Assembly: GCF_006094435.1 (NCBI RefSeq)
Contig: NZ_CP034783.1
Location: 3,499,001-3,563,000, forward strand
Origin: Pseudomonas sp. MPC6
Lineage (GTDB): Bacteria > Pseudomonadota > Gammaproteobacteria > Pseudomonadales > Pseudomonadaceae
Length of the DNA: 64,000 nucleotides
Reading direction: 5' to 3'
Shown here: piece after piece, positions 1-64,000 of the stretch
Position numbering within the stretch: the stretch's first letter is position 1
Layout of the letters: every line of letters starts with the position of its first letter
Made by a program: the position numbers and the translations under genes
The notes under the pieces: generated by a model
Told to the model about the DNA's origin: nothing
Database searches by the model: none
The model's input: only the letters and a program-made list of their open reading frames with translations

Positions 1-2
1 TC

Positions 3-1175
3 GACCACACCCGCCACCCCGTGGGCCAGCCCGGCTCGCAGTGCGTGGATTGCCACATGCCCGGCAAGTTCTACATGGGCAATGACTTTCGCCATGACCA
101 CAGTTTCAGCATTCCCGACCCTGTGCGCGCGAAAACACTCGGCACCCCGGACGCCTGCCTGACCTGTCACCAGGGCAAGGCCGGCGACAAGGTCACCGAA
201 CAGTTCAAGCTCTGGAACAGTGCCACCACCGCCCTGGCTCCACGCTACGACGAGAGCCTGTGGCTGATCCGCAACGGCCGGCCCGGCGCGGCGCAAGCCT
301 TGTACGAGCAGCTGCAACGCAGCGATCTGCCGGCGATCCAGCGTGCGACCTTGTTGGCCGAATTGCCGCTGTATCCCAGTGAGCAGGCGTTGAACCTCGC
401 CACCCGGGACTTGAGCAACCCGGCGCCGCAAGTGCGCGAAAGCGCTGTGCGGGCAATCAGCGCGTTCCTGCCACCGGCGGAGCGTGCGTCGCGGCTGACG
501 CCATTGCTGGGGGATCCGGTGAAGGCCGTGCGCATCGTCGCGGCCCGGGACTTGCTCAGTGTGGCCCGCACGGGTTTGGGCAACGCCCAGGCCAACTGGA
601 ACGCGGCCATCTCCGAGTATGAAACCGTGCAGAAAAGCCTGGCCGAACGCGCCGAAGCCAACCTCAACCTGGCCATGCTCTATCAGGCCAGCGGGCGCGG
701 CGGCGAAGTAGAAGCGCTGCTGCGCACAGCCCTCAAGCGCGATCCGGACTTCCACCCGGCGCTGGTGACGCTGGTGCAATGGCTGGAAGCCGGCGGGCGC
801 GCTCAGGAAGCCCAGGCGCTGCTGCAACAGAGCCTGAAAGAGCATCCGGACGCCGCCCTGCTGCAACATACCCAAGGCTTGGCGCTGATTCGTGCCGGCC
901 AGGCGGACCAGGCCATGCCGGCCCTGCGTAAAGCCGCTCGACTGGAGCCGCAGAACGCCCAATACGGCTATGTCCTCGCGGTGGCGTTGCACGACAGTGG
1001 CAAGGTCGATGACGCCTGCCATGAGCTGGAAAGACTGTTGAAAGAGCAGCCGGCGAATCGCAATGCGCGGTTGGCGCTGATCCAGTATTACCTGGAGAAC
1101 GGGCAGGAACCGAAGGCGCAGGTGTTGTTGCAGGGCTGGAAGAAGATGAACATGGGTGATCCGGCGTTGAAGTGA
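3..1175 (+). CDS. Multiheme-type cytochrome c / HEAT-TPR repeat protein (5' end missing)
   Basis: The reading frame is open from the left edge, and the residues before the first in-frame GTG at 21 (DHTRHP) look like natural protein, so the true start lies outside the window. Two c-type heme motifs, CVDCH and CLTCH, sit near the visible N-terminus, spaced as in tetraheme-like cytochromes with a His-rich stretch between them (FRHDHSF). They are followed by a HEAT-like segment (SNPAPQVRESAVRAI) and then several TPR-like helix pairs to the C-terminus. Such proteins are exported and heme-loaded in the periplasm, and the repeats likely bind partners. The visible part is about 390 residues. No stop-proximal operon partner exists on this strand, because the next gene is convergent. 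The substrate and redox partner cannot be told from this part. Confidence 0.8.
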   Translation, partial: DHTRHPVGQPGSQCVDCHMPGKFYMGNDFRHDHSFSIPDPVRAKTLGTPDACLTCHQGKAGDKVTEQFKLWNSATTALAPRYDESLWLIRNGRPGAAQALYEQLQRSDLPAIQRATLLAELPLYPSEQALNLATRDLSNPAPQVRESAVRAISAFLPPAERASRLTPLLGDPVKAVRIVAARDLLSVARTGLGNAQANWNAAISEYETVQKSLAERAEANLNLAMLYQASGRGGEVEALLRTALKRDPDFHPALVTLVQWLEAGGRAQEAQALLQQSLKEHPDAALLQHTQGLALIRAGQADQAMPALRKAARLEPQNAQYGYVLAVALHDSGKVDDACHELERLLKEQPANRNARLALIQYYLENGQEPKAQVLLQGWKKMNMGDPALK

Positions 1176-1194
1176 TTTTCGGTACAGGGACAAT

Positions 1195-1221
1195 CAAAAG
1201 ATCGCAGCCTGCGAACTTTTG
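1195..1221. repeat. Near-perfect 27-nt palindrome between convergent genes
   Basis: The arms CAAAAG/CTTTTG and TCGCA/TGCGA pair around a GCC loop with one A-A mismatch. It lies between the end of the heme/TPR gene and the end of the DUF934 gene and could act as a weak bidirectional terminator. It resembles the AAAGATCGCAG class of Pseudomonas repeat also seen near 34.7 and 51.4 kb. Confidence 0.6.
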
Positions 1222-1232
1222 ATCTTGAAGCC

Positions 1233-1712
1233 TCACCGTCGTCTGAACAACGGCCGCGGCTCGATCACCGAGCGGCCATACAACACGCTCATCCCGGCCA
1301 ACCCCTTGAGCGCATCCTCGGCGGATTTGTCCTCGCGCACGGCAAAGCTGTCAAAACCACACTGACGCATATGGCTGAGCTGGTCACGCAATACATCACC
1401 CACCGCGCGTAACTCACCTGCCCAGCCCAATCGCGTGCGCAGCAGGTACGCCTGGCTATATCCGCGACCGTCCCTGAAGCTAGGAAAATCCAGGGCAATC
1501 AGCGGCAGGTGTCCAAACCATGGCTTGAGGCTTTCCACTTCATCATCCGGTCCCAGCCACACTGCATGCTTCTGCGGATCGTCAAGCCAGCGGGTCAACG
1601 GCAGAATCACCGGGCCCGTCGGTAAATCCCCATCGGGATTCCTGAGCAGCGTCCACGGATCGTCAGCGACAATCCGCGCCACAGCGTCTTCCAGTCGCAG
1701 CAGATTGTTCAT
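1233..1712 (-). CDS. DUF934 family protein, partner of sulfite reductase
   Basis: This 159-residue protein starts MNNLLRLEDAV; the start ATG overlaps the stop of the upstream reductase gene (ATGA, 1709-1712), so the longer upstream reading frame is an artefact. It carries the DUF934 pattern: a central PLTRW segment, then ALDFPSFRDGRGYSQA and a C-terminal stretch with RQCGFDSFAVRED. The family is nearly always coupled to assimilatory sulfite/nitrite reductase and is thought to help sulfite reduction, but its biochemical role is not settled. The overlap implies translational coupling. In P. aeruginosa the equivalent pair is PA4129-PA4130, from memory. Confidence 0.88.
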   Translation of the reverse strand: MNNLLRLEDAVARIVADDPWTLLRNPDGDLPTGPVILPLTRWLDDPQKHAVWLGPDDEVESLKPWFGHLPLIALDFPSFRDGRGYSQAYLLRTRLGWAGELRAVGDVLRDQLSHMRQCGFDSFAVREDKSAEDALKGLAGMSVLYGRSVIEPRPLFRRR

Positions 1713-3382
1713 GCCAGGACCTCCAGGAGCTTGGGGTAAACCTCTTCCTTGAACGGCTCCAGGCCGATGCGCTGCAAGGTGTCGACAAACAACTCGTCGC
1801 TCTCGCGGTAACGCACGAAGGTGGCGATGATCCGATCGATCACCTCGGGCACTTCGGCGGCGCTGAAGGACGGGCCGATGACCTTGCCCAACGCGCTGTG
1901 CTTGCCCTGTGAGCCGCCAAGGGTGATCTGGTACCACTCGCTGCCGTTTTTATCGACCCCGAGAATGCCGATGTTGCCGATGTGGTGGTGGCCGCAGGCA
2001 TTCATGCAGCCGGAGATATTGAGGCTGATATCACCCAGGTCGTGCAGATAGTCCAGGTCTTCGAAACGTCCCTGAATCGCCTGGGCGATGGGGATGGACT
2101 TGGCATTGGCCAGCGCGCAGAAGTCGCCGCCAGGGCAGGCAATGATATCGGTCAGCAAACCGATATTGGCGCTGCCCAGGCCTTGTTCGCAGGCGAGGCG
2201 CCAGAGGGCGAACAGCTCGGTTTTCGCCACGTCGGGCAGGACAATGTTCTGCTCATGGGCGATGCGGATTTCAGCAAAACCGAAATGCTCGGACCACGCT
2301 GCAACCGCGTCCATCTGCTCGGAGGTGACATCACCGGGCGGGGCCGCGATGCCCGGTTTGGTCGACAACACGACGCTGGCATAACCCGACACCTTATGCG
2401 GCTGGACATTGCGCGCCACCCAACGGGCAAACGCCGGGTTCTCTGCCAGACGCGTGCCGAATTCAAGGTCGGTATCGGACAGTGAGCGATAATCGGGGGC
2501 CACGAAGGCACTGGCGACACGCTCATATTCGACTTCGGTCAATTGCGCCGGACCGTCCTTGAGGTACTGCCACTCCTCCTCGACTTCCCTGGCAAAGGCC
2601 TCGATACCCAGCGCCTTGACCAGAATCTTGATCCGCGCCTTGTACTTGTTGTCGCGCCGGCCGTGGCGGTTGTAGACGCGCAGCACGGCCTCGACGTAGG
2701 ACAGCAGGTGCTGCCACGGCAACCCTTCGCGAATCTGCAGCCCAAGGATCGGCGTACGCCCCAAACCGCCGCCGACAATCACCCGCAGCAGCATTTGCCC
2801 GTCGGCACCGGGATAAAGATACAGGCCGATGTCGTGCATCATGATCGCGGCGCGGTCCTGCTGCGCCGAGCAGATAGCGATCTTGAACTTGCGCGGCAGA
2901 AACAGGAATTCCGGGTTGATGGTCGACCATTGCCGCAGGATTTCCGCCAGGGGCCGAGGGTCGATCAACTCGTCGGCGGCGACCCCGGCAAACGCTTCGG
3001 TGGTGATGTTGCGTACGCAATTGCCCGAGGTCTGGATCGCGTGCATTTCTACCTGGGCCAGGCGTTCGAGGATATCCGGGACCTGGGCCAGTTCGATCCA
3101 GTTGAATTGCAGGTTCTGGCGCGTGGTGAAGTGACCATACCCACGATCGTAATCCCGGGCGATGCTCGCCAGCGTGCGCATCTGCTGCGCGCTCAAGGTG
3201 CCGTAGGGAATGGCCACGCGCAGCATGTAGGCGTGCTTTTGCAGGTACAGGCCGTTCTGCAGGCGCAACGGCAAAAACTCCTCTTCGCTCAATTCGCCCG
3301 CCATGAAGCGTTCGACCTGGTCGCGAAATTGCGCAACCCGCTCGAAGACCAGCGCCCGGTCATAGTCGTCGTACTGATACAT
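1709..3382 (-). CDS. cysI: Nitrite/sulfite reductase hemoprotein (siroheme, 4Fe-4S)
   Basis: This 557-residue cytoplasmic enzyme is expected to reduce sulfite to sulfide (or nitrite to ammonia) with six electrons. It shows the duplicated ferredoxin-like/siroheme architecture: an N-terminal half with RLQNGLYLQKHAYMLRV and GHFTTRQNLQFNW, and a C-terminal half with the cluster ligands CPGGDFC (C-x5-C) and GCMNACGHH (C-x3-C). Length fits the CysI/NirA single-chain class. It is followed without a gap by the DUF934 gene and is divergent from the orphan ccoN. The P. aeruginosa counterpart, PA4130, sits in a cluster linked to growth under cyanogenic or copper-limited conditions, so a detoxification role beside ordinary sulfur assimilation is possible (inference). 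Whether sulfite or nitrite is the main substrate cannot be read from the sequence. Confidence 0.92.
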   Translation of the reverse strand: MYQYDDYDRALVFERVAQFRDQVERFMAGELSEEEFLPLRLQNGLYLQKHAYMLRVAIPYGTLSAQQMRTLASIARDYDRGYGHFTTRQNLQFNWIELAQVPDILERLAQVEMHAIQTSGNCVRNITTEAFAGVAADELIDPRPLAEILRQWSTINPEFLFLPRKFKIAICSAQQDRAAIMMHDIGLYLYPGADGQMLLRVIVGGGLGRTPILGLQIREGLPWQHLLSYVEAVLRVYNRHGRRDNKYKARIKILVKALGIEAFAREVEEEWQYLKDGPAQLTEVEYERVASAFVAPDYRSLSDTDLEFGTRLAENPAFARWVARNVQPHKVSGYASVVLSTKPGIAAPPGDVTSEQMDAVAAWSEHFGFAEIRIAHEQNIVLPDVAKTELFALWRLACEQGLGSANIGLLTDIIACPGGDFCALANAKSIPIAQAIQGRFEDLDYLHDLGDISLNISGCMNACGHHHIGNIGILGVDKNGSEWYQITLGGSQGKHSALGKVIGPSFSAAEVPEVIDRIIATFVRYRESDELFVDTLQRIGLEPFKEEVYPKLLEVLA

Positions 3383-3646
3383 GTGGCTACCTCATCAGGG
3401 GTGATCGGGCTCTGCGGCTCGTTTTCGAGGCGTCGACTATGAACCTGCGGTGCAGTGGGTAATAGATTCACCTGAACGCCAAAAAACCGCATCAGGCCGT
3501 TGAGGATCACCACTGGCCAAGTCCTTCATCTGATCCGCATAAATGCCGTTTTCCTGAGCCTGTTTTGTTTCCGGCAGGGTTTCTACAGTGCATACCTGCC
3601 AGACCGGGCGGCCTGGCACTACTCTGCAACCGTGGAAGCATTGACC

Positions 3647-5074
3647 ATGAGCACAGCAACAATCGGACAGGCCTATAACTACAAGGTCGTCCGCCAATTC
3701 GTCGTGGCGACCATCGTCTGGGGTGTCGTGGGGATGGCGATGGGGGTGTGGATCGCCTCGCAACTGGTATGGCCCGAAATGAACCTCGACCTGCCATGGA
3801 CCACCTTCGGCCGTTTGCGCCCGCTGCACACCAGCCTGGTGATTTTCGGCTTTGCCGGCAGCGCGCAGTTCGCTGCCAGTTACTACGCGGTGCAACGTAC
3901 CTGCCAGGTACGCTTGTATTCGGACAAGCTCGCCGCGTTCACCTTCTGGGGCTGGCAATCGGTGATCCTGGTGATGCTGGTCACCCTGCCGTTGGGCTAC
4001 ACGACGACCAAGGAATACGCCGAGATCGAGTTCTCCGGCGCGGTATGGATGACGGTGGTGTGGGTCGCTTACGCCGTCGTGTTCTTCACCACCGTGGTGC
4101 AGCGCAAGACCCGACATATCTACGTCGGCAACTGGTTCTTCGGTGCGTTCATCGTGGTGATCGCGATGCTGCACGTGGTCAATCACCTGGCGATTCCGGT
4201 GGACTGGTTCAAGTCCTATCCGCTGTATTCCGGGGCAACCGACGCCATGGTCCAATGGTGGTACGGCCACAACGCCGTGGGCTTTTTCCTGACCACGGGC
4301 TTCCTCGGGATGATGTATTACTTCGTGCCGAAGCAGGTCGGGCGGCCGGTGTATTCCTATCGGTTGTCGATCGTGCATTTCTGGGCGTTGATCACCCTGT
4401 ACATCTGGGCCGGCCCGCATCATTTGCACTACACAGCGCTGCCGGACTGGGCCCAGTCACTGGGCATGGCGATGTCGCTGATCCTGCTGGCACCGAGCTG
4501 GGGCGGGATGATCAACGGCATGATGACGCTATCGGGGGCCTGGCATAAGTTGCGCACCGACCCGATTCTGCGCTTTCTGGTGTTGTCCCTGGCCTTCTAC
4601 GGCATGTCGACCTTCGAAGGGCCGATGATGGCGATCAAGACCGTCAACGCCCTCTCCCACTACACCGACTGGACCATCGGCCACGTCCATGCCGGCGCCC
4701 TCGGATGGGTGGCGATGATCACCTTCGGCTCGATGTATCACATGATCCCCAAGGTTTTCGGCCGCGAGCAGATGTACAGCACGCCGCTGATCAATCTTCA
4801 CTTCTGGCTGGCGACCATCGGCACGGTGCTGTACATCGCGTCGATGTGGGTCAACGGCATCACCCAGGGTCTGATGTGGCGCGCGATCAACGACGACGGC
4901 ACGCTGACCTACTCCTTCGTCGAAGCCCTGCAGGCCAGCCATCCGGGGTTCGTGGTGCGATTCGCGGGCGGGGTGTTCTTCCTCGGCGGGATGTTGCTGA
5001 TGGCGTACAACACCTGGCGCACGGTGCGGGTGTCGGACATGGCGATGGCCGAGCGTGAAGCGCAGATTGCCTGA
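3647..5074 (+). CDS. ccoN: Orphan cbb3-type cytochrome c oxidase subunit I (CcoN4-like)
   Basis: This is a 475-residue heme-copper oxidase subunit with about 12 membrane segments. The start [15 protein letters not shown] at 3647 gives the usual CcoN length; an upstream in-frame ATG at 3500 would add an unlikely 49-residue leader. The catalytic-subunit histidines are visible in [37 protein letters not shown] and [11 protein letters not shown]. No ccoO, ccoP or full ccoQ follow, so this is an orphan subunit that would assemble with CcoOP encoded elsewhere. The adjacent sulfite reductase/DUF934 pair and the small downstream protein reproduce the P. aeruginosa PA4129-PA4134 cluster, where ccoN4 gives an isoform more tolerant of cyanide or nitrite (known from that species; inferred here). 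No convincing Anr/FNR box was seen in the 264-bp divergent intergenic region. Confidence 0.92.
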
Positions 5075-5089
5075 GGCGAGGAGCTTGAG

Positions 5090-5311
5090 ATGATCCTGAT
5101 CGTGCTGGATACAGTCGGCGTGATAGTGCTTTGGTTGGCGGTCGAATGTTGCCTGAAGCACCAGACCGCCCAGAGTCTGGAGGATGCGAGCCTGATCCCG
5201 TTTGCCGATGATCCGGAGGTGGCGCGGCGGGTGGAATTGGCGACGGGGAAGACGGTTAAAGCGGTGGCGCCGCAAGCGCTGAAACCAGGTTGGGGCAACC
5301 TCGATGTGTGA
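5090..5311 (+). CDS. Small membrane protein downstream of orphan ccoN
   Basis: The protein has 73 residues with one N-terminal hydrophobic helix (about residues 2-20) and a soluble tail ending GWGNLDV. It follows ccoN by 15 bp with a good ribosome binding site (GAGGAGC), so the two are co-transcribed. Position and size match P. aeruginosa PA4134, annotated there as CcoQ4-like. The sequence is not obviously CcoQ, so only a co-factor role for the orphan oxidase is suggested. Confidence 0.75.
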   Translation: MILIVLDTVGVIVLWLAVECCLKHQTAQSLEDASLIPFADDPEVARRVELATGKTVKAVAPQALKPGWGNLDV

Positions 5312-5330
5312 TGTCCCCCCCATCCATTGA

Positions 5331-5358
5331 GGGAGCGAGCAGGCTCGCTCCCACAGGG
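5331..5358. repeat. REP element, GGGAGCGAGC class, single copy
   Basis: Palindrome with arms GGGAGCGAGC and GCTCGCTCCC around a short loop, followed by ACAGGG. It lies between the small membrane protein gene and a convergent hypothetical gene, and probably also terminates transcription. Confidence 0.75.
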
Positions 5359-5379
5359 ATAAGGTGTCGAGTCAGAGAC

Positions 5380-5874
5380 TCACCCGCGATCGCGCGGGAT
5401 CAGGCTCTGCAACTGCTGCGCCAGGAAGTTTGCATCGAAGGCAAAGGTGTCCGGGTCTTTCAGGCCGTTGGTCTTGCGCCACTGCCAGCTGTTCGACGGC
5501 GGCAGGCACACCAGCGAAATGCTGCCATAGCGCGCGGCGGTCAGGCCCATCACCGCCAGGGAAATCTGGCCACCGGCGCCCATCACATCCGGCACGAACT
5601 CCACCGGTTTGCCGGCAATCACGATGCTCAGTTTTTCGGTCTTGAAGGTCGAGGTCTCGAGCGCAACGCTGGGGCCCGATGCGACATAGGCCTCGCGGCT
5701 CACTTCCAGCAGGTTCGGCGCCTTGACCGGTTCCAGCCACTGCTGAATCTGATCGAACAGCTCACTAATGCGCGTCGCCCACACGGCCGATTGCGACTCA
5801 AACAGTTGTTTCTTGTGCGCTTCGCTTTCTGCGTAGTGGCGAAGCATCTCACCCAGTTGCTGTACGTCGTCCAT
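5380..5874 (-). CDS. Conserved hypothetical protein
   Basis: The protein has 164 residues, no signal peptide and no membrane segment. The N-terminal third is charged and helical (MDDVQQLGEMLRHYAESEAH), the middle is beta-rich, and there is a tryptophan-containing stretch NSWQWRKTNG near residue 130. I do not recognise the family. It stands alone, convergent to the ccoN unit, with codon use like its neighbours, so it is likely a real gene. Confidence 0.75.
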   Translation of the reverse strand: MDDVQQLGEMLRHYAESEAHKKQLFESQSAVWATRISELFDQIQQWLEPVKAPNLLEVSREAYVASGPSVALETSTFKTEKLSIVIAGKPVEFVPDVMGAGGQISLAVMGLTAARYGSISLVCLPPSNSWQWRKTNGLKDPDTFAFDANFLAQQLQSLIPRDRG

Positions 5875-6044
5875 TGCGGTGTTCCTTTGAATGAAGCAGT
5901 GCTGCGGACTTAAAGAATGGCAGATGCGCGCTGACGGCGTACGACTAAAAGCGTGAGCGGTACTGGCTGGGGTATGGCGAGCGCCTGCTCGACACCGCCG
6001 AACTGCATGCGCAGGCGGCGGTGACGTGCGCTTCAGGGAGTGAC

Positions 6045-6566
6045 TCAGCCGGCCTTGGGCGAGCGACGCAGGCGCGCCATGCTCAAGGTATCCACCCAGA
6101 CGCCGTCACGCACGGCGTAGTCGCGAAACAGGCCTTCGGTTTCGAAGCCGAACTTGCGATACAGCCCGATGGCGGATTCGTTATCGGCATACACCGAAAG
6201 CTCGAGCCGGTGCAGGTTCATCCAATTGTCGGCGGTGTCCAGCGCCGCCGCCAGCAAGGTCGAACCGACGCCCTTGCCCTGCCACGCCACGGCAACGGCC
6301 ATGCCGAGGTTGCCGGCATGGCTGCGACGGATCCGTGAAAACTGCTCCAGGCCAATGTTGCCGATGACCATTCCCTGATGCAGCGCCACCAGCTGCAAAT
6401 GCCGTTCGTTGCCCGGAACCAGGCGTTGGCGCCAGACCTCGGTGGACTGAAACGGCATTTGCAGCACCTGGCGGGTAATGGCCGGGTCGTTGTAGAGCGC
6501 GGTAATGCCGTCGATGTGGGATTCGTTGAAGCGTTCGAGGGTAATGACAGAGTCGCTGGCGCTCAT
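6045..6566 (-). CDS. GNAT family N-acetyltransferase (YhhY-like)
   Basis: This 173-residue cytosolic acetyltransferase should transfer acetyl from acetyl-CoA to an amine. The start MSASDSVITLERF at 6566 is preceded by AAGGATG at a suitable distance; the longer frame upstream runs into a non-coding region. The pattern is typical of GNAT: substrate-side N-terminus (ITALYNDP), beta4 with VIGNIGLEQF, the acetyl-CoA loop WQGKGVGSTLL (Q-x-x-G-x-G), and the C-terminal ELSVYADNESAIGLYRKFGF. Size and these motifs resemble E. coli YhhY, which acetylates certain amino acids and antibiotics. The actual substrate here is unknown. Confidence 0.88.
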   Translation of the reverse strand: MSASDSVITLERFNESHIDGITALYNDPAITRQVLQMPFQSTEVWRQRLVPGNERHLQLVALHQGMVIGNIGLEQFSRIRRSHAGNLGMAVAVAWQGKGVGSTLLAAALDTADNWMNLHRLELSVYADNESAIGLYRKFGFETEGLFRDYAVRDGVWVDTLSMARLRRSPKAG

Positions 6567-6636
6567 GGGTGATTCATCCTTGATACAGACATGGCCGCCT
6601 ACTCTATAACGCATTCTTCCGCCATGGCGAGCCCCC

Positions 6637-6722
6637 CCTGTAGGAGCTGGCTTGCCAGCGAAGGCGGCCCCAAGCCTTGCACTGCCCATGCAGACGCCTT
6701 CGCCAGCAAGCCAGCGCCTACG
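6637..6722. repeat. REPIN (two inverted REPs, TAGGAGCTGGCTTGCCAGC class)
   Basis: A CCTGTAGGAGCTGGCTTGCC arm and its near-inverse (CGCCAGCAAGCCAGCGCCTA) flank a spacer of about 35 nt. It lies in the gap between the GNAT and LysR genes. The right arm carries several substitutions, so this is an older copy. Confidence 0.85.
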
Positions 6723-6735
6723 GTTTCAAGCGCGT

Positions 6736-7716
6736 TCAGCTGTCGAACCACTCCCGCCGCTCTTCGAAGGTGTTGTGGATCAACTCGACGATCATCTGCA
6801 CGCCGGCCTCATCCCGGGAATCGGCATTGACTGCCATCCACACCTGGCGCTGCATCGGTTGCCCGAACAATCCCGGCAATGCCACCAGTCCCCGGTCGAA
6901 CCGGCTCATGTAGTGCGGCAGCAGGCCAATGCATGCGCTGCAGCGGATCATCTCCAGCATCAGTTCGTAGGAATGCAACTGCACCACCCCCGCCAGTCGC
7001 TGATCCACCACGCTGTTCCATGGCCGAAAATGCTCGACCTGACGATCATGTTGCCACTGCACCAGCATGAAATCGGCCAGGTCATCCAGGCTGTCCGGCC
7101 GAGCCGCAACCCGCGAGTAGCGCTTGGCAATGTGTGGCAGGTAATCGAGCCGCGCCAGCCCTTGGGGTTCGCGGGTGACAAAACTCGGACCTGGCAGCGG
7201 CGAATCGGTGCCGGCCAGCCACACCACTACGTCGGCACTGATGGCCTGCAGGGACAATTCGCTGTCCAGGGAAATGATGTCCAGACGTACGCTGGCGTTG
7301 CGGCGCAACAGCGAGACCAGGTCGCGGCCGAGAATGTCGTGCAGGATGGTTTCGGCCACTGCCAGGCGTATCACGGGCTGTTCGATCACCGGCAACTTGC
7401 GTTCGTGGGCCAAGGCCATCAATTGCGCCTGCAGTTGCTGCCCATCACTGCTTAAGGTCAGGGCACTGCCCTGGAATTTGAACAGCGTACGCTGCAGTTG
7501 AGCCTCTAGCTGCGCCAAGTGCTTGCGCAGCTGGGTCGACTTGACGTTGAGGGTGCGTGCGGCCTGCATGAAACAACCACAACGGGCGCTGACCATGAAA
7601 TATTGCGCCACCTCGGGATCGATTCCGGCCGCCAGTTCCAGCCAGGATCGGGGTTTCGCGGTGAAGGTTCGGTATTCGGTAACGCTCTGGCGTCCTGTGG
7701 ATTCTATGAATGACAT
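6736..7716 (-). CDS. LysR-type transcriptional regulator of the TPS locus
   Basis: This 326-residue protein has a winged helix-turn-helix at about residues 33-95 (VAQYFMVSARCGCFMQAARTL, then RKHLAQLEAQL) preceded by an unusually long 30-residue leader, and a LysR effector-binding domain through the C-terminus. It lies downstream of, and in the same direction as, the ppiC-type gene but is separated by a strong hairpin. A LysR gene holds the same place beside the P. aeruginosa PA0690-PA0701 cluster (PA0701, from memory), so a role in controlling the secretion locus is possible. The ligand is unknown. Confidence 0.85.
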   Translation of the reverse strand: MSFIESTGRQSVTEYRTFTAKPRSWLELAAGIDPEVAQYFMVSARCGCFMQAARTLNVKSTQLRKHLAQLEAQLQRTLFKFQGSALTLSSDGQQLQAQLMALAHERKLPVIEQPVIRLAVAETILHDILGRDLVSLLRRNASVRLDIISLDSELSLQAISADVVVWLAGTDSPLPGPSFVTREPQGLARLDYLPHIAKRYSRVAARPDSLDDLADFMLVQWQHDRQVEHFRPWNSVVDQRLAGVVQLHSYELMLEMIRCSACIGLLPHYMSRFDRGLVALPGLFGQPMQRQVWMAVNADSRDEAGVQMIVELIHNTFEERREWFDS

Positions 7717-7775
7717 CGATGACTCCCTGTCGATCTTATTGGTTTAATTCCGGTGTCATGAAATGCTTCGATCTC

Positions 7776-7802
7776 CTGTGGGAGCGAGCCGGCTCCCACA
7801 GG
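7776..7802. terminator. REP hairpin between the ppiC-type gene and LysR gene
   Basis: Perfect 11-bp stem CCTGTGGGAGC/GCTCCCACAGG with a 6-nt loop. It lies 17 bp after the stop of the PpiC-type gene. There is no long U tract, so it is a REP that may attenuate read-through rather than a classical terminator. Confidence 0.6.
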
Positions 7803-7818
7803 GCGAATGTGCCAAGGC

Positions 7819-8769
7819 TTATTGCTGGTCCTCCAGCACCTTGTTCAACACCGCACCATCGATGCTCAGCGTAGCGGTTTTGAGCATACCTTCCAGGTAG
7901 GCCTTGGCAATTTGTTCCTGATGCTGGGCACGCAAGGCCTGGGTCAGGCGTTCGCGCAGTTCGTCCAGGGTCGCGACACGTGCCGGTTGCTGCTCGGTGA
8001 GTTTGATCACATGAAAACCCGCTGCGCTCTGTACCGGTTCCGACACGCCACCGACCTTGAGTCGCGAGACGGCGCCGCGCACTTCCGGCACCAGTTGCTG
8101 CAAAGGTTGCAGGCCGGTATCACCGCCCTTTTCGGCACTGGCGCGATCCTGGGAATACTGACTTGCCAGCGCGGCGAACTCGGCCGGTGTGGCTTGGGCC
8201 TTTTTGCTCAACTCCAGCGCCTGCTTGCGCGCGGCTTCAAGGCTTTGCGGATCGGCGACGCCGAGAAAAATCTGGCTGACCCGATACATCGGCGGCGTCA
8301 TCCAGCCGGACTTGCCTGCGTCATAGGCCTGCTGCAATTGGGCTGCACTGGGGTAATCGGTCGGCACTTGACTGACCGACTGCAAGTAGTCGCGAAAGAT
8401 GATTTGCTCGGTGGCCGCACGGGTTTGCTGCTCGACCTGCGGGCGGTGACGCCAACCTTGGGCATCGGCCTGTTCCAGCACCGCTTTTTCGGCCAGGCGT
8501 GAGCGAAGCCAACCTTCCAAAGCGCCGCGATCGGCCCGCAGTTGCTCCCGCGACTCGGGCGCTAACGTCGCCAGCAACGTTTTGAGCTCTTCGGGTGCGA
8601 CGTGCTGATTGCCCAGTCGCGCCACCGCCGGTTCACTCGCCGCGAGCACCGATGATGGCGCCGGCTGTTGCGCCGCGACCGGATCGTTGCCCGTACGCAA
8701 TCCCAGCGTGACGGCAACCACCAGCAAGGCCAGCGCACCTGCGCCGACCACTACCGTAGGTTTTTTCAC
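7819..8769 (-). CDS. Periplasmic PpiC-type (parvulin) peptidyl-prolyl isomerase
   Basis: This 316-residue protein begins with a signal anchor (KKPTVVVGAGALALLVVAVTL). It then has a SurA-like helical chaperone segment (about 50-150) and a parvulin domain (about 155-265) with the family signatures YRVSQIFLG, FAALASQYSQD, GGDTGLQPL and AAGFHVIKL. Parvulins speed proline isomerisation and help outer-membrane or secreted proteins stay foldable in the periplasm. It is the last gene of the tpsB-exbBD operon and overlaps the preceding gene by ATGA. The likely client is therefore the TPS exoprotein, its transporter or the porin (inference from context). It is comparable to P. aeruginosa PA0699. Confidence 0.9.
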   Translation of the reverse strand: MKKPTVVVGAGALALLVVAVTLGLRTGNDPVAAQQPAPSSVLAASEPAVARLGNQHVAPEELKTLLATLAPESREQLRADRGALEGWLRSRLAEKAVLEQADAQGWRHRPQVEQQTRAATEQIIFRDYLQSVSQVPTDYPSAAQLQQAYDAGKSGWMTPPMYRVSQIFLGVADPQSLEAARKQALELSKKAQATPAEFAALASQYSQDRASAEKGGDTGLQPLQQLVPEVRGAVSRLKVGGVSEPVQSAAGFHVIKLTEQQPARVATLDELRERLTQALRAQHQEQIAKAYLEGMLKTATLSIDGAVLNKVLEDQQ

Positions 8770-9236
8770 AGGGCGGTCACCTCTTCGTCGGCGGTTTCAT
8801 GCCGGGCCGGCAGTTGCGCTGCGTTCTGGCTGTATTCACGCAGATAGACGATGAACTCCTGAAGCAGGCGATCCCAGAGTTCAAGGTTGCCGCGCAGGTA
8901 ATCGTCACTCACCCCGGCAGCCACCACCACATCCATTTCCATCAACAGAAATTTGCCCTGCACCGACAACCGGGCAAAACGTCGCGAGGCGTTCCACAGT
9001 TCCGCCAACCCGGCCGGCAATGCCCCCTGCACCCGCAAGGCGCAACTGAACGTGAAATCGACGTAGCTGCCCTGTTCCACGGCCGGGTTGCCGAAACGCA
9101 CTGCGTAACCGATGCCCTGGCTGGCACTGAGCAACTGCACGATGCCGTTCTGTTCGGTCTGGTTGACCCGATACCCCGCGGTTTGCAGGACTTCGGTGAG
9201 CGATTGTGGCGAGACGTGGCTGATCAATTGAGTCAT
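8766..9236 (-). CDS. YbjN-like / type III chaperone-fold protein
   Basis: The protein has 156 residues starting MTQLISHVSPQSLTE at 9236, with AGGGA upstream; a longer in-frame extension runs into the neighbour. There is no signal peptide. The pattern (an alpha helix, GYRVNQTEQNGIVQL, GSYVDFTFSCALRV, then FARLSVQGKFLLMEMDVVV and a C-terminal helix) is that of the YbjN domain, related in fold to secretion chaperones. A cytosolic adaptor for the exoprotein or its export machinery would fit the operon, but this is inference. It is translationally coupled to the isomerase gene. Confidence 0.7.
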   Translation of the reverse strand: MTQLISHVSPQSLTEVLQTAGYRVNQTEQNGIVQLLSASQGIGYAVRFGNPAVEQGSYVDFTFSCALRVQGALPAGLAELWNASRRFARLSVQGKFLLMEMDVVVAAGVSDDYLRGNLELWDRLLQEFIVYLREYSQNAAQLPARHETADEEVTAL

Positions 9237-9256
9237 GTGCGGTTTTTCCCTGATAG

Positions 9257-9886
9257 TCAGTGAGCGATCGCGGCCTGGGGCGCGTCGAATCGGGTCTTGT
9301 AGAGTGCGTCGCCAAAACCCTGGGCCAGTTCTTCGAACTTGACCCGGGCAGCCCCGGCGAACGGTTGGCGAATCTTCATCACCTCGGCGACGTCGATTTT
9401 TTCGTAGGCGGTGACAATGTCTTTGGCGATGCCATACATCTGTTGATTCTTGAGCGAACATTGCTGAATTTGTGCGTCACTTTCGGCCAATTGCGCCGCC
9501 AGTTTCGAACGCTCGGCTTCTTTGCCGCGGGCCATCACCAACAATTCCTCGTAGGCCTTCTTGAACTTGCCGAGCTGTTCGCTGCTGGTCGACGCTTGCG
9601 CCTGGGCCTGGCTTTGCAGGCTGTCGTGCTGACCGGCCAACTGTTCGGCGACGCCTCGGGCCTTGGCCAATTCGGCGGTCAGTTGCCTGATTTGCGCCTG
9701 GGCCGCCTTGGCCTGGCTTTCGGCCGCCATTTGCGCGGCACTGGCCTGAGCCTGCTGGCTTTGCAAGGCCTGCAGCTGCTGGGCAGTGCTGCGCAATTGA
9801 GTGCGCAGACGTTCTTCCATGCCTTCGGCATTCGCCCCTTGCGTCACCAGCACGCCCAAGGCAAACAGCATGATTTTTCTGTTCAT
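9257..9886 (-). CDS. Periplasmic coiled-coil protein of the TPS operon
   Basis: The protein has 209 residues with a clear signal peptide (MNRKIMLFALGVLVTQGANA, cleavage before EG). A long Gln/Ala-rich coiled coil covers about residues 25-140 (QQLQALQSQQAQASAAQMA), followed by a compact C-terminal helical part. The gene sits between the porin and YbjN-like genes. No enzyme motif is visible. A tethering or periplasm-spanning scaffold role is plausible because of the context, but the family is not one I can name. Confidence 0.75.
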   Translation of the reverse strand: MNRKIMLFALGVLVTQGANAEGMEERLRTQLRSTAQQLQALQSQQAQASAAQMAAESQAKAAQAQIRQLTAELAKARGVAEQLAGQHDSLQSQAQAQASTSSEQLGKFKKAYEELLVMARGKEAERSKLAAQLAESDAQIQQCSLKNQQMYGIAKDIVTAYEKIDVAEVMKIRQPFAGAARVKFEELAQGFGDALYKTRFDAPQAAIAH

Positions 9887-9903
9887 GAAGCTCTCCCGGC
9901 GCC

Positions 9904-11604
9904 TTAGAAGCGCGTGTTGATTTCAAGCTGCAAGACATCGATGTCGAACGGCGCGCCGTACACCGCTTCGGAGTTCAGCCAGCGACCGCTGGCGACGACG
10001 TTCTTGGCCAGACCGTAATTGCCGCCCAGGAAATAGCCCTTGGCGTTGGTCCCGCCCAGATGGAACGACGAGTCGTTGAAGCCGTCGGGCAAGGCGTCTG
10101 GCTGGATGTACTTGTAGCCAGCGAACAGGTTCCAGTCGCCCTGCTTCTTCAGGTCCAGTTCGTTGCCCAGGGTGAATTGGACCATCCAGGCGTTGGCGCC
10201 ACTTTCGATATTGCCGTCGCTGTCGAGGTTGTTGACGATCTGCCCGGCCGAGCGCTTGCGCATGTCACCCTCGTCGTACCCCAGGTTGTGCAGGTAGTTG
10301 GCCTGGCTGCGCAGTTTGAAGTTTTCTGGCAGGTCGGCATCCCACACCAGGTTCAGGTCCAGCAGGTTGAACTCCGAGGCCAGGCCGACGAACTGCGGTT
10401 GTGGGGTGGTGGCCGGGTTGAGCGGGTTGGGCGTGATGTCGCGCAGCAGGAATACGCTGTTGCCCTTTTGCATGAACGCCGAGCGGCTGCCATCGGTATC
10501 GCAGCCCGGTGCGCCGGCCCAGGGTTCGCAAGGGCTGGAGCGCTGGCCTTCGATATCGTCGAACCGGTAATAGGCCAACGCCCCCTTCACGCGGTTGCCG
10601 GGGTTGATCGCCCAATTGGCGCCGATCTGTGCGCCGTACAACCATTTGTTGTCGCTGTCTTCCTTGTCGAAGCCGTTGCTGGTGCTGGTGTCGTTGGTGT
10701 ACTCCACCGGGAACGCGCCGACGGTGCCGAACAGACCCCAGTCGCGGCTGAGCTTGTGGTCGAAAATCGCCGCCACGCCATCGAAATTCAGGTCGTTGGA
10801 ATAAAGCATGTCGGTGGACATGAACGGGTTGGCAATCCGGCCGCCGGTGAGGGTCAGCGCCTTGGACGGTTTCCAGGTCAGGTAACCCTGATCGAGCCAG
10901 ATGTCTTTCTTGCCGAAACCTCCGCCGAGCGTCTGGGTGGTACTGACCGGGTTGTTGTCCGAACCGGTGCCGATGCGGATGCCGGCCGTCCACTCTGGTG
11001 AAATCAGCGCTTTCATGCCCAGCCGCGCCCGCAGGCGCAACAGGTTTTCGCGGTCTTCACGGGTGTTGAGCAACGGCGGCAGGTTGGTGCTGCTGTTGGG
11101 GTTCACGTCGTACGGGCCGTTGTTGTTGAGCTTGGCGAAGTCGACGATTTCGTTGCTGTTGGTGTCCGAGTAGAAACGCGACTCGTCACGCAGGCGGATA
11201 TCGCCGTCGAAGCTGATGCGCGAGACCCAGTCCGGAAAGGTGTTGGGCTGGGCCCAGTTTTCCTGCTTGGCGGTGGACATGACTTCTGCCTTGACCTGGT
11301 CACGGATCTGATCGCGCACCGCCACCGGTACATATTGCACCCGCACATCACCGGGCGCGGCAGCCGGGCCGGCCGCCACCGCGTTGCCGGCACTGGCCGC
11401 CTGCTGCGCCTGCACGGCTTCGTGCTGGGCCTGGGCAATCAATGCTTCGGCCTTGTCCTGTTTCAGTACACCTTGCTCTACCAGCAAGCGGATCAGATTG
11501 ATCGTGGCGTTTTCCGAGGGCGCAGGGGCTGCCCCTGCTTGTCCGACCAGGGTCGCAATGACCATGCCGACCGCCAGGGACAATCGATTCACGTTGGAAA
11601 TCAT
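9904..11604 (-). CDS. Putative outer-membrane porin
   Basis: The protein has 566 residues. The start MISNVNRLSLAVG at 11604 is 10 nt after AAAGGAG; the in-frame GTG at 11610 is too close to that site. A signal peptide (about 1-25) is followed by a short helical segment (NLIRLLVEQGVLKQDKAEAL, coiled) and then a beta-barrel from about residue 140 (RISFDGDIRLRDESRF) to the terminal aromatic residue (EINTRF). This domain order is that of the putative-porin family with an N-terminal trimerisation-like helix. It belongs to the tpsB-exbBD-tonB operon. It could be the outer-membrane partner of the TonB-like protein, although no TonB plug domain is present. Confidence 0.85.
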   Translation of the reverse strand: MISNVNRLSLAVGMVIATLVGQAGAAPAPSENATINLIRLLVEQGVLKQDKAEALIAQAQHEAVQAQQAASAGNAVAAGPAAAPGDVRVQYVPVAVRDQIRDQVKAEVMSTAKQENWAQPNTFPDWVSRISFDGDIRLRDESRFYSDTNSNEIVDFAKLNNNGPYDVNPNSSTNLPPLLNTREDRENLLRLRARLGMKALISPEWTAGIRIGTGSDNNPVSTTQTLGGGFGKKDIWLDQGYLTWKPSKALTLTGGRIANPFMSTDMLYSNDLNFDGVAAIFDHKLSRDWGLFGTVGAFPVEYTNDTSTSNGFDKEDSDNKWLYGAQIGANWAINPGNRVKGALAYYRFDDIEGQRSSPCEPWAGAPGCDTDGSRSAFMQKGNSVFLLRDITPNPLNPATTPQPQFVGLASEFNLLDLNLVWDADLPENFKLRSQANYLHNLGYDEGDMRKRSAGQIVNNLDSDGNIESGANAWMVQFTLGNELDLKKQGDWNLFAGYKYIQPDALPDGFNDSSFHLGGTNAKGYFLGGNYGLAKNVVASGRWLNSEAVYGAPFDIDVLQLEINTRF

Positions 11605-11643
11605 CTGCACACAACTCCTTTTGGCAATACTTTAAATATTCGG

Positions 11644-12348
11644 TTAACCCGGACGCCGCCCTTGCAGGGACAGGCGCACAGGCAACGTCATGGAGGCCGG
11701 TGGCCGTTCGCTCAGGTGCGGGGCATTACGCAGCGCGGCGAGCACCTGGGTATCGACTTCGGGGTTACCGCTGGACTTGACCAGCTCAACCCGGGTGATC
11801 TCGCCGACGCTGCTCAGCCAGACATCGGCCTGCAGCACAAAGGCCAGGTTGCGCAGGTCGGGGTTCTCCCGCAGCAGGCGCTGGAAGGTGAACGCCAGGA
11901 ACTGGCCGTAGGTGCCGTTACCCACACGCCCGCCCCCGGCACCGGCCATGCCACCGCCCTTGCCGGCACCGATGTTGAAGGCGTCGTTGCCGGACTGCGC
12001 GTCGCCGTCCATTTGCATCGGGTTGGCCAGGTCGTCCGCCGGACTGGGTGGTGCCTCTTCCTCGGGCTTGACCTCCTCCGGCTCCGGAGTCGGCTCGGGC
12101 TCGACCATTTTTTCTTCCACGGGGGGTTCCGGTTCCGGTGGTTTTTCCGGCGGCGGAGGTGGCGGTGGCGGCAACGGAATAATCGTCGGCACCTTGGGCG
12201 CTTCGCGGCGCACGCCGCTCATGTCGTTGGCCCACTGCCAGAGAAACCACGTGGCCACGCCGGCGATCAGCACCCCGGCGCCCCACTTCACAAAGCGCAG
12301 GGGTGAAGGCTTCATCGGCAACGGCTTGAAGGGTTGTTGTGCGGTCAT
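11644..12348 (-). CDS. TonB-like energy transducer
   Basis: This 234-residue inner-membrane protein has one N-terminal helix (about 19-40, FVKWGAGVLIAGVATWFLW). A proline-rich periplasmic spacer follows (PLPPPPPPPPEKPP, then repeated E-P pairs, about 55-100) and then a TonB C-terminal domain (about 140-230; FVLQADVWLSSVGEITRVEL). TonB couples the proton-motive force harvested by ExbB/ExbD to outer-membrane proteins. It follows exbD by 2 bp. Because no TonB-dependent receptor is encoded here, its target may be the porin, TpsB or a VreA-type signalling protein (inference). Confidence 0.88.
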   Translation of the reverse strand: MTAQQPFKPLPMKPSPLRFVKWGAGVLIAGVATWFLWQWANDMSGVRREAPKVPTIIPLPPPPPPPPEKPPEPEPPVEEKMVEPEPTPEPEEVKPEEEAPPSPADDLANPMQMDGDAQSGNDAFNIGAGKGGGMAGAGGGRVGNGTYGQFLAFTFQRLLRENPDLRNLAFVLQADVWLSSVGEITRVELVKSSGNPEVDTQVLAALRNAPHLSERPPASMTLPVRLSLQGRRPG

Positions 12349-12350
12349 GG

Positions 12351-12776
12351 TCAGCCCTGGCTCGGTTTGCCGGTGACGAGACCGACCTGGGACAGCTCGA
12401 GCCGACGCAGCAGGTCCAACACCTCGATGACTTTCTGGTACTGCACCAGGGCGTCGCCGCGCACGATCACCGGGAAGTCGGGGTTCTGGGCTTTCTCGAT
12501 GCGCAAGCGATCTTCAAGCTCGGCCAGGGTCACCGGATAGGCATCGAGGAACACCTGGCCGCCGTCGTTGACCGATATCGCCTTGGTCTTGGCTTCGGAC
12601 AGCGACACCGAGGCACTGGCCTTGGGCAGGTTGATCTGGATGCCGGAGACCTGAGCGGTAGCCGTGAGGATGAACATCACCAGCACCACCATCAGCACGT
12701 CCACCAGGGGCGTGATGTTGATGCTGTCCACCGCGGCGTCTTCATCATCGTCGTGGGAGGCATTTACGGAAGCCAT
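12351..12776 (-). CDS. exbD: ExbD/TolR biopolymer transport protein
   Basis: The protein has 141 residues with a short acidic cytoplasmic N-terminus (DDDEDAA) and one membrane helix, INITPLVDVLMVVLVMFI. The helix holds the conserved proton-path Asp (VDVL). A periplasmic ExbD domain follows, ending in the family-typical VIEVLDLLRRLELSQVGL. It forms the motor with the ExbB protein encoded 12 bp upstream. In P. aeruginosa the corresponding gene is exbD2 (PA0694, from memory). Confidence 0.93.
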   Translation of the reverse strand: MASVNASHDDDEDAAVDSINITPLVDVLMVVLVMFILTATAQVSGIQINLPKASASVSLSEAKTKAISVNDGGQVFLDAYPVTLAELEDRLRIEKAQNPDFPVIVRGDALVQYQKVIEVLDLLRRLELSQVGLVTGKPSQG

Positions 12777-12788
12777 TGTCGGTGCTCC

Positions 12789-14597
12789 TCAGGCCGGTAC
12801 GGACGGATGGGTGTGATTGCCACGGCGATGGGCCGCTTCACTGAACTGGCTCTCGCCGTGCGTCTCCGCCAGGCGGGTGATGAACTCATCGACGAACACG
12901 CGCATGTCGGCGCTGACTTCCTTGTTGCGGGTGATCAGCCGGTTGTAGCCAAACAGCGCCGGGATCGCGACGAACAGGCCCATGGCGGTGGCGAGCAACG
13001 CGGCGGCCATACCGGGGGCGATGGCGTTGATGTTGACGTCACCGGCCATGGCCGTGCCGAGGAACACCACCATGATCCCCAGCACCGTACCGAGCAGGCC
13101 GATGTACGGGCCGCCGGCGATGGCGTTGGAGAGGGTCGAGAGTTTGGCGCCGAGCGCCTGGTTTTCCCGGGTTCGCACACCGTCCATGGAGCAGCGGATG
13201 GCTTCGATGGTGGCGGCCGAGACCGACGTGGTGTCGGCGCCCTGCTCCCGGCGGGTGCGGATTTCCTTCACCGCCACCTGGTACAGGCGCCACAGGGACG
13301 AGTGCTGCAAGCGCTGGGCGAGGTCCCGATCGTCGGCAAACATCTCCAGACGGGTGCCGACCTTGGCGAACTGCTCGCGGAAGACTTCGTTGGCGGCACT
13401 GACGCGGCTGACCATGCGGTTTTTGCGGATCATGATGACCCACGACTGGAACATCATCAGCACCAGCACGGCGATGATCACCCAGGCATCCATCGGCACC
13501 GCATTGAGCAGAAAACCAAGGCTGCCGAAGCCGTAGCCCGACTGCTCTTCATCGACACCGTAGGCCACCAGCTTCGTCTCGGCACCCTGGGCGCTGGCAT
13601 CGGCCAGCAGTTGCGCGGCAGGTCGGGCGACCTTGGACAGGCGCAACTCATCCATCGCGCCGCTGAAAGGCAGATAAACGCTGGCAGTTTCGCTCGGCAG
13701 ATCGGCGCCGATGGCCATGATCGAATTGAAGGCCGGCATGCCCACGGCGAGGCTCGAGGTTTCGCGACCGTTGACGTATAGCGCGGCCTTGCTGCCTTCG
13801 GCGGTCAGGGCCAGGTGCTGCCATTGGCCAGGGTTCAACGGTTGGGTAGACACGGCGCGCTGGCCGTCGATTTCCACGAACGGCACGCCTTGGTTCAAGC
13901 CCAGCAACAGGCTGTTTGCACCTTCGCGGCGGCTGAGCACCAACTGTTCGCCATTGGCCTGGTCCAGACGCAACCAGGCACTGAAGGTGAACGCACTGCC
14001 GGCGTTATGTTGCAGCGACGGGCTGGCGGGCAGCAGCAAGGGTTGACCGGTCCATTGCAACGCTCGACCGATCACGCCGTCGATGCTCGTGCCGGTGGCG
14101 CTTTGCGCGGTGTTGCCGTAGGCCGTGGTGTCCCTGGGCGGCGTGCCGTTGGCACCGTCGAAATGGTAGAGCGCGGTGTAGTTCGGGTCGAAGGTCAACT
14201 GGCCGTTGCCGGTGGCCGGAGCTTTCTGGTGGCCGTAGTACATCCAGAAGTCCTGACGTTGGCCACCCTCGACTGTCGGTACATCGACCCAGATCAGTGC
14301 CATGCCCATCAGCGGGTCGAAGCTTTCGATCTGGTGGTTGAACACGGTCTTGTCATCGGCGGACACAAAGCGCAGGTCCGAGCCGTCGTCCTTGACCCCG
14401 TCGAAGGTGAAGTTGCCGGTGTGCAGGCGCACCAGTAGCGCCGTGCGACCCAGCGCCTCGTTGATGGCCGCGCCCTGAGGCGTGGTGTCGACCGACATCT
14501 GTTTACGGTAATGCCAATCGTCCTGCCACCAGGCATGGGCGGTGGCCGGGAGCAGGAAGCCCAGGCAGATCAGGAAAGCGGTGAATAAGCGTTGCAT
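12789..14597 (-). CDS. exbB: ExbB/TolQ motor protein with fused DUF2341-LamG periplasmic domain
   Basis: The protein has 602 residues, about 370 more than a normal ExbB. A signal peptide (MQRLFTAFLICLGFLLPATAHA) leads to a DUF2341 domain (about 25-125; WQDDWHYRKQMSV) and a concanavalin-like LamG domain (about 140-335; YHFDGANG, FTFSAWLRL, PGQWQHLALT, AMDELRLSKVAR). A membrane helix at about 372-390 then opens a MotA/TolQ/ExbB proton-channel domain (about 450-575; GGPYIGLLGTVLGIMVVF). The periplasmic lectin-like part could sense or grip glycans or the exoprotein (inference). The gene lies 18 bp after tpsB and before exbD. Confidence 0.92.
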   Translation of the reverse strand: MQRLFTAFLICLGFLLPATAHAWWQDDWHYRKQMSVDTTPQGAAINEALGRTALLVRLHTGNFTFDGVKDDGSDLRFVSADDKTVFNHQIESFDPLMGMALIWVDVPTVEGGQRQDFWMYYGHQKAPATGNGQLTFDPNYTALYHFDGANGTPPRDTTAYGNTAQSATGTSIDGVIGRALQWTGQPLLLPASPSLQHNAGSAFTFSAWLRLDQANGEQLVLSRREGANSLLLGLNQGVPFVEIDGQRAVSTQPLNPGQWQHLALTAEGSKAALYVNGRETSSLAVGMPAFNSIMAIGADLPSETASVYLPFSGAMDELRLSKVARPAAQLLADASAQGAETKLVAYGVDEEQSGYGFGSLGFLLNAVPMDAWVIIAVLVLMMFQSWVIMIRKNRMVSRVSAANEVFREQFAKVGTRLEMFADDRDLAQRLQHSSLWRLYQVAVKEIRTRREQGADTTSVSAATIEAIRCSMDGVRTRENQALGAKLSTLSNAIAGGPYIGLLGTVLGIMVVFLGTAMAGDVNINAIAPGMAAALLATAMGLFVAIPALFGYNRLITRNKEVSADMRVFVDEFITRLAETHGESQFSEAAHRRGNHTHPSVPA

Positions 14598-14615
14598 GAA
14601 AATTACTCCGTAGGT

Positions 14616-16214
14616 TCAGAACGTCGCTTGCAGGTTGAAATGCAGGCGCGATTCCTGTTTCGAGGTGTTCGGCCCTTCGAGCAGCGGGTAGCCCCAATCC
14701 AGGCTGCCGGAAAGCCATTTGCTCAAGCTCGCGCGGGTGCCCAGGCCAACACTGGCCAGGGCGTAGTCCGCGTCCTGATCGGGGAGCTCGTCACGCAGGT
14801 ACAACTGGGCGCCTTCGGCGAAGGCATAGAAGCGCCATTCCTGGACGTAGCTGCCCAGGTACTTGGCGAGGGATGGCGTGCGCAATTCTTGAGAGAGCAA
14901 GTAACCGTCGTCACCGGTGCGCTCGGCCGCCAGGTAGCCGCGCACCGAGGTTGCACCGCCGGCGGAAAATTGCTCGTTGGAGACCAGCGGCCCGGACGCC
15001 AGCTGGAACGCGGCTTTGGTCGCGGTCTGCCAGTCACTGTCGAAGGAGTAGGTAAAATTGGTGTCGCCCTTGAGCACGGCAAAACTGGGGCTGGCGCGAT
15101 AGCGTTTGTAGTCGAAGTCTTCGTCGGAGCTGCCGTATCCCAGGAAACTGCGCGTGCCGGCCACCAGGCTCAGGCCCAAGCCCAACTGCGAGCTTTCGGT
15201 GTAGCGAAAGCCGTTGTAGGCGAAGGTGAACGGCGCGTACTTGAGCGGCACCTTGTCGCTGTCGCCGCCGAGTTCGAGTTGCTCGTCGAAGTCCTTGAAG
15301 TCGATCCCTGCCGACAGCGAATTCGACCAGTTGCCACTGGATGGCAGCGTGTAGATCGCCGATACGCCGTAGGAGTGGCCCTTGCCCAGGACATTGCTGC
15401 CGCCGATGGTCGCCACGTTGCTGTCGGACTGATAACCAGAGAACTGCGCACTCCAGCGCTCGCTGAGCGGCGCGATGTAGGAACCGGACCAGACCTTGGC
15501 ATTGGACGTGTCTTGCGGCGCGGTGAAGAAGGTCAGCGAAACGCTGTGCCCCAATTGCCACAAGTTGTTGTAGCCGAGGCTGGCGACGCTGCGCAGCTTC
15601 TCGGTGTCGGCGCTGTAGTCGTTGTTCAGGCCGAGGCTGGCCTGCCAGGGATTCTGGTCTTCGACCTGCAAGTCCACGTCCATCGTGCCGGGTCGCTGGC
15701 CTTCGCGTACCAAGGGCATCACCTGCCGGCCCGGGGTCTTGTTGAGGTGCGCCAGTTCGGTCTGGACCTTGGCAAAGTCCGGCACTTCGCCTTCCTTCAG
15801 CGCCGGCACGTCTTCACGGATTGCTACCGGTGAATAATGCTTGGCGCCGACCACGCGCACCCGGCCGACCCTGGTTTCACTGACTTGCAGATAGACGATG
15901 CCTTCCTCGACTTTCTGCTCCGGCAACTCGACGAACACCGATTGATAACCGTGGGCTTGATAGACTTTCTGCAAGGCATCCCGGGCGCCTTCGATATCGC
16001 CCAATGTTTTTTGCGGACCGAGAAACGGGTACACCGCTTCTTCGATCGCACGGGCATCGAGCACGGTATTGCCGCGCACGAAGTACTCGTTGACGTCCAC
16101 CAGCCTGGCCGGTGCGGCCGATTCAGCGCTCTCCGCTGCCCACGCCGGCTGTACGCCCGCCGTCACCAGCAGCCAACCCCACAGCGCCAGCCGTGACTTG
16201 AAAAAATAGTCCAC
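14616..16214 (-). CDS. pdtB: TpsB two-partner secretion transporter (ShlB/FhaC family, PdtB-like)
   Basis: This outer-membrane Omp85-superfamily pore translocates the TpsA exoprotein. I chose GTG at 16214, 532 residues, because it directly precedes a good signal peptide (FFKSRLALWGWLLVTAGV, cleavage after AWA) and follows a G-rich site. An in-frame ATG at 16334 would put 40 polar residues before it. POTRA domains follow (about 35-190; EYFVRGNTVLDARAIEEAVYPF and GRVRVVGAKHYSP), then a 16-strand barrel with the conserved loop-6 motif SVRGY and a C-terminal Phe. It heads an operon with exbB, exbD, tonB-like, porin and chaperone genes. Its promoter region shares a motif with that of tpsA. The name PdtB rests on gene order (PA0692). 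Confidence 0.9.
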   Translation of the reverse strand: MDYFFKSRLALWGWLLVTAGVQPAWAAESAESAAPARLVDVNEYFVRGNTVLDARAIEEAVYPFLGPQKTLGDIEGARDALQKVYQAHGYQSVFVELPEQKVEEGIVYLQVSETRVGRVRVVGAKHYSPVAIREDVPALKEGEVPDFAKVQTELAHLNKTPGRQVMPLVREGQRPGTMDVDLQVEDQNPWQASLGLNNDYSADTEKLRSVASLGYNNLWQLGHSVSLTFFTAPQDTSNAKVWSGSYIAPLSERWSAQFSGYQSDSNVATIGGSNVLGKGHSYGVSAIYTLPSSGNWSNSLSAGIDFKDFDEQLELGGDSDKVPLKYAPFTFAYNGFRYTESSQLGLGLSLVAGTRSFLGYGSSDEDFDYKRYRASPSFAVLKGDTNFTYSFDSDWQTATKAAFQLASGPLVSNEQFSAGGATSVRGYLAAERTGDDGYLLSQELRTPSLAKYLGSYVQEWRFYAFAEGAQLYLRDELPDQDADYALASVGLGTRASLSKWLSGSLDWGYPLLEGPNTSKQESRLHFNLQATF

Positions 16215-16337
16215 ACCACCCCCTGAATTCGAAATACCGGTAACTGTCTGCGCTGCGGCAGGCTGGCTTGATTGCCCTGCTCCCGGCGTCCCGCCATCGG
16301 CTGGAAAAGTGGCCTTTTCGACCGCCTCAAGCACGTC

Positions 16338-16394
16338 ACATAGGCATGACCGGGCTGGCGATGTGCTACCGAACTTTTGTCATGAAAGCTTCAT
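16338..16394 (-). promoter_or_regulatory. Putative regulated promoter of tpsB operon, motif shared with tpsA
   Basis: Read on the plus strand, ACATAGGC (16338-16345), ACCGAAC (16368-16374), TGTCA (16378-16382) and TTCAT (16390-16394) recur upstream of tpsA. The last three have identical spacing there (3 and 7 nt). TGTCA and CTTCA repeat with an 11-nt period, as in PhoB boxes. GTTCGGT on the coding strand may be the ECF sigma -35 element. The functional assignment is inference. Confidence 0.55.
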
Positions 16395-16445
16395 TCAACG
16401 CGCGGGGGTGAGGGTTGAAATGACACTGGTCGGGACAATGGAAAA

Positions 16446-16540
16446 CCTGTGGGAGCGAGCTTGCTCGCGATGAGGCCCTCAGATTCAAGATTAATGTCGA
16501 CTGATCTGCCGCCATCGCGAGCAAGCTCGCTCCCACAGGG
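16446..16540. repeat. REPIN (GGGAGCGAGCTTGCTCGC class)
   Basis: Two inverted REPs, CCTGTGGGAGCGAGCTTGCT and its exact inverse ending CTCCCACAGG, flank a spacer of about 40 nt. It lies between the tpsA terminator and the tpsB promoter region. Confidence 0.88.
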
Positions 16541-16559
16541 TCTTGTGTGAATTTCAGGG

Positions 16560-16586
16560 AAAAAAAAGGCGGCCCGAAGGCCGCCC
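16560..16586 (-). terminator. Rho-independent terminator of tpsA
   Basis: On the minus strand a 7-bp GGCGGCC/GGCCGCC stem closed by a TTCG tetraloop is followed by eight T residues. It begins 20 bp after the tpsA stop. This makes tpsA and the downstream tpsB operon separate transcription units. Confidence 0.9.
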
Positions 16587-16605
16587 TCATCGCTCTACAC
16601 AGGTT

Positions 16606-19600
16606 TTACAACGTCAGGTTGCCCCGCTCCTCTTGCGTCAACTGCCCACGCGCACGCTCATCCAGAGTACCGGCGCCCAACACCTGCACCGGGCTGTTCG
16701 GGTTGTATACCGGCGTCGGCGCTCGACTTGCGCCATCACGGGTCGGCGCCAGTTGTTCAGCGCCGAAACCCAACACCTGCACGGTGAACACCGAGGCCTG
16801 GTTATGTCGCGCCGCGGCCTGCTGTTGACGCGACATATCCTCGGCCGCCTGGGTAGCGGACGTCGCGGCCGAACTGGCCGAAGTGATCGCACCGGTGTTC
16901 ACCGACGCCGTCACCGGTATCCCAGACGACTTGCCCTGCACCTGGATGTTCGCCGCGTTGACCACCCGCAAGGCGATGATGTTGATGTTGCCCGACACCC
17001 GAATCCCCGCCTCGCCCGCATCGATCGTACCCAGCGGCGCGATCAGATCGATATCCCCCGGTGGCACCTCGGCAATCGGATTGAGGGTGGCGATACCGGC
17101 GCCGGTGCTTGGCACCGTCGGCGACAATGTCACGTTGCCCCAGGTGTCGTAGACACGCTTGGGCGGCGTGAACACCACGGTGGTTTTCGAACCCCGGCCG
17201 GCGTTGATGTCGCCTTCGGCCGACCAGCCGAGAATGCCGCCGCCGAACGTGGTCATCACCCGGCTCTGCCCCAACAGAATACTGCCCTGGGAATACAGCT
17301 GGATATTGCCCTCGCCCTGAGTGACGACGCCGGAGGTGGACGGCGGCGCCGCACCTTCGACGCCGAACACCTGTCCCCCACCGGGGGTGAGCATCTGGAT
17401 GTCGCCACCAAACAGCGTCTTGACACCCGCGCCACCGTACAACGTGATGTCGCCGTCGTAGCGCAGGGTATTGCCCGCCACATCGGTAGTCGGGAACAGC
17501 GCGGCAATCGCGTTGCGGCCACGCAGATAACTGCCCTGACGCGGACCGCCCTCGTCGGCGTATTCCAGGCCCCCGGCACGCAACTCGGCGAAGTACACCT
17601 GGCGCGCGAATACCGCTTGCTCAGCACTCGGCAGTGCGGCATAGAACGCCCGGGCCTGCTCTTCGTTGCCGTTGAGGCCGTAACCCAGGGTCAGCCAGGC
17701 GCGCAGTTCTTCATCGTAGGTCTTGACCACCTTGCCCGGTTGCGCTGCCAGTGGCGTGCCGCTGACGGCTTGATTTTTCGGGTCCAGGTAACGGGCGATG
17801 AAGTGCGAATAATCCAGACCTTCGGCCCCTACGCCCGCCTGCAACACCAGGCTTGCACCCGGACGATTATCACCCGCGCGAACCGGCCCGATGCTGGTGA
17901 TGCTGGCGCGGTTTTCCATCTGGATGTTGCGTCCGGCGGTGATCTCCAGGGTGCCGGGGCCAGCGACGTCGAAGCTGCTGTAGATGATGTCGCGGCCGGC
18001 GGAGACGCGGGATACGTCGTTTGCGTTGTTGTGGATGAACAGGTTGCCGGTGGCGGTGATGGTGCCATTACCCATAGCATTTCCGAATACTTGCACTGGC
18101 TTGCCCAGGTACGTTCCCGAGGCAACGATATCGCGACCCGCTGACATCCATACCGGCCCGGCCCCTTCGTACCAGGTGCGTTGCGAAAGCGCGAAACTCA
18201 AGGTCTCGCCGGTACGAACACCGACCAGGTCGCCCGTTAGTGCGTAGAAACGCGCCGGCCCCTGCGTACCCATCAATCCTGAATAGCTGTCAGGGCCGAA
18301 GGCAAACAGTGGATAACGCTTGTTGTCCTCGGCCACCATCCCGTCGGCACCGCTGTTGGACATCAAATTTATGATCCTTGTGCCCGAGTAGGTGTAGCCA
18401 TTGAAAGCTGGAGCGAATGGCGTGGTGATAGAAAGCGGACTCGCACCCGACTGATTGATGGAATAGCCACCCGCGTAGATGGAATCACCTGCCAGCAATT
18501 CAAGCTGCCCGGCATTCGACGGTGCCAACAGCAACGAATAAGACGTACCCGGGAAGTTGTCCCCACCACCGTAATATCCAGCGGATGAACCGACGTAGAT
18601 AGAACCTTGTCCGGCTACCGCGCGCAGGATTGACGGCATTACGAATCGGTTATCCGTCGGCGAGGTATTACTGCCTCCCGGGATAACCGTGTTGACGTTC
18701 TCTGCCATCAACGTACTCGGAGTGAGGTTACCGCCCGCCGAAAACAGATCGATTGCCGTGTGATCCGTCCATAACGAGAACCCTGTCATACCACCCCCCG
18801 CATGCACCACACCATCAGGCGTCGTGAATGGCGTGGAGTTCTGCAACACCACCCGGCCAGGGTCCGCGGCGCCGCCCAGCACCAGATCACCGCGGGTATT
18901 GAGGCGCATGCCCGAATCTCCAGGGATCAACACCAGACCACCGCTGGCACTACTGGTGGTGGCAGTGAACGGATCGTAGCCTCGGGTTTCACGCTGGTCC
19001 TGAAATCCGGAGAAGTAGCCATACTGCAACTTGACCCCGCCCGCCGCGGACGCCGTCAGTTGTGCATCCCCCCGCAGGTTAATCAGCGCTCCCTGCAAAT
19101 CGTGTTGTGGTGTGCCGTACCCCGACGTGCCCGCCCTGGCCGCCAGTGAGGGGTTGAGTGTGCCGCCTACGCGGATGTCGATGTCGCCACCGCCGGTCAA
19201 TTGCACGCTACCGTCGCTGCCCACACGCCCGGTACTGCCAACGGCTACGATCAGGCCCTGGCTTCGCGGGTATTGATTCCTGGTGAAACCGTCTCCCATC
19301 GGCCTGAGCATGCCACCGTCCCCTCCTGCACGCAGGCTGATGTTACCGCCCCCCAACGTGCCGAACCCGGTGAACCCCACCAGAAAAGGTGCGGGATCTT
19401 TATCCGCTGCAAGAAAGGGTTGGCTGGCGTAGCTACCAAAATTGATCCACCACGCCGTCGGTACGTCGTTGTTGCCAGTACCCTGACGCCATAGCCAGTT
19501 ACCCACGGCAACGCTGGGAACTTGCTCGCGTGTCATCCCCAGGGTTGTGGTGTTGCGTCCAACAGCATCACCGGAAACAGAACCGCCCGCGTTGATCGTC

Positions 19601-22600
19601 AGGTTACCGCCCATCTGCGGGAACCAGGCTTGATACAGGCTATCGCTGCCGCCATCGACCCATTTTTCATAGTCGCTGCCGGCACTGCCCAGTACCGAGC
19701 CATCGTCCGACACTCGCCCGCGAGCCTGGTTATAACGAGGATCGATATTGCTGGACTGAGTGCCGGCGGTGTACACGCCGAAAGGTGAATCCATGCTCAG
19801 GTTGCCGGCGGCCATCAGGTCCAGATCGCCGGTGCCGCTTCGCAGTACGCTGAACATTTGGGTGTGGGCGTTGACGGTGGTGCCCGGTTTGTTCTCAACG
19901 CAAAGTGCCGGATCAATGATGATGCACCAGAGCTCTACGTCATCGACAGGTGAGTAGTCAGGCATGCCCATGTAATTGCCAGGCGCCCAAGTCCATTGAG
20001 CCATCGGTGCACACGCTGTAGCGTCAATGTCGCAAATAACCAGATACTCATCAGGGACAGGCTCGTACGGAGCAAACCCATAAACGTTGTCCACACTCCA
20101 TACCAGCTTCGCGGCCGTTTCGATCACTTTGAGACCGTAGTGAGTATCGGCCAGTCGCAAGTTACCCTCAGTGGTGACGGGCTTCACCGCTCGATTGTCA
20201 GCCGCATCCAGATCCGCCCCCGCTACCACTCGCATCGACCAGGACGCACTGCCCGATGGCAACATGCTCGCCACCGCCCAATTGCGCCCTTGCTGGGTGC
20301 CGCTCAGTGGGCGCAAGTCGATATACGCCGTACCATCCGCCAGCTTCACATCCGTCATGGATGGAATCAGCGAACCACGCAAAAGTGCCAGCGAACCGCT
20401 GAGCTTCACGCCCACCGTTGCGTTGTCGAAAAACGTACCCGGCAGTGGCACGCCTTTGGGCCACAGCATGCCTTGCATCGCGGTGGTCTTGTTCAGCCGC
20501 GTACCCGCGCCAAGAAGGCTGCCCGCTGGCAAGGTGACGTCGGCCCCCAGCAATGTGCCGGCGGCGTACAACAGATTACCCGTCGCGTCATGCACCGCCC
20601 CCGCCAATACCGTACCGGCGCTGAACGTGTACGTCTCGGCCAGCACGCCCTGAGTTGGCAACAGCGTGCCACTGGCCAGCGTCGCGGCCTGGATCGGCAA
20701 GTCGTAGTTCAAGGTGGCACCGATCGGGTATTGGGTACCGTCAGCGAGGGTCACACCCGCGCCCGGCACAACCAGGTCGCCGCCAAACGGCTGCACACCC
20801 GACACCAGTTTCCAGCCGGTGTCGTCCACGGTTTCCGGTGGTGGTGCAAAACCGTCGTTGATGCTGCCGTAGATATCCAGATTGCCGCCGGCACGGATCA
20901 CCAGGCTGCCGGACTCGCCGGAACCGTAGACCGAAGTCTTCTGGGTGTGCGGGTTGAGACTGGCGTAGCGGTAGCCGGACAAGTCCAGATCGCCTTGCAC
21001 GACCAGATCGCCGTCAGCGGTTTTGCTGGCAATTTCCACACCGGGGCGCAGGTGGAAGACGTCGGCGTAGGTGGCGTTGTTCAGACCGGCCAGTTTGCGT
21101 TGCAGCAAATCGGTGTTGGCCAGGGCCGCATTGATGAAGGCGTTGCTGTCGAGGTGAATGCCGTCCAGATAAGCCTGATCGATGACCTGATACGGACGAC
21201 CGCTGGCCGCCGGGTCGGTGCCGTCGGCGGCATCGATGTAGTGTCGCGTGGCGTTGAGCCCAATGGAGCGTGCGCCCTGAATGTCCAGCGCGCCACTGGC
21301 ATCGATGGCGATGTCACCGGTGCCAATGCGCGGGGCATTCAGTTCCAGCGTGCCGCGCAACTGACCGTCATGCTGACCCGGCAAACTGCCAGCGTCGACG
21401 TCCGTGCCATGCCGCAAATCGATCCGCGTACCGGAAGCCAGCGTCAGCATGCCATCGCCGGAATTGAGTTCGACCATGGCGCGGTTTGGTGCGTCGATGA
21501 TCTTGCCGTAACTGTCGAGCCGCAGCATGCGGCCATGGGCATCGAGCGCCGCGCTGCCGGCCACGGTCAGGCCGTTTTTGCCCGACAGGCGAATGCTGCC
21601 GACCCGCTCGCCGCTGGCGTCGATCAGGCCAACGACGGTGAGGCTGCCGTTGTCCACCGAGACATTGACTTCACCGGCCTTGAGCCCTTCGCCGATCACC
21701 AGGTTGCCCTGCTTGAGCTGGAAGCTGCGACTGCCGAACACCTGCCCGGCGTTCAAACGCTGGTTGAGCGCGGCGAATTCCCCGTTCAGATCACCGCTGC
21801 CGCCCAGATGCTGCGCACGGATGTCCACACCGCCCGCCTTGTACGGCACCCAGGTGCCGCCGGCGTCGTAATAGCCGCTGCTACTGCCGAGGATTTCCCC
21901 CTGCAGGTCTACCACCCCGGCGCCCGCCGCCAATGCCACGGCACTCAGGTTACCGGCCTGGTTGTTGACTGCCGACAGGTCGATGCGCGAGCCGGCGGCC
22001 TGGCGGATATTGCCGTTGCTGCTGTACAGGGCCACGTCGCCGCCCCAGCTATATTTCTTCACATCGTTGAACGGCAGCGTGCGCCCGGCCACGTCCAGAT
22101 AAGCGCCACTGGTCAGGGTCACATCATCTTCGGCCTTGACCGCCAGTTTGCCGCTGGCCAGCGCGATGCGACCGTCCAGCACCACGTTGCGTGCTTCGAG
22201 ATTCAATTCCGCGCCCAGTGCATCGGCTACGGCAGTGCGATCGCCGGTTGGCGACGTCAGGGTCAGGGTGTTGCCCGCTTTGAGCAGGTTGACCGAACCG
22301 CCTTCGCCGCTGAGCAACGGCGTGCGCAGGTTGAGGTTGCCACCGCTGTAGGCATACCCCTTGACCGGGTCGTAAGCGCCCTGCTGTTCGTAAACCGCCA
22401 GGCTGCCCTTGTGGTTAGCGGTGATGCGTTCACTGGCATTGAGGTTGACGTTGGCAAAACCCAGGGCCAAACGGTTGTTCTGATCCAGGCCATTGGGTTG
22501 TGGATTCGGACCGTAACCGAACTCGATGCGTTGCGCCTGAATATCCAGCGTTCCATGGCCAGTGCCTGCGCCGCCGTTGACGACTGCGCCCGGGTTCTGG

Positions 22601-25600
22601 GTTGCGCCGTTCCAGATCAGGTTCTTAGTGCGAATGGTCGCCACATCATTGCTATCGCCCAAGCCATAGATGGCGGGCGACACCAGGACCAGGTTTTCCA
22701 GACGGCTCTTGCCGGTCTGTGGATCCAGGGTGTCTAGGGTAACGCTGCCGATGAAGTTGAATGAATCACGGGTGGTCAGGCTCAGGGTTTCCAGCGCTGG
22801 CGCGCCGAACTGTGTGTCGCCTCGCAGAAGTCGGTCGAGGACGTTCTGGTTCAGAATCAGGCCCGCTCGCAAACGACTGCCCGCCGCGGCAAGTGCCTCG
22901 GCGCTACCGGCATTCACCGAGCCAACGGCCAGTGTCAGGTGCCTGGTGCCGAAGCGCACCGCTTCACCGAGCTCAAACTGGTTGTCGGTGGCCGCGCTAA
23001 TGCTGCCGTTGGAATAGAGCAATGAAGGGTTGATGCAACCCCGGTCCGGACAGGTACCGATCCGAATGCTACCGGCGCCCTCCATACCTGAGGGGGCCTC
23101 CGGCGCCAGCGTATTGGTCCAGCCGTTGGATACCATCAACAGGCTGGCTTTCCCAGGCTGATAGATGAAACCCGCCGTGGAGTCGTATGCCACATTACCG
23201 CGACCGAGGGTGTTGATGCCCGCCCCCGCCTCGACGGTGATGCCCTCAGCGATGCCGGAGGTCCACAGGGCAACTTCAGGTGCCGAGAGCATCGCCCCCT
23301 CACGCAGGGTAATGCGCTTGGCATCGCCTCTGAATTGAATGAAGTTGCCGCCCATGTCGTATTGCACATAGGGCGTTGCACCGATGGTCAAGCGACCGGC
23401 GCCTAGATTATTGAGGTCGTCGGCATGCAATGAAATGCCACCAAACCCCTGAGTACTGGAGGCCCCGGCCCCGAGAATCTCAATAGTCGTCGAGCCCTTC
23501 ACCACGGCGGTACCCAGCACACCGCCCTCGGCGGCTGCGAACAACGCCTTACCGTCGAAATCCAGGGCAATATCGCGCTCGCTTGGCTTCAACCAGAGCG
23601 TCAGCGATTTACCGTCCAGGGACGTCTGCCCCCGTGGCACGCTGCGACGCGCCGCGTCACTTTGGACGAATTGGTTGTAACTGGTTTCGTTGTACTGAGA
23701 ATAGCGGCGCAGCACATCCGCCGAGGTCAGGATGACCTGACTGGCGAGGCTGTCCCGCAGCCCGGTATTGGCAATCGACATCTGCCCGGCACTGGTCCAG
23801 GAGCCATTGCGCATTTTCAGCGCGCCATTGGCTGCGCTGGCCGTTGACTGACCATTGACTTCAACCCGGAAGGCGCCGGGCAGCAGAGCAAAAGTCGAAG
23901 GCAACAGCGTGTAAGTACCGGCCGCCAGACCCGGCACACCGGCGCCGATGGTGATCTGCTGACCAATGCGTGGGTCGCTGGCCCCCACCTCGCCGAGCAT
24001 CGGTGCATAGTTGCTTTGGTTGCCCGGGACGATGGCGTACACCGGATTGGTAGCCAGGCCCGGCAGGCTGAATGTGCCATCGGCGGCATTGCGCACCAGT
24101 GGATTGAGACGCGCATCGGTTGAACCGCCACGCCCGGAGACAAAGCCGACACCGCGCAAGTCACCCCCGCCTGACAGGTCGATCAGCGAGCCCGCTTGCG
24201 CGTTGACGTACTGCCCCATCAGCACCACACCGGTCATTTCGTTGGCAATCCCTTGCAAAATCACGGACTGACCGTTGTAGCGATAGTCTGTGCCATCGGT
24301 TGTGCCGCCATAAGGCATGACCAGGCCCGCACCACTGACCGACGTCACGCTACCCGGCAACAAATTGACTGCCCGGGTGCTGCCATAAAAATCAGAGCCC
24401 AAGCTGATCAAGCCCAATGGCGCACGGACGACCCCGCCCTGCTCGATGTTGCCTCCTGTAAATGCCAGCCTGCCAAACACCGAATAAGGCAGCGCTGCCG
24501 GCACCGATCCGTTGCTGCTGATCTTTAACGTACGATCGAGGTCCATGGAACCCTGGCCCTGATAACCGAAGCGCACTTCCGACCAGACCCTCGTGCCCGG
24601 ATAGATCTGGGCTGCGCGCAGGTGCAGGTCGCCCGCAGTCCACACAGAGGAACCTGCTTGCAGGTCCTGCTTACCCAGGAATCGCATGTCACCGCGGCTG
24701 TCGAGGGTCACCCGATCAAAACTACGGCGACTGACTGGCAAGTCCGGCCCGGAGAGTTGCTTGATCACTCCCGCCGTGCCAAACGACAGGTTGTTACCCA
24801 GGTCCAGCAGATCGGCACTGGCGTTGAATTGTGCGGCCGCCACCCGGTCCGTCGGATTGTTCAGCACTCTTGGACGAATGCCGACTTGTTCGTCGTAGAA
24901 ACCCGGGCCGGACAGGCGCATATAGGATGCCGCCAGATTGATGCGCGCGGCGTCTTTGGAACTTTCGGCCAACGACAACGAACCGGCGTAGAGGCTCAAG
25001 CTCTGGTTCATGTGCAGGTCGATATCACCGTCGAACGTGATGAAACCATTGCTGAACAGGCTCAGGCTGTCAAAACTGCCGCTCATCAGCTTGTCCGCGC
25101 TCAATCGGGCGGCACCATAGCGAAGGGCTCCGGCAGACTCGCCCGGCTGCAGTTCAGCGGGTAAAAGTTCACCGGCAGGCCCTTGGCCAATGATCATTTC
25201 CCTGGGCGAACGTACGTCGTTGCCTATCTGGTCCCCGCGATAGGCCGGCGTATCAAGGACAATTTCCAGACGTCCACCGGCTGCGCCGCTACCCCCCGCT
25301 GCGGCGTGCAGGTCGCCTTCGATAAACAAGCCGCTGTACGAACTCAAGGTAATTCGTCCGCCATCCCTGGCGACGCGAGTCTGCCCGGTTCCGGGAATAT
25401 CCAGCACGGCTTCGGCGCCTGAAGCCTCCAGGCGTGCTCCGGGCCGTACGATCACAAAGGCATCGGCCGACGTCGCAGTGGCCGCCTTGGCGTCGATTTC
25501 GCCGCCAATGATGATGCTGCCGCCCTTGCCCACCTGACCGTAGACCCGGCCCTGGGCATCGACCGCTGTGTTGGCACGCCCGGCGACATCCAGCACCGCG

Positions 25601-28600
25601 TGATCACCGATCCAGATCGAACGTGCGTGGGCCTTGGGATCGGCAAGCTGCGAAGCGTCGGCAGCAGCGTACTGTTGCTGACGAATGTCGATGGTACCGC
25701 CCCAGGCGTTGAGTTCACCGTCAACGGTGATCTGGCCGGCACTGCGCAGGTTAATGCGTTGACCGGGGTCGACACTGATGCGCGAGCCCTGGCCGATGGT
25801 CAAGGAACTGTTGGCCGGGTCTACCTGGTTGACTTGGCTGGTGCCCGCTTGCAGTGACAGGCTCGCGGCTGCGCGTTGGGTCAACACGCCCTTGACCGGG
25901 TCCTCCTGGAACAGGGTGGGTGTCCACAGCTGCAGCGCGTTCACCGGGTCGACGCCGCCGGGTTGGTCCGCTGCCGAGTCGGCGAAGCGGTAAACCGGCA
26001 TCGACACGTCGACAACCGCATCTTTTGCCACTTGCAGCGTCGTCAAGCCAATGACGTTGTAGGCGGAGAAACCCTTGTTGAACGTGTCCGCTGCCAGTTG
26101 CAGGGTGTGATCGGCAACAGGACCGTCGGCCGCGCCGATCAGCGCCTTGTTGGCCTGGATCTTCAGCGTGCCGCCGCCCGTGACGCCATAACCGCGCACT
26201 TGGCCGTCCATCACCAGTTGCGATTGACCCGGCACGCGCTCCGCGCTGGACTCGAGGGTAACGTCGCCGCCCTTGCCGCCACGGGTCTTGCCATTGGCCA
26301 GCACAGCGCCGCCGGACGACACGTCGATAACACTGCCACTGGCCAGGGTGATATCGCCGGTACTGCGGATCGACACCACGCCACCGTTTAGCCAGGCCGG
26401 GCTGTTGACGTCGGTCGGGTCGTTACGCAAGTTGGCCCAGACGCCACGGGTATCCAGGTGCACGCCTTGGTCTACGGTCACCCGCGACGGCGGCAGGCTG
26501 GCTACCGCCAGACCAGTACCCAGATTCAGGCTACCGGCGCGCGCGACAAGGTCGGCCTTGACTTGCACATCCTGGCCGAACAGGGAGATGTCGCCACCCG
26601 TATCGACGGTCACGGTTTCATTGACTTCAACCTGGTCCCTGGCCGCCACTTTCAACGCGCCAAGTCGGAAACCATTGAGCATATCGGTATCAAGAAACAG
26701 CTTGCCCTTGCGGGTATCGGACACCGCGCCGACCAGTCCCAGGTCATTGCCATCGGCGGGACGCTCGCCACCGATCTGCACCTGATCAAGCATGGCGAGG
26801 TGCTGATACACCAGGCCGTTGGTAGCGGCCGACCAGCTTGGTTCATAACTGCCGACGATCAACTGCGCCCGACGCGCCCTGGCAGTCTGCGCCTGGTCAT
26901 AACCATCGAGCCCCGCGCGAGGTGCCTGGATCTGGCGTTCGCCCTGGAACACTTCGCCCACCAACTGGCCATCGAGCACCGCGTTATGGGTAGCGATCAC
27001 CAGTTGCCCGGCATCGCGGCCGATGGTGTAGCCGGACTCGGCACGCCTGCTCGGAGCGATCAATGGGTTGAAGAAGTAGTTGGTCTGGCCCCAGCGTTCG
27101 CTGTGGTCCTCAAAACCCTGGTAGAGGCCCGTGTAGAGAATGTCCCCCGGCGCCCGCGACACGTCATACAAGCGCCCATCCGCGCCACGCAACCAGCTCT
27201 GGCGGATGAAACCGCTCTGTACATCCAGGGTGCCGCCGGACAGGTTGATCAACGAGCCCTTCTCGGTGACCACATCGTTGCCGCTGAAATTCACCGCGCC
27301 GCCCTGGGCCATCCACTCGCCGATGCTGTGACCCTGAGTGCCGAGGTAGCCGCCCACTTCCAACAGGCCACCCGCGGTGTACCAGCGATCGGTGGCATAG
27401 CCATGGGTGCCGGCGGGCACGAAGATCAACTCGCGCACATCGACCCACATGTCATTGTTGTTGAGCGCGCCGCTCTCGCGGTTGCCCGATGAATCGCGCT
27501 GCTCGTTGCCCTGCACGTTGATCTTGATGTTGTTGGCTTCCATCGCCACTTTGACGCCGAGTGCCCCCGACACATCGATCAGCGCGCCGTTGCGCACCAG
27601 GCTGCGCTGCCCCGCCGCCACCGCGACCTGCCCCCCGGTGGCGAGGGTGACCGAACCGCTCTGAAACTCGACGGTGCCGCCGCTGCCGATGTCGATGCGC
27701 GACTGATCACTGCGGATACGGTTGTTGCCATTCACCCCGGTCAGCGCGGCAGTGTGCTGGCTGTCCAGCGCGGTAAGGTCGCTGCTGTCGAGCAGGATCG
27801 CGCTGACGCCGTTCTGCCCGAGGGTGACGCTGCCCGTGGTGTCCGTGGCCGGGTTGAGCAAATGGAGGGTGCCACGGGTCGATACCGAGGTACTGGCCAG
27901 CAACACGCCGTTTTGCAGCACCTCATGGCCGGTCATCGTGATGTCGCCGGTGGAGGACTGGATCAAGCCTGTGTTGCTGACCTTGCCGGAACCCTCGGCC
28001 TTGAACCCCGGAATCACTTCGCTACCAAAGGTGGTGGAAAAACCGTTGCCTTCGGTGCCAGAACCCTTGCGAATGTAGAAACGGTCACCGGCGCCGAGCA
28101 CGGTCTGGCCCTTGGCGGTGCTGATGGAACCGGCGTTTTCCACTTCGTTGCCGAGCAGCAGAACGTAGCCACCGGAGTCGGTCGAAAGCGTCGGTTGATG
28201 GGTTTCGATCCGCGCACCGCGCTCCACCAGCACGTCGCCGACGGCATCGGTAAAGGTCGGCTGGCTGCCGGTGCTGTCGTAGTACAGGCCACGTTCGCGG
28301 AACTGGGTATCGCTGATATTCGTCGCAGCCGCCACCAGGTTGCGCACGTTGACCTGGCTGGTGCCGCTGAACACGATGCCGTTGCGGTTGATCAGCATCA
28401 CCGTGCCGTCGCCCTTGATCTGGCCCTGGATCTGGCTTGGCCGCGCGCTCGGGTCGTTGACGCGGTTGAGTGCCGCCCAGTTCGATTGCTGGGCGAACTC
28501 CACGGTGGTGTTGCGCCCGACGTTGAAGGTTTCCCAGTTGAGAATAGCCTTGTCGGCGGTCTGCTCGATCTTCACCGTGGTCTTGCCATCGGCCTGGGAC

Positions 28601-29064
28601 TGTTGCGGCCCCTTGGCGTTCTGCCAGCCCTGGGTCAGGCCGGTATCGACCTTCAAGCCACCCTCGCCCATGCCGTCCGGCACGAACTGCACGGTGGCAA
28701 ACGCCGCTGCCCGCCCGGCCGCCTGTGCGGCCTGTTGCGCGGCGATGGCGGCCACGGTGTTGTTCAGCGTCTGCACCGAGCGCTCCAGTTGCTGCCGGGC
28801 GCGCTGCTGCTGCTGCGCCAGCGGCGGTGTCATGCCCGGCAAGCCGCCACCCGGTCGCGCCGCCGCGGCCTGTTGCGCCGCACCCTTGGCGGCAAACCAG
28901 CTCGAACTGAACGCCGTCGTCGCCTCGGCACTGCCGGCCACCAGGCACAACGCAATCGCCTGCGCCAGCGGCTTGAGCCGCCACAGCGTCGGCTCCACCG
29001 AACGAGCGGCGTCACGGCGTACAAACACGGATTGGGTATTGCGACGAACTTGGCGAACGAGCAT
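16606..29064 (-). CDS. pdtA: Giant TpsA exoprotein, filamentous haemagglutinin family (PdtA-like)
   Basis: The protein has 4152 residues from ATG 29064 (MLVRQVRRNTQS), with AAAGGA upstream; a longer in-frame start at 29172 lacks such a site. A 48-residue extended signal peptide ends in LVAGSAEA. The TPS secretion domain (about 135-310) shows AILNWETFNVG and INRNGIVFSG, a variant of the NPNGI motif. Then come thousands of residues of beta-helix repeats (G-x-I/L-D-V/L-S-G patterns), a GT-L repeat patch coded near 20.4-20.8 kb, and a C-terminal DUF3739-like region (LIAPLGTIDAGEAGIRVSGN). The mature part holds only six Cys, in three close pairs. It is secreted through TpsB to the surface or medium, with a likely adhesion role. 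Size and context match P. aeruginosa PdtA (PA0690), which is phosphate-depletion regulated there. Confidence 0.92.
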   Translation of the reverse strand: MLVRQVRRNTQSVFVRRDAARSVEPTLWRLKPLAQAIALCLVAGSAEATTAFSSSWFAAKGAAQQAAAARPGGGLPGMTPPLAQQQQRARQQLERSVQTLNNTVAAIAAQQAAQAAGRAAAFATVQFVPDGMGEGGLKVDTGLTQGWQNAKGPQQSQADGKTTVKIEQTADKAILNWETFNVGRNTTVEFAQQSNWAALNRVNDPSARPSQIQGQIKGDGTVMLINRNGIVFSGTSQVNVRNLVAAATNISDTQFRERGLYYDSTGSQPTFTDAVGDVLVERGARIETHQPTLSTDSGGYVLLLGNEVENAGSISTAKGQTVLGAGDRFYIRKGSGTEGNGFSTTFGSEVIPGFKAEGSGKVSNTGLIQSSTGDITMTGHEVLQNGVLLASTSVSTRGTLHLLNPATDTTGSVTLGQNGVSAILLDSSDLTALDSQHTAALTGVNGNNRIRSDQSRIDIGSGGTVEFQSGSVTLATGGQVAVAAGQRSLVRNGALIDVSGALGVKVAMEANNIKINVQGNEQRDSSGNRESGALNNNDMWVDVRELIFVPAGTHGYATDRWYTAGGLLEVGGYLGTQGHSIGEWMAQGGAVNFSGNDVVTEKGSLINLSGGTLDVQSGFIRQSWLRGADGRLYDVSRAPGDILYTGLYQGFEDHSERWGQTNYFFNPLIAPSRRAESGYTIGRDAGQLVIATHNAVLDGQLVGEVFQGERQIQAPRAGLDGYDQAQTARARRAQLIVGSYEPSWSAATNGLVYQHLAMLDQVQIGGERPADGNDLGLVGAVSDTRKGKLFLDTDMLNGFRLGALKVAARDQVEVNETVTVDTGGDISLFGQDVQVKADLVARAGSLNLGTGLAVASLPPSRVTVDQGVHLDTRGVWANLRNDPTDVNSPAWLNGGVVSIRSTGDITLASGSVIDVSSGGAVLANGKTRGGKGGDVTLESSAERVPGQSQLVMDGQVRGYGVTGGGTLKIQANKALIGAADGPVADHTLQLAADTFNKGFSAYNVIGLTTLQVAKDAVVDVSMPVYRFADSAADQPGGVDPVNALQLWTPTLFQEDPVKGVLTQRAAASLSLQAGTSQVNQVDPANSSLTIGQGSRISVDPGQRINLRSAGQITVDGELNAWGGTIDIRQQQYAAADASQLADPKAHARSIWIGDHAVLDVAGRANTAVDAQGRVYGQVGKGGSIIIGGEIDAKAATATSADAFVIVRPGARLEASGAEAVLDIPGTGQTRVARDGGRITLSSYSGLFIEGDLHAAAGGSGAAGGRLEIVLDTPAYRGDQIGNDVRSPREMIIGQGPAGELLPAELQPGESAGALRYGAARLSADKLMSGSFDSLSLFSNGFITFDGDIDLHMNQSLSLYAGSLSLAESSKDAARINLAASYMRLSGPGFYDEQVGIRPRVLNNPTDRVAAAQFNASADLLDLGNNLSFGTAGVIKQLSGPDLPVSRRSFDRVTLDSRGDMRFLGKQDLQAGSSVWTAGDLHLRAAQIYPGTRVWSEVRFGYQGQGSMDLDRTLKISSNGSVPAALPYSVFGRLAFTGGNIEQGGVVRAPLGLISLGSDFYGSTRAVNLLPGSVTSVSGAGLVMPYGGTTDGTDYRYNGQSVILQGIANEMTGVVLMGQYVNAQAGSLIDLSGGGDLRGVGFVSGRGGSTDARLNPLVRNAADGTFSLPGLATNPVYAIVPGNQSNYAPMLGEVGASDPRIGQQITIGAGVPGLAAGTYTLLPSTFALLPGAFRVEVNGQSTASAANGALKMRNGSWTSAGQMSIANTGLRDSLASQVILTSADVLRRYSQYNETSYNQFVQSDAARRSVPRGQTSLDGKSLTLWLKPSERDIALDFDGKALFAAAEGGVLGTAVVKGSTTIEILGAGASSTQGFGGISLHADDLNNLGAGRLTIGATPYVQYDMGGNFIQFRGDAKRITLREGAMLSAPEVALWTSGIAEGITVEAGAGINTLGRGNVAYDSTAGFIYQPGKASLLMVSNGWTNTLAPEAPSGMEGAGSIRIGTCPDRGCINPSLLYSNGSISAATDNQFELGEAVRFGTRHLTLAVGSVNAGSAEALAAAGSRLRAGLILNQNVLDRLLRGDTQFGAPALETLSLTTRDSFNFIGSVTLDTLDPQTGKSRLENLVLVSPAIYGLGDSNDVATIRTKNLIWNGATQNPGAVVNGGAGTGHGTLDIQAQRIEFGYGPNPQPNGLDQNNRLALGFANVNLNASERITANHKGSLAVYEQQGAYDPVKGYAYSGGNLNLRTPLLSGEGGSVNLLKAGNTLTLTSPTGDRTAVADALGAELNLEARNVVLDGRIALASGKLAVKAEDDVTLTSGAYLDVAGRTLPFNDVKKYSWGGDVALYSSNGNIRQAAGSRIDLSAVNNQAGNLSAVALAAGAGVVDLQGEILGSSSGYYDAGGTWVPYKAGGVDIRAQHLGGSGDLNGEFAALNQRLNAGQVFGSRSFQLKQGNLVIGEGLKAGEVNVSVDNGSLTVVGLIDASGERVGSIRLSGKNGLTVAGSAALDAHGRMLRLDSYGKIIDAPNRAMVELNSGDGMLTLASGTRIDLRHGTDVDAGSLPGQHDGQLRGTLELNAPRIGTGDIAIDASGALDIQGARSIGLNATRHYIDAADGTDPAASGRPYQVIDQAYLDGIHLDSNAFINAALANTDLLQRKLAGLNNATYADVFHLRPGVEIASKTADGDLVVQGDLDLSGYRYASLNPHTQKTSVYGSGESGSLVIRAGGNLDIYGSINDGFAPPPETVDDTGWKLVSGVQPFGGDLVVPGAGVTLADGTQYPIGATLNYDLPIQAATLASGTLLPTQGVLAETYTFSAGTVLAGAVHDATGNLLYAAGTLLGADVTLPAGSLLGAGTRLNKTTAMQGMLWPKGVPLPGTFFDNATVGVKLSGSLALLRGSLIPSMTDVKLADGTAYIDLRPLSGTQQGRNWAVASMLPSGSASWSMRVVAGADLDAADNRAVKPVTTEGNLRLADTHYGLKVIETAAKLVWSVDNVYGFAPYEPVPDEYLVICDIDATACAPMAQWTWAPGNYMGMPDYSPVDDVELWCIIIDPALCVENKPGTTVNAHTQMFSVLRSGTGDLDLMAAGNLSMDSPFGVYTAGTQSSNIDPRYNQARGRVSDDGSVLGSAGSDYEKWVDGGSDSLYQAWFPQMGGNLTINAGGSVSGDAVGRNTTTLGMTREQVPSVAVGNWLWRQGTGNNDVPTAWWINFGSYASQPFLAADKDPAPFLVGFTGFGTLGGGNISLRAGGDGGMLRPMGDGFTRNQYPRSQGLIVAVGSTGRVGSDGSVQLTGGGDIDIRVGGTLNPSLAARAGTSGYGTPQHDLQGALINLRGDAQLTASAAGGVKLQYGYFSGFQDQRETRGYDPFTATTSSASGGLVLIPGDSGMRLNTRGDLVLGGAADPGRVVLQNSTPFTTPDGVVHAGGGMTGFSLWTDHTAIDLFSAGGNLTPSTLMAENVNTVIPGGSNTSPTDNRFVMPSILRAVAGQGSIYVGSSAGYYGGGDNFPGTSYSLLLAPSNAGQLELLAGDSIYAGGYSINQSGASPLSITTPFAPAFNGYTYSGTRIINLMSNSGADGMVAEDNKRYPLFAFGPDSYSGLMGTQGPARFYALTGDLVGVRTGETLSFALSQRTWYEGAGPVWMSAGRDIVASGTYLGKPVQVFGNAMGNGTITATGNLFIHNNANDVSRVSAGRDIIYSSFDVAGPGTLEITAGRNIQMENRASITSIGPVRAGDNRPGASLVLQAGVGAEGLDYSHFIARYLDPKNQAVSGTPLAAQPGKVVKTYDEELRAWLTLGYGLNGNEEQARAFYAALPSAEQAVFARQVYFAELRAGGLEYADEGGPRQGSYLRGRNAIAALFPTTDVAGNTLRYDGDITLYGGAGVKTLFGGDIQMLTPGGGQVFGVEGAAPPSTSGVVTQGEGNIQLYSQGSILLGQSRVMTTFGGGILGWSAEGDINAGRGSKTTVVFTPPKRVYDTWGNVTLSPTVPSTGAGIATLNPIAEVPPGDIDLIAPLGTIDAGEAGIRVSGNINIIALRVVNAANIQVQGKSSGIPVTASVNTGAITSASSAATSATQAAEDMSRQQQAAARHNQASVFTVQVLGFGAEQLAPTRDGASRAPTPVYNPNSPVQVLGAGTLDERARGQLTQEERGNLTL

Positions 29065-29127
29065 CACTACTAGGTCCTTTTTCCATTGGCGCAAGAGGCC
29101 GCAGGCCGAGTAGAACCTGCTGTCACG

Positions 29128-29179
29128 ACATAGGCGGTTGACAAGGGGCGAGACCGAACGGATGTCACACAAATTTCAT
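29128..29179 (-). promoter_or_regulatory. Putative regulated promoter of tpsA, motif shared with tpsB
   Basis: On the plus strand ACATAGGC (29128-29135), ACCGAAC (29153-29159), TGTCA (29163-29167) and TTCAT (29175-29179) match the tpsB upstream region. The three distal blocks have identical spacing. ATGTCACACAAATTTCAT matches 13 of 18 positions of the PhoB-box consensus by eye. On the coding strand GTTCGGT and GCCTATGT are 17 nt apart, a plausible ECF -35/-10 pair ending 64 bp before the start codon. Confidence 0.55.
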
Positions 29180-29194
29180 GATCGGGGAATCGCC

Positions 29195-29227
29195 AAAAAA
29201 AATGGCAGCCCCAAGGGGCTGCCATTT
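29195..29227 (-). terminator. Rho-independent terminator of the sigma/anti-sigma operon
   Basis: The minus strand reads a 13-bp perfect stem AAATGGCAGCCCC/GGGGCTGCCATTT with a TT loop, then a run of Ts. It lies between the FecR-type gene and the tpsA promoter, so tpsA is transcribed on its own. Confidence 0.9.
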
Positions 29228-29259
29228 GTTGGTGAATCAAATGGACCGCGTCATCGTTC

Positions 29260-29283
29260 ATCGCGAGCAAGCTCCCACAGGGG
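29260..29283. repeat. Degenerate single REP element
   Basis: ATCGCGAGCAAGCTCCCACAGGGG resembles one arm of the GGGAGCGAGC REP class but has lost four bases of the stem. It lies just after the anti-sigma gene. Confidence 0.6.
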
Positions 29284-29311
29284 AACGCATTGCAAATGCG
29301 GGAGCCAGGTC

Positions 29312-30358
29312 TTAGCTGAGCACCACCACCCCACCCGGCAATTCGGTGCACTTGACCCTATAGGCATCGCGAATCAACAACGCGACCCCCGCCAGTTGAT
29401 CCAGGCTGAACCGCGCCTGCACCTTACGCTTGCCCAACTCGCTGTTGAGCAGCAGCAACATGCCGGGTCGATAACGGTTGATCTCGTCGATCACCGTCGC
29501 CAGCGTGGCATCGTTGAACACCAGCACCTGCTGGCGCCAGGCAATGACCGTCGAGGTATCGACCATTTGCGGCGTGCCGATATGCCGGGTGTCGTAGGTC
29601 ACCTGCTGACCGGATTCCAGGCGAATGCTGTGGCCCCGCGCGTCCAGTTGCAGCGCCCCATCCAGGCATGTGACGCACACACTCCGATCGGTATTGCGCA
29701 AGTTGAACCGGGCTTGACTGGCGCTCAGCCAACCGCCGCCTGCCTGCACCTTGAGCGGTGTCCGAGCGTGTGTCAGGACTTCGACTTCGCCGCTGAGCAG
29801 CTCGAAGGTCCGGGTGCCGTCGACATTGGCACGCTGGTTGATACGAGTCTGGGTATTGAGCTCCAGGCTCACGCCATCGGCCACATCGAACCTGCGCTGC
29901 TCACCGACTTCGGTGATGTAATCCGCACCCAATCCGGAGAGCCCGCCCGGCACGGTCCCGCGAATCAGCAAAAACGCCGCAGAGGCCGCAATGGCACCAC
30001 CGAGAAACGCCCGTCGCCCCAGATGCCGCGGTGCCTGCAGGTGCTCTGCCGCCGGGCGCAATTGCTGCCACAGTCGCTTGGCCTGCGCAAACGCCCGGGC
30101 ATGTTCAGGGCTTTGCGCACACCATTCGCGCAAGGCGCGGGCATCGGCAACGGTCGCCCGGCCGGAGGTCAACAGGACCAACCAACCCTGGGCTTCGAGA
30201 GTGAGCCGGTCCTGAGGCTGGACCTCAGGTGGCGAAATTCGAAAGATGTTCAAAGCGCGGGGATACTCACGGATTATTCGGGACTCTACTATCAAGACGG
30301 TTTTCCCGCGCCGGGACCGAACCGCTGAATCAATTTTCTTTCCAGGCGTGCGGCGCAA
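29312..30358 (-). CDS. vreR: FecR-type transmembrane anti-sigma regulator (VreR-like)
   Basis: The frame allows 348 residues. The cytoplasmic N-terminal DUF4880 domain (about 53-100) shows EAQGWLVLLTSGRATVADA and CAQSPEHARAFAQAKRLW. One membrane helix follows (about 120-135, AFLGGAIAASAAFLLI), then the periplasmic FecR domain (FELLSGEVEVLTHA) and a C-terminal STN-like part (NRYRPGMLLLLNSELG). Such proteins hold or activate the ECF sigma factor and receive the signal from a periplasmic partner. The start is uncertain: ATG at 30358 overlaps the sigma gene by 67 bp, while a TTG overlapping the sigma stop (TTGA, about 30295) would give the usual coupled layout. It is named VreR from the vreA-vreI-vreR gene order. 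Confidence 0.87.
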   Translation of the reverse strand: MRRTPGKKIDSAVRSRRGKTVLIVESRIIREYPRALNIFRISPPEVQPQDRLTLEAQGWLVLLTSGRATVADARALREWCAQSPEHARAFAQAKRLWQQLRPAAEHLQAPRHLGRRAFLGGAIAASAAFLLIRGTVPGGLSGLGADYITEVGEQRRFDVADGVSLELNTQTRINQRANVDGTRTFELLSGEVEVLTHARTPLKVQAGGGWLSASQARFNLRNTDRSVCVTCLDGALQLDARGHSIRLESGQQVTYDTRHIGTPQMVDTSTVIAWRQQVLVFNDATLATVIDEINRYRPGMLLLLNSELGKRKVQARFSLDQLAGVALLIRDAYRVKCTELPGGVVVLS

Positions 30359-30837
30359 TGGCCCAAAGCGGCTTTGATTTCCTTCTCGACCATCCGTGTC
30401 GAAATGCCGAAACGCTGGGAAATTTCCAAGTGTGGCGCCTCTTCAAGGCGGGCGGCGATAAAGATTTTGCGCCGACGCGCCGGCAACTCATACAGCGCGC
30501 TGAGCAATAACTGGATTTCCTTCTGCCCGCCCACGACCCGTGCAGGGTCCAGCGCCTCATCGGATACCTGCAACAGCTCTTCCACTTCGCTGCCCGTCAG
30601 TAAGCGAGCATCAGACTGACGGCGGTCCGCCGCGATGTTCAGCGCCATGCGATACAAATAGGCGTTGGGCTGGGCGATATCCGGCGAGTCTTCCATGCGG
30701 TCAACCCGCAGGTAAGTTTCATGCAGCACATCGTTGGCCAGATCTTCAGACCCCAGACGCCGGCGCAAACGCACCTTGAAGTCGTCATAGGACGTCAGGA
30801 ACAGTCCGACCATCGATTTTTTTCCGGTGTCTTTCAT
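30292..30837 (-). CDS. vreI: ECF (FecI-type) sigma factor, VreI-like
   Basis: The protein has 181 residues starting MKDTGKKSMVGLF at 30837, where ATGA overlaps the stop of the upstream vreA-like gene; the longer frame is therefore unlikely. Region 2 (about 15-80) contains LANDVLHETYLRVDRM and NAYLYRMALNIAADRRQ. Region 4 (about 115-170) contains LLLSALYELPARRRKIF and the helix-turn-helix HLEISQRFGISTRMVEKEI. It directs RNA polymerase to its regulon when released by the FecR-type protein. The nearby shared tpsA/tpsB motif is its likely target (inference, in line with the PUMA3 system of P. aeruginosa, where VreI controls the pdt genes). Confidence 0.9.
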   Translation of the reverse strand: MKDTGKKSMVGLFLTSYDDFKVRLRRRLGSEDLANDVLHETYLRVDRMEDSPDIAQPNAYLYRMALNIAADRRQSDARLLTGSEVEELLQVSDEALDPARVVGGQKEIQLLLSALYELPARRRKIFIAARLEEAPHLEISQRFGISTRMVEKEIKAALGHCAARLERKLIQRFGPGAGKPS

Positions 30838-31583
30838 CCCCCGGAAACTCCTTTCCCTTGTAAGCATTCCATGCGCTTTCCTAACGATTCCGGTAACAAA
30901 AGCAGCGTGATCGGCTGGCTCAGAGAGCTGGGTGCCGGGTGTTCGATATCCAGGTTACGCAAACTATCCACCAGCGCCGCATCGCGCTGGACATCTCCCG
31001 TCGAGCTGACCAGACGGCTGTGCTGAACCACCCCGTCGCGGCCGATCCACAGTTGCAACAACGCGCGAAAACTACCCGGCCTGATCAATGACGAGCGGCA
31101 CAGGCTGCGTTCAATCGCGATCTGAATCGATGCCGCGTAACTGCCAGCGGCCTGCGGCGAGCCACTCGCCACCGCCCCCGGTATGTCTGGCACCGGCCTA
31201 ACCGTTGCCTTTTGCAAGGTGAAGGCGTCAGCCCGGGCATACCGGGCCATCAGTCCACTGCCGCTGAGCATCCGGCTCAAGGCATCCGTGGCGCTCAAGC
31301 GGCCCGTGACCGCAAGCGAGCGTCGACCGCGGGTCAGTTGACGATCCACCAGCACCGCCATGCCGGTGGAACGACTGAACTGCTCAAGTGCGCTGGCCAG
31401 TTCCTGGGCCGGAATATCCAGCACTTGGGGTGTCGCGGCATCAAGCGGACCGGCCTCGGCTACCGACGAGATCAACCCGATCAATAACGCCAGGCTCACC
31501 TGACGAATATGAGTCAACGAAATCTGGCGCGCGTCCCTGACTCTGCCTCGCTGCACGGCTGTCCTGCCCCTGAAAACCGTCAT
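30834..31583 (-). CDS. vreA: VreA-like signalling protein: STN domain plus TonB C-terminal domain, no barrel
   Basis: The frame gives 249 residues. A signal peptide (hydrophobic SLALLIGLISSVAEA, about 30-44) is preceded by a long basic leader, so a later start is possible. The STN domain (about 50-105) shows LDIPAQELASALEQFSRSTG and SLAVTGRLSATDALSRMLSG. A TonB_C-like domain follows (about 145-240; LLQLWIGRDGVVQHSRLVSS, then RDAALVDSLRNLDIEHP). There is no plug and no beta-barrel, so it is not a transporter. It probably passes a periplasmic cue to the FecR-type protein. The three genes overlap head to tail. The family match is VreA of the PUMA3 cell-surface-signalling system. Confidence 0.82.
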   Translation of the reverse strand: MTVFRGRTAVQRGRVRDARQISLTHIRQVSLALLIGLISSVAEAGPLDAATPQVLDIPAQELASALEQFSRSTGMAVLVDRQLTRGRRSLAVTGRLSATDALSRMLSGSGLMARYARADAFTLQKATVRPVPDIPGAVASGSPQAAGSYAASIQIAIERSLCRSSLIRPGSFRALLQLWIGRDGVVQHSRLVSSTGDVQRDAALVDSLRNLDIEHPAPSSLSQPITLLLLPESLGKRMECLQGKGVSGG

Positions 31584-31707
31584 CCTGATGGCTGTTTATG
31601 AATCTGGTGTGACGGGCAGTGCAAAAAAACCATCACGAGATGTCAAATCGCTATGTATTAGACTCAAACGCATGCACGGCCCGTTCGGGCTGGACAGGAG
31701 GTCGTCA

Positions 31708-32055
31708 ATGAACACGTTATCGAACGTCGCATCGGGCGCATTACTGATGAGCGCATTGTCACTGGCGCAGGCCGCAGAGCCCTTGGGCTGTGTAGAGGTA
31801 TCGGTGGGAGGCTACAAGGCGCCGGACTACAACTGTCTGAGCCAGCAAATGGGCAACAACCCCGGAGGAGCCGCCGCTGCACAAAAGAACCAACAAGCGA
31901 TGAACGTACCGGTGAACAAACGGCCTCCTAATCAGATCGGCCTGGCAACACCGGCAACGACCAGCACTCGCATGGGCAATACCTTTGGCACCTCGGTGAA
32001 ACCGCAGCGCCCTGCTCCAGTCACGGGTACATCACCACTGCTCAACCCGAAATGA
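31708..32055 (+). CDS. Small exported protein divergent from the CSS operon
   Basis: The protein has 115 residues from ATG 31708, preceded by ACAGGAGG. The signal peptide is MNTLSNVASGALLMSALSLA, cleaved after QAA. The mature part has two Cys (LGCVEV and DYNCLSQ) that could form a disulfide, then a Gln/Asn/Pro-rich, probably disordered tail (GNNPGGAAAAQKNQQAMN). The frame upstream to 31588 is not used because it lacks a ribosome site. Function is unknown. It shares the 124-bp region with vreA and might be co-regulated. Confidence 0.8.
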   Translation: MNTLSNVASGALLMSALSLAQAAEPLGCVEVSVGGYKAPDYNCLSQQMGNNPGGAAAAQKNQQAMNVPVNKRPPNQIGLATPATTSTRMGNTFGTSVKPQRPAPVTGTSPLLNPK

Positions 32056-32072
32056 TCAGGATTGGGGTCCCT

Positions 32073-32177
32073 CCTGCAGGAGCGAGCTTGCTCGCGAAAA
32101 ACCTGAGAGCACCGCGGGTTGTCAGGTAGCCAGCGTTATCGTTAACAACCATCGCGAGCAAGCTCGCTCCTACAGGG
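32073..32177. repeat. REPIN (GGAGCGAGCTTGCTCGC class)
   Basis: CTGCAGGAGCGAGCTTGCTC and the inverted arm GAGCAAGCTCGCTCCTACAG flank a spacer of about 50 nt, between two convergent genes. Confidence 0.88.
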
Positions 32178-32206
32178 TTGGGGTTGGGGTTGCTGCTGAG
32201 ATGGGA

Positions 32207-32647
32207 TCAGGTGCTCGGGATCTGCCGAAAGCTCACCGCCAGGCGATTCCAGCTGTTGATGGTGGTGACGGCGATCGTCAGGTCGACCATCTCGCCTTCG
32301 CTGAACTGCTCCCGGGCCAACGCAAAAACATCGTCCGGAACGTGACTTTCAGAGAGCAATGTGACCGCTTCGGTCCACGCCAGCGCCGCGCGTTCCCGAG
32401 GGTTGAAGAAGCCGCTGTCGCGCCAGACCACGATCGAGTACAGCCGGCGATCGGTTTCGCCCAGGCGTCGGGCATCCACCGAGTGCATGTCGGTGCAGAA
32501 GGCGCAGCCATTGAGTTGCGAGGCGCGGATCTTGATCAGATGCAGCAAGGCCGGTTCGATGCTGAGGTTGCTGGTCAAGGCCTCCATGGCAATCATCGCT
32601 TTCATCGCCTTGGGGGAGGCACTGTAGTAATCCAGGCGGGGGCTCAT
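32207..32647 (-). CDS. Carboxymuconolactone decarboxylase family protein (AhpD-like)
   Basis: The protein has 146 residues starting MSPRLDYYSASPKAM at 32647. It contains the AhpD-type redox motif in NGCAFCTDMHS (C-x2-C with the following His), flanked by LLHLIKIRASQLNG and RRLGETDRRLYSI. Proteins of this group are helical thiol peroxidase or alkylhydroperoxidase-like enzymes in the cytosol. It is divergent from a MocR regulator, a common arrangement for a regulated single gene. Its substrate is not evident. Confidence 0.9.
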   Translation of the reverse strand: MSPRLDYYSASPKAMKAMIAMEALTSNLSIEPALLHLIKIRASQLNGCAFCTDMHSVDARRLGETDRRLYSIVVWRDSGFFNPRERAALAWTEAVTLLSESHVPDDVFALAREQFSEGEMVDLTIAVTTINSWNRLAVSFRQIPST

Positions 32648-32853
32648 GGGGCAACCTGATTGATCGGACGTGTACATCCAAGGTAGACGCTGATGCGCGG
32701 GCGTTACAGATCCAATTCAGCGAAAAACCGCTGCACCACTCAGGCAGCAGACCAATCCGCGGATTTTCGCCCACGCAACTTCTGCGCAGCCGCCCATGCG
32801 GGTAATCTGGCGCGACGCACACGCGCCTCAACCGCTGCAGGAGCCTCGCCGGT

Positions 32854-34287
32854 ATGGAACTTCATGTTGTCATCAACGGCCGCAAGGACCTGGCAGGCCA
32901 GCTGTACCAGCAACTGCGCAGTGCCATCGAATCCGGCCGCCTGGCAGCCGGGACGCAGCTTCCGCCCAGCCGATTGCTGGCGCAACAGCTGGGCATTTCG
33001 CGCAAGACCATTTCCGACACCTACGCCCAGCTGACCTACGACAACTTTCTGACCGGGGTGATCGGCAAAGGCACCTACGTCAATGCCCGGGCGGCGAAAA
33101 TCACCCATAAACAGAGCCATTCGGAACTGGCCGGTTTTGATGTCATCGAGAGCTGGCGCAAGCTGCCGGTATTTCTGCGCCATCCGACCCTGGAAGGCTC
33201 GTTGCGCTACGACTTCATCGGTGGCGCCACCAGCAAGGGCCAGTTCCCCCAGGACGATTGGCGGCGCTGCACCTCGCACGCCTTGCGTCAGATCGCCGGT
33301 TCCAAGGGCCTTTACAGCTTGCCCGAGGGCCTGCCGGCGCTGCGCAATGCGATTGCGCGGCACATTGCGTTTTCTCGCGGGGTCAACTGCCAGGATGAGG
33401 ATGTGGTGGTGTGCAACGGCGCGCAACAGGCATTGGACCTGATTTCCCGGGTGCTGACGAGTCCAGGCAGTGTGGTGGCCATGGAAGACCCCGGGTACCC
33501 GCCGGCGCGCCTGCTGTTCGGCTCCCACGGCGCCAGCGTAATCGGGGTGCCGGTGGACGCCGAAGGCCTGCAGGTCGACAAGATTCCCGATGGCACCCGG
33601 CTGATTTACGTCACCCCCTCCCATCAGTTCCCCCTGGGCATGCCCATGAGCCAGGACCGTCGGGTCGCGCTGCTGGAACGGGCCTACGCCCTGGGCGCGA
33701 TCATCATCGAAGACGATTACGACAGCGAGTTTCGCTACGAAGGCCGTCCCACCGACTCCTTGCAAAGCATGGATGAGCGCGGAATCGTCGCTTATGTCGG
33801 GACCTTTTCCAAAACCCTGTTGCCGGAGTTGCGACTGGGTTATGCGATTCTGCCGCCGGCCATTCTTGAAGCGGTGATTCGCGCCAAGCAACTCACCGAT
33901 CTGCACACCTCCACCCTGCCCCAATGGGCACTGGCCAAGTTCATCGCCGAAGGCTGCCTGCTCAAGCACATCCGGCGCTGCCATACGATCTATGCCGGGC
34001 GCCGCGAACGAATCCTCGCGCGCATGGCCGGCGACCTGGCACCCTGGCTTGAGGCCGTGCCGACCACGGCCGGCTTCCACATGGTGGTTATGTGCAAAGT
34101 GCCTATCGATATTCCATTAGTGATCGAGTTGGCGAAAAAGGTTGAAGTCGGCCTTTATGCCATCGACAGCTTTTTCTACCAGCAAGCGCCACGGGCCGGT
34201 TTTTTCCTGGGTTTTGGCGCCATCGAAACCCTGGACATCGACATCGCCCTGGATCGTTTTCGGGACATTTTGCAGCAGGTCGCCTGA
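32854..34287 (+). CDS. MocR-type GntR/aminotransferase fusion regulator
   Basis: The protein has 477 residues. An N-terminal GntR winged helix (about 10-75) contains LYQQLRSAIESGRLAAGTQL and LGISRKTISDTYAQL. A type-I aminotransferase-like domain (about 110-470) has the PLP-lysine motif GTFSKTLLPELRLGY and EDDYDSEFRYEG. MocR proteins bind PLP or an aldimine and switch a nearby gene; PdxR and GabR are studied examples. A ribosome site (CAGGAGCC) precedes the start. The likely target is the divergent AhpD-like gene or the regulator itself. The effector is unknown. Confidence 0.92.
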   Translation: MELHVVINGRKDLAGQLYQQLRSAIESGRLAAGTQLPPSRLLAQQLGISRKTISDTYAQLTYDNFLTGVIGKGTYVNARAAKITHKQSHSELAGFDVIESWRKLPVFLRHPTLEGSLRYDFIGGATSKGQFPQDDWRRCTSHALRQIAGSKGLYSLPEGLPALRNAIARHIAFSRGVNCQDEDVVVCNGAQQALDLISRVLTSPGSVVAMEDPGYPPARLLFGSHGASVIGVPVDAEGLQVDKIPDGTRLIYVTPSHQFPLGMPMSQDRRVALLERAYALGAIIIEDDYDSEFRYEGRPTDSLQSMDERGIVAYVGTFSKTLLPELRLGYAILPPAILEAVIRAKQLTDLHTSTLPQWALAKFIAEGCLLKHIRRCHTIYAGRRERILARMAGDLAPWLEAVPTTAGFHMVVMCKVPIDIPLVIELAKKVEVGLYAIDSFFYQQAPRAGFFLGFGAIETLDIDIALDRFRDILQQVA

Positions 34288-34410
34288 CGGATTGGTCTGG
34301 GTTTTTATCCGGCGATTGGGTATTGGTGGTCCGGGGGGCCAGGCCTATCCTGAATGGGCGTTATCCCCCGATGAGCAGGACTCGTCCGGCCCGATTCAGG
34401 AGTGTGAGCA

Positions 34411-34704
34411 ATGTCCAACGAAGTGATCAATACCGTAAAGGTGCAGGCTGCAGCCGGCCGTTCGGAAGAACTCGGCAGGCAACTGCAAAAGATAGTCGAA
34501 ACCCTGCGTGAACAACCGGGCTGCGACTCCTATATGGTCGACCGCTGCCCCGAGGACGACACCCGCTGGACAGTCAGCGCCCGCTGGCAATCGGAAGCCG
34601 CCATGCAGATGCATTTCAACTGCCCTGAAGTACAAGGCTTCATCGGCCTGATCGACAGCCGACTGGCCAACGCTGTCGACTTCAACAGTTTCCCTATCGT
34701 TTAA
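34411..34704 (+). CDS. Antibiotic biosynthesis monooxygenase (ABM) / quinol monooxygenase-like protein
   Basis: The protein has 97 residues, the size of a single ABM ferredoxin-like domain. It shows the pattern VKVQAAAGRSEELGRQLQKI, then LREQPGCDSYMVDRCPED and WQSEAAMQMHFNCPEVQGF. Members such as YgiN act on quinols or break down heme-like or aromatic substrates as dimers. It has its own strong ribosome site (CAGGAGTGTGAGCA). It follows the MocR gene by 123 bp and is not clearly in an operon. Confidence 0.87.
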   Translation: MSNEVINTVKVQAAAGRSEELGRQLQKIVETLREQPGCDSYMVDRCPEDDTRWTVSARWQSEAAMQMHFNCPEVQGFIGLIDSRLANAVDFNSFPIV

Positions 34705-34710
34705 CCAGTT

Positions 34711-34785
34711 AGATCGCAGTCTTCGGCCACTCCCGCAGGGCAATGGGTACCCCGGTAGGAGCTGCCGAAGGCTGCGATCTTTTGA
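34711..34785. repeat. Inverted pair of the GCCGAAGGCTGCGATCTTTT repeat class
   Basis: The left arm AGATCGCAGTCTTCGGC (34711-34727) and the right arm GCCGAAGGCTGCGATCT (34763-34779), with GTAGGAGCTGCCG just before the right core, form a 17-bp near-perfect inverted repeat. A half copy occurs at 51424. This is a second, distinct family of Pseudomonas intergenic palindromes. Confidence 0.75.
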
Positions 34786-34895
34786 TTTGAACGTTGCCGA
34801 TTGGTCCCCTCACCTTCCCGGAAATTGGCTGTTTGATTGCCCCGGCTGGCGGATTACTGTGGTCCCTGACAACTCACCACCGCAGGTAATGAACC

Positions 34896-35315
34896 ATGAA
34901 AGCGTTGCGTTTCTGTGCTGCCTCCCTCGCCACCCTGGCCCTGACCGTTTCAGCCGCTGCATTCGCCCATGAAACCGGCGCCCCTTCGGAAAAAGTTACG
35001 GTGTTGCAGGACCAGATGCTGAAAAACGTACCGGGCAAAAAAGCCTTGATGATCGAAGTCGACTACCAACCCGGTCAATCGTCGATCGCTCACAAGCACG
35101 AGGGTACGGCGATGGCCTACGTGCTTTCCGGCACCATCACTTCTCAGGTGAAGGGGGAAAAGGCGATCACTTACAAGGCAGGCGAGTACTGGTACGAGGC
35201 AGCCGGGTCGGAACATCTGGTGTCGAAAAATGCCAGCGCCACCCAGCCTGCCAAACTGCTGGTATTCATGGTGTTGTCCCCGGAGGAAAAGGTGTTGATC
35301 CCTTTGGAAAACTGA
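34896..35315 (+). CDS. Periplasmic cupin-domain protein
   Basis: The protein has 139 residues with a signal peptide (MKALRFCAASLATLALTVSA, cleavage near AFA-HE). It has one small beta-barrel cupin domain (about 45-125) with metal-ligand motifs HKHEGTAMAYVLSG (G-x-H-x-H-like) and AGEYWYEAAGSEH. A single-domain exported cupin may bind a metal or small ligand. It is monocistronic, and the substrate is unknown. Confidence 0.88.
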   Translation: MKALRFCAASLATLALTVSAAAFAHETGAPSEKVTVLQDQMLKNVPGKKALMIEVDYQPGQSSIAHKHEGTAMAYVLSGTITSQVKGEKAITYKAGEYWYEAAGSEHLVSKNASATQPAKLLVFMVLSPEEKVLIPLEN

Positions 35316-35545
35316 TGACTGCGACATCAGGCATAAATAAACAGGTGCGAACTCAAGGATTCTGGCCTGTTTATGTCCTGGGGTAATTAATTGATTTCTT
35401 TTAAACCAAACAAAACTATTGTCCACCTGACAAGCGCACCTATTGGCTATTTCATTCGGCAACGACAGGTTTAGTCTGGGATGACTGCCGCCCCCACACG
35501 GCCACTCATACCTTACTACTCAAGTTGTTTCACTGGAGAAACACC

Positions 35546-36256
35546 ATGAAACTTGCGCTGGCCAGTACCTTGACGATGACGGTTGTTTTAACTGGCTGTT
35601 CGGTTGCCACTGCGCCGAAGGCCGTTTCTTCCCTCGACGGTCTGTTCACTGAACCGGTCGGTCGCAGCAGTGCCACCAGTGTTGCCAGTGGCCGCAACGT
35701 GTCCTTAGGGCTTGTCTACAGTTCAAACACCCAGGCCAACCGCGCCTACCTTCAGCATTACCAGGCCAACGCCGGCACCGGTTTCGGTCAGGGCCTGCTG
35801 GTGCAGTCGATTCACGATGCCTATGTGGCCACCTCAAAACCGGACCTGGCCGTGGACTGGGTCAAGGCCTCCTTGCAACGTCAGTTCGGTACGGTGACGG
35901 TGTATCCGGACCTGCAAAGCCTCAGGGCGGCGAAACCGGATGTGGTCGCGATTGTCGATACCCGCAGTCAATTGATGACGTCGCGCAGTTCGGACATCGA
36001 GGCGGATGTCCGGGCGATGTTCTATGATTCCAACTTCAACTACATCGGCACTGCCCAAGGGTATGATGCTAAAGCGCTGAGTCCGATATGGGCGGATTAT
36101 AAACGCAGCGAAGAGATTGTTGCGGACATTAATGAACAGCAGAATGTACAAGTTCGGGCGTTGCAGAAGTTTGACCGGTCGCTCAGTAATTTATTGACCG
36201 GGCCGACAGATAAAGTGTCGATGGTTGATAATAAAACAGGCTGGAAGTTGTATTGA
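35546..36256 (+). CDS. Putative lipoprotein
   Basis: The protein has 236 residues from ATG 35546 (GGAGAA upstream). The lipoprotein signal MKLALASTLTMTVVLTGCSV has the lipobox LTGC, so the mature N-terminal Cys is at residue 18. The rest is soluble and mixed alpha/beta (SIHDAYVATSKPDLAVDWVK; VAIVDTRSQLMTS, a possible strand-loop). I cannot name the family. Codon use is slightly more AT-rich near the 3' end (last 100 codons). It is followed by a REPIN and a shared terminator. Confidence 0.8.
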   Translation: MKLALASTLTMTVVLTGCSVATAPKAVSSLDGLFTEPVGRSSATSVASGRNVSLGLVYSSNTQANRAYLQHYQANAGTGFGQGLLVQSIHDAYVATSKPDLAVDWVKASLQRQFGTVTVYPDLQSLRAAKPDVVAIVDTRSQLMTSRSSDIEADVRAMFYDSNFNYIGTAQGYDAKALSPIWADYKRSEEIVADINEQQNVQVRALQKFDRSLSNLLTGPTDKVSMVDNKTGWKLY

Positions 36257-36261
36257 GGCAA

Positions 36262-36366
36262 ATGGCCCCTTCGCTGGCAAGCCAGCTCCTACAGGGTTTG
36301 TGTCGGTCGCAGATGATGTGATCGACGCAAATCCCTGTAGGAGCTGGCTTGCCAGCGAAGAGGCCC
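36262..36366. repeat. REPIN (TAGGAGCTGGCTTGCCAGC class)
   Basis: GGCCCCTTCGCTGGCAAGCC and its inverted partner CTGGCTTGCCAGCGAAGAGG flank a 40-nt spacer; both arms are nearly perfect. Confidence 0.9.
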
Positions 36367-36388
36367 GCCCAGACACCCAAAATTTCAG

Positions 36389-36425
36389 AAAAAAAACCCC
36401 GCATCTCTCAACGCGGGGCTTTTTC
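36389..36425. terminator. Bidirectional Rho-independent terminator
   Basis: The CCCCGC...GCGGGG stem has an A tract on one side and a T tract on the other, so it can end both the lipoprotein transcript (plus) and the gdhB transcript (minus, 14 bp from its stop). Confidence 0.88.
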
Positions 36426-36438
36426 ATTCAACGCCTGA

Positions 36439-39400
36439 TCAGGCAGCCGGTTCCAGCACCTTGCTGGCCGGAGCAGCGGCAGGTACCACCGCTTGCCCGC
36501 TCAACGCCAGATCCAGCAGTTCGCGGTTGGCCACCGCGTACATGGCGTAGTCCGTGCCGCTGGCGGCACGCAGTTCCACCAGCATGGCGCGCCAGCGTTC
36601 GATCATGCCCTCGTGCTGCTCCATCCACAGTTCCAGGCGTGTTTCCACGTCCTGGGAGCCGTCGCCCTGTTGCAGGACCGAGATGGTGATCGCACGTTGC
36701 TGCCAGTCGACGTCATCACGGAACGCTTCACGGGCCAGGGCCTGCCAGTTGTTTTCAACCGGCAGGGCGCTGATCTGCTGCAGGTACCATGTGATGTCCA
36801 GCGCGCTGCCCACGGCGAAGTACGCCTTGGCGACGTCGGCGGGATTCTGGCCCGTCACGTCGGACGCCTCGATGATCGGCAGCAGGGTGTACAGGTGAGT
36901 GGTGCCTGCAACCATGCGCGCCAGCAACTCAGGCACGCCAGCAGCGACGTAAGCCTGGTAGCGGGTCTGCCAGCCTTCACGGGTCGGACCTTCCAGCAGT
37001 TCGTCGAGCTTGAGGCCCAGCGCCGCCAGGTGCGGACCGAAGTGCGCGACGTCACGGGCAGCGTTCTGCTCGTTGCGACGGCTGCGCAGGAACCAGCGTG
37101 TAGCGCGACGGCCCAGGCGCATCAGCTCATCCATCAGCTCCAGTTGCACGTCGGCTGACACCTGATAATCCAGGGCCTCTATCTGCCGGAACCAGTGCGG
37201 GAGGTGGAAGATATCCCGAACTATTACGTAGGCACCCGCCACATTCGCCGGGCTCATGCCGGTCGACTCCTTGAGGCGCTGCACGAAGGTGATGCCCATG
37301 TGGTTCACCAGATCGTTGGCGATCTGGGTGCTGACGATTTCGCGTTTCAGGCGGTGACGGCGCATGGCGGCGGAGAACTTGCTCACCAGGCTTGGCGGGA
37401 AAGCGGTTTCCATGTCGCGCGTCAGGTAGTCGTCGTCCGGCACCAGGGAATTGAGCAGCGCTTCCTTGAGGTCGATCTTGCTGTAGGAGATCAGCACCGA
37501 CAGCTCGGCACGGGTCAGGCCGTGGCCTTCCGCGACGCGCTCGTTGATGGCCTCTTCCGACGGCAGGAACTCGATGGCGCGATCCAGCTTGCCGCGGCTT
37601 TCCAGATCGTTCATCAGGCGCTTGTATTCGGCAATCCGCACGTAGGCACGACGGGCCGCCAGGGACAATGCCTGGGTCTGCTTGTAGTTGTTGCCGAGCA
37701 CCAGGTTGCCGACTTCGTCGGTCATGCTGCCAAGCAACTGGTTACGTTGCTTCTCGGTCATGTCACCGGCGTGCACGACTTCGTTGAGCAGGATCTTGAT
37801 GTTCACTTCGTGGTCGGAGCAGTCCACGCCACCGGCGTTGTCGATGAAGTCGGTGTTGGAACCGCCGCCATTGAGGCCGAATTCGACACGACCCAGTTGA
37901 GTCATACCGAGGTTACCGCCCTCGCCCACCACTTTGCAGCGCAGTTCGTTGCCGTTCACGCGCAGCGCATCGTTGGCCTTGTCGCCGACATCGGCGTGGC
38001 TTTCGCTGCTGGCCTTGACATAGGTACCGATGCCGCCGTTCCACAACAGGTCTACCGGAGCCTTGAGCAAGGCATTGAGCAGCTCGGTCGGGGTCAGCTT
38101 GTCGGCCTGGATGTCGAAGCGCTCTTTCATCTGCGGGGAAATCGCGATGCTTTTCGCGCTACGGGAGAAGATCCCGCCGCCTTCGGACATGATGCTGGTG
38201 TCGTAGTCCGACCAGGCCGAGCGCGGCAGGTCGAACAAGCGCTGACGCTCGGCGAAGCTGTTGGCCGGCTCCGGGTTCGGGTCGATGAAGATGTGCAGGT
38301 GGTTGAACGCGGCGACCAGTTGCAGCTTGTCGGACATCAACAAGCCATTGCCGAACACGTCACCGGCCATGTCGCCGACGCCCACTACGGTGATGCTGTC
38401 TTCCTGGACATTGATGCCGCGCTCACGGAAGTGGCGTTGTACGCCGACCCACGCGCCCTTGGCGGTGATCCCCATTTTCTTGTGGTCGTACCCGGCCGAA
38501 CCACCAGAGGCAAAGGCATCGCCCAGCCAGAAGCCGTAGTCGATCGCAATGCCGTTGGCGATGTCGGAGAAGGTCGCGGTGCCTTTGTCCGCGGCGACGA
38601 CCAGGTACGGGTCATCGTCGTCATGCCGCACGACGTTGACCGGTGGCACCAGGGCGCCGTCCTTGAGGTTGTCGGTGATGTCCAACAGGCCCGAAATGAA
38701 GATGCGGTAGCAGGCGATGCCCTCGGCCGCGATCTCGTCACGGCTGCCGCCCAATGGCAAGCGACGTGGCAGGAAGCCGCCCTTGGCGCCGACCGGGACG
38801 ATGACCGAGTTCTTCACTTGCTGGGCTTTTACCAGGCCCAGGACTTCGGTGCGGTAGTCTTCTTCACGGTCGGACCAGCGCAGGCCGCCGCGTGCGACGT
38901 TGCCGAAGCGCAGGTGCACGCCTTCGACGCGTGGCGAGTAAACGAAGATTTCGAACTTCGGTACGGGCTTGGGCAGCTCCGGAATCTGGTGCGGGTTGAA
39001 CTTGAAGCTGAAGTACGACTTGTTCTGGCCCCGGGCATCGGTCTGGTAGAAGTTGGTCCGCAGGGTGGCCTTGATCAGGTCGAGGTAGCGCCGCAGGATG
39101 CGGTCTTCGTTGAGCACCTGGACGTCGTCCAGCGCGGTCAGAATCGCGTGTTCCAGACGTTGCTGCTTGTCTTCCAGGTCATCGGTACCGAGCTTGCGCG
39201 CCAGGTAGAAACGGGTCTTGAACAACCGGGTCAACTCGCGAGCGATGTCGGTGTGGTTGGTCAGGGTGGTGGCGATGTAGCCCAGGTCGAAGCCCAGGCG
39301 GATCTGCTTCATGTAACGGGCGTAGGCCCGCAGCAGTGCCACATCGCGCCACGGTAGACCCGCGGTCAGTACCAGGCGGTTGAACGCATCGTTCTCGGCA

Positions 39401-41340
39401 TCGCCACGCACGATGTGGACGAACGCATCCTGCAGGGTGTCGTTGAGTTGCTGGATGTCGAGTTCCAGGCCTTCGGCGGCGGTGAACGCGAAATCGTGAA
39501 TCCAGAACTCGCGACCGTTGTTGTGACGCAGGCGATACGGGAACTCACCCAGCACGCGCAGGCCGAGGTTTTCCAGGATCGGCAACACGTCGGACAGCGC
39601 CAGCGGCGTATCGGCGTGGTACAGCTTGCAATGCAGCTCGCGCTGACCGGACACCTGGCCCAGCGGCTGATAGAAGCTCATCACCAGCGGATTTTTTTCG
39701 CTCAGGCTCAGCAGGTGCTGCATGTCGACCACCGCCGAATGCGCCGCGAAACGCTCGCGGTAACCGGCCGGGAAGCCTTTCGGAAAGTCGGCCAGCACGT
39801 TGGTGCCGTGGGCTTCGCCGAAGCTTTCGACGACCAGCGTGGCGTAGTCGTCCTGCCAGCTGCGGCAGGCTTGCACCACTTCTTTTTCCAGCTGGAGCGG
39901 GTCGATGTCCAGGCGGTTCTTCGGATCGACGCGCAGGATCAACTGCACACGCGCCAGCACCGATTCGGAGAAGAAGGTCCAGAACTCGCAATCCGAGGCT
40001 TTCAGGCGATCCATCAGCACTTGCTGGATTTTCTGGCGCACTTCGGTGGAGTAGATGTCGCGCGGCACGTAGGCCAGGCAGTAGCAGAAACGGCCGTACG
40101 GGTCTTTGCGCAGGAATACGCGGATCTTGTTGCGTTCCTGGATCTGCACGATCGACATCACGGTATTGAACAGCTCGTCCACCGGAGTCTGGAACAGATC
40201 GTCGCGCGGCAGCACTTCGACCACCTGCGCCAGTTCCTTACCCAGGTGAGCCTTGGCCTGGAAGCCGGAGCGGCGTTCGATTTCCTCGACCTTGCGGCGG
40301 ATGTACGGGATGACCCGCACGCTCTCGCCATACACCGCCGAGGTGTACAGGCCCATGAAACGGCATTCCTTGATGACCTTGCCGTCGGCGTCGATTTCCC
40401 GGATCGACACATAGTCCGGGTAAGCCGGGCGGTGCACACGGCTTGGGTGCGCGGCCTTGGCGAACGACAGCAGCGTCGGCTCGCGCAGGTAGTTCACGGC
40501 GTAGTCTTCGATGCGCAGGTCATCGTAGGTCAGGCCGGTACGCAGCAGCTTGGTCAGACCGAGGAACGAATCCTGGTCATAGACGATGTGGCCGCCGTCG
40601 GCTTCATTGCGGACCACGAATTCTTCATAGCCGAGGAAGGTGAAGTGGTTGCCCACCAGCCATTCCAGGAAACTTTTGATTTCGGCTTTTTCTTCAGGGT
40701 CGACAGCGTACCGGCTGCTGTCCAGACCGCTCAGGATTTCCTGGACCTTGGCTTTCATCGGCTCGAAATCGGTGACCGCGACGCGGACTTCACCGAGCAC
40801 CTGCTCCAGCTCTTTGCTCAGGACATTCAATTCGGCCGTGTTGGCACAGCGGTCGATTTCCAGGTACATCAGGGATTCTTGCAGGATCCCTTCGCCCTGG
40901 GTGCCCTTGGGCAGGACTTCCAGCAATTCGCCCTTGTCGCCGCGACGCACGCTCAGCACAGTGGTTTGCAAGGTATGGATGCTGTAGCCGCGGCGATTCA
41001 GCTCGGTACGCACCGAGTCGACCAGGAACGGCAGGTCGTGGTGCAGCACTTCGACCGCGGTGTGGGTCGACTGCCAGCCGTGGCGTTCGTAGTCGGGGTT
41101 GTAGACGCGCACTTGCGGTTGCGCGTGATCGAAGCGCTCAAGCAGGCGCCACGCAGAAAGGGTGCAGCCGGCGAGGTCGGACAACCGACGCTGGGTCAGC
41201 TCGTCCAGGGAAATGATGCCAAAGAATTGTTCAGCGAACAGCGCCACTTGTGGCAGTGCCTGTTCACTGATGTGCTGCGCCAGTGCCGCTTGCAGTTGGT
41301 GCTGGAAGTCGGCTTTGCTGGCTGCGGTGAAGAACGCCAT
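36439..41340 (-). CDS. gdhB: NAD-specific glutamate dehydrogenase, large 180-kDa class
   Basis: The protein has 1633 residues, the usual size of the L180 class in Pseudomonas. The start MAFFTAASKADFQHQ at 41340 is preceded by GCGGAG; the longer frame adds 16 residues without support. It oxidises L-glutamate to 2-oxoglutarate and ammonia with NAD+. N-terminal ACT-like regulatory segments (about 1-700) precede the catalytic Glu/Leu/Phe/Val-dehydrogenase core with PVGAKGGFLPRR, GVGDMAGDVFGNG and VVGEGGNLGMTQLGR, and a long C-terminal helical region. It is a stand-alone unit with a terminator. Known members are allosteric and catabolic, expressed during arginine or glutamate use. Confidence 0.96.
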   Translation of the reverse strand: MAFFTAASKADFQHQLQAALAQHISEQALPQVALFAEQFFGIISLDELTQRRLSDLAGCTLSAWRLLERFDHAQPQVRVYNPDYERHGWQSTHTAVEVLHHDLPFLVDSVRTELNRRGYSIHTLQTTVLSVRRGDKGELLEVLPKGTQGEGILQESLMYLEIDRCANTAELNVLSKELEQVLGEVRVAVTDFEPMKAKVQEILSGLDSSRYAVDPEEKAEIKSFLEWLVGNHFTFLGYEEFVVRNEADGGHIVYDQDSFLGLTKLLRTGLTYDDLRIEDYAVNYLREPTLLSFAKAAHPSRVHRPAYPDYVSIREIDADGKVIKECRFMGLYTSAVYGESVRVIPYIRRKVEEIERRSGFQAKAHLGKELAQVVEVLPRDDLFQTPVDELFNTVMSIVQIQERNKIRVFLRKDPYGRFCYCLAYVPRDIYSTEVRQKIQQVLMDRLKASDCEFWTFFSESVLARVQLILRVDPKNRLDIDPLQLEKEVVQACRSWQDDYATLVVESFGEAHGTNVLADFPKGFPAGYRERFAAHSAVVDMQHLLSLSEKNPLVMSFYQPLGQVSGQRELHCKLYHADTPLALSDVLPILENLGLRVLGEFPYRLRHNNGREFWIHDFAFTAAEGLELDIQQLNDTLQDAFVHIVRGDAENDAFNRLVLTAGLPWRDVALLRAYARYMKQIRLGFDLGYIATTLTNHTDIARELTRLFKTRFYLARKLGTDDLEDKQQRLEHAILTALDDVQVLNEDRILRRYLDLIKATLRTNFYQTDARGQNKSYFSFKFNPHQIPELPKPVPKFEIFVYSPRVEGVHLRFGNVARGGLRWSDREEDYRTEVLGLVKAQQVKNSVIVPVGAKGGFLPRRLPLGGSRDEIAAEGIACYRIFISGLLDITDNLKDGALVPPVNVVRHDDDDPYLVVAADKGTATFSDIANGIAIDYGFWLGDAFASGGSAGYDHKKMGITAKGAWVGVQRHFRERGINVQEDSITVVGVGDMAGDVFGNGLLMSDKLQLVAAFNHLHIFIDPNPEPANSFAERQRLFDLPRSAWSDYDTSIMSEGGGIFSRSAKSIAISPQMKERFDIQADKLTPTELLNALLKAPVDLLWNGGIGTYVKASSESHADVGDKANDALRVNGNELRCKVVGEGGNLGMTQLGRVEFGLNGGGSNTDFIDNAGGVDCSDHEVNIKILLNEVVHAGDMTEKQRNQLLGSMTDEVGNLVLGNNYKQTQALSLAARRAYVRIAEYKRLMNDLESRGKLDRAIEFLPSEEAINERVAEGHGLTRAELSVLISYSKIDLKEALLNSLVPDDDYLTRDMETAFPPSLVSKFSAAMRRHRLKREIVSTQIANDLVNHMGITFVQRLKESTGMSPANVAGAYVIVRDIFHLPHWFRQIEALDYQVSADVQLELMDELMRLGRRATRWFLRSRRNEQNAARDVAHFGPHLAALGLKLDELLEGPTREGWQTRYQAYVAAGVPELLARMVAGTTHLYTLLPIIEASDVTGQNPADVAKAYFAVGSALDITWYLQQISALPVENNWQALAREAFRDDVDWQQRAITISVLQQGDGSQDVETRLELWMEQHEGMIERWRAMLVELRAASGTDYAMYAVANRELLDLALSGQAVVPAAAPASKVLEPAA

Positions 41341-41815
41341 CTGTGGTACTCCGCTTGGGCTTGTTATTGATGGAAGCGTCGCGTGCAAAACCCCTTTCGG
41401 GGCGATCCGTCACCCTGCTCCTGATTCTCGGGCAGAGGAAACAGGGGACAGGTGGGTGAAGCTGGACGAGACACTCGGGTCACATTCACCTTCCATGAAT
41501 GGGCATCTGTAAAAACGACTCTGCGATCAATTGCACAATGTCTTTACAGGTATCCATTCGATGCGCAGCTTAACCACTGCGGCAAGGCCCGTGCTTGCGG
41601 CGCTGCGACATATTCGGTCATCGGTACGTAGCTTGAAGGCGGCGCATCGAACAACCTTAGCAGCCGCTCGGAAAAAATGGGCATTTCGCGAGACGGTCTA
41701 CCACTCGTCGCAACTGTTATTTATGACAGTATTCAGTCCCGACTTCTGTAGCTTTAACTGTCATTTCAACAACAGCAGTCATGACAGATGTCGACACGGA
41801 CTAGCGAGGCAGCAT

Positions 41816-42328
41816 ATGAAGTCAATAAACAAATGGCTCGGTCTTTTATTATTTTTTTGGGCGACTTCGTTTCCTTTGTTGGTCCAAGCCAGCACGCTTG
41901 ACTATTCGAAACTGATAATTTTAATCAAAGAAGACGTGCCTGGTTTCGAGACATGGATCGACGCCCCCGGCCGAGATGACCCAATCAGCGAACTCAAACA
42001 ACTTGTGCCCTCTATAAAGCCAGTGTTGCCGGCCTCCAAGGCACGCACCGGGGAGGCGGTACGAGCGCTAAAAAGGCATCGACTGGATCGCTACTTTATT
42101 GTGGACACCAGCCGGCTGACTGAAAAACAGGCTGAAGCACTGGCTGTGCAGCTGAAAAAAACCCTTTGGTGGAAAAAGCTGACTTCGAGCCCAGGGTTGA
42201 CGGGATGCATGACGATAACGGCTCGCTCGTTGCACCAGCGTCAGACAACGCGATTCCGGACTACACGGGACGGCAAAACTATCTGCAAGGCAAAAACGCA
42301 GTCGCTCCGTACAAGATCGGTGGCGTGA
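41816..42328 (+). pseudogene. N-terminal fragment of a frameshifted S8 peptidase
   Basis: The frame opens at MKSINKWLGLLLFFW with a signal peptide (cleavage after VQA, about residue 26) and a pro-domain-like segment (LIILIKEDVPGFETWIDAP). After ...LAVQLKKTL at 42160 the frame leaves the homologous reading and runs nonsense to a stop at 42328. The expected continuation (NPLVEKADFEP) is in the -1 frame. The switch falls in a run of seven A (42155-42161); eight A would join the frames as LKKNPLVEK. Causes to weigh: true loss-of-function mutation, sequencing error, or slippage at the run. Upstream GAGG supports the start at 41816. Confidence 0.72.
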
Positions 42329-43674
42329 ATGCCGTGCAAGCCTGGAAGGTTCCAGGTGGCAAAGGCCAAAACATGCATGTCATTTCATCAGAAATTGATC
42401 ACTGGTCCTACAACCACCTGGATTTACCAAAGCCCTACCTGGAAGTTTATGACCCGCAAGACCCGGCAACAGTAGGCTCCCATGACACTGCCAGCGCAGG
42501 CATTATCGTGGCCAGGGAAAATGACTTTGGCACGACCGGGATTGCACCCGATGCACAACTCGGTTACCTGCAATGGGGGTCAGACAGATTCATGCAGTTG
42601 GCAGAGCGATTGAATGAAGGTGACGTCGTGCAATTAGGTGTGCAGTACGGTTACGGGTCTTTCCCCGAAGTAGGATGCTGGCAAGACTGCTACATGCCGC
42701 TGGAAGACTACGAACCGGTCCGCGACACTATTTCTTATCTTACTGAAGAAAAGGGTGTTCACGTTATCCTGGCTGCGGCCAATGGCAACATCAACCTGGA
42801 TCATCCGTATTTCGAAGGTTATTTTGATCGCAACCTGTTCGATTCCGGTGCTATTTATGCGGGTGCTGTTGATCCCAAAACCGGCCTCAGAGCGGGTTTT
42901 TCCGAGTATGGCAGTCGCGTCGACTTATTCAGCTGGGGAGATTTTGTTACCACCACCACCTGGAGCCGGCAAAACCCGACTACAGGTTACACCCATGATT
43001 ACAGCGGCACTTCCTCCTCTAATCCGATCCTTGCAGGAGTCGTTGCTTCCTTGCAGGGTGTAGCACGCGCCAATGGATTGGGTAATATCCCACCTAAAGC
43101 ATTACGTGCACTGCTCGTCACGACCGGATATCCACAAATCAACGGTAATTCCAGCGAAATTGGCGTGCAACCTGACTTGGAAGCCGCCATTGAAAAGATG
43201 CTCGCGGCGCGACCTAACCGTCCACCGGTCGGTACTTTAGAGGGCGATAGCACCGTTGCTTCCGGCAAGACTATTACCTTCACCGCCAATGCCAGTGATC
43301 CCGATGGCGACCCACTCGCTTATAGCTGGAAGCCACCAATCGGATTTACCGGGGCGACTGGTAATACTCGCAGCGTCAATCTCACCGCGCCAACGGTGAG
43401 CAACGATGTCAGCGCCATGGTCAATGCCGAGGTATCCGATGGTCGTGGCGGCGTTTTGCCATTGCACAAGCAGATCACCGTAAAAGCGCCCACCGAGGAT
43501 AGTTGTGGCGACATACCGAAGTGGGACCCCGCCAGGATTTATGAAACCTACGCAGAGGCGGTCGCGTACAAAGGCAAAGTGTACAAGCAGAATTTCTACA
43601 ACATTAACAAACCGCCGGATGTCAACTCGGCAGAATTTGGCAAGGAATGGCTCCAGGGGATAGCGTGCCGGTAA
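42166..43674 (+). CDS. S8 (subtilisin-like) serine peptidase with PKD and chitin-binding-like domains, main part
   Basis: This frame carries the catalytic domain. The His is in GSHDTASAGIIVAREND and the Ser in SGTSSSNPILAGVV. The expected Asp position reads VISSEIDHW rather than the usual D-I-E/D-T-G, so the triad may be altered. After about residue 350 comes a PKD/Ig-like domain (NASDPDGDPLAYSW) and a C-terminal CBM5/12-type chitin-binding module (PKWDPARIYETYAEAVAYKG, then GKEWLQGIAC). It is secreted, and the base composition is visibly more AT-rich than its neighbours, which suggests acquisition. The start at the TTG (42166) is not genuine: the N-terminal part lies in the other frame from 41816. 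Confidence 0.78.
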   Translation: MVEKADFEPRVDGMHDDNGSLVAPASDNAIPDYTGRQNYLQGKNAVAPYKIGGVNAVQAWKVPGGKGQNMHVISSEIDHWSYNHLDLPKPYLEVYDPQDPATVGSHDTASAGIIVARENDFGTTGIAPDAQLGYLQWGSDRFMQLAERLNEGDVVQLGVQYGYGSFPEVGCWQDCYMPLEDYEPVRDTISYLTEEKGVHVILAAANGNINLDHPYFEGYFDRNLFDSGAIYAGAVDPKTGLRAGFSEYGSRVDLFSWGDFVTTTTWSRQNPTTGYTHDYSGTSSSNPILAGVVASLQGVARANGLGNIPPKALRALLVTTGYPQINGNSSEIGVQPDLEAAIEKMLAARPNRPPVGTLEGDSTVASGKTITFTANASDPDGDPLAYSWKPPIGFTGATGNTRSVNLTAPTVSNDVSAMVNAEVSDGRGGVLPLHKQITVKAPTEDSCGDIPKWDPARIYETYAEAVAYKGKVYKQNFYNINKPPDVNSAEFGKEWLQGIACR

Positions 43675-43755
43675 TACTTATGCACCCGAATGCTCCCGAT
43701 GCTGGCAAAATCGCGTTTTGCCTGCCAACACCGCGCTTAGCGCCAGGACTCTCAC

Positions 43756-44109
43756 ATGCAAATGACCACCCCCCTCTTGATCGTCAACCCCTGCGATGAC
43801 GAAGAAGACAACATGGCGATGCTGTGCTGCCACAGTGAACAGGGCGACATGTTCCTGATGACCCGCTACCCGGACGAAGACGAACTGGAAATCACCCTCG
43901 ACGGCGAACCTTCGACCTTGGACGGGGTGAAAGTCACCCTCAGCCCTACCCGCCTGCTGATCGAAATCGCGGCGGCGGATGCCGACGCGTTGAATGGGGA
44001 CGACTCGCTGGAGATCATTCACAGCACTGAGGAGGAGGATCTGGCGGAAGTGGAGGAAACCTTGCAGAACATTCTCAAGGGGACCGGGACCTATATCAGC
44101 GATCTCTGA
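43756..44109 (+). CDS. Acidic conserved hypothetical protein
   Basis: The protein has 117 residues, strongly acidic, with short repeats of D/E (CDDEEDN; DEDELEITLDGE; TEEEDLAEVEE) and a small beta-rich core. It has no signal peptide or membrane segment. AGGACTC lies 10 nt before the ATG, and a second ATG two codons later is equally possible. It is monocistronic between the S8 gene and the bat operon. The family is not recognised beyond being typical of small Pseudomonas cytosolic proteins. Confidence 0.75.
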   Translation: MQMTTPLLIVNPCDDEEDNMAMLCCHSEQGDMFLMTRYPDEDELEITLDGEPSTLDGVKVTLSPTRLLIEIAAADADALNGDDSLEIIHSTEEEDLAEVEETLQNILKGTGTYISDL

Positions 44110-44129
44110 ATATCAGCGCCTGAGCGGGC

Positions 44130-44235
44130 GCCTTCGCGAGCAAGTCGGATCGCCGCACCGCCGCTCCCACATTCGATCGCATTTTCCTGAAAAAGCGCGG
44201 TTGAATGTGGGAGCGGGCTTGCTCGCGAAGAGGCC
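44130..44235. repeat. REPIN (GGGAGCGGGCTTGCTCGC class, diverged left arm)
   Basis: The right arm TGGGAGCGGGCTTGCTCGCG is well kept. The left arm (GCCTTCGCGAGCAAGTCGGA, then CGCTCCCACATTC) carries an insertion-like segment. Confidence 0.8.
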
Positions 44236-44408
44236 CGAAAGATCGCCACCCCCCTCCTCGCCCTGCATAACCTGACAGTTCTGTTAATCAATTCCCGCAC
44301 TTTGCGCAAATGCCGTTAGTCGCCACCCCCCGCGATGCTTTAAAGTAACGGCCCCAGCCCTGGCGTTACCGGAACGTCTGCGGTCACCCTTTCCAGGAAC
44401 AGTCATCG

Positions 44409-45368
44409 ATGGAACATCGTGAAGCGCTGCTAGCGCTGCGAACCTTTCTTTCAACGCAGATTCTCGGCCAGGAAAAACTCATCGAGCGCTTGCTCATCGC
44501 CCTGCTCGCCGACGGTCACATGCTGGTCGAGGGCGCGCCAGGCCTGGCCAAGACCAAGGCCATCAAAGAACTCGCCGAAGGCATCGAAGCCCAGTTCCAC
44601 CGCATCCAGTTCACCCCTGATCTGTTGCCGGCCGACATCACCGGCACGGAAATCTATCGCCCGGAAACTGGCAGTTTCGTGTTTCAGCAAGGCCCGATCT
44701 TCCACAACCTGGTGCTGGCGGACGAAATCAACCGTGCGCCGGCCAAGGTCCAGTCGGCGCTGCTCGAAGCCATGGGCGAGCGCCAGGTCAGTGTCGGGCG
44801 CAGCACGTATGAGTTGTCGCCGTTGTTCCTGGTGATGGCCACGCAAAACCCGATCGAGCAGGAAGGCACCTACCCGCTGCCCGAAGCGCAGCTGGACCGT
44901 TTCCTGATGCACGTGAAAATCGGCTTTCCGGACGCTGCCGTCGAACGCCGCATCCTGCAGCAAGCCCGTGGCGAAGCCTTGAACGGCGAAACCAAGCCCG
45001 AGCGACGGGTCAGCCAGCAGGCGATCTTCGCCGCACGCAAGGAGATTCTCGGCCTGTACATGGCCGACGCCGTGGAGGAATACCTGGTGCAACTGGTCAT
45101 GGCCACGCGCACCCCGGCCAAGTTCGACCCGGAGATGGCCGAATGGATCGCCTATGGCGCCAGTCCCCGCGGCTCGATTGCCCTGGACCGTTGCGCCCGG
45201 GCCCACGCCTGGCTGGCGGGGCGTGACTTCGTCAGCCCCGAAGACATTCAAGCCGTGCTGTTCGACGTACTGCGCCACCGCATCATTCTTTCCTTTGAAG
45301 CCGAAGCCGCCGGTATCGACCAGGACCGGGTGGTCCAGCGGATCCTCGACGTCGTAGCCGTCGCTTGA
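44409..45368 (+). CDS. MoxR family AAA+ ATPase (bat operon)
   Basis: The protein has 319 residues and is the first gene of a six-gene operon. The AAA+ core has Walker A GAPGLAKTKAIKEL, Walker B LVLADEINRAP and sensor ATQNPIEQEGTYPLPEAQLD, followed by the lid domain. MoxR ATPases act as chaperones for partner VWA proteins encoded alongside. All the following genes overlap or abut, so they are co-expressed. A cytosolic role at the membrane with DUF58 and the BatA/B proteins is expected. Confidence 0.94.
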   Translation: MEHREALLALRTFLSTQILGQEKLIERLLIALLADGHMLVEGAPGLAKTKAIKELAEGIEAQFHRIQFTPDLLPADITGTEIYRPETGSFVFQQGPIFHNLVLADEINRAPAKVQSALLEAMGERQVSVGRSTYELSPLFLVMATQNPIEQEGTYPLPEAQLDRFLMHVKIGFPDAAVERRILQQARGEALNGETKPERRVSQQAIFAARKEILGLYMADAVEEYLVQLVMATRTPAKFDPEMAEWIAYGASPRGSIALDRCARAHAWLAGRDFVSPEDIQAVLFDVLRHRIILSFEAEAAGIDQDRVVQRILDVVAVA

Positions 45369-45373
45369 CCCCG

Positions 45374-46318
45374 ATGACCGCCCTCCTGCCGTCCGAACCG
45401 GGCATCCGTGTCAGCCTCGCCGAACTGATCGAAATGCGCCATCGAGTGCGTGAAGTGCAACTGTTCTCGACGCCGAGCCAGCGCAGCCCGCTGATCGGCC
45501 TGCATCATTCGAAACTGCGTGGCCGTGGCGTGGATTTCGACCAGGTGCGGGTCTATCAGGCCGGCGACGACGTGCGCAGCATCGATTGGCGCGTCACCGC
45601 CCGCACTCAGGAACCGCACACCAAGCTGTTCCACGAAGAGCGCGAGCGGCCGATTTTCATCATGGTCGAGCAAAGCTGCCGGCTGTTTTTCGGTTCGGGG
45701 CTGATGTTCAAATCGGTACTCGCCGCCCAGGCCGCGAGCCTGATCGGCTGGGCGGCGCTGGGTCATAACGACCGGGTCGGCGGCCTGGTGTTCGGTGACA
45801 AAGAGCATTACGAGATCAAGCCACGGCGCAGCAAGCAGAGCCTGTTGCAGTTGCTCAATCGCCTGGTGCGGGTCAATCAGTCGTTGCACACCGAAACCGA
45901 GCCGGACCGCGACGCGTTCAATATTGCCCTGCGCCGTGCCCGGGAAGTCCTGCGTCCCGGCAGCCTGGTGATCGTGATCTGCGACGAACGCGCCCTGACC
46001 GAGGGCGCCGAACAGCAGCTCAGCCTGTTGTCGCGCCATTGCGACCTGTTGTTGCTGCCGGTGTCCGATCCGCTTGATCATGCCCTGCCTGCCGCCGGGC
46101 TGCTGCGCTTCGCGGAACGGGGGGCGCAACTGGAACTCGACACCCTCAATTTCGACCTGCGCCAGACTTACCGCGCCCAGGCCGAGGCGCGCGTCGCTCG
46201 CTGGGAACTGCTGGCGCAGAAACTGCGGGTGCTGTTGATGCCGTTGAGCACGCAGAGCGAGATGGTCGAACAACTGCGCGAGTACCTCAACCCAGAACGT
46301 CCGGGGAAAAGCCGATGA
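45374..46318 (+). CDS. DUF58 domain protein (bat operon)
   Basis: The protein has 314 residues from ATG 45374. An in-frame TTG at 45365 overlaps the MoxR stop and is an alternative coupled start. The DUF58 signature is clear: HHSKLRGRGVDFDQVRVYQA followed by GDDVRSIDWRVTARTQEP, then a VWA-like Rossmann fold (IFIMVEQSCRLFFG; VIVICDERAL). In bat operons it is the soluble adaptor between MoxR and the VWA membrane proteins. It overlaps the next gene by 4 bp. Confidence 0.93.
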   Translation: MTALLPSEPGIRVSLAELIEMRHRVREVQLFSTPSQRSPLIGLHHSKLRGRGVDFDQVRVYQAGDDVRSIDWRVTARTQEPHTKLFHEERERPIFIMVEQSCRLFFGSGLMFKSVLAAQAASLIGWAALGHNDRVGGLVFGDKEHYEIKPRRSKQSLLQLLNRLVRVNQSLHTETEPDRDAFNIALRRAREVLRPGSLVIVICDERALTEGAEQQLSLLSRHCDLLLLPVSDPLDHALPAAGLLRFAERGAQLELDTLNFDLRQTYRAQAEARVARWELLAQKLRVLLMPLSTQSEMVEQLREYLNPERPGKSR

Positions 46319-46809
46319 GCAGCCTCGAGCAACTGCAACCGCTGATTTCGCCGCCACCGATCGAATTCTGGCCACCGGCGCCGGGCTGGTGGTTACTGCT
46401 GCTGTTATTGCCTGTGTTAGGTTTCGGCATGTGGCAATTACGACGCTTGCTTCCCGACAACCGCCCAGTCGTGCGCGCCGAACAACCGCTGGACCCGGTG
46501 CGCATCGCGGCCCTGGCCGAGCTCGCACTGATGCCCAAGCCTTACGACGGCGCACCGGCCGGTGCCTGGCTGCAGCAACTCAACGGTTTGCTCAAGCGCC
46601 TGTGCCGCAACCACTACCCGTACAGCCAGAGCCACACCCTGAACGGGCGCAAATGGCTGGCCTTTCTCGACAACCGCTGCCCGGCTGCCGGCCTGACCCG
46701 CTGGATGGTGCTGGTCGAAGGCGCCTACAAGCCTGAATGCAAGCTCGACGACAAGGCCATCGCCGGCCTGACTCAAGCGGTCGATACCTGGATTCGCAAG
46801 CATGTTTGA
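46315..46809 (+). CDS. DUF4381 membrane protein (bat operon)
   Basis: The protein has 164 residues with one N-terminal helix (about 23-41, GWWLLLLLLPVLGFGMWQL) and a cytosolic helical domain with FLDNRCPAAGLTRW. This small protein always sits between the DUF58 and BatA genes in such operons and probably anchors the assembly. It overlaps both neighbours by a few bases. Confidence 0.88.
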   Translation: MSSLEQLQPLISPPPIEFWPPAPGWWLLLLLLPVLGFGMWQLRRLLPDNRPVVRAEQPLDPVRIAALAELALMPKPYDGAPAGAWLQQLNGLLKRLCRNHYPYSQSHTLNGRKWLAFLDNRCPAAGLTRWMVLVEGAYKPECKLDDKAIAGLTQAVDTWIRKHV

Positions 46810-47881
46810 ATTCGCCTGGCCGTGGATGTTCGCCCTGCTGCCACTGCCCTGGCTGTTGCGCATGGTGCTGCCGGTGGCGGACAGCGGCGAGCCGGCGCTC
46901 AAGGTCAGCTTCCTCAGTGACCTCGAAGGCCTGGCCCGGCGCCGCGCCCGAGCCAACCTGCCGGCCTGGCGCCAACAAGCGCCGTTCATTCTGTTGTGGT
47001 TGTTGTTGCTGATCGCCGCGGCCCGCCCGCAATGGCTCGGCGAGCCGCTGCCGATTGCCGCCAGCGGCCGCGACCTGCTGGTCGCGGTGGACGTGTCCGG
47101 TTCCATGGACTTTCCCGACATGCGCTGGCAGGACGACGAGGTCAGCCGTCTGACATTGGTCCAGCATTTACTCGGCGACTTCCTCGAAGGTCGCGAAGGC
47201 GACCGGGTCGGCCTGATCCTGTTTGGCAGCCAGGCGTACCTGCAAGCACCGCTGACCTTCGACCGGCGCACCGTGCGGGTCTGGCTCGACGAAGCGCGCA
47301 TCGGCATCGCCGGCAAAAACACCGCGATCGGCGATGCCATTGGCCTGGCCCTGAAGCGGTTGCGCATGCACCCGGCGCAAAGTCGCGTGCTGATTCTGGT
47401 CACCGACGGCGCCAATAACGGCGGCGAAATCGCCCCGCTGACGGCGGCGCGACTGGCGGCACTCGAAGGGGTGAAAATCTACACCATCGGCATCGGTGCC
47501 AATCCGGAGGACAGTGGCACACTCGGCTTTCTCGGGATCAACCCGAGCCTGGACCTCGACGAGCCGTCCTTGAAAGCCATCGCCAAAGCCACCGGCGGCC
47601 AGTACTTCCGCGCGCGCGATGGCCAGGAGCTGCAGGTGATCAAGGACCTGCTCGACACGCTCGAACCGGTGACGCAACAACCCACCCAGGCGCGTCCGGC
47701 CCAGGCCTTGTATCACTGGCCGCTGGCAATGGCATTGCTGCTGAGCATGTTGCTGGTGGTCCGCGAGCTCTGGCCGGACAACCCCTTGCAGCGCTTGTTT
47801 AACAAGGATCTGTTCTTGCAATCGCAACTGCCCGACTGGCGCAGGCGCCTCAACCGCCTGCGCCTGCGGAGGCGCCGATGA
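46802..47881 (+). CDS. BatA-like VWA domain membrane protein
   Basis: The protein has 359 residues. Two N-terminal helices (about 5-22 and 60-75) precede a VWA domain (about 92-290) with an intact MIDAS: DVSGSMDF, then TAIGDAIGLAL and LVTDGANNGG. A C-terminal helix lies at about 305-325, followed by an Arg-rich tail. The domain faces the periplasm and binds a metal-dependent ligand. It is translationally coupled on both sides. Confidence 0.94.
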   Translation: MFEFAWPWMFALLPLPWLLRMVLPVADSGEPALKVSFLSDLEGLARRRARANLPAWRQQAPFILLWLLLLIAAARPQWLGEPLPIAASGRDLLVAVDVSGSMDFPDMRWQDDEVSRLTLVQHLLGDFLEGREGDRVGLILFGSQAYLQAPLTFDRRTVRVWLDEARIGIAGKNTAIGDAIGLALKRLRMHPAQSRVLILVTDGANNGGEIAPLTAARLAALEGVKIYTIGIGANPEDSGTLGFLGINPSLDLDEPSLKAIAKATGGQYFRARDGQELQVIKDLLDTLEPVTQQPTQARPAQALYHWPLAMALLLSMLLVVRELWPDNPLQRLFNKDLFLQSQLPDWRRRLNRLRLRRRR

Positions 47882-49617
47882 GTGCGCTCTGGCCCTTCTG
47901 GTTCCGCCCCTGGTGGCTGCTGTTATTGCCGCTGCTCGGCTGGCTGCTGTGGCAACTCTGGCACCGACAGAAACGTGCGGGACGCTGGCAGATGATTCTG
48001 CCGCCAGCCTTCCATGCGACATTGCTCAGTGGCGGCAGCGGTCGCAACAGCAAACTGCCATGGGTCGCCCTGGGCGCGGCGTGGGTGCTGACCATCCTGG
48101 CATTGCTGGGACCGGGTTGGGAACGTGTCGAGCAACCCAGTCAGAAGCCGGCCGATCCGCTGGTGGTGATCCTGGAACTGACCCCGGAAATGCTCGCCAC
48201 CGACGTCACGCCGAACCGCCTGGAACAGGCGCGGCGCAAGTTGTTCGACCTGCTGCAAAACCGCAGCGATGCCCAGACCGCCATCGTCGTCTACGCCGGC
48301 AGCGCCCACACCCTGGTGCCCCTGTCGGATGACCTGTCCACCAGCCGCAATCTGCTGGATGCGCTCAAGCCGTCGCTGATGCCCCAGGCCGGCCATCGCG
48401 CCGACCTGGCGGTGGCCAAGGCCCTTGCCCTGCTGAATCAGGCTGCTCTCGGCGAGGGGCGGATCCTGCTCATCGGTTCGACCCTGACCGAACAGGAACG
48501 TCAAGGAATCCGTCAGGCGCTGGAGGGCAAATCGACGCAGTTGCTGATGCTCGGCATCGGCACCGCCGAAGGTGCGCCGATCACGCAAGAGGACGGCAGT
48601 TTCCTCAAGGATGCTCAGGGCGCGATTCTGGTGCCGCATCTGGACGAACCCGGCCTCAAGGCCTTCGCCAGTGCACTGGACGGGCGCTACCGCCATGCGC
48701 GTCTGGACGATGCCGACCTGCGTGCGCTGGGCCTGCTCGACGGCCCGCGCACACTGATCAATGACGGCCAGACCGTGCGCCTCGACGCCTGGGCCGATCA
48801 GGGTTACTGGCTATTATTGCCGCTGTTGCTGCTGGCCGCCTGCGCCGGTCGCCGCGGCTGGCTGTTCTGCCTGCCGCTCCTGTTGCTGCTGCCGCAACCC
48901 AGCTACGCCTTCGACTTCGAGGACCTGTGGCGGCGGCCGGATCAGCAGGGCATGCACTTGCTCAACCAGAAACGTCCGGCCGAGGCCGCAGAGCATTTCG
49001 CCGACGTGCAATGGCAGGGCGTGGCGCTGTATGAGGCCGGCGACTACAGTGGCGCCGCTCAGCGGTTCGCCGCAGGCAACGACGCCCACGCCCACTACAA
49101 TCGTGGCAACGCCCTGGCCAGGAGCGGTGAACTGGAAGCAGCGCTGGACGCTTACGAACAGGCGCTCGAACGTCAGCCGGATTTACGCCCGGCATTGACC
49201 AACAAGGCGCTGGTGGAAAATCTGATCAAGCAGAAAACCACCCCGCCGCCGGTCAAGCCGGAGCAAAAACCGGACAACGAAAACCAGGCCAGCCAGCAAG
49301 AACCACCGCCCGGCGCGGCCACTCGACCGTCGGGCAACGGCGAACCGCAAACCGATGCCCAACAGGCCGTGGAAAATGCCGGGCAGCCGTCGACGACGCC
49401 GCCCAAACCAGGTACCAACGAGGTCCCCGGCAGTGAGCTGGGAGATGAACAACACACCAGGCCGCCCCTGCGCCCGGCCACTGACAGCATCGATGGCGAA
49501 CAGCGCCAGGCGTTGGAGCAATGGCTGCGCAAGATCCCGGATAACCCGGGTGAATTGCTCAGGCGCAAATTCTGGTACGAACAGCAACAACATCAGGATC
49601 AGGGAAAAACTCGATGA
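47878..49617 (+). CDS. BatB/BatC-like protein: VWA domain fused to TPR
   Basis: The protein has 579 residues. N-terminal helices (about 9-22 and 60-77) are followed by a VWA fold (about 90-290) whose MIDAS D-x-S-x-S site reads ELTPE (ILELTPEMLATD), so metal binding is probably lost. Two more membrane segments (about 310-342) lead to TPR-like repeats (about 360-440; YNRGNALARSGELEAALDAY) and a Pro/Gln/Glu-rich tail ending near a short helix. This is the fused BatB+BatC arrangement. It is thought to scaffold the complex in the periplasm. Confidence 0.92.
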   Translation: MSALWPFWFRPWWLLLLPLLGWLLWQLWHRQKRAGRWQMILPPAFHATLLSGGSGRNSKLPWVALGAAWVLTILALLGPGWERVEQPSQKPADPLVVILELTPEMLATDVTPNRLEQARRKLFDLLQNRSDAQTAIVVYAGSAHTLVPLSDDLSTSRNLLDALKPSLMPQAGHRADLAVAKALALLNQAALGEGRILLIGSTLTEQERQGIRQALEGKSTQLLMLGIGTAEGAPITQEDGSFLKDAQGAILVPHLDEPGLKAFASALDGRYRHARLDDADLRALGLLDGPRTLINDGQTVRLDAWADQGYWLLLPLLLLAACAGRRGWLFCLPLLLLLPQPSYAFDFEDLWRRPDQQGMHLLNQKRPAEAAEHFADVQWQGVALYEAGDYSGAAQRFAAGNDAHAHYNRGNALARSGELEAALDAYEQALERQPDLRPALTNKALVENLIKQKTTPPPVKPEQKPDNENQASQQEPPPGAATRPSGNGEPQTDAQQAVENAGQPSTTPPKPGTNEVPGSELGDEQHTRPPLRPATDSIDGEQRQALEQWLRKIPDNPGELLRRKFWYEQQQHQDQGKTR

Positions 49618-51245
49618 CCCGCTTCACCCTCTCCATGCTGGCGCTGCCGCCTGCCCTGTTGTTCTGCACCGTTCAGGCCCAGGCCGCGGAGCTGGTCGCC
49701 AGTGTGGATCGCAGTCGCTTGAACTCCGGCGAGACGGTCGAACTGACCCTGGAAACCTCTGACATGACACAGTTCGGCAAGCCTGACCTGACGCCACTGG
49801 AACCCCTGTTCGAAGTCCGCGGCACCCGCCAGGTCAACCAGTTGACCACCCTTGACGGCGACAACCGTGCGACCACCCGGTGGATCATCACCCTGCTGCC
49901 TCGGCAGACCGGCAGCGTGGAGATTGCGGCGCTGCAACTGGGCGAGGCGCAGAGCCAGCCGATCACCCTGCAAGTGGTCCAGAGCGAAACCCAGGACAGC
50001 CGCCAAAAACTGGCCCCGGTGTTCATCGACGCCAGCCTCGATCAAAACAGCGTGTACGTTCAGGCCCAGGCGATCCTGACCCTGCGGATCTACCATTCGG
50101 TGTCGCTGTACGACGACAGCAGCCTGCCGCCCTTGCAGATCGCCGATGTGCGCATCGAGCAACTGGGCGAGTCGCGCACCTATGAGAAAGATATCAATGG
50201 CCTGCGTCACGGCGTGATCGAAATGCGCTACGCGATCTACCCGCAACACAGTGGTGCATTGATCATTCCGGCGCAAATCTTCAATGCCGCCCTGGTGGAC
50301 GCCACCTCCCAGGTACCCAAATCCGGCAAGCTGATGCGCGTCAGCTCCTCCGAAATCATGCTGGCGGTCAAGGCCAAACCGGACGCTTACCCGGCCGATG
50401 TGCCCTGGCTGCCGGCCCGAAGCCTGAGCCTGAGCGAAAGCTGGAACCCGCCACCGGATCACGCGCAGGTGGGCGATTCGCTGACCCGCCGCCTGACCGT
50501 GAAGGCCGAGGGCCTGGCCAGTTCACAATTGCCGCCATTGCCCGCCACCGATGTCAACGGCTTGCGGCGCTACCCGGATCAACCGGTGCTGGGCAACCAG
50601 AACAGCGAGCGCGGCCTGATCGGCAGTCGTGAAGACCGCGAAGCCCTGGTGCCGACCCGCAGCGGCGCCATCGAGTTGCCTGCGGTGGAAGTGACCTGGT
50701 GGAACACCTTGGAGGATCACCTGGAACACAGCAGCCTGCCGGCCCAGACCCTGCAAGTGGCGAACAATCCGAGCCTGGTCGACACCCCGGCCGGCACAGC
50801 GCCCCTCGTTTCCGCCGTCGACAGCCAGACACTCTGGCGCTGGAAACTCAGTACCCTGATCCTCGCCTGCAGCACCGCGCTGGGTTTCGGCCTGTGGTGG
50901 CGCGCCCGCTGGCAGCCGGCGATCCTGCGTGTCGCGCAGACCGGCCCGAGCCCGCGCACCGTGCTCGACGACCTCAAGCGCGCCTGTCAGGCCAATGACA
51001 CCCACGCCACACGCCAGGCCCTCGACGCCTGGGCGCGGCAGCAACCGGAAACCCTGGCCGACATGGCTGCTCGCTTCGTACCACTGTCCGACGCCCTCGA
51101 CGGCCTGAACGGCGCGCTCTACAGCGAAACCGGCCAGCATTGGCAGGGTGAGGATCTGTGGCGGGCAATCAAGGCGATCCCGATTGCCGATCGGGTGCAT
51201 GACCCGGTGGGTGATAGCGGGTTGCCGCCGCTCTACCCCAAATAA
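49614..51245 (+). CDS. BatD-like oxygen-tolerance protein
   Basis: The protein has 543 residues. A signal peptide (MTRFTLSMLALPPALLFCTV, cleavage after AQA) precedes tandem beta-sandwich domains (about 28-400; TVELTLETSDMTQFGKPDL, GAIELPAVEVTWWN). A membrane helix at about 418-432 and a cytosolic helical tail (LKRACQANDTHATRQALDAW) follow. It is the last gene of the bat operon. The biological role of the complex in pseudomonads is not settled; aerotolerance is known for Bacteroides. Confidence 0.92.
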   Translation: MTRFTLSMLALPPALLFCTVQAQAAELVASVDRSRLNSGETVELTLETSDMTQFGKPDLTPLEPLFEVRGTRQVNQLTTLDGDNRATTRWIITLLPRQTGSVEIAALQLGEAQSQPITLQVVQSETQDSRQKLAPVFIDASLDQNSVYVQAQAILTLRIYHSVSLYDDSSLPPLQIADVRIEQLGESRTYEKDINGLRHGVIEMRYAIYPQHSGALIIPAQIFNAALVDATSQVPKSGKLMRVSSSEIMLAVKAKPDAYPADVPWLPARSLSLSESWNPPPDHAQVGDSLTRRLTVKAEGLASSQLPPLPATDVNGLRRYPDQPVLGNQNSERGLIGSREDREALVPTRSGAIELPAVEVTWWNTLEDHLEHSSLPAQTLQVANNPSLVDTPAGTAPLVSAVDSQTLWRWKLSTLILACSTALGFGLWWRARWQPAILRVAQTGPSPRTVLDDLKRACQANDTHATRQALDAWARQQPETLADMAARFVPLSDALDGLNGALYSETGQHWQGEDLWRAIKAIPIADRVHDPVGDSGLPPLYPK

Positions 51246-51248
51246 CCT

Positions 51249-51456
51249 CAAAAGATCAGCCTGCGGTTATCTCCTACAGGTAATCGGGGGGTACCCAAAT
51301 CCAGGGGCTGGCAAAAATCCTTGTAGGAGCTGGCTTGCCAGCGAAAGCGGCCTCAAGGCTTGCCGCGCCCATGAAGTCGCCTTCGCTGGCAAGCCAGCTC
51401 CTACAGGGGGTACGCCATTCCAATGTAGGCGCTGCCGAAGGCTGCGATCTTTTTGC
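51249..51456. repeat. Cluster of intergenic palindromes between bat operon and sbcD
   Basis: A partial AAAAGATCAGCCTGCGG copy (51249), a full REPIN of the TAGGAGCTGGCTTGCCAGC class (51321-51410) and a half copy of the GCTGCCGAAGGCTGCGATCT class (51424-51455) fill most of this gap. No gene is seen in it. Confidence 0.85.
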
Positions 51457-51535
51457 TGTTTGCCAGTAAACTCTCTCCCTTTTAGCCGCCATCATTTTCC
51501 CTGCGGCCATCACCTTATTTCCTACGGAGCACGCC

Positions 51536-52780
51536 TTGCGTCTGTTTCACACCTCCGACTGGCACCTCGGGCAGAATCTGCACGGCCAGGACCGCGATTT
51601 CGAACACGGTTGTTTCCTCGACTGGCTGCTGCGCCAGCTCAAGCAGGACCTGCCCGATGTGCTGTTGATCGCCGGCGATATCTTTGACACGGTCAACCCG
51701 CCGGTCAAAGCCCAGGAACGCCTTTACGATTTCATCGTCAGCGCCCACGAACAGCAGCCGAAGCTGACCATCGTGATGATCGCCGGCAACCACGATTCCG
51801 GCTCACGCATTGAGCTGCCCGCGCCGTTGATGCGCCGTTTGCGCACCCATGCCCTGGGGCGGGTGCTGTGGCTGGACGACGGTCAACTCGACGCCGAGCG
51901 GCTGCTGTTGCCATTACCGGATGCCAAGGGCAAGACCGTCGCCTGGTGCCTGGCGCTGCCGTTCCTGCGTCCGGCCGAAGTCACCGGCGCGCATCTGGGC
52001 GACAACTACCTGCGCGGTATCGGCCAGGTTCACGAATGGCTGATCGCAGCCGCCAACGCCAAGCGCAAACGGGGCCAGGCGCTGATCGCCATCAGTCACG
52101 CGCACATGGCCGGCGGTTCGGTGTCGGAAGACTCCGAGCGCAGCCTGATCATCGGCAATGCCGAAGCGCTGCCCGCCAGCCTGTTCGGGCCGAGCATCAG
52201 CTACGTCGCCCTCGGGCATCTGCACAAGCCGCAGAAGGTCAACGCTGAAGAACGCATCCGCTACAGCGGTTCGCCGATCCCGCTGTCGTTTTCCGAGATC
52301 GGTTATCAGCATCAGATTCTCGACGTCATCCTCGACGGCGAAACCCTGGTCAGCGTCGAACCCAAGCTGATTCCCCGCGCAGTGAATCTGCAGCGCATCG
52401 GGCCGGCGCCGTTGGCCGACATTCTGCTGCAACTGGCCGACCTGCCAAACATCGACCTGCTGGCCGACATTCAGCGCCAGCCCTGGCTGGAAGTCCGGGT
52501 GCGCCTGGATGAGCCGCAACCCGATCTGCGCCATCAAGTCGAAAGCGCCCTGCAAGGCAAAGCCGTGCGCCTGGTGCGCATCGCCGCGGAATACGCCGGC
52601 AACGGCAACCGCGATGGCGTCGATGACGGCGCGACGCTGGTCGAACTGGACCAGCTCACGCCCCGGGAATTGTTCAGCCGCGCGTGGCAGGACAGCTACG
52701 GCAGCGAGGTAGATGAGCAAACGCTGAAGGACTTCGCAGAGCTATTGCAGGACGTGCAGATGGAGAGCGAACAACCATGA
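51536..52780 (+). CDS. sbcD: SbcD nuclease subunit
   Basis: The protein has 414 residues and begins at a TTG codon (51536) with GGAG 6 nt upstream; the first residues MRLFHTSDWHLGQ match the family start exactly, so TTG is correct. The Mn-dependent phosphoesterase motifs are all present: SDWHLG, GDIFDTVNPP, GNHDSGSR, SHAHMAGG and GHLHKPQ. With SbcC it opens DNA hairpins and trims ends (Mre11-Rad50 type). It overlaps sbcC by 4 bp. Confidence 0.96.
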   Translation: MRLFHTSDWHLGQNLHGQDRDFEHGCFLDWLLRQLKQDLPDVLLIAGDIFDTVNPPVKAQERLYDFIVSAHEQQPKLTIVMIAGNHDSGSRIELPAPLMRRLRTHALGRVLWLDDGQLDAERLLLPLPDAKGKTVAWCLALPFLRPAEVTGAHLGDNYLRGIGQVHEWLIAAANAKRKRGQALIAISHAHMAGGSVSEDSERSLIIGNAEALPASLFGPSISYVALGHLHKPQKVNAEERIRYSGSPIPLSFSEIGYQHQILDVILDGETLVSVEPKLIPRAVNLQRIGPAPLADILLQLADLPNIDLLADIQRQPWLEVRVRLDEPQPDLRHQVESALQGKAVRLVRIAAEYAGNGNRDGVDDGATLVELDQLTPRELFSRAWQDSYGSEVDEQTLKDFAELLQDVQMESEQP

Positions 52781-55700
52781 AGATCCTCGCGATCCGCCTG
52801 AAGAACCTCGCCTCGCTGGCTGGGCCGTTCGAGATCGACTTCACCGCCGAGCCGCTGGCCAGCGCCGGGCTGTTCGCGATTACCGGCCCCACCGGCGCGG
52901 GTAAAAGCACCCTGCTCGATGCCTTGTGCCTGGCGTTGTTCGGCGCTGTGCCGCGCTTGAGCAATGCACAGACGTCGGCCAAGGCGCCGGACGCCGATGG
53001 CGAAATCGGCACAGGCGACCCGCGCACCCTGCTGCGTCGCGGCACCGGTGAGGGTTATGCCGAAGTGGATTTCGTCGGCATTGACGGCCGCCGTTACCGG
53101 GCGCGCTGGGAAGCCAATCGCGCCCGGGAAAAGGCCGGCGGCAAACTGCAGGCCAGTCGCCAAAGCTTGCGCGATATCGATCAGGATCAACTGCTGGCCA
53201 GCCAGAAAGTCGACTTCAAAATCCAGCTTGAAGCGGTGCTGGGCCTGAATTTCGAGCAGTTCACCCGGGCGGTGCTGCTCGCCCAAAGCGAGTTCAGCGC
53301 CTTCCTCAAGGCGAACGACAACGAACGCAGCGAGCTCCTGGAAAAACTCACCGACACCGCGCTCTACACCCGTCTGGGTCGGCGCGCCTTCGACAAAACC
53401 AAGGAAGCCCGGGAAACCCACAAGCTGCTGCAGGACCAGGCCACCGGGGTTACGCCGCTGGCGCCGCAAGCCCGGGCGGAGCTGGATGAGCGATTCAACC
53501 AGGCGCAACAGCTACTCAAGACGCAACAGGCGCAACTCAAACAGCTGGAGTTGCAACACACCTGGCTCAAGGACCTGCGCCTGTTGCAGGACGCGCAACT
53601 CAGCGCCACCGAGCAACTGACCGGCGCCCAGCAGCATTGGCACAGCCTGGCTGGCGAACGTCTGACATTGTCCCGGCTGGAGCAACTGGCGCCGCAACGG
53701 CATCAGTTCGCGCGCAAGGCCGAGCTTACCGCCCAGCTCACGCCGCTGGCCGTGCAGATCGAGCAGTCCACCCGTCAACAAGCCGAGCTGAGCGAGTGTC
53801 AGGCGCAACTCGAACTCAGCGTTGCGGCTGCCCAGACCGTGCTGATCGAAGCCCAACGCCAGCACAGCGCCTGCGCGCCGCTGCTGCGCCAGGCGTTTGA
53901 AGAACAAAGTACCCTCGCCCGCCTGAACCGGGAAGCTGGCCAGAGTGCAGCGCTCAAGCAACAGGCAGAACTGGCCTGCACTCAAGGCCAGCAACAGATC
54001 CAGGGCTTGCTCGAGCAGCAACAGCAAGTGGCCGCACGTCTGCAGCGAATCGCCGGTGAGCTTGAACAAAGCAGCCCTCTGGCACCGCTGAGCGAGGCCT
54101 GGAATGCCTGGCGCGATCGTCTGCAGCAGCTGATGCTGGTGGGCAATCGCGTGAACCAGGGCCAGGCCGAACTGGCCGCCCTGGAACAGAGCGCCACCGA
54201 CGCCGCCGCGCAATTGGCGGCGCAAAAACAGCATCTGGAAGTGCTGTACAAAGAAGCCGGCGCCGAGCCCGAAGCCGTGGCGGAACAGATCCAGCTGCTG
54301 GGCAACCTGCTCCAGGACAACCGCAAGCAATTGCGCGCATTTGAAGAGCTGACACGCCTGTGGGCCAGCCAGCAGGAACTCGACAAACGTACCGCCGAGC
54401 TGCAACAACGCCAGTCAACCGCGCAGCAAGAACGCGAGCGCCTGACCCAGGACGGCGTGAACACCAAGAACCAACTGACGGTCGCCGAACAGACCCTGAC
54501 CGTCACCCGCGAACTGCTGGAGCGCCAGCGTCTGGCCCGCAGTGCCAGCGTCGAAGAATTGCGCGAGCAGCTGCAGGATGATCAGCCTTGCCCGGTGTGC
54601 GGCAGCCCTGATCATCCTTACCATCAGCCTGAAGCCTTGCTGCAAAGTCTCGGCCGGCACGATGAAAGCGAACAGGCCAACGCCCAGAAGACGGTCGACC
54701 TGCTCAAGGAAAAACTCACCGACCTGCGCGCTGAAGTCGGCGGCCTGATTGCCCAGCAACGGGAACTCCTGCAACAACAGGAGCACCTCACCGCACAGCA
54801 ACAGAGCCTGGCGCCCAGCCTCGCAGCGCATCCGCTCTCAACGCAGTTGCTGGCCCAGGACGCGCTCAAGCGCGACGCCTGGCTGGCCCAGCAAAATAGT
54901 CAGCTGAACCAGAGCATCAGCCAGGACGAACAGCGCCAATCCGCCCTGCTCACCCTGCAACAGGATGCCGCGCGCCTGCAACAGCAGTTGCGCAGCGCCG
55001 AAGCGGCAAGCCAGCAGGCGACCCAGCTCCTGAGTCATCAGCAACAGGCGTTGAGCAGCGATCGCCAGCGTATGGACGAAGAGCTGACGGCGTTCAGCGC
55101 CCTGCTCCCGGCCGAAACGCTGCAAGCCTTGCGCAACGAACCCGCTGCGACCTTCATGCAGCTTGACCAACAGATCGCCCAGCGCCTGGCACAACTCGAT
55201 CAGCAGCGTGACGAACTCAGCGAACAGCAACTGCGCCAGCAAACGCTGGAAAAAGAGCAAGATCGCCAGCTGACCCGCACCCAGCAACTGGAAGCCGCGC
55301 AGCGACAATTCACGGTCATCGAAGAGCAGCAACAGGCTTGCCAGCAGCAACTGGCGCAATTGCTCGGCCAACACACGAGCGCCGAGCAATGGCAACAGCA
55401 ACTTGACCAAGCCGTGGAACAGGCGCGCACTGGCGAAACCACGGCCAGTCAGGAACTGCAAAGCGTGCGCACGGGACTGGTGCAACTGGCCGCCGAGCTC
55501 AAGGCACAGCAACAACGCCTGCTCGCGCTGGAGACCGAAGATCGGGATTTGCGCGGCAGAATCGCCGACTGGCGCGCCTTGCATCCGGAACTGGATGATC
55601 GCGGCCTGGACAACCTGCTGAGCGTCGACGACCAACAGGTCAACGCACTGCGCCAGCGATTGCAACACAGCGAAAAAGCCGTCGAGCAGGCCACGGTGCT

Positions 55701-56418
55701 GCTGCAAGAGCGCAATCAGCGGCTGCTCGATCATCAGGCGCAGCACAACGGCAATCTCAACGCCGAGCAACTGGCCACGGCGCTTGCCGAACTGCAAAGC
55801 CTGGCGGCCGCCAGCGAACACCAGTGCGCCGAACTGCGAGCCGAACAGGCCGAGGATCAGCGTCGACAGCACGCCAATCAGGCCCTGGCGCAGCAGATCG
55901 CCGACGCCTACACCGAGTATCAGCGCTGGGCACGCTTGAATGCACTGATCGGCTCGGCCACCGGCGACACCTTCCGCAAGATCGCTCAGGCCTACAACCT
56001 CGACCTGCTGGTGCATCATGCCAACGTCCAATTGCGGCAGCTGGTGCGGCGCTATCGCCTGAAACGCGGCGGCAGCATGTTGGGATTGCTGGTGATGGAC
56101 ACCGAGATGGGCGACGAACTGCGTTCGGTACATTCATTGTCCGGCGGCGAGACGTTCCTGGTGTCGCTGGCACTGGCATTGGGCCTGGCATCGATGGCCT
56201 CGAGCACGCTGAAAATCGAATCGCTGTTCATCGATGAAGGCTTCGGCAGTCTCGACCCGGAATCCCTGCAACTGGCCATGGACGCCCTAGACGGCTTGCA
56301 GGCCCAGGGGCGCAAGGTCGCGGTGATTTCCCATGTCCAGGAAATGCATGAGCGCATCCCGGTGCAGATTCAGGTCCGTCGCCAGGGCAACGGCCTGAGC
56401 ACCCTGGAGGTGAAATGA
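52777..56418 (+). CDS. sbcC: SbcC ATPase subunit (Rad50-like)
   Basis: The protein has 1213 residues. The N-terminal ABC half has Walker A GPTGAGKSTLLDAL (about 35-48). Two very long Gln/Glu-rich coiled coils flank the zinc hook PCPVCGSPDHP (about residue 605). The C-terminal half has the ABC signature LSGGETFLVSLALAL and Walker B LFIDEGFGSLDPES. It partners SbcD in processing palindromes, which is notable in a genome with many long REPINs. It overlaps the next gene by ATGA. Confidence 0.96.
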   Translation: MKILAIRLKNLASLAGPFEIDFTAEPLASAGLFAITGPTGAGKSTLLDALCLALFGAVPRLSNAQTSAKAPDADGEIGTGDPRTLLRRGTGEGYAEVDFVGIDGRRYRARWEANRAREKAGGKLQASRQSLRDIDQDQLLASQKVDFKIQLEAVLGLNFEQFTRAVLLAQSEFSAFLKANDNERSELLEKLTDTALYTRLGRRAFDKTKEARETHKLLQDQATGVTPLAPQARAELDERFNQAQQLLKTQQAQLKQLELQHTWLKDLRLLQDAQLSATEQLTGAQQHWHSLAGERLTLSRLEQLAPQRHQFARKAELTAQLTPLAVQIEQSTRQQAELSECQAQLELSVAAAQTVLIEAQRQHSACAPLLRQAFEEQSTLARLNREAGQSAALKQQAELACTQGQQQIQGLLEQQQQVAARLQRIAGELEQSSPLAPLSEAWNAWRDRLQQLMLVGNRVNQGQAELAALEQSATDAAAQLAAQKQHLEVLYKEAGAEPEAVAEQIQLLGNLLQDNRKQLRAFEELTRLWASQQELDKRTAELQQRQSTAQQERERLTQDGVNTKNQLTVAEQTLTVTRELLERQRLARSASVEELREQLQDDQPCPVCGSPDHPYHQPEALLQSLGRHDESEQANAQKTVDLLKEKLTDLRAEVGGLIAQQRELLQQQEHLTAQQQSLAPSLAAHPLSTQLLAQDALKRDAWLAQQNSQLNQSISQDEQRQSALLTLQQDAARLQQQLRSAEAASQQATQLLSHQQQALSSDRQRMDEELTAFSALLPAETLQALRNEPAATFMQLDQQIAQRLAQLDQQRDELSEQQLRQQTLEKEQDRQLTRTQQLEAAQRQFTVIEEQQQACQQQLAQLLGQHTSAEQWQQQLDQAVEQARTGETTASQELQSVRTGLVQLAAELKAQQQRLLALETEDRDLRGRIADWRALHPELDDRGLDNLLSVDDQQVNALRQRLQHSEKAVEQATVLLQERNQRLLDHQAQHNGNLNAEQLATALAELQSLAAASEHQCAELRAEQAEDQRRQHANQALAQQIADAYTEYQRWARLNALIGSATGDTFRKIAQAYNLDLLVHHANVQLRQLVRRYRLKRGGSMLGLLVMDTEMGDELRSVHSLSGGETFLVSLALALGLASMASSTLKIESLFIDEGFGSLDPESLQLAMDALDGLQAQGRKVAVISHVQEMHERIPVQIQVRRQGNGLSTLEVK

Positions 56419-57011
56419 ATACCCTGTATTCGTTCCGCCGCTGCCCCTACGCCATGCGGGCGCGCATGGCCCTGCGCTATTGCGCGGTTGCCGTGGACAT
56501 TGTCGAGGTCAGCCTGAAGGCCAAACCCGCCGAGATGCTCGCATTGTCGAGCAAAGGCACGGTGCCGGTGCTGAGCGCTGGCGGTCAGGTGATCGACGAA
56601 AGCCTGGAGATCATGCACTGGGCTTTGGCACAGAATGATCCGCAGGACTGGTTGCTCAAGGATGATCCTGTCGGGCAGCAGTGCATCGCCGAACTGATCG
56701 AAGCGAACGATCAGGTGTTCAAGCTGCAGCTGAATCGCTACAAATACGCCGAGCGTTATCCCGAGCACCCGATGGCGTTTTATCGCGCCGAGGGTGAAGT
56801 ATTTCTACGCCGGCTCGATGGGTTGCTGGAGGGGCGGGATTATTTGCTGGCAGCGCATCCGAGTCTGGCGGACGTGGCGCTGATGCCGTTCGTGCGGCAA
56901 TTCGCCCATGTCGATCGCGAGTGGTTCGCACAGACGCCCTACTTGCGTTTGCAGGCGTGGTTGCAGAGGTTTCTGGAATCAGACCTGTTCACATCGGTGA
57001 TGGCAAAGTAA
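56415..57011 (+). CDS. Glutathione S-transferase family protein
   Basis: The protein has 198 residues. The thioredoxin-like N-terminal domain shows SFRRCPYAMRARMAL (C-P-Y-A, the omega/beta class active-site pattern), KGTVPVL and DESLEIMHW (glutathione-binding loop). A helical C-terminal domain follows. It may reduce or conjugate small thiols. It is coupled to sbcC by an ATGA overlap, probably for expression only. Confidence 0.9.
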   Translation: MNTLYSFRRCPYAMRARMALRYCAVAVDIVEVSLKAKPAEMLALSSKGTVPVLSAGGQVIDESLEIMHWALAQNDPQDWLLKDDPVGQQCIAELIEANDQVFKLQLNRYKYAERYPEHPMAFYRAEGEVFLRRLDGLLEGRDYLLAAHPSLADVALMPFVRQFAHVDREWFAQTPYLRLQAWLQRFLESDLFTSVMAK

Positions 57012-57018
57012 ACACGAA

Positions 57019-57108
57019 CCCTGTAGGAGCCGGCTTGCCGGCGAAGACGGCCTCAAGGCTTGCATCGCCCTGCAGACGCCTTCGCCGGCAAGCCGGCTCC
57101 TACAGGGG
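57019..57108. repeat. REPIN (TAGGAGCCGGCTTGCCGGC variant)
   Basis: CCTGTAGGAGCCGGCTTGCC and the perfect inverted partner GGCAAGCCGGCTCCTACAGG flank a 37-nt spacer. Both arms share the compensatory GCTGGC to GCCGGC change, which shows the two halves evolve together. Confidence 0.9.
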
Positions 57109-57128
57109 ATGGAGGGTGTCTGGAATAC

Positions 57129-57386
57129 TCAGGCCAACACCTCACACATCTCGATCACCGAGCAATCCACGTGAAAGGGTCCGAAAAACCCGCCCTGGCG
57201 CTTGATCGGCGGGTTGCCCGCCAGCAGACCCAGGGCTGTGGCAGTCTCGATGTTGCGTGCAAGGTTGTGATTGGCTTCGATGGACCGTGCCACCGACCCC
57301 GCCGAGGCTTGTCCGATCCCCAACAGGGATGCGCCATTGGTCATGAACGCCAGGAAGGCGATGACCCAAAGTCTGTACCCTTTCAT
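57129..57386 (-). CDS. Small exported protein
   Basis: The protein has 85 residues with a signal-like start (MKGYRLWVIAFLAFMTNGAS, then LLGIGQASA) and a mature part with two Cys (DCSVIEMCEVL) and an N-rich helix (RSIEANHNLARNIETATAL). It overlaps the upstream gene by ATGA (57383-57386). The family is unrecognised. Confidence 0.65.
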   Translation of the reverse strand: MKGYRLWVIAFLAFMTNGASLLGIGQASAGSVARSIEANHNLARNIETATALGLLAGNPPIKRQGGFFGPFHVDCSVIEMCEVLA

Positions 57387-57595
57387 GCGCCGGCGATCCC
57401 CGCGGTCTGCGCCTGATCGACCGTCGCATTTTGCGCGCGGTGTTCAAACTGGATACCGGGATGAGCGACTTGAATCGGCGCTTCGAGGGTTTGACGCGAC
57501 TGAGGTGAAAGGCTGAACACCAGGACCATGGCCAGGTAAAGACCGATCGCCACATAGGCGCCGCGTTTGGCAGAAGTGAGGATTGCGCTGGTCAT
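57383..57595 (-). CDS. Small membrane-anchored protein
   Basis: The protein has 70 residues from ATG 57595 (GGAGAA upstream; the longer frame is unsupported). One hydrophobic helix (about 11-28, YVAIGLYLAMVLVFSLS) is followed by a polar tail. It is coupled to the next small exported protein, so the two likely work together. Function is unknown. Confidence 0.62.
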   Translation of the reverse strand: MTSAILTSAKRGAYVAIGLYLAMVLVFSLSPQSRQTLEAPIQVAHPGIQFEHRAQNATVDQAQTAGIAGA

Positions 57596-57826
57596 GATGT
57601 TCTCCGCAGGCATGTTTCGATGCCCCCAGAATCGATCAAAAAAGCCGTGATAACCACTCAGGGTTATCCATAGTGACCATCAGCCTGGTTGATCATTAAA
57701 GCTGTCTATTTGCGTCGTGGATAAAATCTATCAGGCGCTCGCGAGCCGTTTCCGGCGCTTCTTGATCGGCTGGGCAAACGAAGGAATGGGGCTGGGAAAC
57801 AGAAGATGATGGGGTCGGAAAACGCG

Positions 57827-57902
57827 TTATGCAGGAGCGACATCACTTCATGGCCTTTCGACTTGGGCGGTCGATTGGCAAGTGATTTCGCTCCTGCATA
57901 AA
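57827..57902. repeat. Variant long inverted repeat in an otherwise empty 300-bp gap
   Basis: TTATGCAGGAGCGA plus CATCACTT and the mirrored AAGTGATT plus TCGCTCCTGCATAA form arms of about 22 nt around a 32-nt spacer. It is related to the GGAGCGA REP class but is unlike other copies. I see no gene in 57596-57920. Confidence 0.7.
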
Positions 57903-57920
57903 GTGTGCAGGGTTCAGCTT

Positions 57921-58100
57921 TCAGTGTTGGCTTTTGTGATCCAGGGCGGCGTAGAAATGGGCGCTCTGTTGCAGGTATTTCTGGGTGTAGCTCTGGGCGT
58001 GGGATTTTTTGTCGCTGATTTCAACGTTGGCGCTGGCTGGCAGCGCTACGGTGGCTGAGATAGCGGATGCGGCGATTACAGAGAAGAGATTGAAGTTCAT
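57921..58100 (-). CDS. Small exported protein
   Basis: The protein has 59 residues from ATG 58100 with GAGGA upstream. The signal peptide MNFNLFSVIAASAISATVAL is cleaved near ASA. The mature part is about 35 residues, polar, with Lys, Gln and His (SDKKSHAQSYTQKYLQQ). Function is unknown; it resembles other short Pseudomonas exported peptides. Confidence 0.65.
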   Translation of the reverse strand: MNFNLFSVIAASAISATVALPASANVEISDKKSHAQSYTQKYLQQSAHFYAALDHKSQH

Positions 58101-58255
58101 GGCGGTAGTCCTCGACGTCAGTTGGCTTGCTTGCCCTGTGGGGCCGTGGAGCAAACTTAACCTTCGAGGTTGGCGCCTTGAAATCTTTTGTAGCAGTAGC
58201 AGTTATCAGCGTCATTAATACAAGGATGCAGGCCCCATCAACCGGGGCCTGCGGC

Positions 58256-59431
58256 CTATTGACGCACCAGGAACTTGAGGTCGCTCGGGGCATCCATCGG
58301 CAGTTTCTGTACGGTTTTGCCCAGCAGACCGGTCTTGGCATCGCGCTCGACGACGACAATCTGGTTGCTCTTCTGGTTGGCGATCAACAGGAACTTGCCA
58401 CTCGGGTCGAGGCTGAACTCGCGCGGATGGTCGCCTTCCACCGAGCGGCGCTGCAGCTCCTTGAGCTGGCCCGACGCAGGGTCGATGGCGAACACCAGCA
58501 ACTGATTGGCAGTGCCACGGTTGCTGACGTAGAGGAACTTGCCATCGGCCGAGGCGTGCAGCGCCGCCGCTGCCTTGTCCGACACTGGCTGGCCCGCCGC
58601 CAGGTCAACCATTTGCGTGTGTTCCAGCTGGCCGTCCCGGTAATCGAACACCGCCACCTGCGCGCTCATTTCCATGGTCAACCACGCGTGTTTGCCATCG
58701 GCGCTGAACAGCAGGTGCCGTGGTCCGCTGCCGGGTGGCAACTGGACCGAGGCCGGTTTGGCCGCGGTCAATGGCAGGTCCGGATTCGCCTTGGGGTCGA
58801 AGCGATAGACAAAAATCCGGTCCGCCCCCAGGTCATTGGAAAACACGTAGCGGCCGTCTGGCGATGAGACCGTCGAATGCACATGGGCCGACATCTGCCG
58901 CTCGGGATTGACCCGGCTGGAAGGATGGCTGCTCATTTGCACCACGGGCTGGAGCTTGCCGTCGGCATCCACCGGCACCACCGCCAGGGTGCCGCCCGGA
59001 TCTGCGGCCACCGAATAATTGCTGACCAGCAGGTGACTGGCTTCAACGGTGAGGCTCGAGTGCGTCGGCTCGTTGCCCAGGCTCTGCACCTGATTGATCA
59101 GGCTCAGCTCGTGGGTCTTGGGATCGATCGCATAACTGCTGACGCGCCCCACCGGATCAGCCTGCCCCGGACCGTTTTCGTTGACCACGAACAATCGGCG
59201 TTGATCACTGGACAGGGTCAGCCAGGACGGGTTTTCGCTGTTGACCACTTGCAGTGGCTTGGCGTCGATCTGCCCATTGGAACTGTCGAACTTCAGGCGA
59301 TAAAGCCCTTGGCTCTGGCCGGCGGTGTAAGAACCGACCAGCAGCTGATATTCATCGGCCGTCGCCGTTTGCACGCCCATCGCGCCAACGCTGCCGGCGA
59401 TCAACAGCGGCCAGAGATTACGCATCCTCAT
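58256..59431 (-). CDS. Exported lactonase, 6-phosphogluconolactonase-type beta-propeller
   Basis: The protein has 391 residues with a signal peptide (MRMRNLWPLLIAGSVGAMGV, cleavage after ATA). A seven-bladed propeller spans the rest with family motifs YQLLVGSYTAGQSQGLYRL, SNYSVAADPGGTLAVVPVD, HVHSTVSSPDGRYVFSNDLG and DGKFLYVSNRGTANQL. Cytosolic Pgl hydrolyses 6-phosphogluconolactone; the exported relatives act on other lactones or are structural. It overlaps the upstream gene by 14 bp. Confidence 0.9.
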   Translation of the reverse strand: MRMRNLWPLLIAGSVGAMGVQTATADEYQLLVGSYTAGQSQGLYRLKFDSSNGQIDAKPLQVVNSENPSWLTLSSDQRRLFVVNENGPGQADPVGRVSSYAIDPKTHELSLINQVQSLGNEPTHSSLTVEASHLLVSNYSVAADPGGTLAVVPVDADGKLQPVVQMSSHPSSRVNPERQMSAHVHSTVSSPDGRYVFSNDLGADRIFVYRFDPKANPDLPLTAAKPASVQLPPGSGPRHLLFSADGKHAWLTMEMSAQVAVFDYRDGQLEHTQMVDLAAGQPVSDKAAAALHASADGKFLYVSNRGTANQLLVFAIDPASGQLKELQRRSVEGDHPREFSLDPSGKFLLIANQKSNQIVVVERDAKTGLLGKTVQKLPMDAPSDLKFLVRQ

Positions 59432-59714
59432 GCGTTTCGTCCTCGTCGTCGTCACCACCGATAGCATCCATCAGTACCAGCCGATGCTCGCCGGAATCAC
59501 CGGTGATGAGCCAGCTTTGCAGGTCTGGGTCGAAGGTCGCCGCATTGATCTGGGCCATGCTGAACGCCCAGCGCTTTGCCGCACGGCCGTCCATGCATTC
59601 GATGTGCAGGTTGTCGTCTTCATCGAGGGAGAAATCAAAGGCGTGCAGCCCGTCGATTTCCAGCATGTCGCAGTGTTCGAGGGCGTTGAGCAAGGTGTCG
59701 GTTACGGCAGTCAT
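59418..59714 (-). CDS. Small acidic protein (DUF5629-like)
   Basis: The protein has 98 residues from ATG 59714 (MTAVTDTLLNALEHCDML). It has short beta-strand pairs (FDFSLDEDDNLHIECMDG; SWLITGDSGEHRLVLMDAI) and an acidic end (GGDDDEDETHEDA). It resembles what I remember as DUF5629, a Pseudomonas-restricted family, but I am not certain of that. It is coupled to the downstream lactonase gene. Confidence 0.72.
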   Translation of the reverse strand: MTAVTDTLLNALEHCDMLEIDGLHAFDFSLDEDDNLHIECMDGRAAKRWAFSMAQINAATFDPDLQSWLITGDSGEHRLVLMDAIGGDDDEDETHEDA

Positions 59715-59800
59715 GGCAGTCGATCTTTGAATGGGAAAGACGCAATGATAGCTCAATGTGGGGGCGCCTCAGCGCCGGTCACAAAACCCACGACCAACAC

Positions 59801-59904
59801 GCCCCCCTGTAGGAGCTGGCTTGCCAGCGAAGGCGATCTTTCAGTCGACATCTTCATTGACTGATCCACCGCTTTCGCTGGCAAGCCAGCTCCTACAGGG
59901 GGGC
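59801..59904. repeat. Perfect REPIN (TAGGAGCTGGCTTGCCAGC class)
   Basis: The 31-nt outer arms are perfectly inverted (GCCCCCCTGTAGGAGCTGGC at the left end and its exact reverse complement at the right) with a 42-nt spacer. This is the cleanest copy in the window. Confidence 0.92.
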
Positions 59905-59911
59905 TCGGCCG

Positions 59912-61492
59912 TTAGAGGGTGTCGCGGGTGGGTTGGCCGTCCACCAGGCGCTGGATGCCCAGCGGATTGGCATTCTTCAGGGCTTCGGGCAGCAAGCTGT
60001 CCGGGTAGTTCTGGAAACACACCGGCCGCAGGAAGCGATCGATCGCCAGGGTACCCACCGACGTCCCGCGCGCATCGGACGTCGCCGGATACGGCCCGCC
60101 ATGGACCATCGAATCGCAGACTTCCACACCGGTCGGATAACCGTTGAGCAGGATCCGTCCGACCTTCTGTTCCAGCACCGCCGTCAGCTCGCCGAACTGT
60201 TCGAAATCTGCCGGCTCGCCAATGATGGTCGCCGTCAGTTGCCCATGCAGCTTGTGCAACGCGGCACTGAGTTGGGCCTGATCGGCGACTTCGACGAACA
60301 CCGTGGTCGGCCCGAACACTTCCTCTTGCAGCACTTCATCGCCCTCGAGCAACAGGCTGACCTGCGCCTTGAACAGCTGCGGCTGCGCCTGATTCCCCGC
60401 CTGCGGGCGGCCGGCCAGGTGTTCGATGCCGGGATGCGCGAGGAGTTTTTGCAGGCCCTTGCCATAGCTGCTCAAGGTGCCGGCGTTGAGCATGGTCTGC
60501 GCCGGCTGATCGGCCATCAACCCGGCCACCTGCTGCACGAAGGCGCTGAACTGCGGCGAGCGAATCCCGAGCACCAGGCCCGGATTGGTGCAGAACTGGC
60601 CGCAACCCTGTACCACCGAAGCGCTCAGCTCGCGGGCCACGCTTTCAGCGCGCGCGGCCAGGGCCTGGGGCAGCACGATCACCGGGTTGATGCTCGACAT
60701 TTCGGCGAACACCGGGATCGGCTGGGGACGAGCCGCGGCCATGTCGCACAATGCCCGGCCACCCTTGAGCGAGCCGGTGAAACCGACCGCCTGGATCGCC
60801 GGATGCTTGACCAGCGCTTCGCCGACCCCGGCGCCGTAGATCATGTTGAACACGCCCGCCGGCATCGCGGTTTTTTCCGCAGCGCGCAGGATCGCATCGG
60901 CGACCCGTTCGGCCGTGGCCATGTGCCCGCTGTGGGCCTTGAACACCACCGGGCAACCGGCGGCCAATGCCGAAGCGGTGTCACCGCCGGCCGTGGAAAA
61001 GGCCAGGGGAAAGTTGCTCGCGCCAAACACCGCCACCGGTCCGAGGCCGATGCGGTACTGGCGCAGGTCGGGACGCGGTGCCGGCTGGCGTTCCGGCAAG
61101 GCCTGATCGATCCGCGCACCGTAGAAATCACCGCGCCGCAGCACCTTGGCGAACAGCCGCATCTGGCCGCTGGTGCGACCGCGCTCGCCCTGGATCCGTG
61201 CAGCCGGCAACGCGGTTTCGCGACAGACCAGGGCGACAAACTCATCGCCCAGGGCATCGAGTTCATCGGCCACCGCGTCGAGAAACTGTGCCCGGCGCTC
61301 GGCGCTCAGGCTGCGATAGGCCGGGTAAGCAGCGGCGGCAGCCCTGGCGGCGGCGTCGACTTCTGCCAGGGTGGCTTGGTGGAAATCGTGGGGCAAGGCT
61401 TCGCCGGTGCTGGCGTCGACGCTTTTGACGATGACAGTGCCGGCAGCGCTACGCTGCCCGCCGATGTAGTTGTGGCCAATAATCCGGTTCAT
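59912..61492 (-). CDS. Aldehyde dehydrogenase (NADP+), alpha-ketoglutarate-semialdehyde type
   Basis: The protein has 526 residues. The family marks are GPVAVFGASNFPLAF, VVFKAHSGHMAT, GFTGSLKGGRALC, the general base in PVFAEMSSINPV and the nucleophile Cys in GCGQFCTNPGL. The long N-terminus and NADP preference are typical of 2,5-dioxopentanoate dehydrogenase, which makes 2-oxoglutarate from sugar-acid or hydroxyproline breakdown. It is in one operon with an AraD1-like gene (11 bp apart) and an MFS transporter. Confidence 0.93.
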   Translation of the reverse strand: MNRIIGHNYIGGQRSAAGTVIVKSVDASTGEALPHDFHQATLAEVDAAARAAAAAYPAYRSLSAERRAQFLDAVADELDALGDEFVALVCRETALPAARIQGERGRTSGQMRLFAKVLRRGDFYGARIDQALPERQPAPRPDLRQYRIGLGPVAVFGASNFPLAFSTAGGDTASALAAGCPVVFKAHSGHMATAERVADAILRAAEKTAMPAGVFNMIYGAGVGEALVKHPAIQAVGFTGSLKGGRALCDMAAARPQPIPVFAEMSSINPVIVLPQALAARAESVARELSASVVQGCGQFCTNPGLVLGIRSPQFSAFVQQVAGLMADQPAQTMLNAGTLSSYGKGLQKLLAHPGIEHLAGRPQAGNQAQPQLFKAQVSLLLEGDEVLQEEVFGPTTVFVEVADQAQLSAALHKLHGQLTATIIGEPADFEQFGELTAVLEQKVGRILLNGYPTGVEVCDSMVHGGPYPATSDARGTSVGTLAIDRFLRPVCFQNYPDSLLPEALKNANPLGIQRLVDGQPTRDTL

Positions 61493-61502
61493 GTAGATAT
61501 CC

Positions 61503-62495
61503 TCAAAGGGTGCCGACGGTGCCGGGTTCGAACGCCGCTTCGACGGGTTCGATGCCGTTGATCAACGGCGCGCCGAACTCGGCCTGGCTGATCTCGAACA
61601 CGTCACCCGGTCGGGTGCGAATGCCGTCGGCGAAAGACAGGGTCGCGGTGCCGAAGAAGTGAATGTGCACATCCCCCGGACGCAGGAACTGGCTGTATTT
61701 GAAATGGTGGTACTCGAGGTTTTCCAGGCTATGGCACATGTTGGCTTCGCCGCTGAGAAACTCGTCCTGCCACAGCACCTCGCCGTCGCGCAGGATGCGG
61801 CTGGTGCCTGCCAGGTGTTGAGGTAGTTCACCGACCCGAAGCTCCGGGCCATAACTGCAACTGCGCAACTTTGAATGGGCCAGGTACAGGTAGTTCTTGC
61901 GCTCCATCACGTGATCGGAAAACTCGTTGCCGACCGCAAAACCCAGGCGCCAGGGTTTGCCATCCTGGCCGATGACGTACAGGCCACCGAGCTCTGGCTC
62001 TTCACCGGCATCTTCGGCAAAGGGTGGCAGCGGGAACGGTTGGCCCGGACGCACGACAATACTGCCGTCGCCCTTGTAGAACCATTCCGGTTGCACACCG
62101 GCCTGCCCCGCCACCGGTTTACCGCCCTCCACGCCCCACTTGAAGATGCGCATGGTGTCGGTCATCGCAGCTTCGTCACCGGCCTGCTGATGCATCTTGT
62201 CCCGCGCCGAGGCACTGCCCAGATGGGTCAGGCCGGTGCCGCTCACGAGCATGTGCGCCGGGTCCGGATGGTCCAGCGGCGGCAGGATACGCAGCGTGGC
62301 CAACAGCTGCGCGTAGTCATGGCTGATGCCCAGGCCCTGGGTTTTCACCTGTTGCTCCAGGTTGACGCCCGCCTCAATCGCTGCCAAGGCCAGGTCGCGA
62401 ACCGTGCGCGCGTCTTGCACTTCACGCACCCGATCATCCTCGACTACACCGACGCGGCGCTCGCCGTTACTCAATTCGAACTGAACCAAACGCAT
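61503..62495 (-). CDS. AraD1/fumarylacetoacetate hydrolase family enzyme
   Basis: The protein has 330 residues from ATG 62495 (AGGAG upstream); the longer frame runs through a REPIN and is wrong. The FAH-fold pattern includes SGTGLTHLGSASARDKMHQQ, GVEGGKPVAGQAGVQPEWFY, GEEPELGGLYVIG and HIHFFGTATLSFADGIR. Related AraD1 proteins dehydrate 2-keto-3-deoxy pentonates to ketoglutarate semialdehyde, which the next enzyme oxidises. The pathway fits L-arabonate or xylonate use (inference). Confidence 0.87.
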   Translation of the reverse strand: MRLVQFELSNGERRVGVVEDDRVREVQDARTVRDLALAAIEAGVNLEQQVKTQGLGISHDYAQLLATLRILPPLDHPDPAHMLVSGTGLTHLGSASARDKMHQQAGDEAAMTDTMRIFKWGVEGGKPVAGQAGVQPEWFYKGDGSIVVRPGQPFPLPPFAEDAGEEPELGGLYVIGQDGKPWRLGFAVGNEFSDHVMERKNYLYLAHSKLRSCSYGPELRVGELPQHLAGTSRILRDGEVLWQDEFLSGEANMCHSLENLEYHHFKYSQFLRPGDVHIHFFGTATLSFADGIRTRPGDVFEISQAEFGAPLINGIEPVEAAFEPGTVGTL

Positions 62496-62535
62496 GGTTT
62501 TTCTCCTGTAAACAAAACTGCAATTCAACGCACCC

Positions 62536-62629
62536 TCTGTAGGAGCTGGCTTGCCAGCGAAGACGGCGGCACATCCAATATCAATGTCGACTGACACACC
62601 GCTTTCGCTGGCAAGCCAGCTCCTACAGG
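62536..62629. repeat. REPIN (TAGGAGCTGGCTTGCCAGC class)
   Basis: CTGTAGGAGCTGGCTTGCCA and the inverted arm GGCAAGCCAGCTCCTACAGG flank a 42-nt spacer, placed between the MFS and AraD1 genes. Confidence 0.9.
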
Positions 62630-62661
62630 TCCGTATCAGGTCTGTGATAGGGGTGCGTGCG

Positions 62662-63984
62662 TCAAGTACGGCTCGCCCCCCGGGCACTGGCCGCAAACTG
62701 GTCAGCCGGCAACGCTTGCTTGCGCTCCAGCACGCGATACACCACGCCGGTCAGGATTAGCCCGAACATCATCACACCGGACAGGAAGTACAACCCCGAC
62801 GCGAGATTCCCGGTGTATTCCTTCAGCGCACCGATCACGAACGGCCCGATGTAGCCACCCAGGTTGCCTACCGAATTGATCAAGGCGATCCCGGCGGCCG
62901 CGCTGGCGCCAGCGAAGAAACGACCCGGCAACGTCCAGAACACCGCCGTGCAGGAAAACAGCGCGAATGCCACCAGGCACAACGCGCCCAGTTGCAGCAC
63001 CGGCACCGTCAGCCAGGCGCTGAGGAACAGACCGATGGCGCCCAACACGTAAAGCACGGCCAGGTGACCATAGCGATCATTCAAGCGATCGGAACTGCGC
63101 GGAATGATCAGCAAACCGATGATCCCGAAGATGTAGGGTACCGACGACACGAAACCAGTCACCAGATCGGTGCCGCCAAATTGCTTGATCAAGGTCGGCA
63201 GCCACAAACCCAAGCCATAGATGCTCAGCGTCACCGGCAGATAAAACAGCGCCAGCAGCAACACGCGTTTGTCCTTCAGCGCATGCAGCGGATTGCCGTG
63301 GCGGGTCTGGCCGTACTCCTCAAGATCCTTTTGCAGTTCGCCGGTCAGCCAGTCCTTCTCGGCCTGATCCATCCATTTCACGTGCTTGGGGCCATCGGGC
63401 AACCAACGCAGCACCGGCCAGGTCAACAGGATCGCCGGCGTGCCGATGACGATGAACAGCCACTGCCAGCCGTGCAGACCCAGGATGCCGTCCATGCCGA
63501 GCAAGCCGCCGGATACCGGGCCGGTGATCAACATGGCGATGGGTTGGGACAGGATGAACAACCCGAGGATCTTGCCGCGATGGCGAACCGGGAACCATTG
63601 GGTGATGTAGTAGAGAACGCCCGGGAAGAATCCGGCTTCGGCCGCGCCGAGCAGGAAGCGCATCACATAGAAGCTGTGCGGCCCCTGGACGAAGGCCATG
63701 CCGATGGTGATGGCGCCCCAGGTGATCATGATTCGCGCAAACCAGCGCCGCGCACCGAAGCGTTCGAGCATCAGGTTGCTGGGGATTTCCAGCAGGAAGT
63801 AACCAATGAAGAACAGCCCGGCACCCAGACCGTAGGCGGCGTCACCGATGCCGAGATCGGCGCCCATGTGCAGCTTGGCGAAGCCTACGGCGGAACGATC
63901 CACATAGGCGATCAGGTACAGCAGGATCAGGAAGGGAATTAGTTTCAGTGTGATGCGACGAATAAGCCGCAGTTCCTGGCTCAT
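62662..63984 (-). CDS. MFS transporter, anion:cation symporter (ACS) family
   Basis: The protein has 440 residues with 12 membrane helices. ACS hallmarks are the start (RRITLKLIPFLILLYLIAYV with DRSAVGFAKLHM), GLGAGLFFIGYFLLEIPSNL and FFPGVLYYITQWFPVRHRGK. The family imports organic acids such as hexuronates, aldonates, phthalate or tartrate with protons. Its location upstream of the semialdehyde dehydrogenase and AraD1 genes points to a sugar acid. GGAG precedes the ATG at 63984, and the 16 bases to the window edge hold nothing else. Confidence 0.92.
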   Translation of the reverse strand: MSQELRLIRRITLKLIPFLILLYLIAYVDRSAVGFAKLHMGADLGIGDAAYGLGAGLFFIGYFLLEIPSNLMLERFGARRWFARIMITWGAITIGMAFVQGPHSFYVMRFLLGAAEAGFFPGVLYYITQWFPVRHRGKILGLFILSQPIAMLITGPVSGGLLGMDGILGLHGWQWLFIVIGTPAILLTWPVLRWLPDGPKHVKWMDQAEKDWLTGELQKDLEEYGQTRHGNPLHALKDKRVLLLALFYLPVTLSIYGLGLWLPTLIKQFGGTDLVTGFVSSVPYIFGIIGLLIIPRSSDRLNDRYGHLAVLYVLGAIGLFLSAWLTVPVLQLGALCLVAFALFSCTAVFWTLPGRFFAGASAAAGIALINSVGNLGGYIGPFVIGALKEYTGNLASGLYFLSGVMMFGLILTGVVYRVLERKQALPADQFAASARGASRT

Positions 63985-64000
63985 GAGATCGGTCTCCGAT

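Follow-up and report, generated by a model that had tools for sequence, protein, structure and literature searches.

A two-partner secretion locus with its own ExbB-ExbD-TonB motor was identified on the minus strand of the window (the whole 64,000-nucleotide stretch of Pseudomonas sp. MPC6 DNA that was analysed). The motor was found to be inherited with one class of TpsA protein, that carrying DUF3739, and with TpsB transporters which appear to have no room for the plug helix H1 before POTRA1. The best reading of these results is motor-assisted two-partner secretion, in which VreA would serve as an occupancy reporter; it is put forward tentatively, as a possibility somewhat short of probable. 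The features of the locus are as follows:

30834..31583, minus strand: vreA-like gene, encoding a signal peptide, STN at aa 76-125 (Pfam) and a TonB-type C-terminal domain at about aa 147-235 (hhalign)
30292..30867, minus strand: vreI-like ECF sigma factor, Sigma70 regions 2 and 4 (Pfam)
29312..30358, minus strand: vreR-like FecR anti-sigma factor, DUF4880 and FecR (Pfam); frame taken from TTG, start provisional
29200..29227, minus strand: terminator-like hairpin 3' of vreR, 12-pair stem and T run
29130..29159, minus strand: common promoter element GTTCGGT-N17-GCCTAT before tpsA, one of two window matches
16606..29064 (frame open to 29172), minus strand: tpsA, 4152 aa from ATG, TPS and DUF3739 (translation)
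16565..16588, minus strand: terminator-like hairpin 3' of tpsA, 10-pair stem and T run
16340..16374, minus strand: common promoter element GTTCGGT-N22-GCCTAT before tpsB, second of the two window matches
14616..16334 (frame from GTG), minus strand: tpsB, POTRA_2 and ShlB (Pfam)
12789..14597, minus strand: exbB-like channel with secreted DUF2341-LamG head (Pfam)
12351..12776, minus strand: exbD (Pfam ExbD)
11644..12348, minus strand: tonB-like arm with membrane anchor, Pro-rich and Gly-rich stretches and TonB_2 domain (Pfam TonB_2; alignment)
9904..11610, minus strand: porin of the Porin_5 family, the cassette's partner barrel (Pfam, 687.7 bits; 16-strand model)
11326..11349, minus strand: conserved porin peptide DVRVQYVP, mature residues 61-68 (alignment of 58 porins), a candidate docking site
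9257..9886, minus strand: periplasmic coiled-coil protein, PA0697-like (from frame and position)
8766..9461, minus strand: ybjN-like gene (Pfam YbjN); frame overlaps the coiled-coil gene
7819..8769, minus strand: PpiC-type peptidyl-prolyl isomerase (Pfam Rotamase)
6736..7716, minus strand: LysR-type regulator, PA0701-like (Pfam HTH_1 and LysR_substrate)

The genes vreA-vreI-vreR, tpsA and tpsB-exbB-exbD-tonB-porin-coiled coil-ybjN-ppiC-lysR are collinear from 31583 to 6736, which bears out the gene set and single direction of the original prediction. Pfam support was obtained across the locus (STN, Sigma70 r2/r4, FecR and DUF4880, TPS and DUF3739, POTRA_2 and ShlB, then MotA_ExbB, ExbD, TonB_2, Porin_5, YbjN, Rotamase and LysR), except for the coiled-coil protein, where the Pfam search gave no family above the cut-off. 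The predicted identity with PUMA3 (PA0690-PA0701) of Pseudomonas aeruginosa also held, as the genes and their order match. That PUMA3/Pdt locus comprises vreAIR, pdtA, phdA, pdtB, exbB2-exbD2-tonB4 and PA0696-PA0701; genes and order are identical from tpsB through lysR (PMC2729926, PMC4971064, PMC7035377; here and below, papers are cited for the parts available), and vreA (STN and TolA/TonB-like domain), vreI and vreR are present in both (PMC2729926). Two differences were noted. P. aeruginosa has phdA before its tpsB (PMC4971064), whereas no phdA-sized frame lies there in the window, the open reading frames of which include no minus-strand frame of at least 90 aa between tpsA and tpsB. In addition, vreAIR directly precedes tpsA here, with no hxc genes between. 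This adjacency of the cell-surface signalling (CSS) genes had been correctly predicted, but the layout is not special to the window, as CSS genes also lie directly upstream of tpsA in G210, G230 (two units), G174 (three units) and L066.

Co-inheritance was assessed across 299 Pseudomonadota genomes. DUF3739 TpsA was present in 11 of these and the motor in all 11, ten being recognised by DUF2341 and the eleventh (G230) by a cut exbB together with exbD, tonB and porin; the tpsB-exbBD-tonB linkage for which a neighbourhood survey had been proposed is therefore conserved, and the original prediction was not refuted on that count. Carriers of the cassette include P. protegens, the source of locus L072. 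DUF2341 was found in 10/299 genomes, all within the 11 with DUF3739 (Fisher P = 8e-18, the genomes not being phylogenetically independent), and full-length Porin_5 occurred in exactly the same 11/299, while ShlB-type TpsBs were far commoner (134/299). G230 was considered as an exception to the linkage and rejected: its motor sits on a 3.8 kb contig whose end cuts exbB and, since no ShlB match is listed for this genome, an assembly gap probably accounts for the missing tpsB. Conversely, DUF3739 TpsA was present in 50/50 hand-picked motor genomes, and 4 of 59 motor loci had no tpsA or tpsB within the flanks examined.

The TpsA of the window carries the exoprotein TPS domain (PF05860, 102 bits), and its TpsB consists of POTRA domains and a 16-strand barrel (Pfam, an AlphaFold2 model of the mature part and fold matches), the best fold matches of the model being CdiB and FhaC. 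The distance from signal-peptide core to POTRA1 had a median of 19 aa in 56 motor TpsBs, compared to 57.5 aa in 24 classic controls (30 taken, 6 without a POTRA1 match dropped). The median was 21 aa in a further 23 motor TpsBs, and N-terminal lengths of motor TpsBs and divergent controls (20 taken; L198, L203 and L212 dropped, wrong frame) overlap at 38-49 aa. Two TpsBs outside cassettes, L268 and L269, are also short at the N-terminus. The AlphaFold2 model has no helix before POTRA1 and, judged from sequence and model together, motor TpsBs are without room for H1. A helix H1 that plugs the barrel has been described as specific to TpsB (PMC9355242). As H1 is missing, the system is classed as a variant of two-partner secretion (type Vb) and not as a canonical member; it resembles FhaB/FhaC and CdiA/CdiB in its exoprotein TPS domain and its POTRA and 16-strand barrel transporter and, unlike them, lacks the plug helix and has a private motor and porin.

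The cassette porins have a conserved VRVxYVP peptide in common, and its strict pattern was found in 56 of 75 cassette porins and in none of 427 background frames. Elsewhere in the cassette the strict pattern was found in 0/82 TonB, 0/14 VreA and 0/65 coiled-coil matches. A TonB box in TpsB was considered and rejected, the segment before POTRA1 being short and Ala/Pro-rich and the strict porin pattern occurring in 0/47 TpsB matches. The peptide block was modelled with modest confidence (pLDDT 64), and in the 58-porin alignment some barrel segments are better conserved than the peptide. Six weak Porin_5 relatives were also taken, of which L150 and L152 were dropped (wrong frame).

In the favoured reading, the pore of TpsB would contain no plug helix, and an ExbB-ExbD-TonB motor dedicated to the system, its periplasmic head lectin-like, would act beside TpsB at the outer membrane. 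Most probably, proton flow would drive the TonB arm, the tip of which would dock on VRVxYVP of the partner porin next to TpsB, and docking would open or reset the TpsB-porin assembly such that the giant DUF3739 protein could be exported or released. The accepted view is that two-partner systems, like other Omp85 secretion, need no energy from outside. A natural test case for powered outer-membrane export is offered by a motor that is co-inherited with a single class of TpsA and with transporters that have no standard plug. Against motor-driven export, FhaC-type export runs without external energy, also when reconstituted (PMC5422565), and P. aeruginosa transposon mutants in tonB, tpsA, tpsB and PA0696 showed wild-type virulence in zebrafish (PMC2729926). 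Also weighing against the favoured reading are the dispensability of VreA in the low-phosphate response (PMC4971064), the modest confidence of the peptide model, the better conserved barrel segments, the overlap in TpsB N-terminal length with divergent controls, the short L268 and L269 TpsBs and the four motor loci without tpsA or tpsB. The motor's role had been described as unreported and this agrees with the literature: the PUMA3/Pdt TonB system was termed 'still uncharacterized' in 2020 (PMC7035377), and no paper that assigns the motor a function was found among open PMC papers, in the parts available. The favoured reading supplies a concrete hypothesis for the unexplained exbB2-exbD2-tonB4 and PA0696 genes.

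An alternative, which we regard as unlikely, is that TpsA is a surface binder and that the motor acts after secretion, powering import through the porin of whatever TpsA has caught, in the way that HxuA works with its TonB-dependent receptor. TonB motors usually serve uptake, and the cassette porin is co-inherited as strictly as the motor. Induction of the P. aeruginosa locus by phosphate starvation (PMC4971064) is also in keeping with scavenging, as is the HxuC-HxuB-HxuA haem system, where a two-partner pair is coupled to a TonB-dependent step and HxuA operates with a TonB-dependent transporter (PMC5422565). However, a TonB-dependent receptor serves that system, whereas a private motor and porin are found here, and a Pfam scan of the 13 cassette proteins gave no plug domain and no TonB-dependent receptor family. 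Uptake would also leave the change in TpsB itself (the missing H1) unaccounted for, and the PpiC, YbjN and coiled-coil genes would seem to fit export or folding better.

The motor could instead be Tol-like, holding or constricting the envelope during display of a very large protein without mechanical contact with TpsB or the porin, although we consider this improbable. Among solved structures, those nearest to the channel part of the ExbB-like protein were TolQ and ExbB, with TolQ closest, and the TonB arm gave similarly weak matches to HasB, TonB and TolA (E 0.006-0.06). The ExbB-like protein consists of a signal peptide, DUF2341, LamG and MotA_ExbB (Pfam), and glycan binding by its LamG head may be possible; DUF2341 appendages are described as having no known function (PMC12505986). 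Like ExbB-ExbD-TonB and TolQ-TolR-TolA, the cassette has a channel, an ExbD and an arm with a C-terminal TonB-type domain; unlike in either, the channel subunit bears a DUF2341-LamG head. The membrane Asp pattern of ExbD was kept in 92/92 exbD matches, and this Asp is presumably the functional one. Envelope support is countered by inheritance that tracks one TpsA class and by the Pfam scan of the 13 cassette proteins, which revealed no partner resembling Pal or TolB.

VreA is a protein of 249 amino acids with STN and a TonB-type domain and without a barrel family. Its C-terminal domain aligned with that of the motor TonB over 89 columns (E 9e-18, hhalign), and VreA-domain profiles favoured motor TonBs over ordinary TonBs, which by sequence comparison places the domain in the motor TonB's subfamily. 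The TolA/TonB-like C-terminus of VreA was published in 2009, as were two organisms in which CSS units are repeated four times with one tpsB-exbBD (PMC2729926). VreA copy number tracks TpsA copy number, the VreA:TpsA:motor ratio being 6:6:1 and 10:9:1 in two genomes. Two-domain VreA was detectable in only 17 of the 50 hand-picked motor genomes and not found in 33, although a very divergent VreA might have escaped detection; some loci without VreA retain the sigma/anti-sigma pair. As all 50 have DUF3739 TpsA, the motor tracks secretion and not signalling, and of the two roles originally suggested for it, energised export or folding is preferred to a TonB-driven signalling arm. That the motor's purpose is to drive cell-surface signalling via VreA is improbable: this would suit the subfamily kinship and the membership of the motor in the VreI regulon of P. 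aeruginosa (PMC2729926), but is disfavoured by VreA presence and copy number, with one motor common to up to ten VreAs, and by the finding that VreA is dispensable for the P. aeruginosa low-phosphate response (PMC4971064).

Under motor-assisted secretion, VreA would be a free copy of the TonB-type tip joined to the STN signalling domain, probing the TonB docking site, so that the proposed VreA ligand is the docking site of the motor. Its occupancy would be reported via VreR to VreI, and each tpsA would be switched by the state of the common machinery. A broader version, possible but doubtful, is that these loci form a widespread class of two-partner secretion powered by proton-motive force (in Pseudomonadota and, by neighbourhood, Verrucomicrobia), in which the motor would replace the plug helix as gatekeeper and VreA would be a soluble TonB-domain decoy, metering occupancy and licensing one tpsA at a time.

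A helical segment before the TPS domain, present in most TpsA N-termini viewed, was considered as a docking element and rejected; it is missing in the G019 TpsA and so is not tied to the motor.

The locus probably forms three transcription units and not the single tight operon that had been predicted, because hairpins follow vreR and tpsA and the promoter element precedes both tpsA and tpsB; terminator-like sites over the whole region were not above chance (14 found, 14.6 expected). The pattern GTTCGGT-N17/22-GCCTAT had 2 matches in the window compared to a mean of 0.00 in shuffled sequence, and the tpsB element recurs upstream of tpsB in L024, L055, L057, L064 and L129. TpsA is 4188 aa long from the first TTG and 4152 aa from the ATG at 29064, which is the likelier start because the promoter element (29159-29130) falls inside the longer frame. 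The tpsB start is likely the GTG at 16214, read by eye, and the true start of the ybjN-like gene likely lies later than the frame start.

The original prediction of a two-partner secretion (TPS) gene set with its own ExbB-ExbD-TonB motor and an adjoining cell-surface signalling (CSS) cassette was correct: all of the listed genes lie on the minus strand, and Pfam supports every product except the coiled-coil protein, for which the search returned no family. The genome comprises 4 contigs (7.2 Mb); for both its ExbB-like and its VreA-like protein the closest named relatives came from Pseudomonas, which makes a Pseudomonas source very likely. The ExbB-like protein is tripartite by Pfam, its channel part being preceded by a secreted head of DUF2341 and LamG; DUF2341 has been recorded as an N-terminal appendage on such channel subunits, with no known function (PMC12505986). 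The order tpsB-exbB-exbD-tonB-porin-coiled coil-ybjN-ppiC-lysR is identical to PA0692-PA0701 of the P. aeruginosa PUMA3/Pdt locus, and vreAIR corresponds to PA0674-PA0676 (excerpts of PMC2729926, PMC4971064 and PMC7035377). PUMA3 homologues of several other bacteria accompany TPS, exbBD and PA0696 (porin) homologues, and R. palustris and Janthinobacterium have four CSS units, three ahead of a tpsA and one ahead of a tpsB-exbBD set (excerpts of PMC2729926). The gene set was therefore already known, with its motor unexplained.

Co-inheritance was examined in one set of 299 Pseudomonadota genomes. DUF3739, which marks the TpsA class, occurred in 11 genomes spread over 9 of 180 genera, and DUF2341, which marks the motor ExbB, in 10, all within those 11; in the eleventh (G230) an exbB frame truncated where a 3.8 kb contig stops is followed by exbD, tonB and the porin. 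Full-length Porin_5 (at least 390 bits) was found in the identical 11 genomes; five further genomes had partial matches only (108 bits or less), and the genome under study has a second, partial match. The Fisher P values with DUF3739 (8e-18 for DUF2341, 2.8e-20 for the porin) are both too small owing to genome relatedness. ShlB transporters were present in 134/299 genomes (131 above cut-off), with none for G230 among the matches listed. A scan of named genomes confirmed at least 339 relatives, of which the best 80 were retained, and neighbours were counted at the 59 of these loci having at least 5 kb of upstream and 5.5 kb of downstream sequence: exbD 59/59, tonB 59/59, porin 58/59, coiled coil 53/59, tpsA or tpsB 55/59, and vreA with vreI 8/59. 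Neither tpsA nor tpsB lay within the flanking sequence of L102, L115, L127 and L132; the genomes of L115 and L127, the two of these four that were searched, do carry DUF3739. Two layouts were seen, with tpsB immediately 5' of the motor or in the order tpsB-tpsA-motor; among the best 80, five Verrucomicrobia loci (L077, L078, L093, L107, L109) have the order tpsB-exbB-exbD-tonB-porin. That motor and porin are inherited very tightly with a single TpsA class is an addition to what was known. Tandem doubling of exbD-like genes between exbB and tonB was observed at L096, L110, L113, L116, L118, L119, L121, L122, L123 and L124.

Fifty of the best 80 loci were picked by hand for spread of lineages, and DUF3739 was present in all 50 genomes. 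A VreA match covering the two domains, with an E value of at most 1e-39, was present in 17/50 among the matches listed; these reach only ~2e-16, and a strongly diverged VreA could have escaped. Some loci without VreA retain a sigma/anti-sigma pair. The VreA:TpsA:motor ratio was 1:1:1 in 12 of the 17, and 6:6:1, 10:9:1, 2:2:2, 1:2:2 and 3:3:3 in the remaining five. VreA copy number thus tracks that of TpsA, which is also new: VreA accompanies the substrate, while the motor accompanies the machinery. A second CSS set lies 3' of the motor porin at L026:91-5139 (G248) and L069:19088-21666 (Stenotrophomonas), and includes a full-length receptor frame (~1040 aa) that bears an STN domain; G248 also has a VreA set at a separate site (L190).

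In a profile comparison of a single pair, VreA residues 147-235 and the C-terminal domain of the motor TonB shared an alignment of 89 columns (25% identity, E 9e-18). A VreA-domain model scored the motor TonBs it found at 29.5-88 bits and other TonB_2-family proteins (those in 30 loci of nine genomes, out of 42 matches) at no more than 24.3, while the L076 motor TonB and some cut frames were not detected by it; the reverse model scored VreAs at 29.8-69 and others at no more than 24, except one 125-aa frame at 34. In the 2009 paper, TolA was the template for a model of the VreA C-terminus, at 9.3% identity (excerpts of PMC2729926); this can be narrowed to membership in the motor TonB's own subfamily, a kinship that extends the published description.

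The motor-associated TpsBs also lack H1, the N-terminal plug helix ahead of POTRA1, a further addition. The number of residues between the signal-peptide hydrophobic core and POTRA1 had a median of 19 in 56 motor TpsBs (54 below 49, one at 49, and one at 87, an artefact of a mis-set start), the segment being Ala/Pro-rich, and of 21 (6-39, one 73) in 23 more, mostly of the tpsB-tpsA-motor layout. Classic controls (24 measurable of 30) had a median of 57.5, with 23/24 at 49 or more and one at 4; motor and classic lengths differed (Mann-Whitney P 2.5e-10). Among divergent TpsBs away from a motor (17 measurable of 20), 15 measured 38-68, one 7 and one 155. Motor and control ranges meet at 38-49 aa. 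In an AlphaFold2 model of the mature TpsB encoded in the window (pLDDT 90.6), the chain opens directly with the strands of POTRA1, no helix preceding them, and the top fold matches of the model were CdiB and FhaC. L268 (23 aa) and L269 (18 aa) have short N-termini too, yet are not their genomes' cassette TpsBs.

A conserved peptide, VRVxYVPxxVRxQI, is common to the cassette porins, in the stretch that separates the N-terminal helices from the barrel, and is likewise new. Its seven core columns had a mean entropy of 0.97 bits vs 1.99 protein-wide (58 sequences), with certain barrel stretches even more conserved (e.g. LGGTNAKG, 0.72). The strict pattern matched 56/75 cassette porins and 0/427 background frames, and a looser one 67/75 and 6/427; three of the eight porins missed have VAVPYVP. 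Four distant Porin_5 relatives of other Pseudomonas lack the peptide. In a structure model, of modest confidence at this point, the peptide is a coil flanked by two helices; the 16-strand barrel that follows resembles OmpM1, DcaP and AlgE. We infer that it is a candidate docking peptide for TonB or VreA. Short proteins 3' of ybjN (L068:16468-16974, L130:15846-16568, L067:20093-20560) score 30-39 bits against the model of the VreA/TonB C-terminal domain, with no STN domain detected in them, and are possibly a third user of the same candidate site.

The strongest rival explanation is a surface scavenger whose porin is energised, given that TonB motors usually serve uptake and that phosphate regulates the P. 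aeruginosa locus. PMC4971064 describes this regulation and reports that the low-phosphate response does not require VreA. Transposon mutants in tonB, tpsA, tpsB and PA0696 equalled wild-type in zebrafish virulence (excerpts of PMC2729926). Two-partner secretion assisted by the motor would fit best, with VreA acting as an occupancy reporter.

The pattern GTTCGGT-N(15-24)-GCCTAT has exactly two copies in the window (none expected):

Copy 1: 66 bases 5' of the tpsA ATG
Copy 2: about 126 bases 5' of the likely tpsB start

It also precedes tpsA in L025 and lies ~0.7 kb 5' of tpsB in L024, L055, L057, L064 and L129. The whole genome has 6 matches, vs 3 with a reversed control, and the pattern alone is therefore not specific. 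Terminator-like hairpins lie 3' of vreR and of tpsA, such sites being no commoner than chance region-wide. We read three putative transcription units (vreAIR, tpsA, and tpsB onwards), in agreement with P. aeruginosa, where three promoters have been reported (PMC4971064). No phdA-sized frame precedes tpsB at 16335-16605; in other Pseudomonas ~0.7 kb separates the promoter element from tpsB. Repeated intergenic GCGAGCAAGCTCGCTCC-type palindromes, presumably REP elements, occur at 16440-16540, 29255-29285 and 32120-32180.

At the TpsA N-terminus (28400-28980) a helical segment, rich in Ala and Gln and some 60-100 aa long, separates the signal peptide from the TPS domain; among DUF3739 TpsAs with an inspected start, most have such a segment, but the one of genome G019 does not. 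Beyond the locus, an open frame of 1649 aa occupies 36439-41388 (minus strand), and 54001-56000 has a strong AT skew (0.345).
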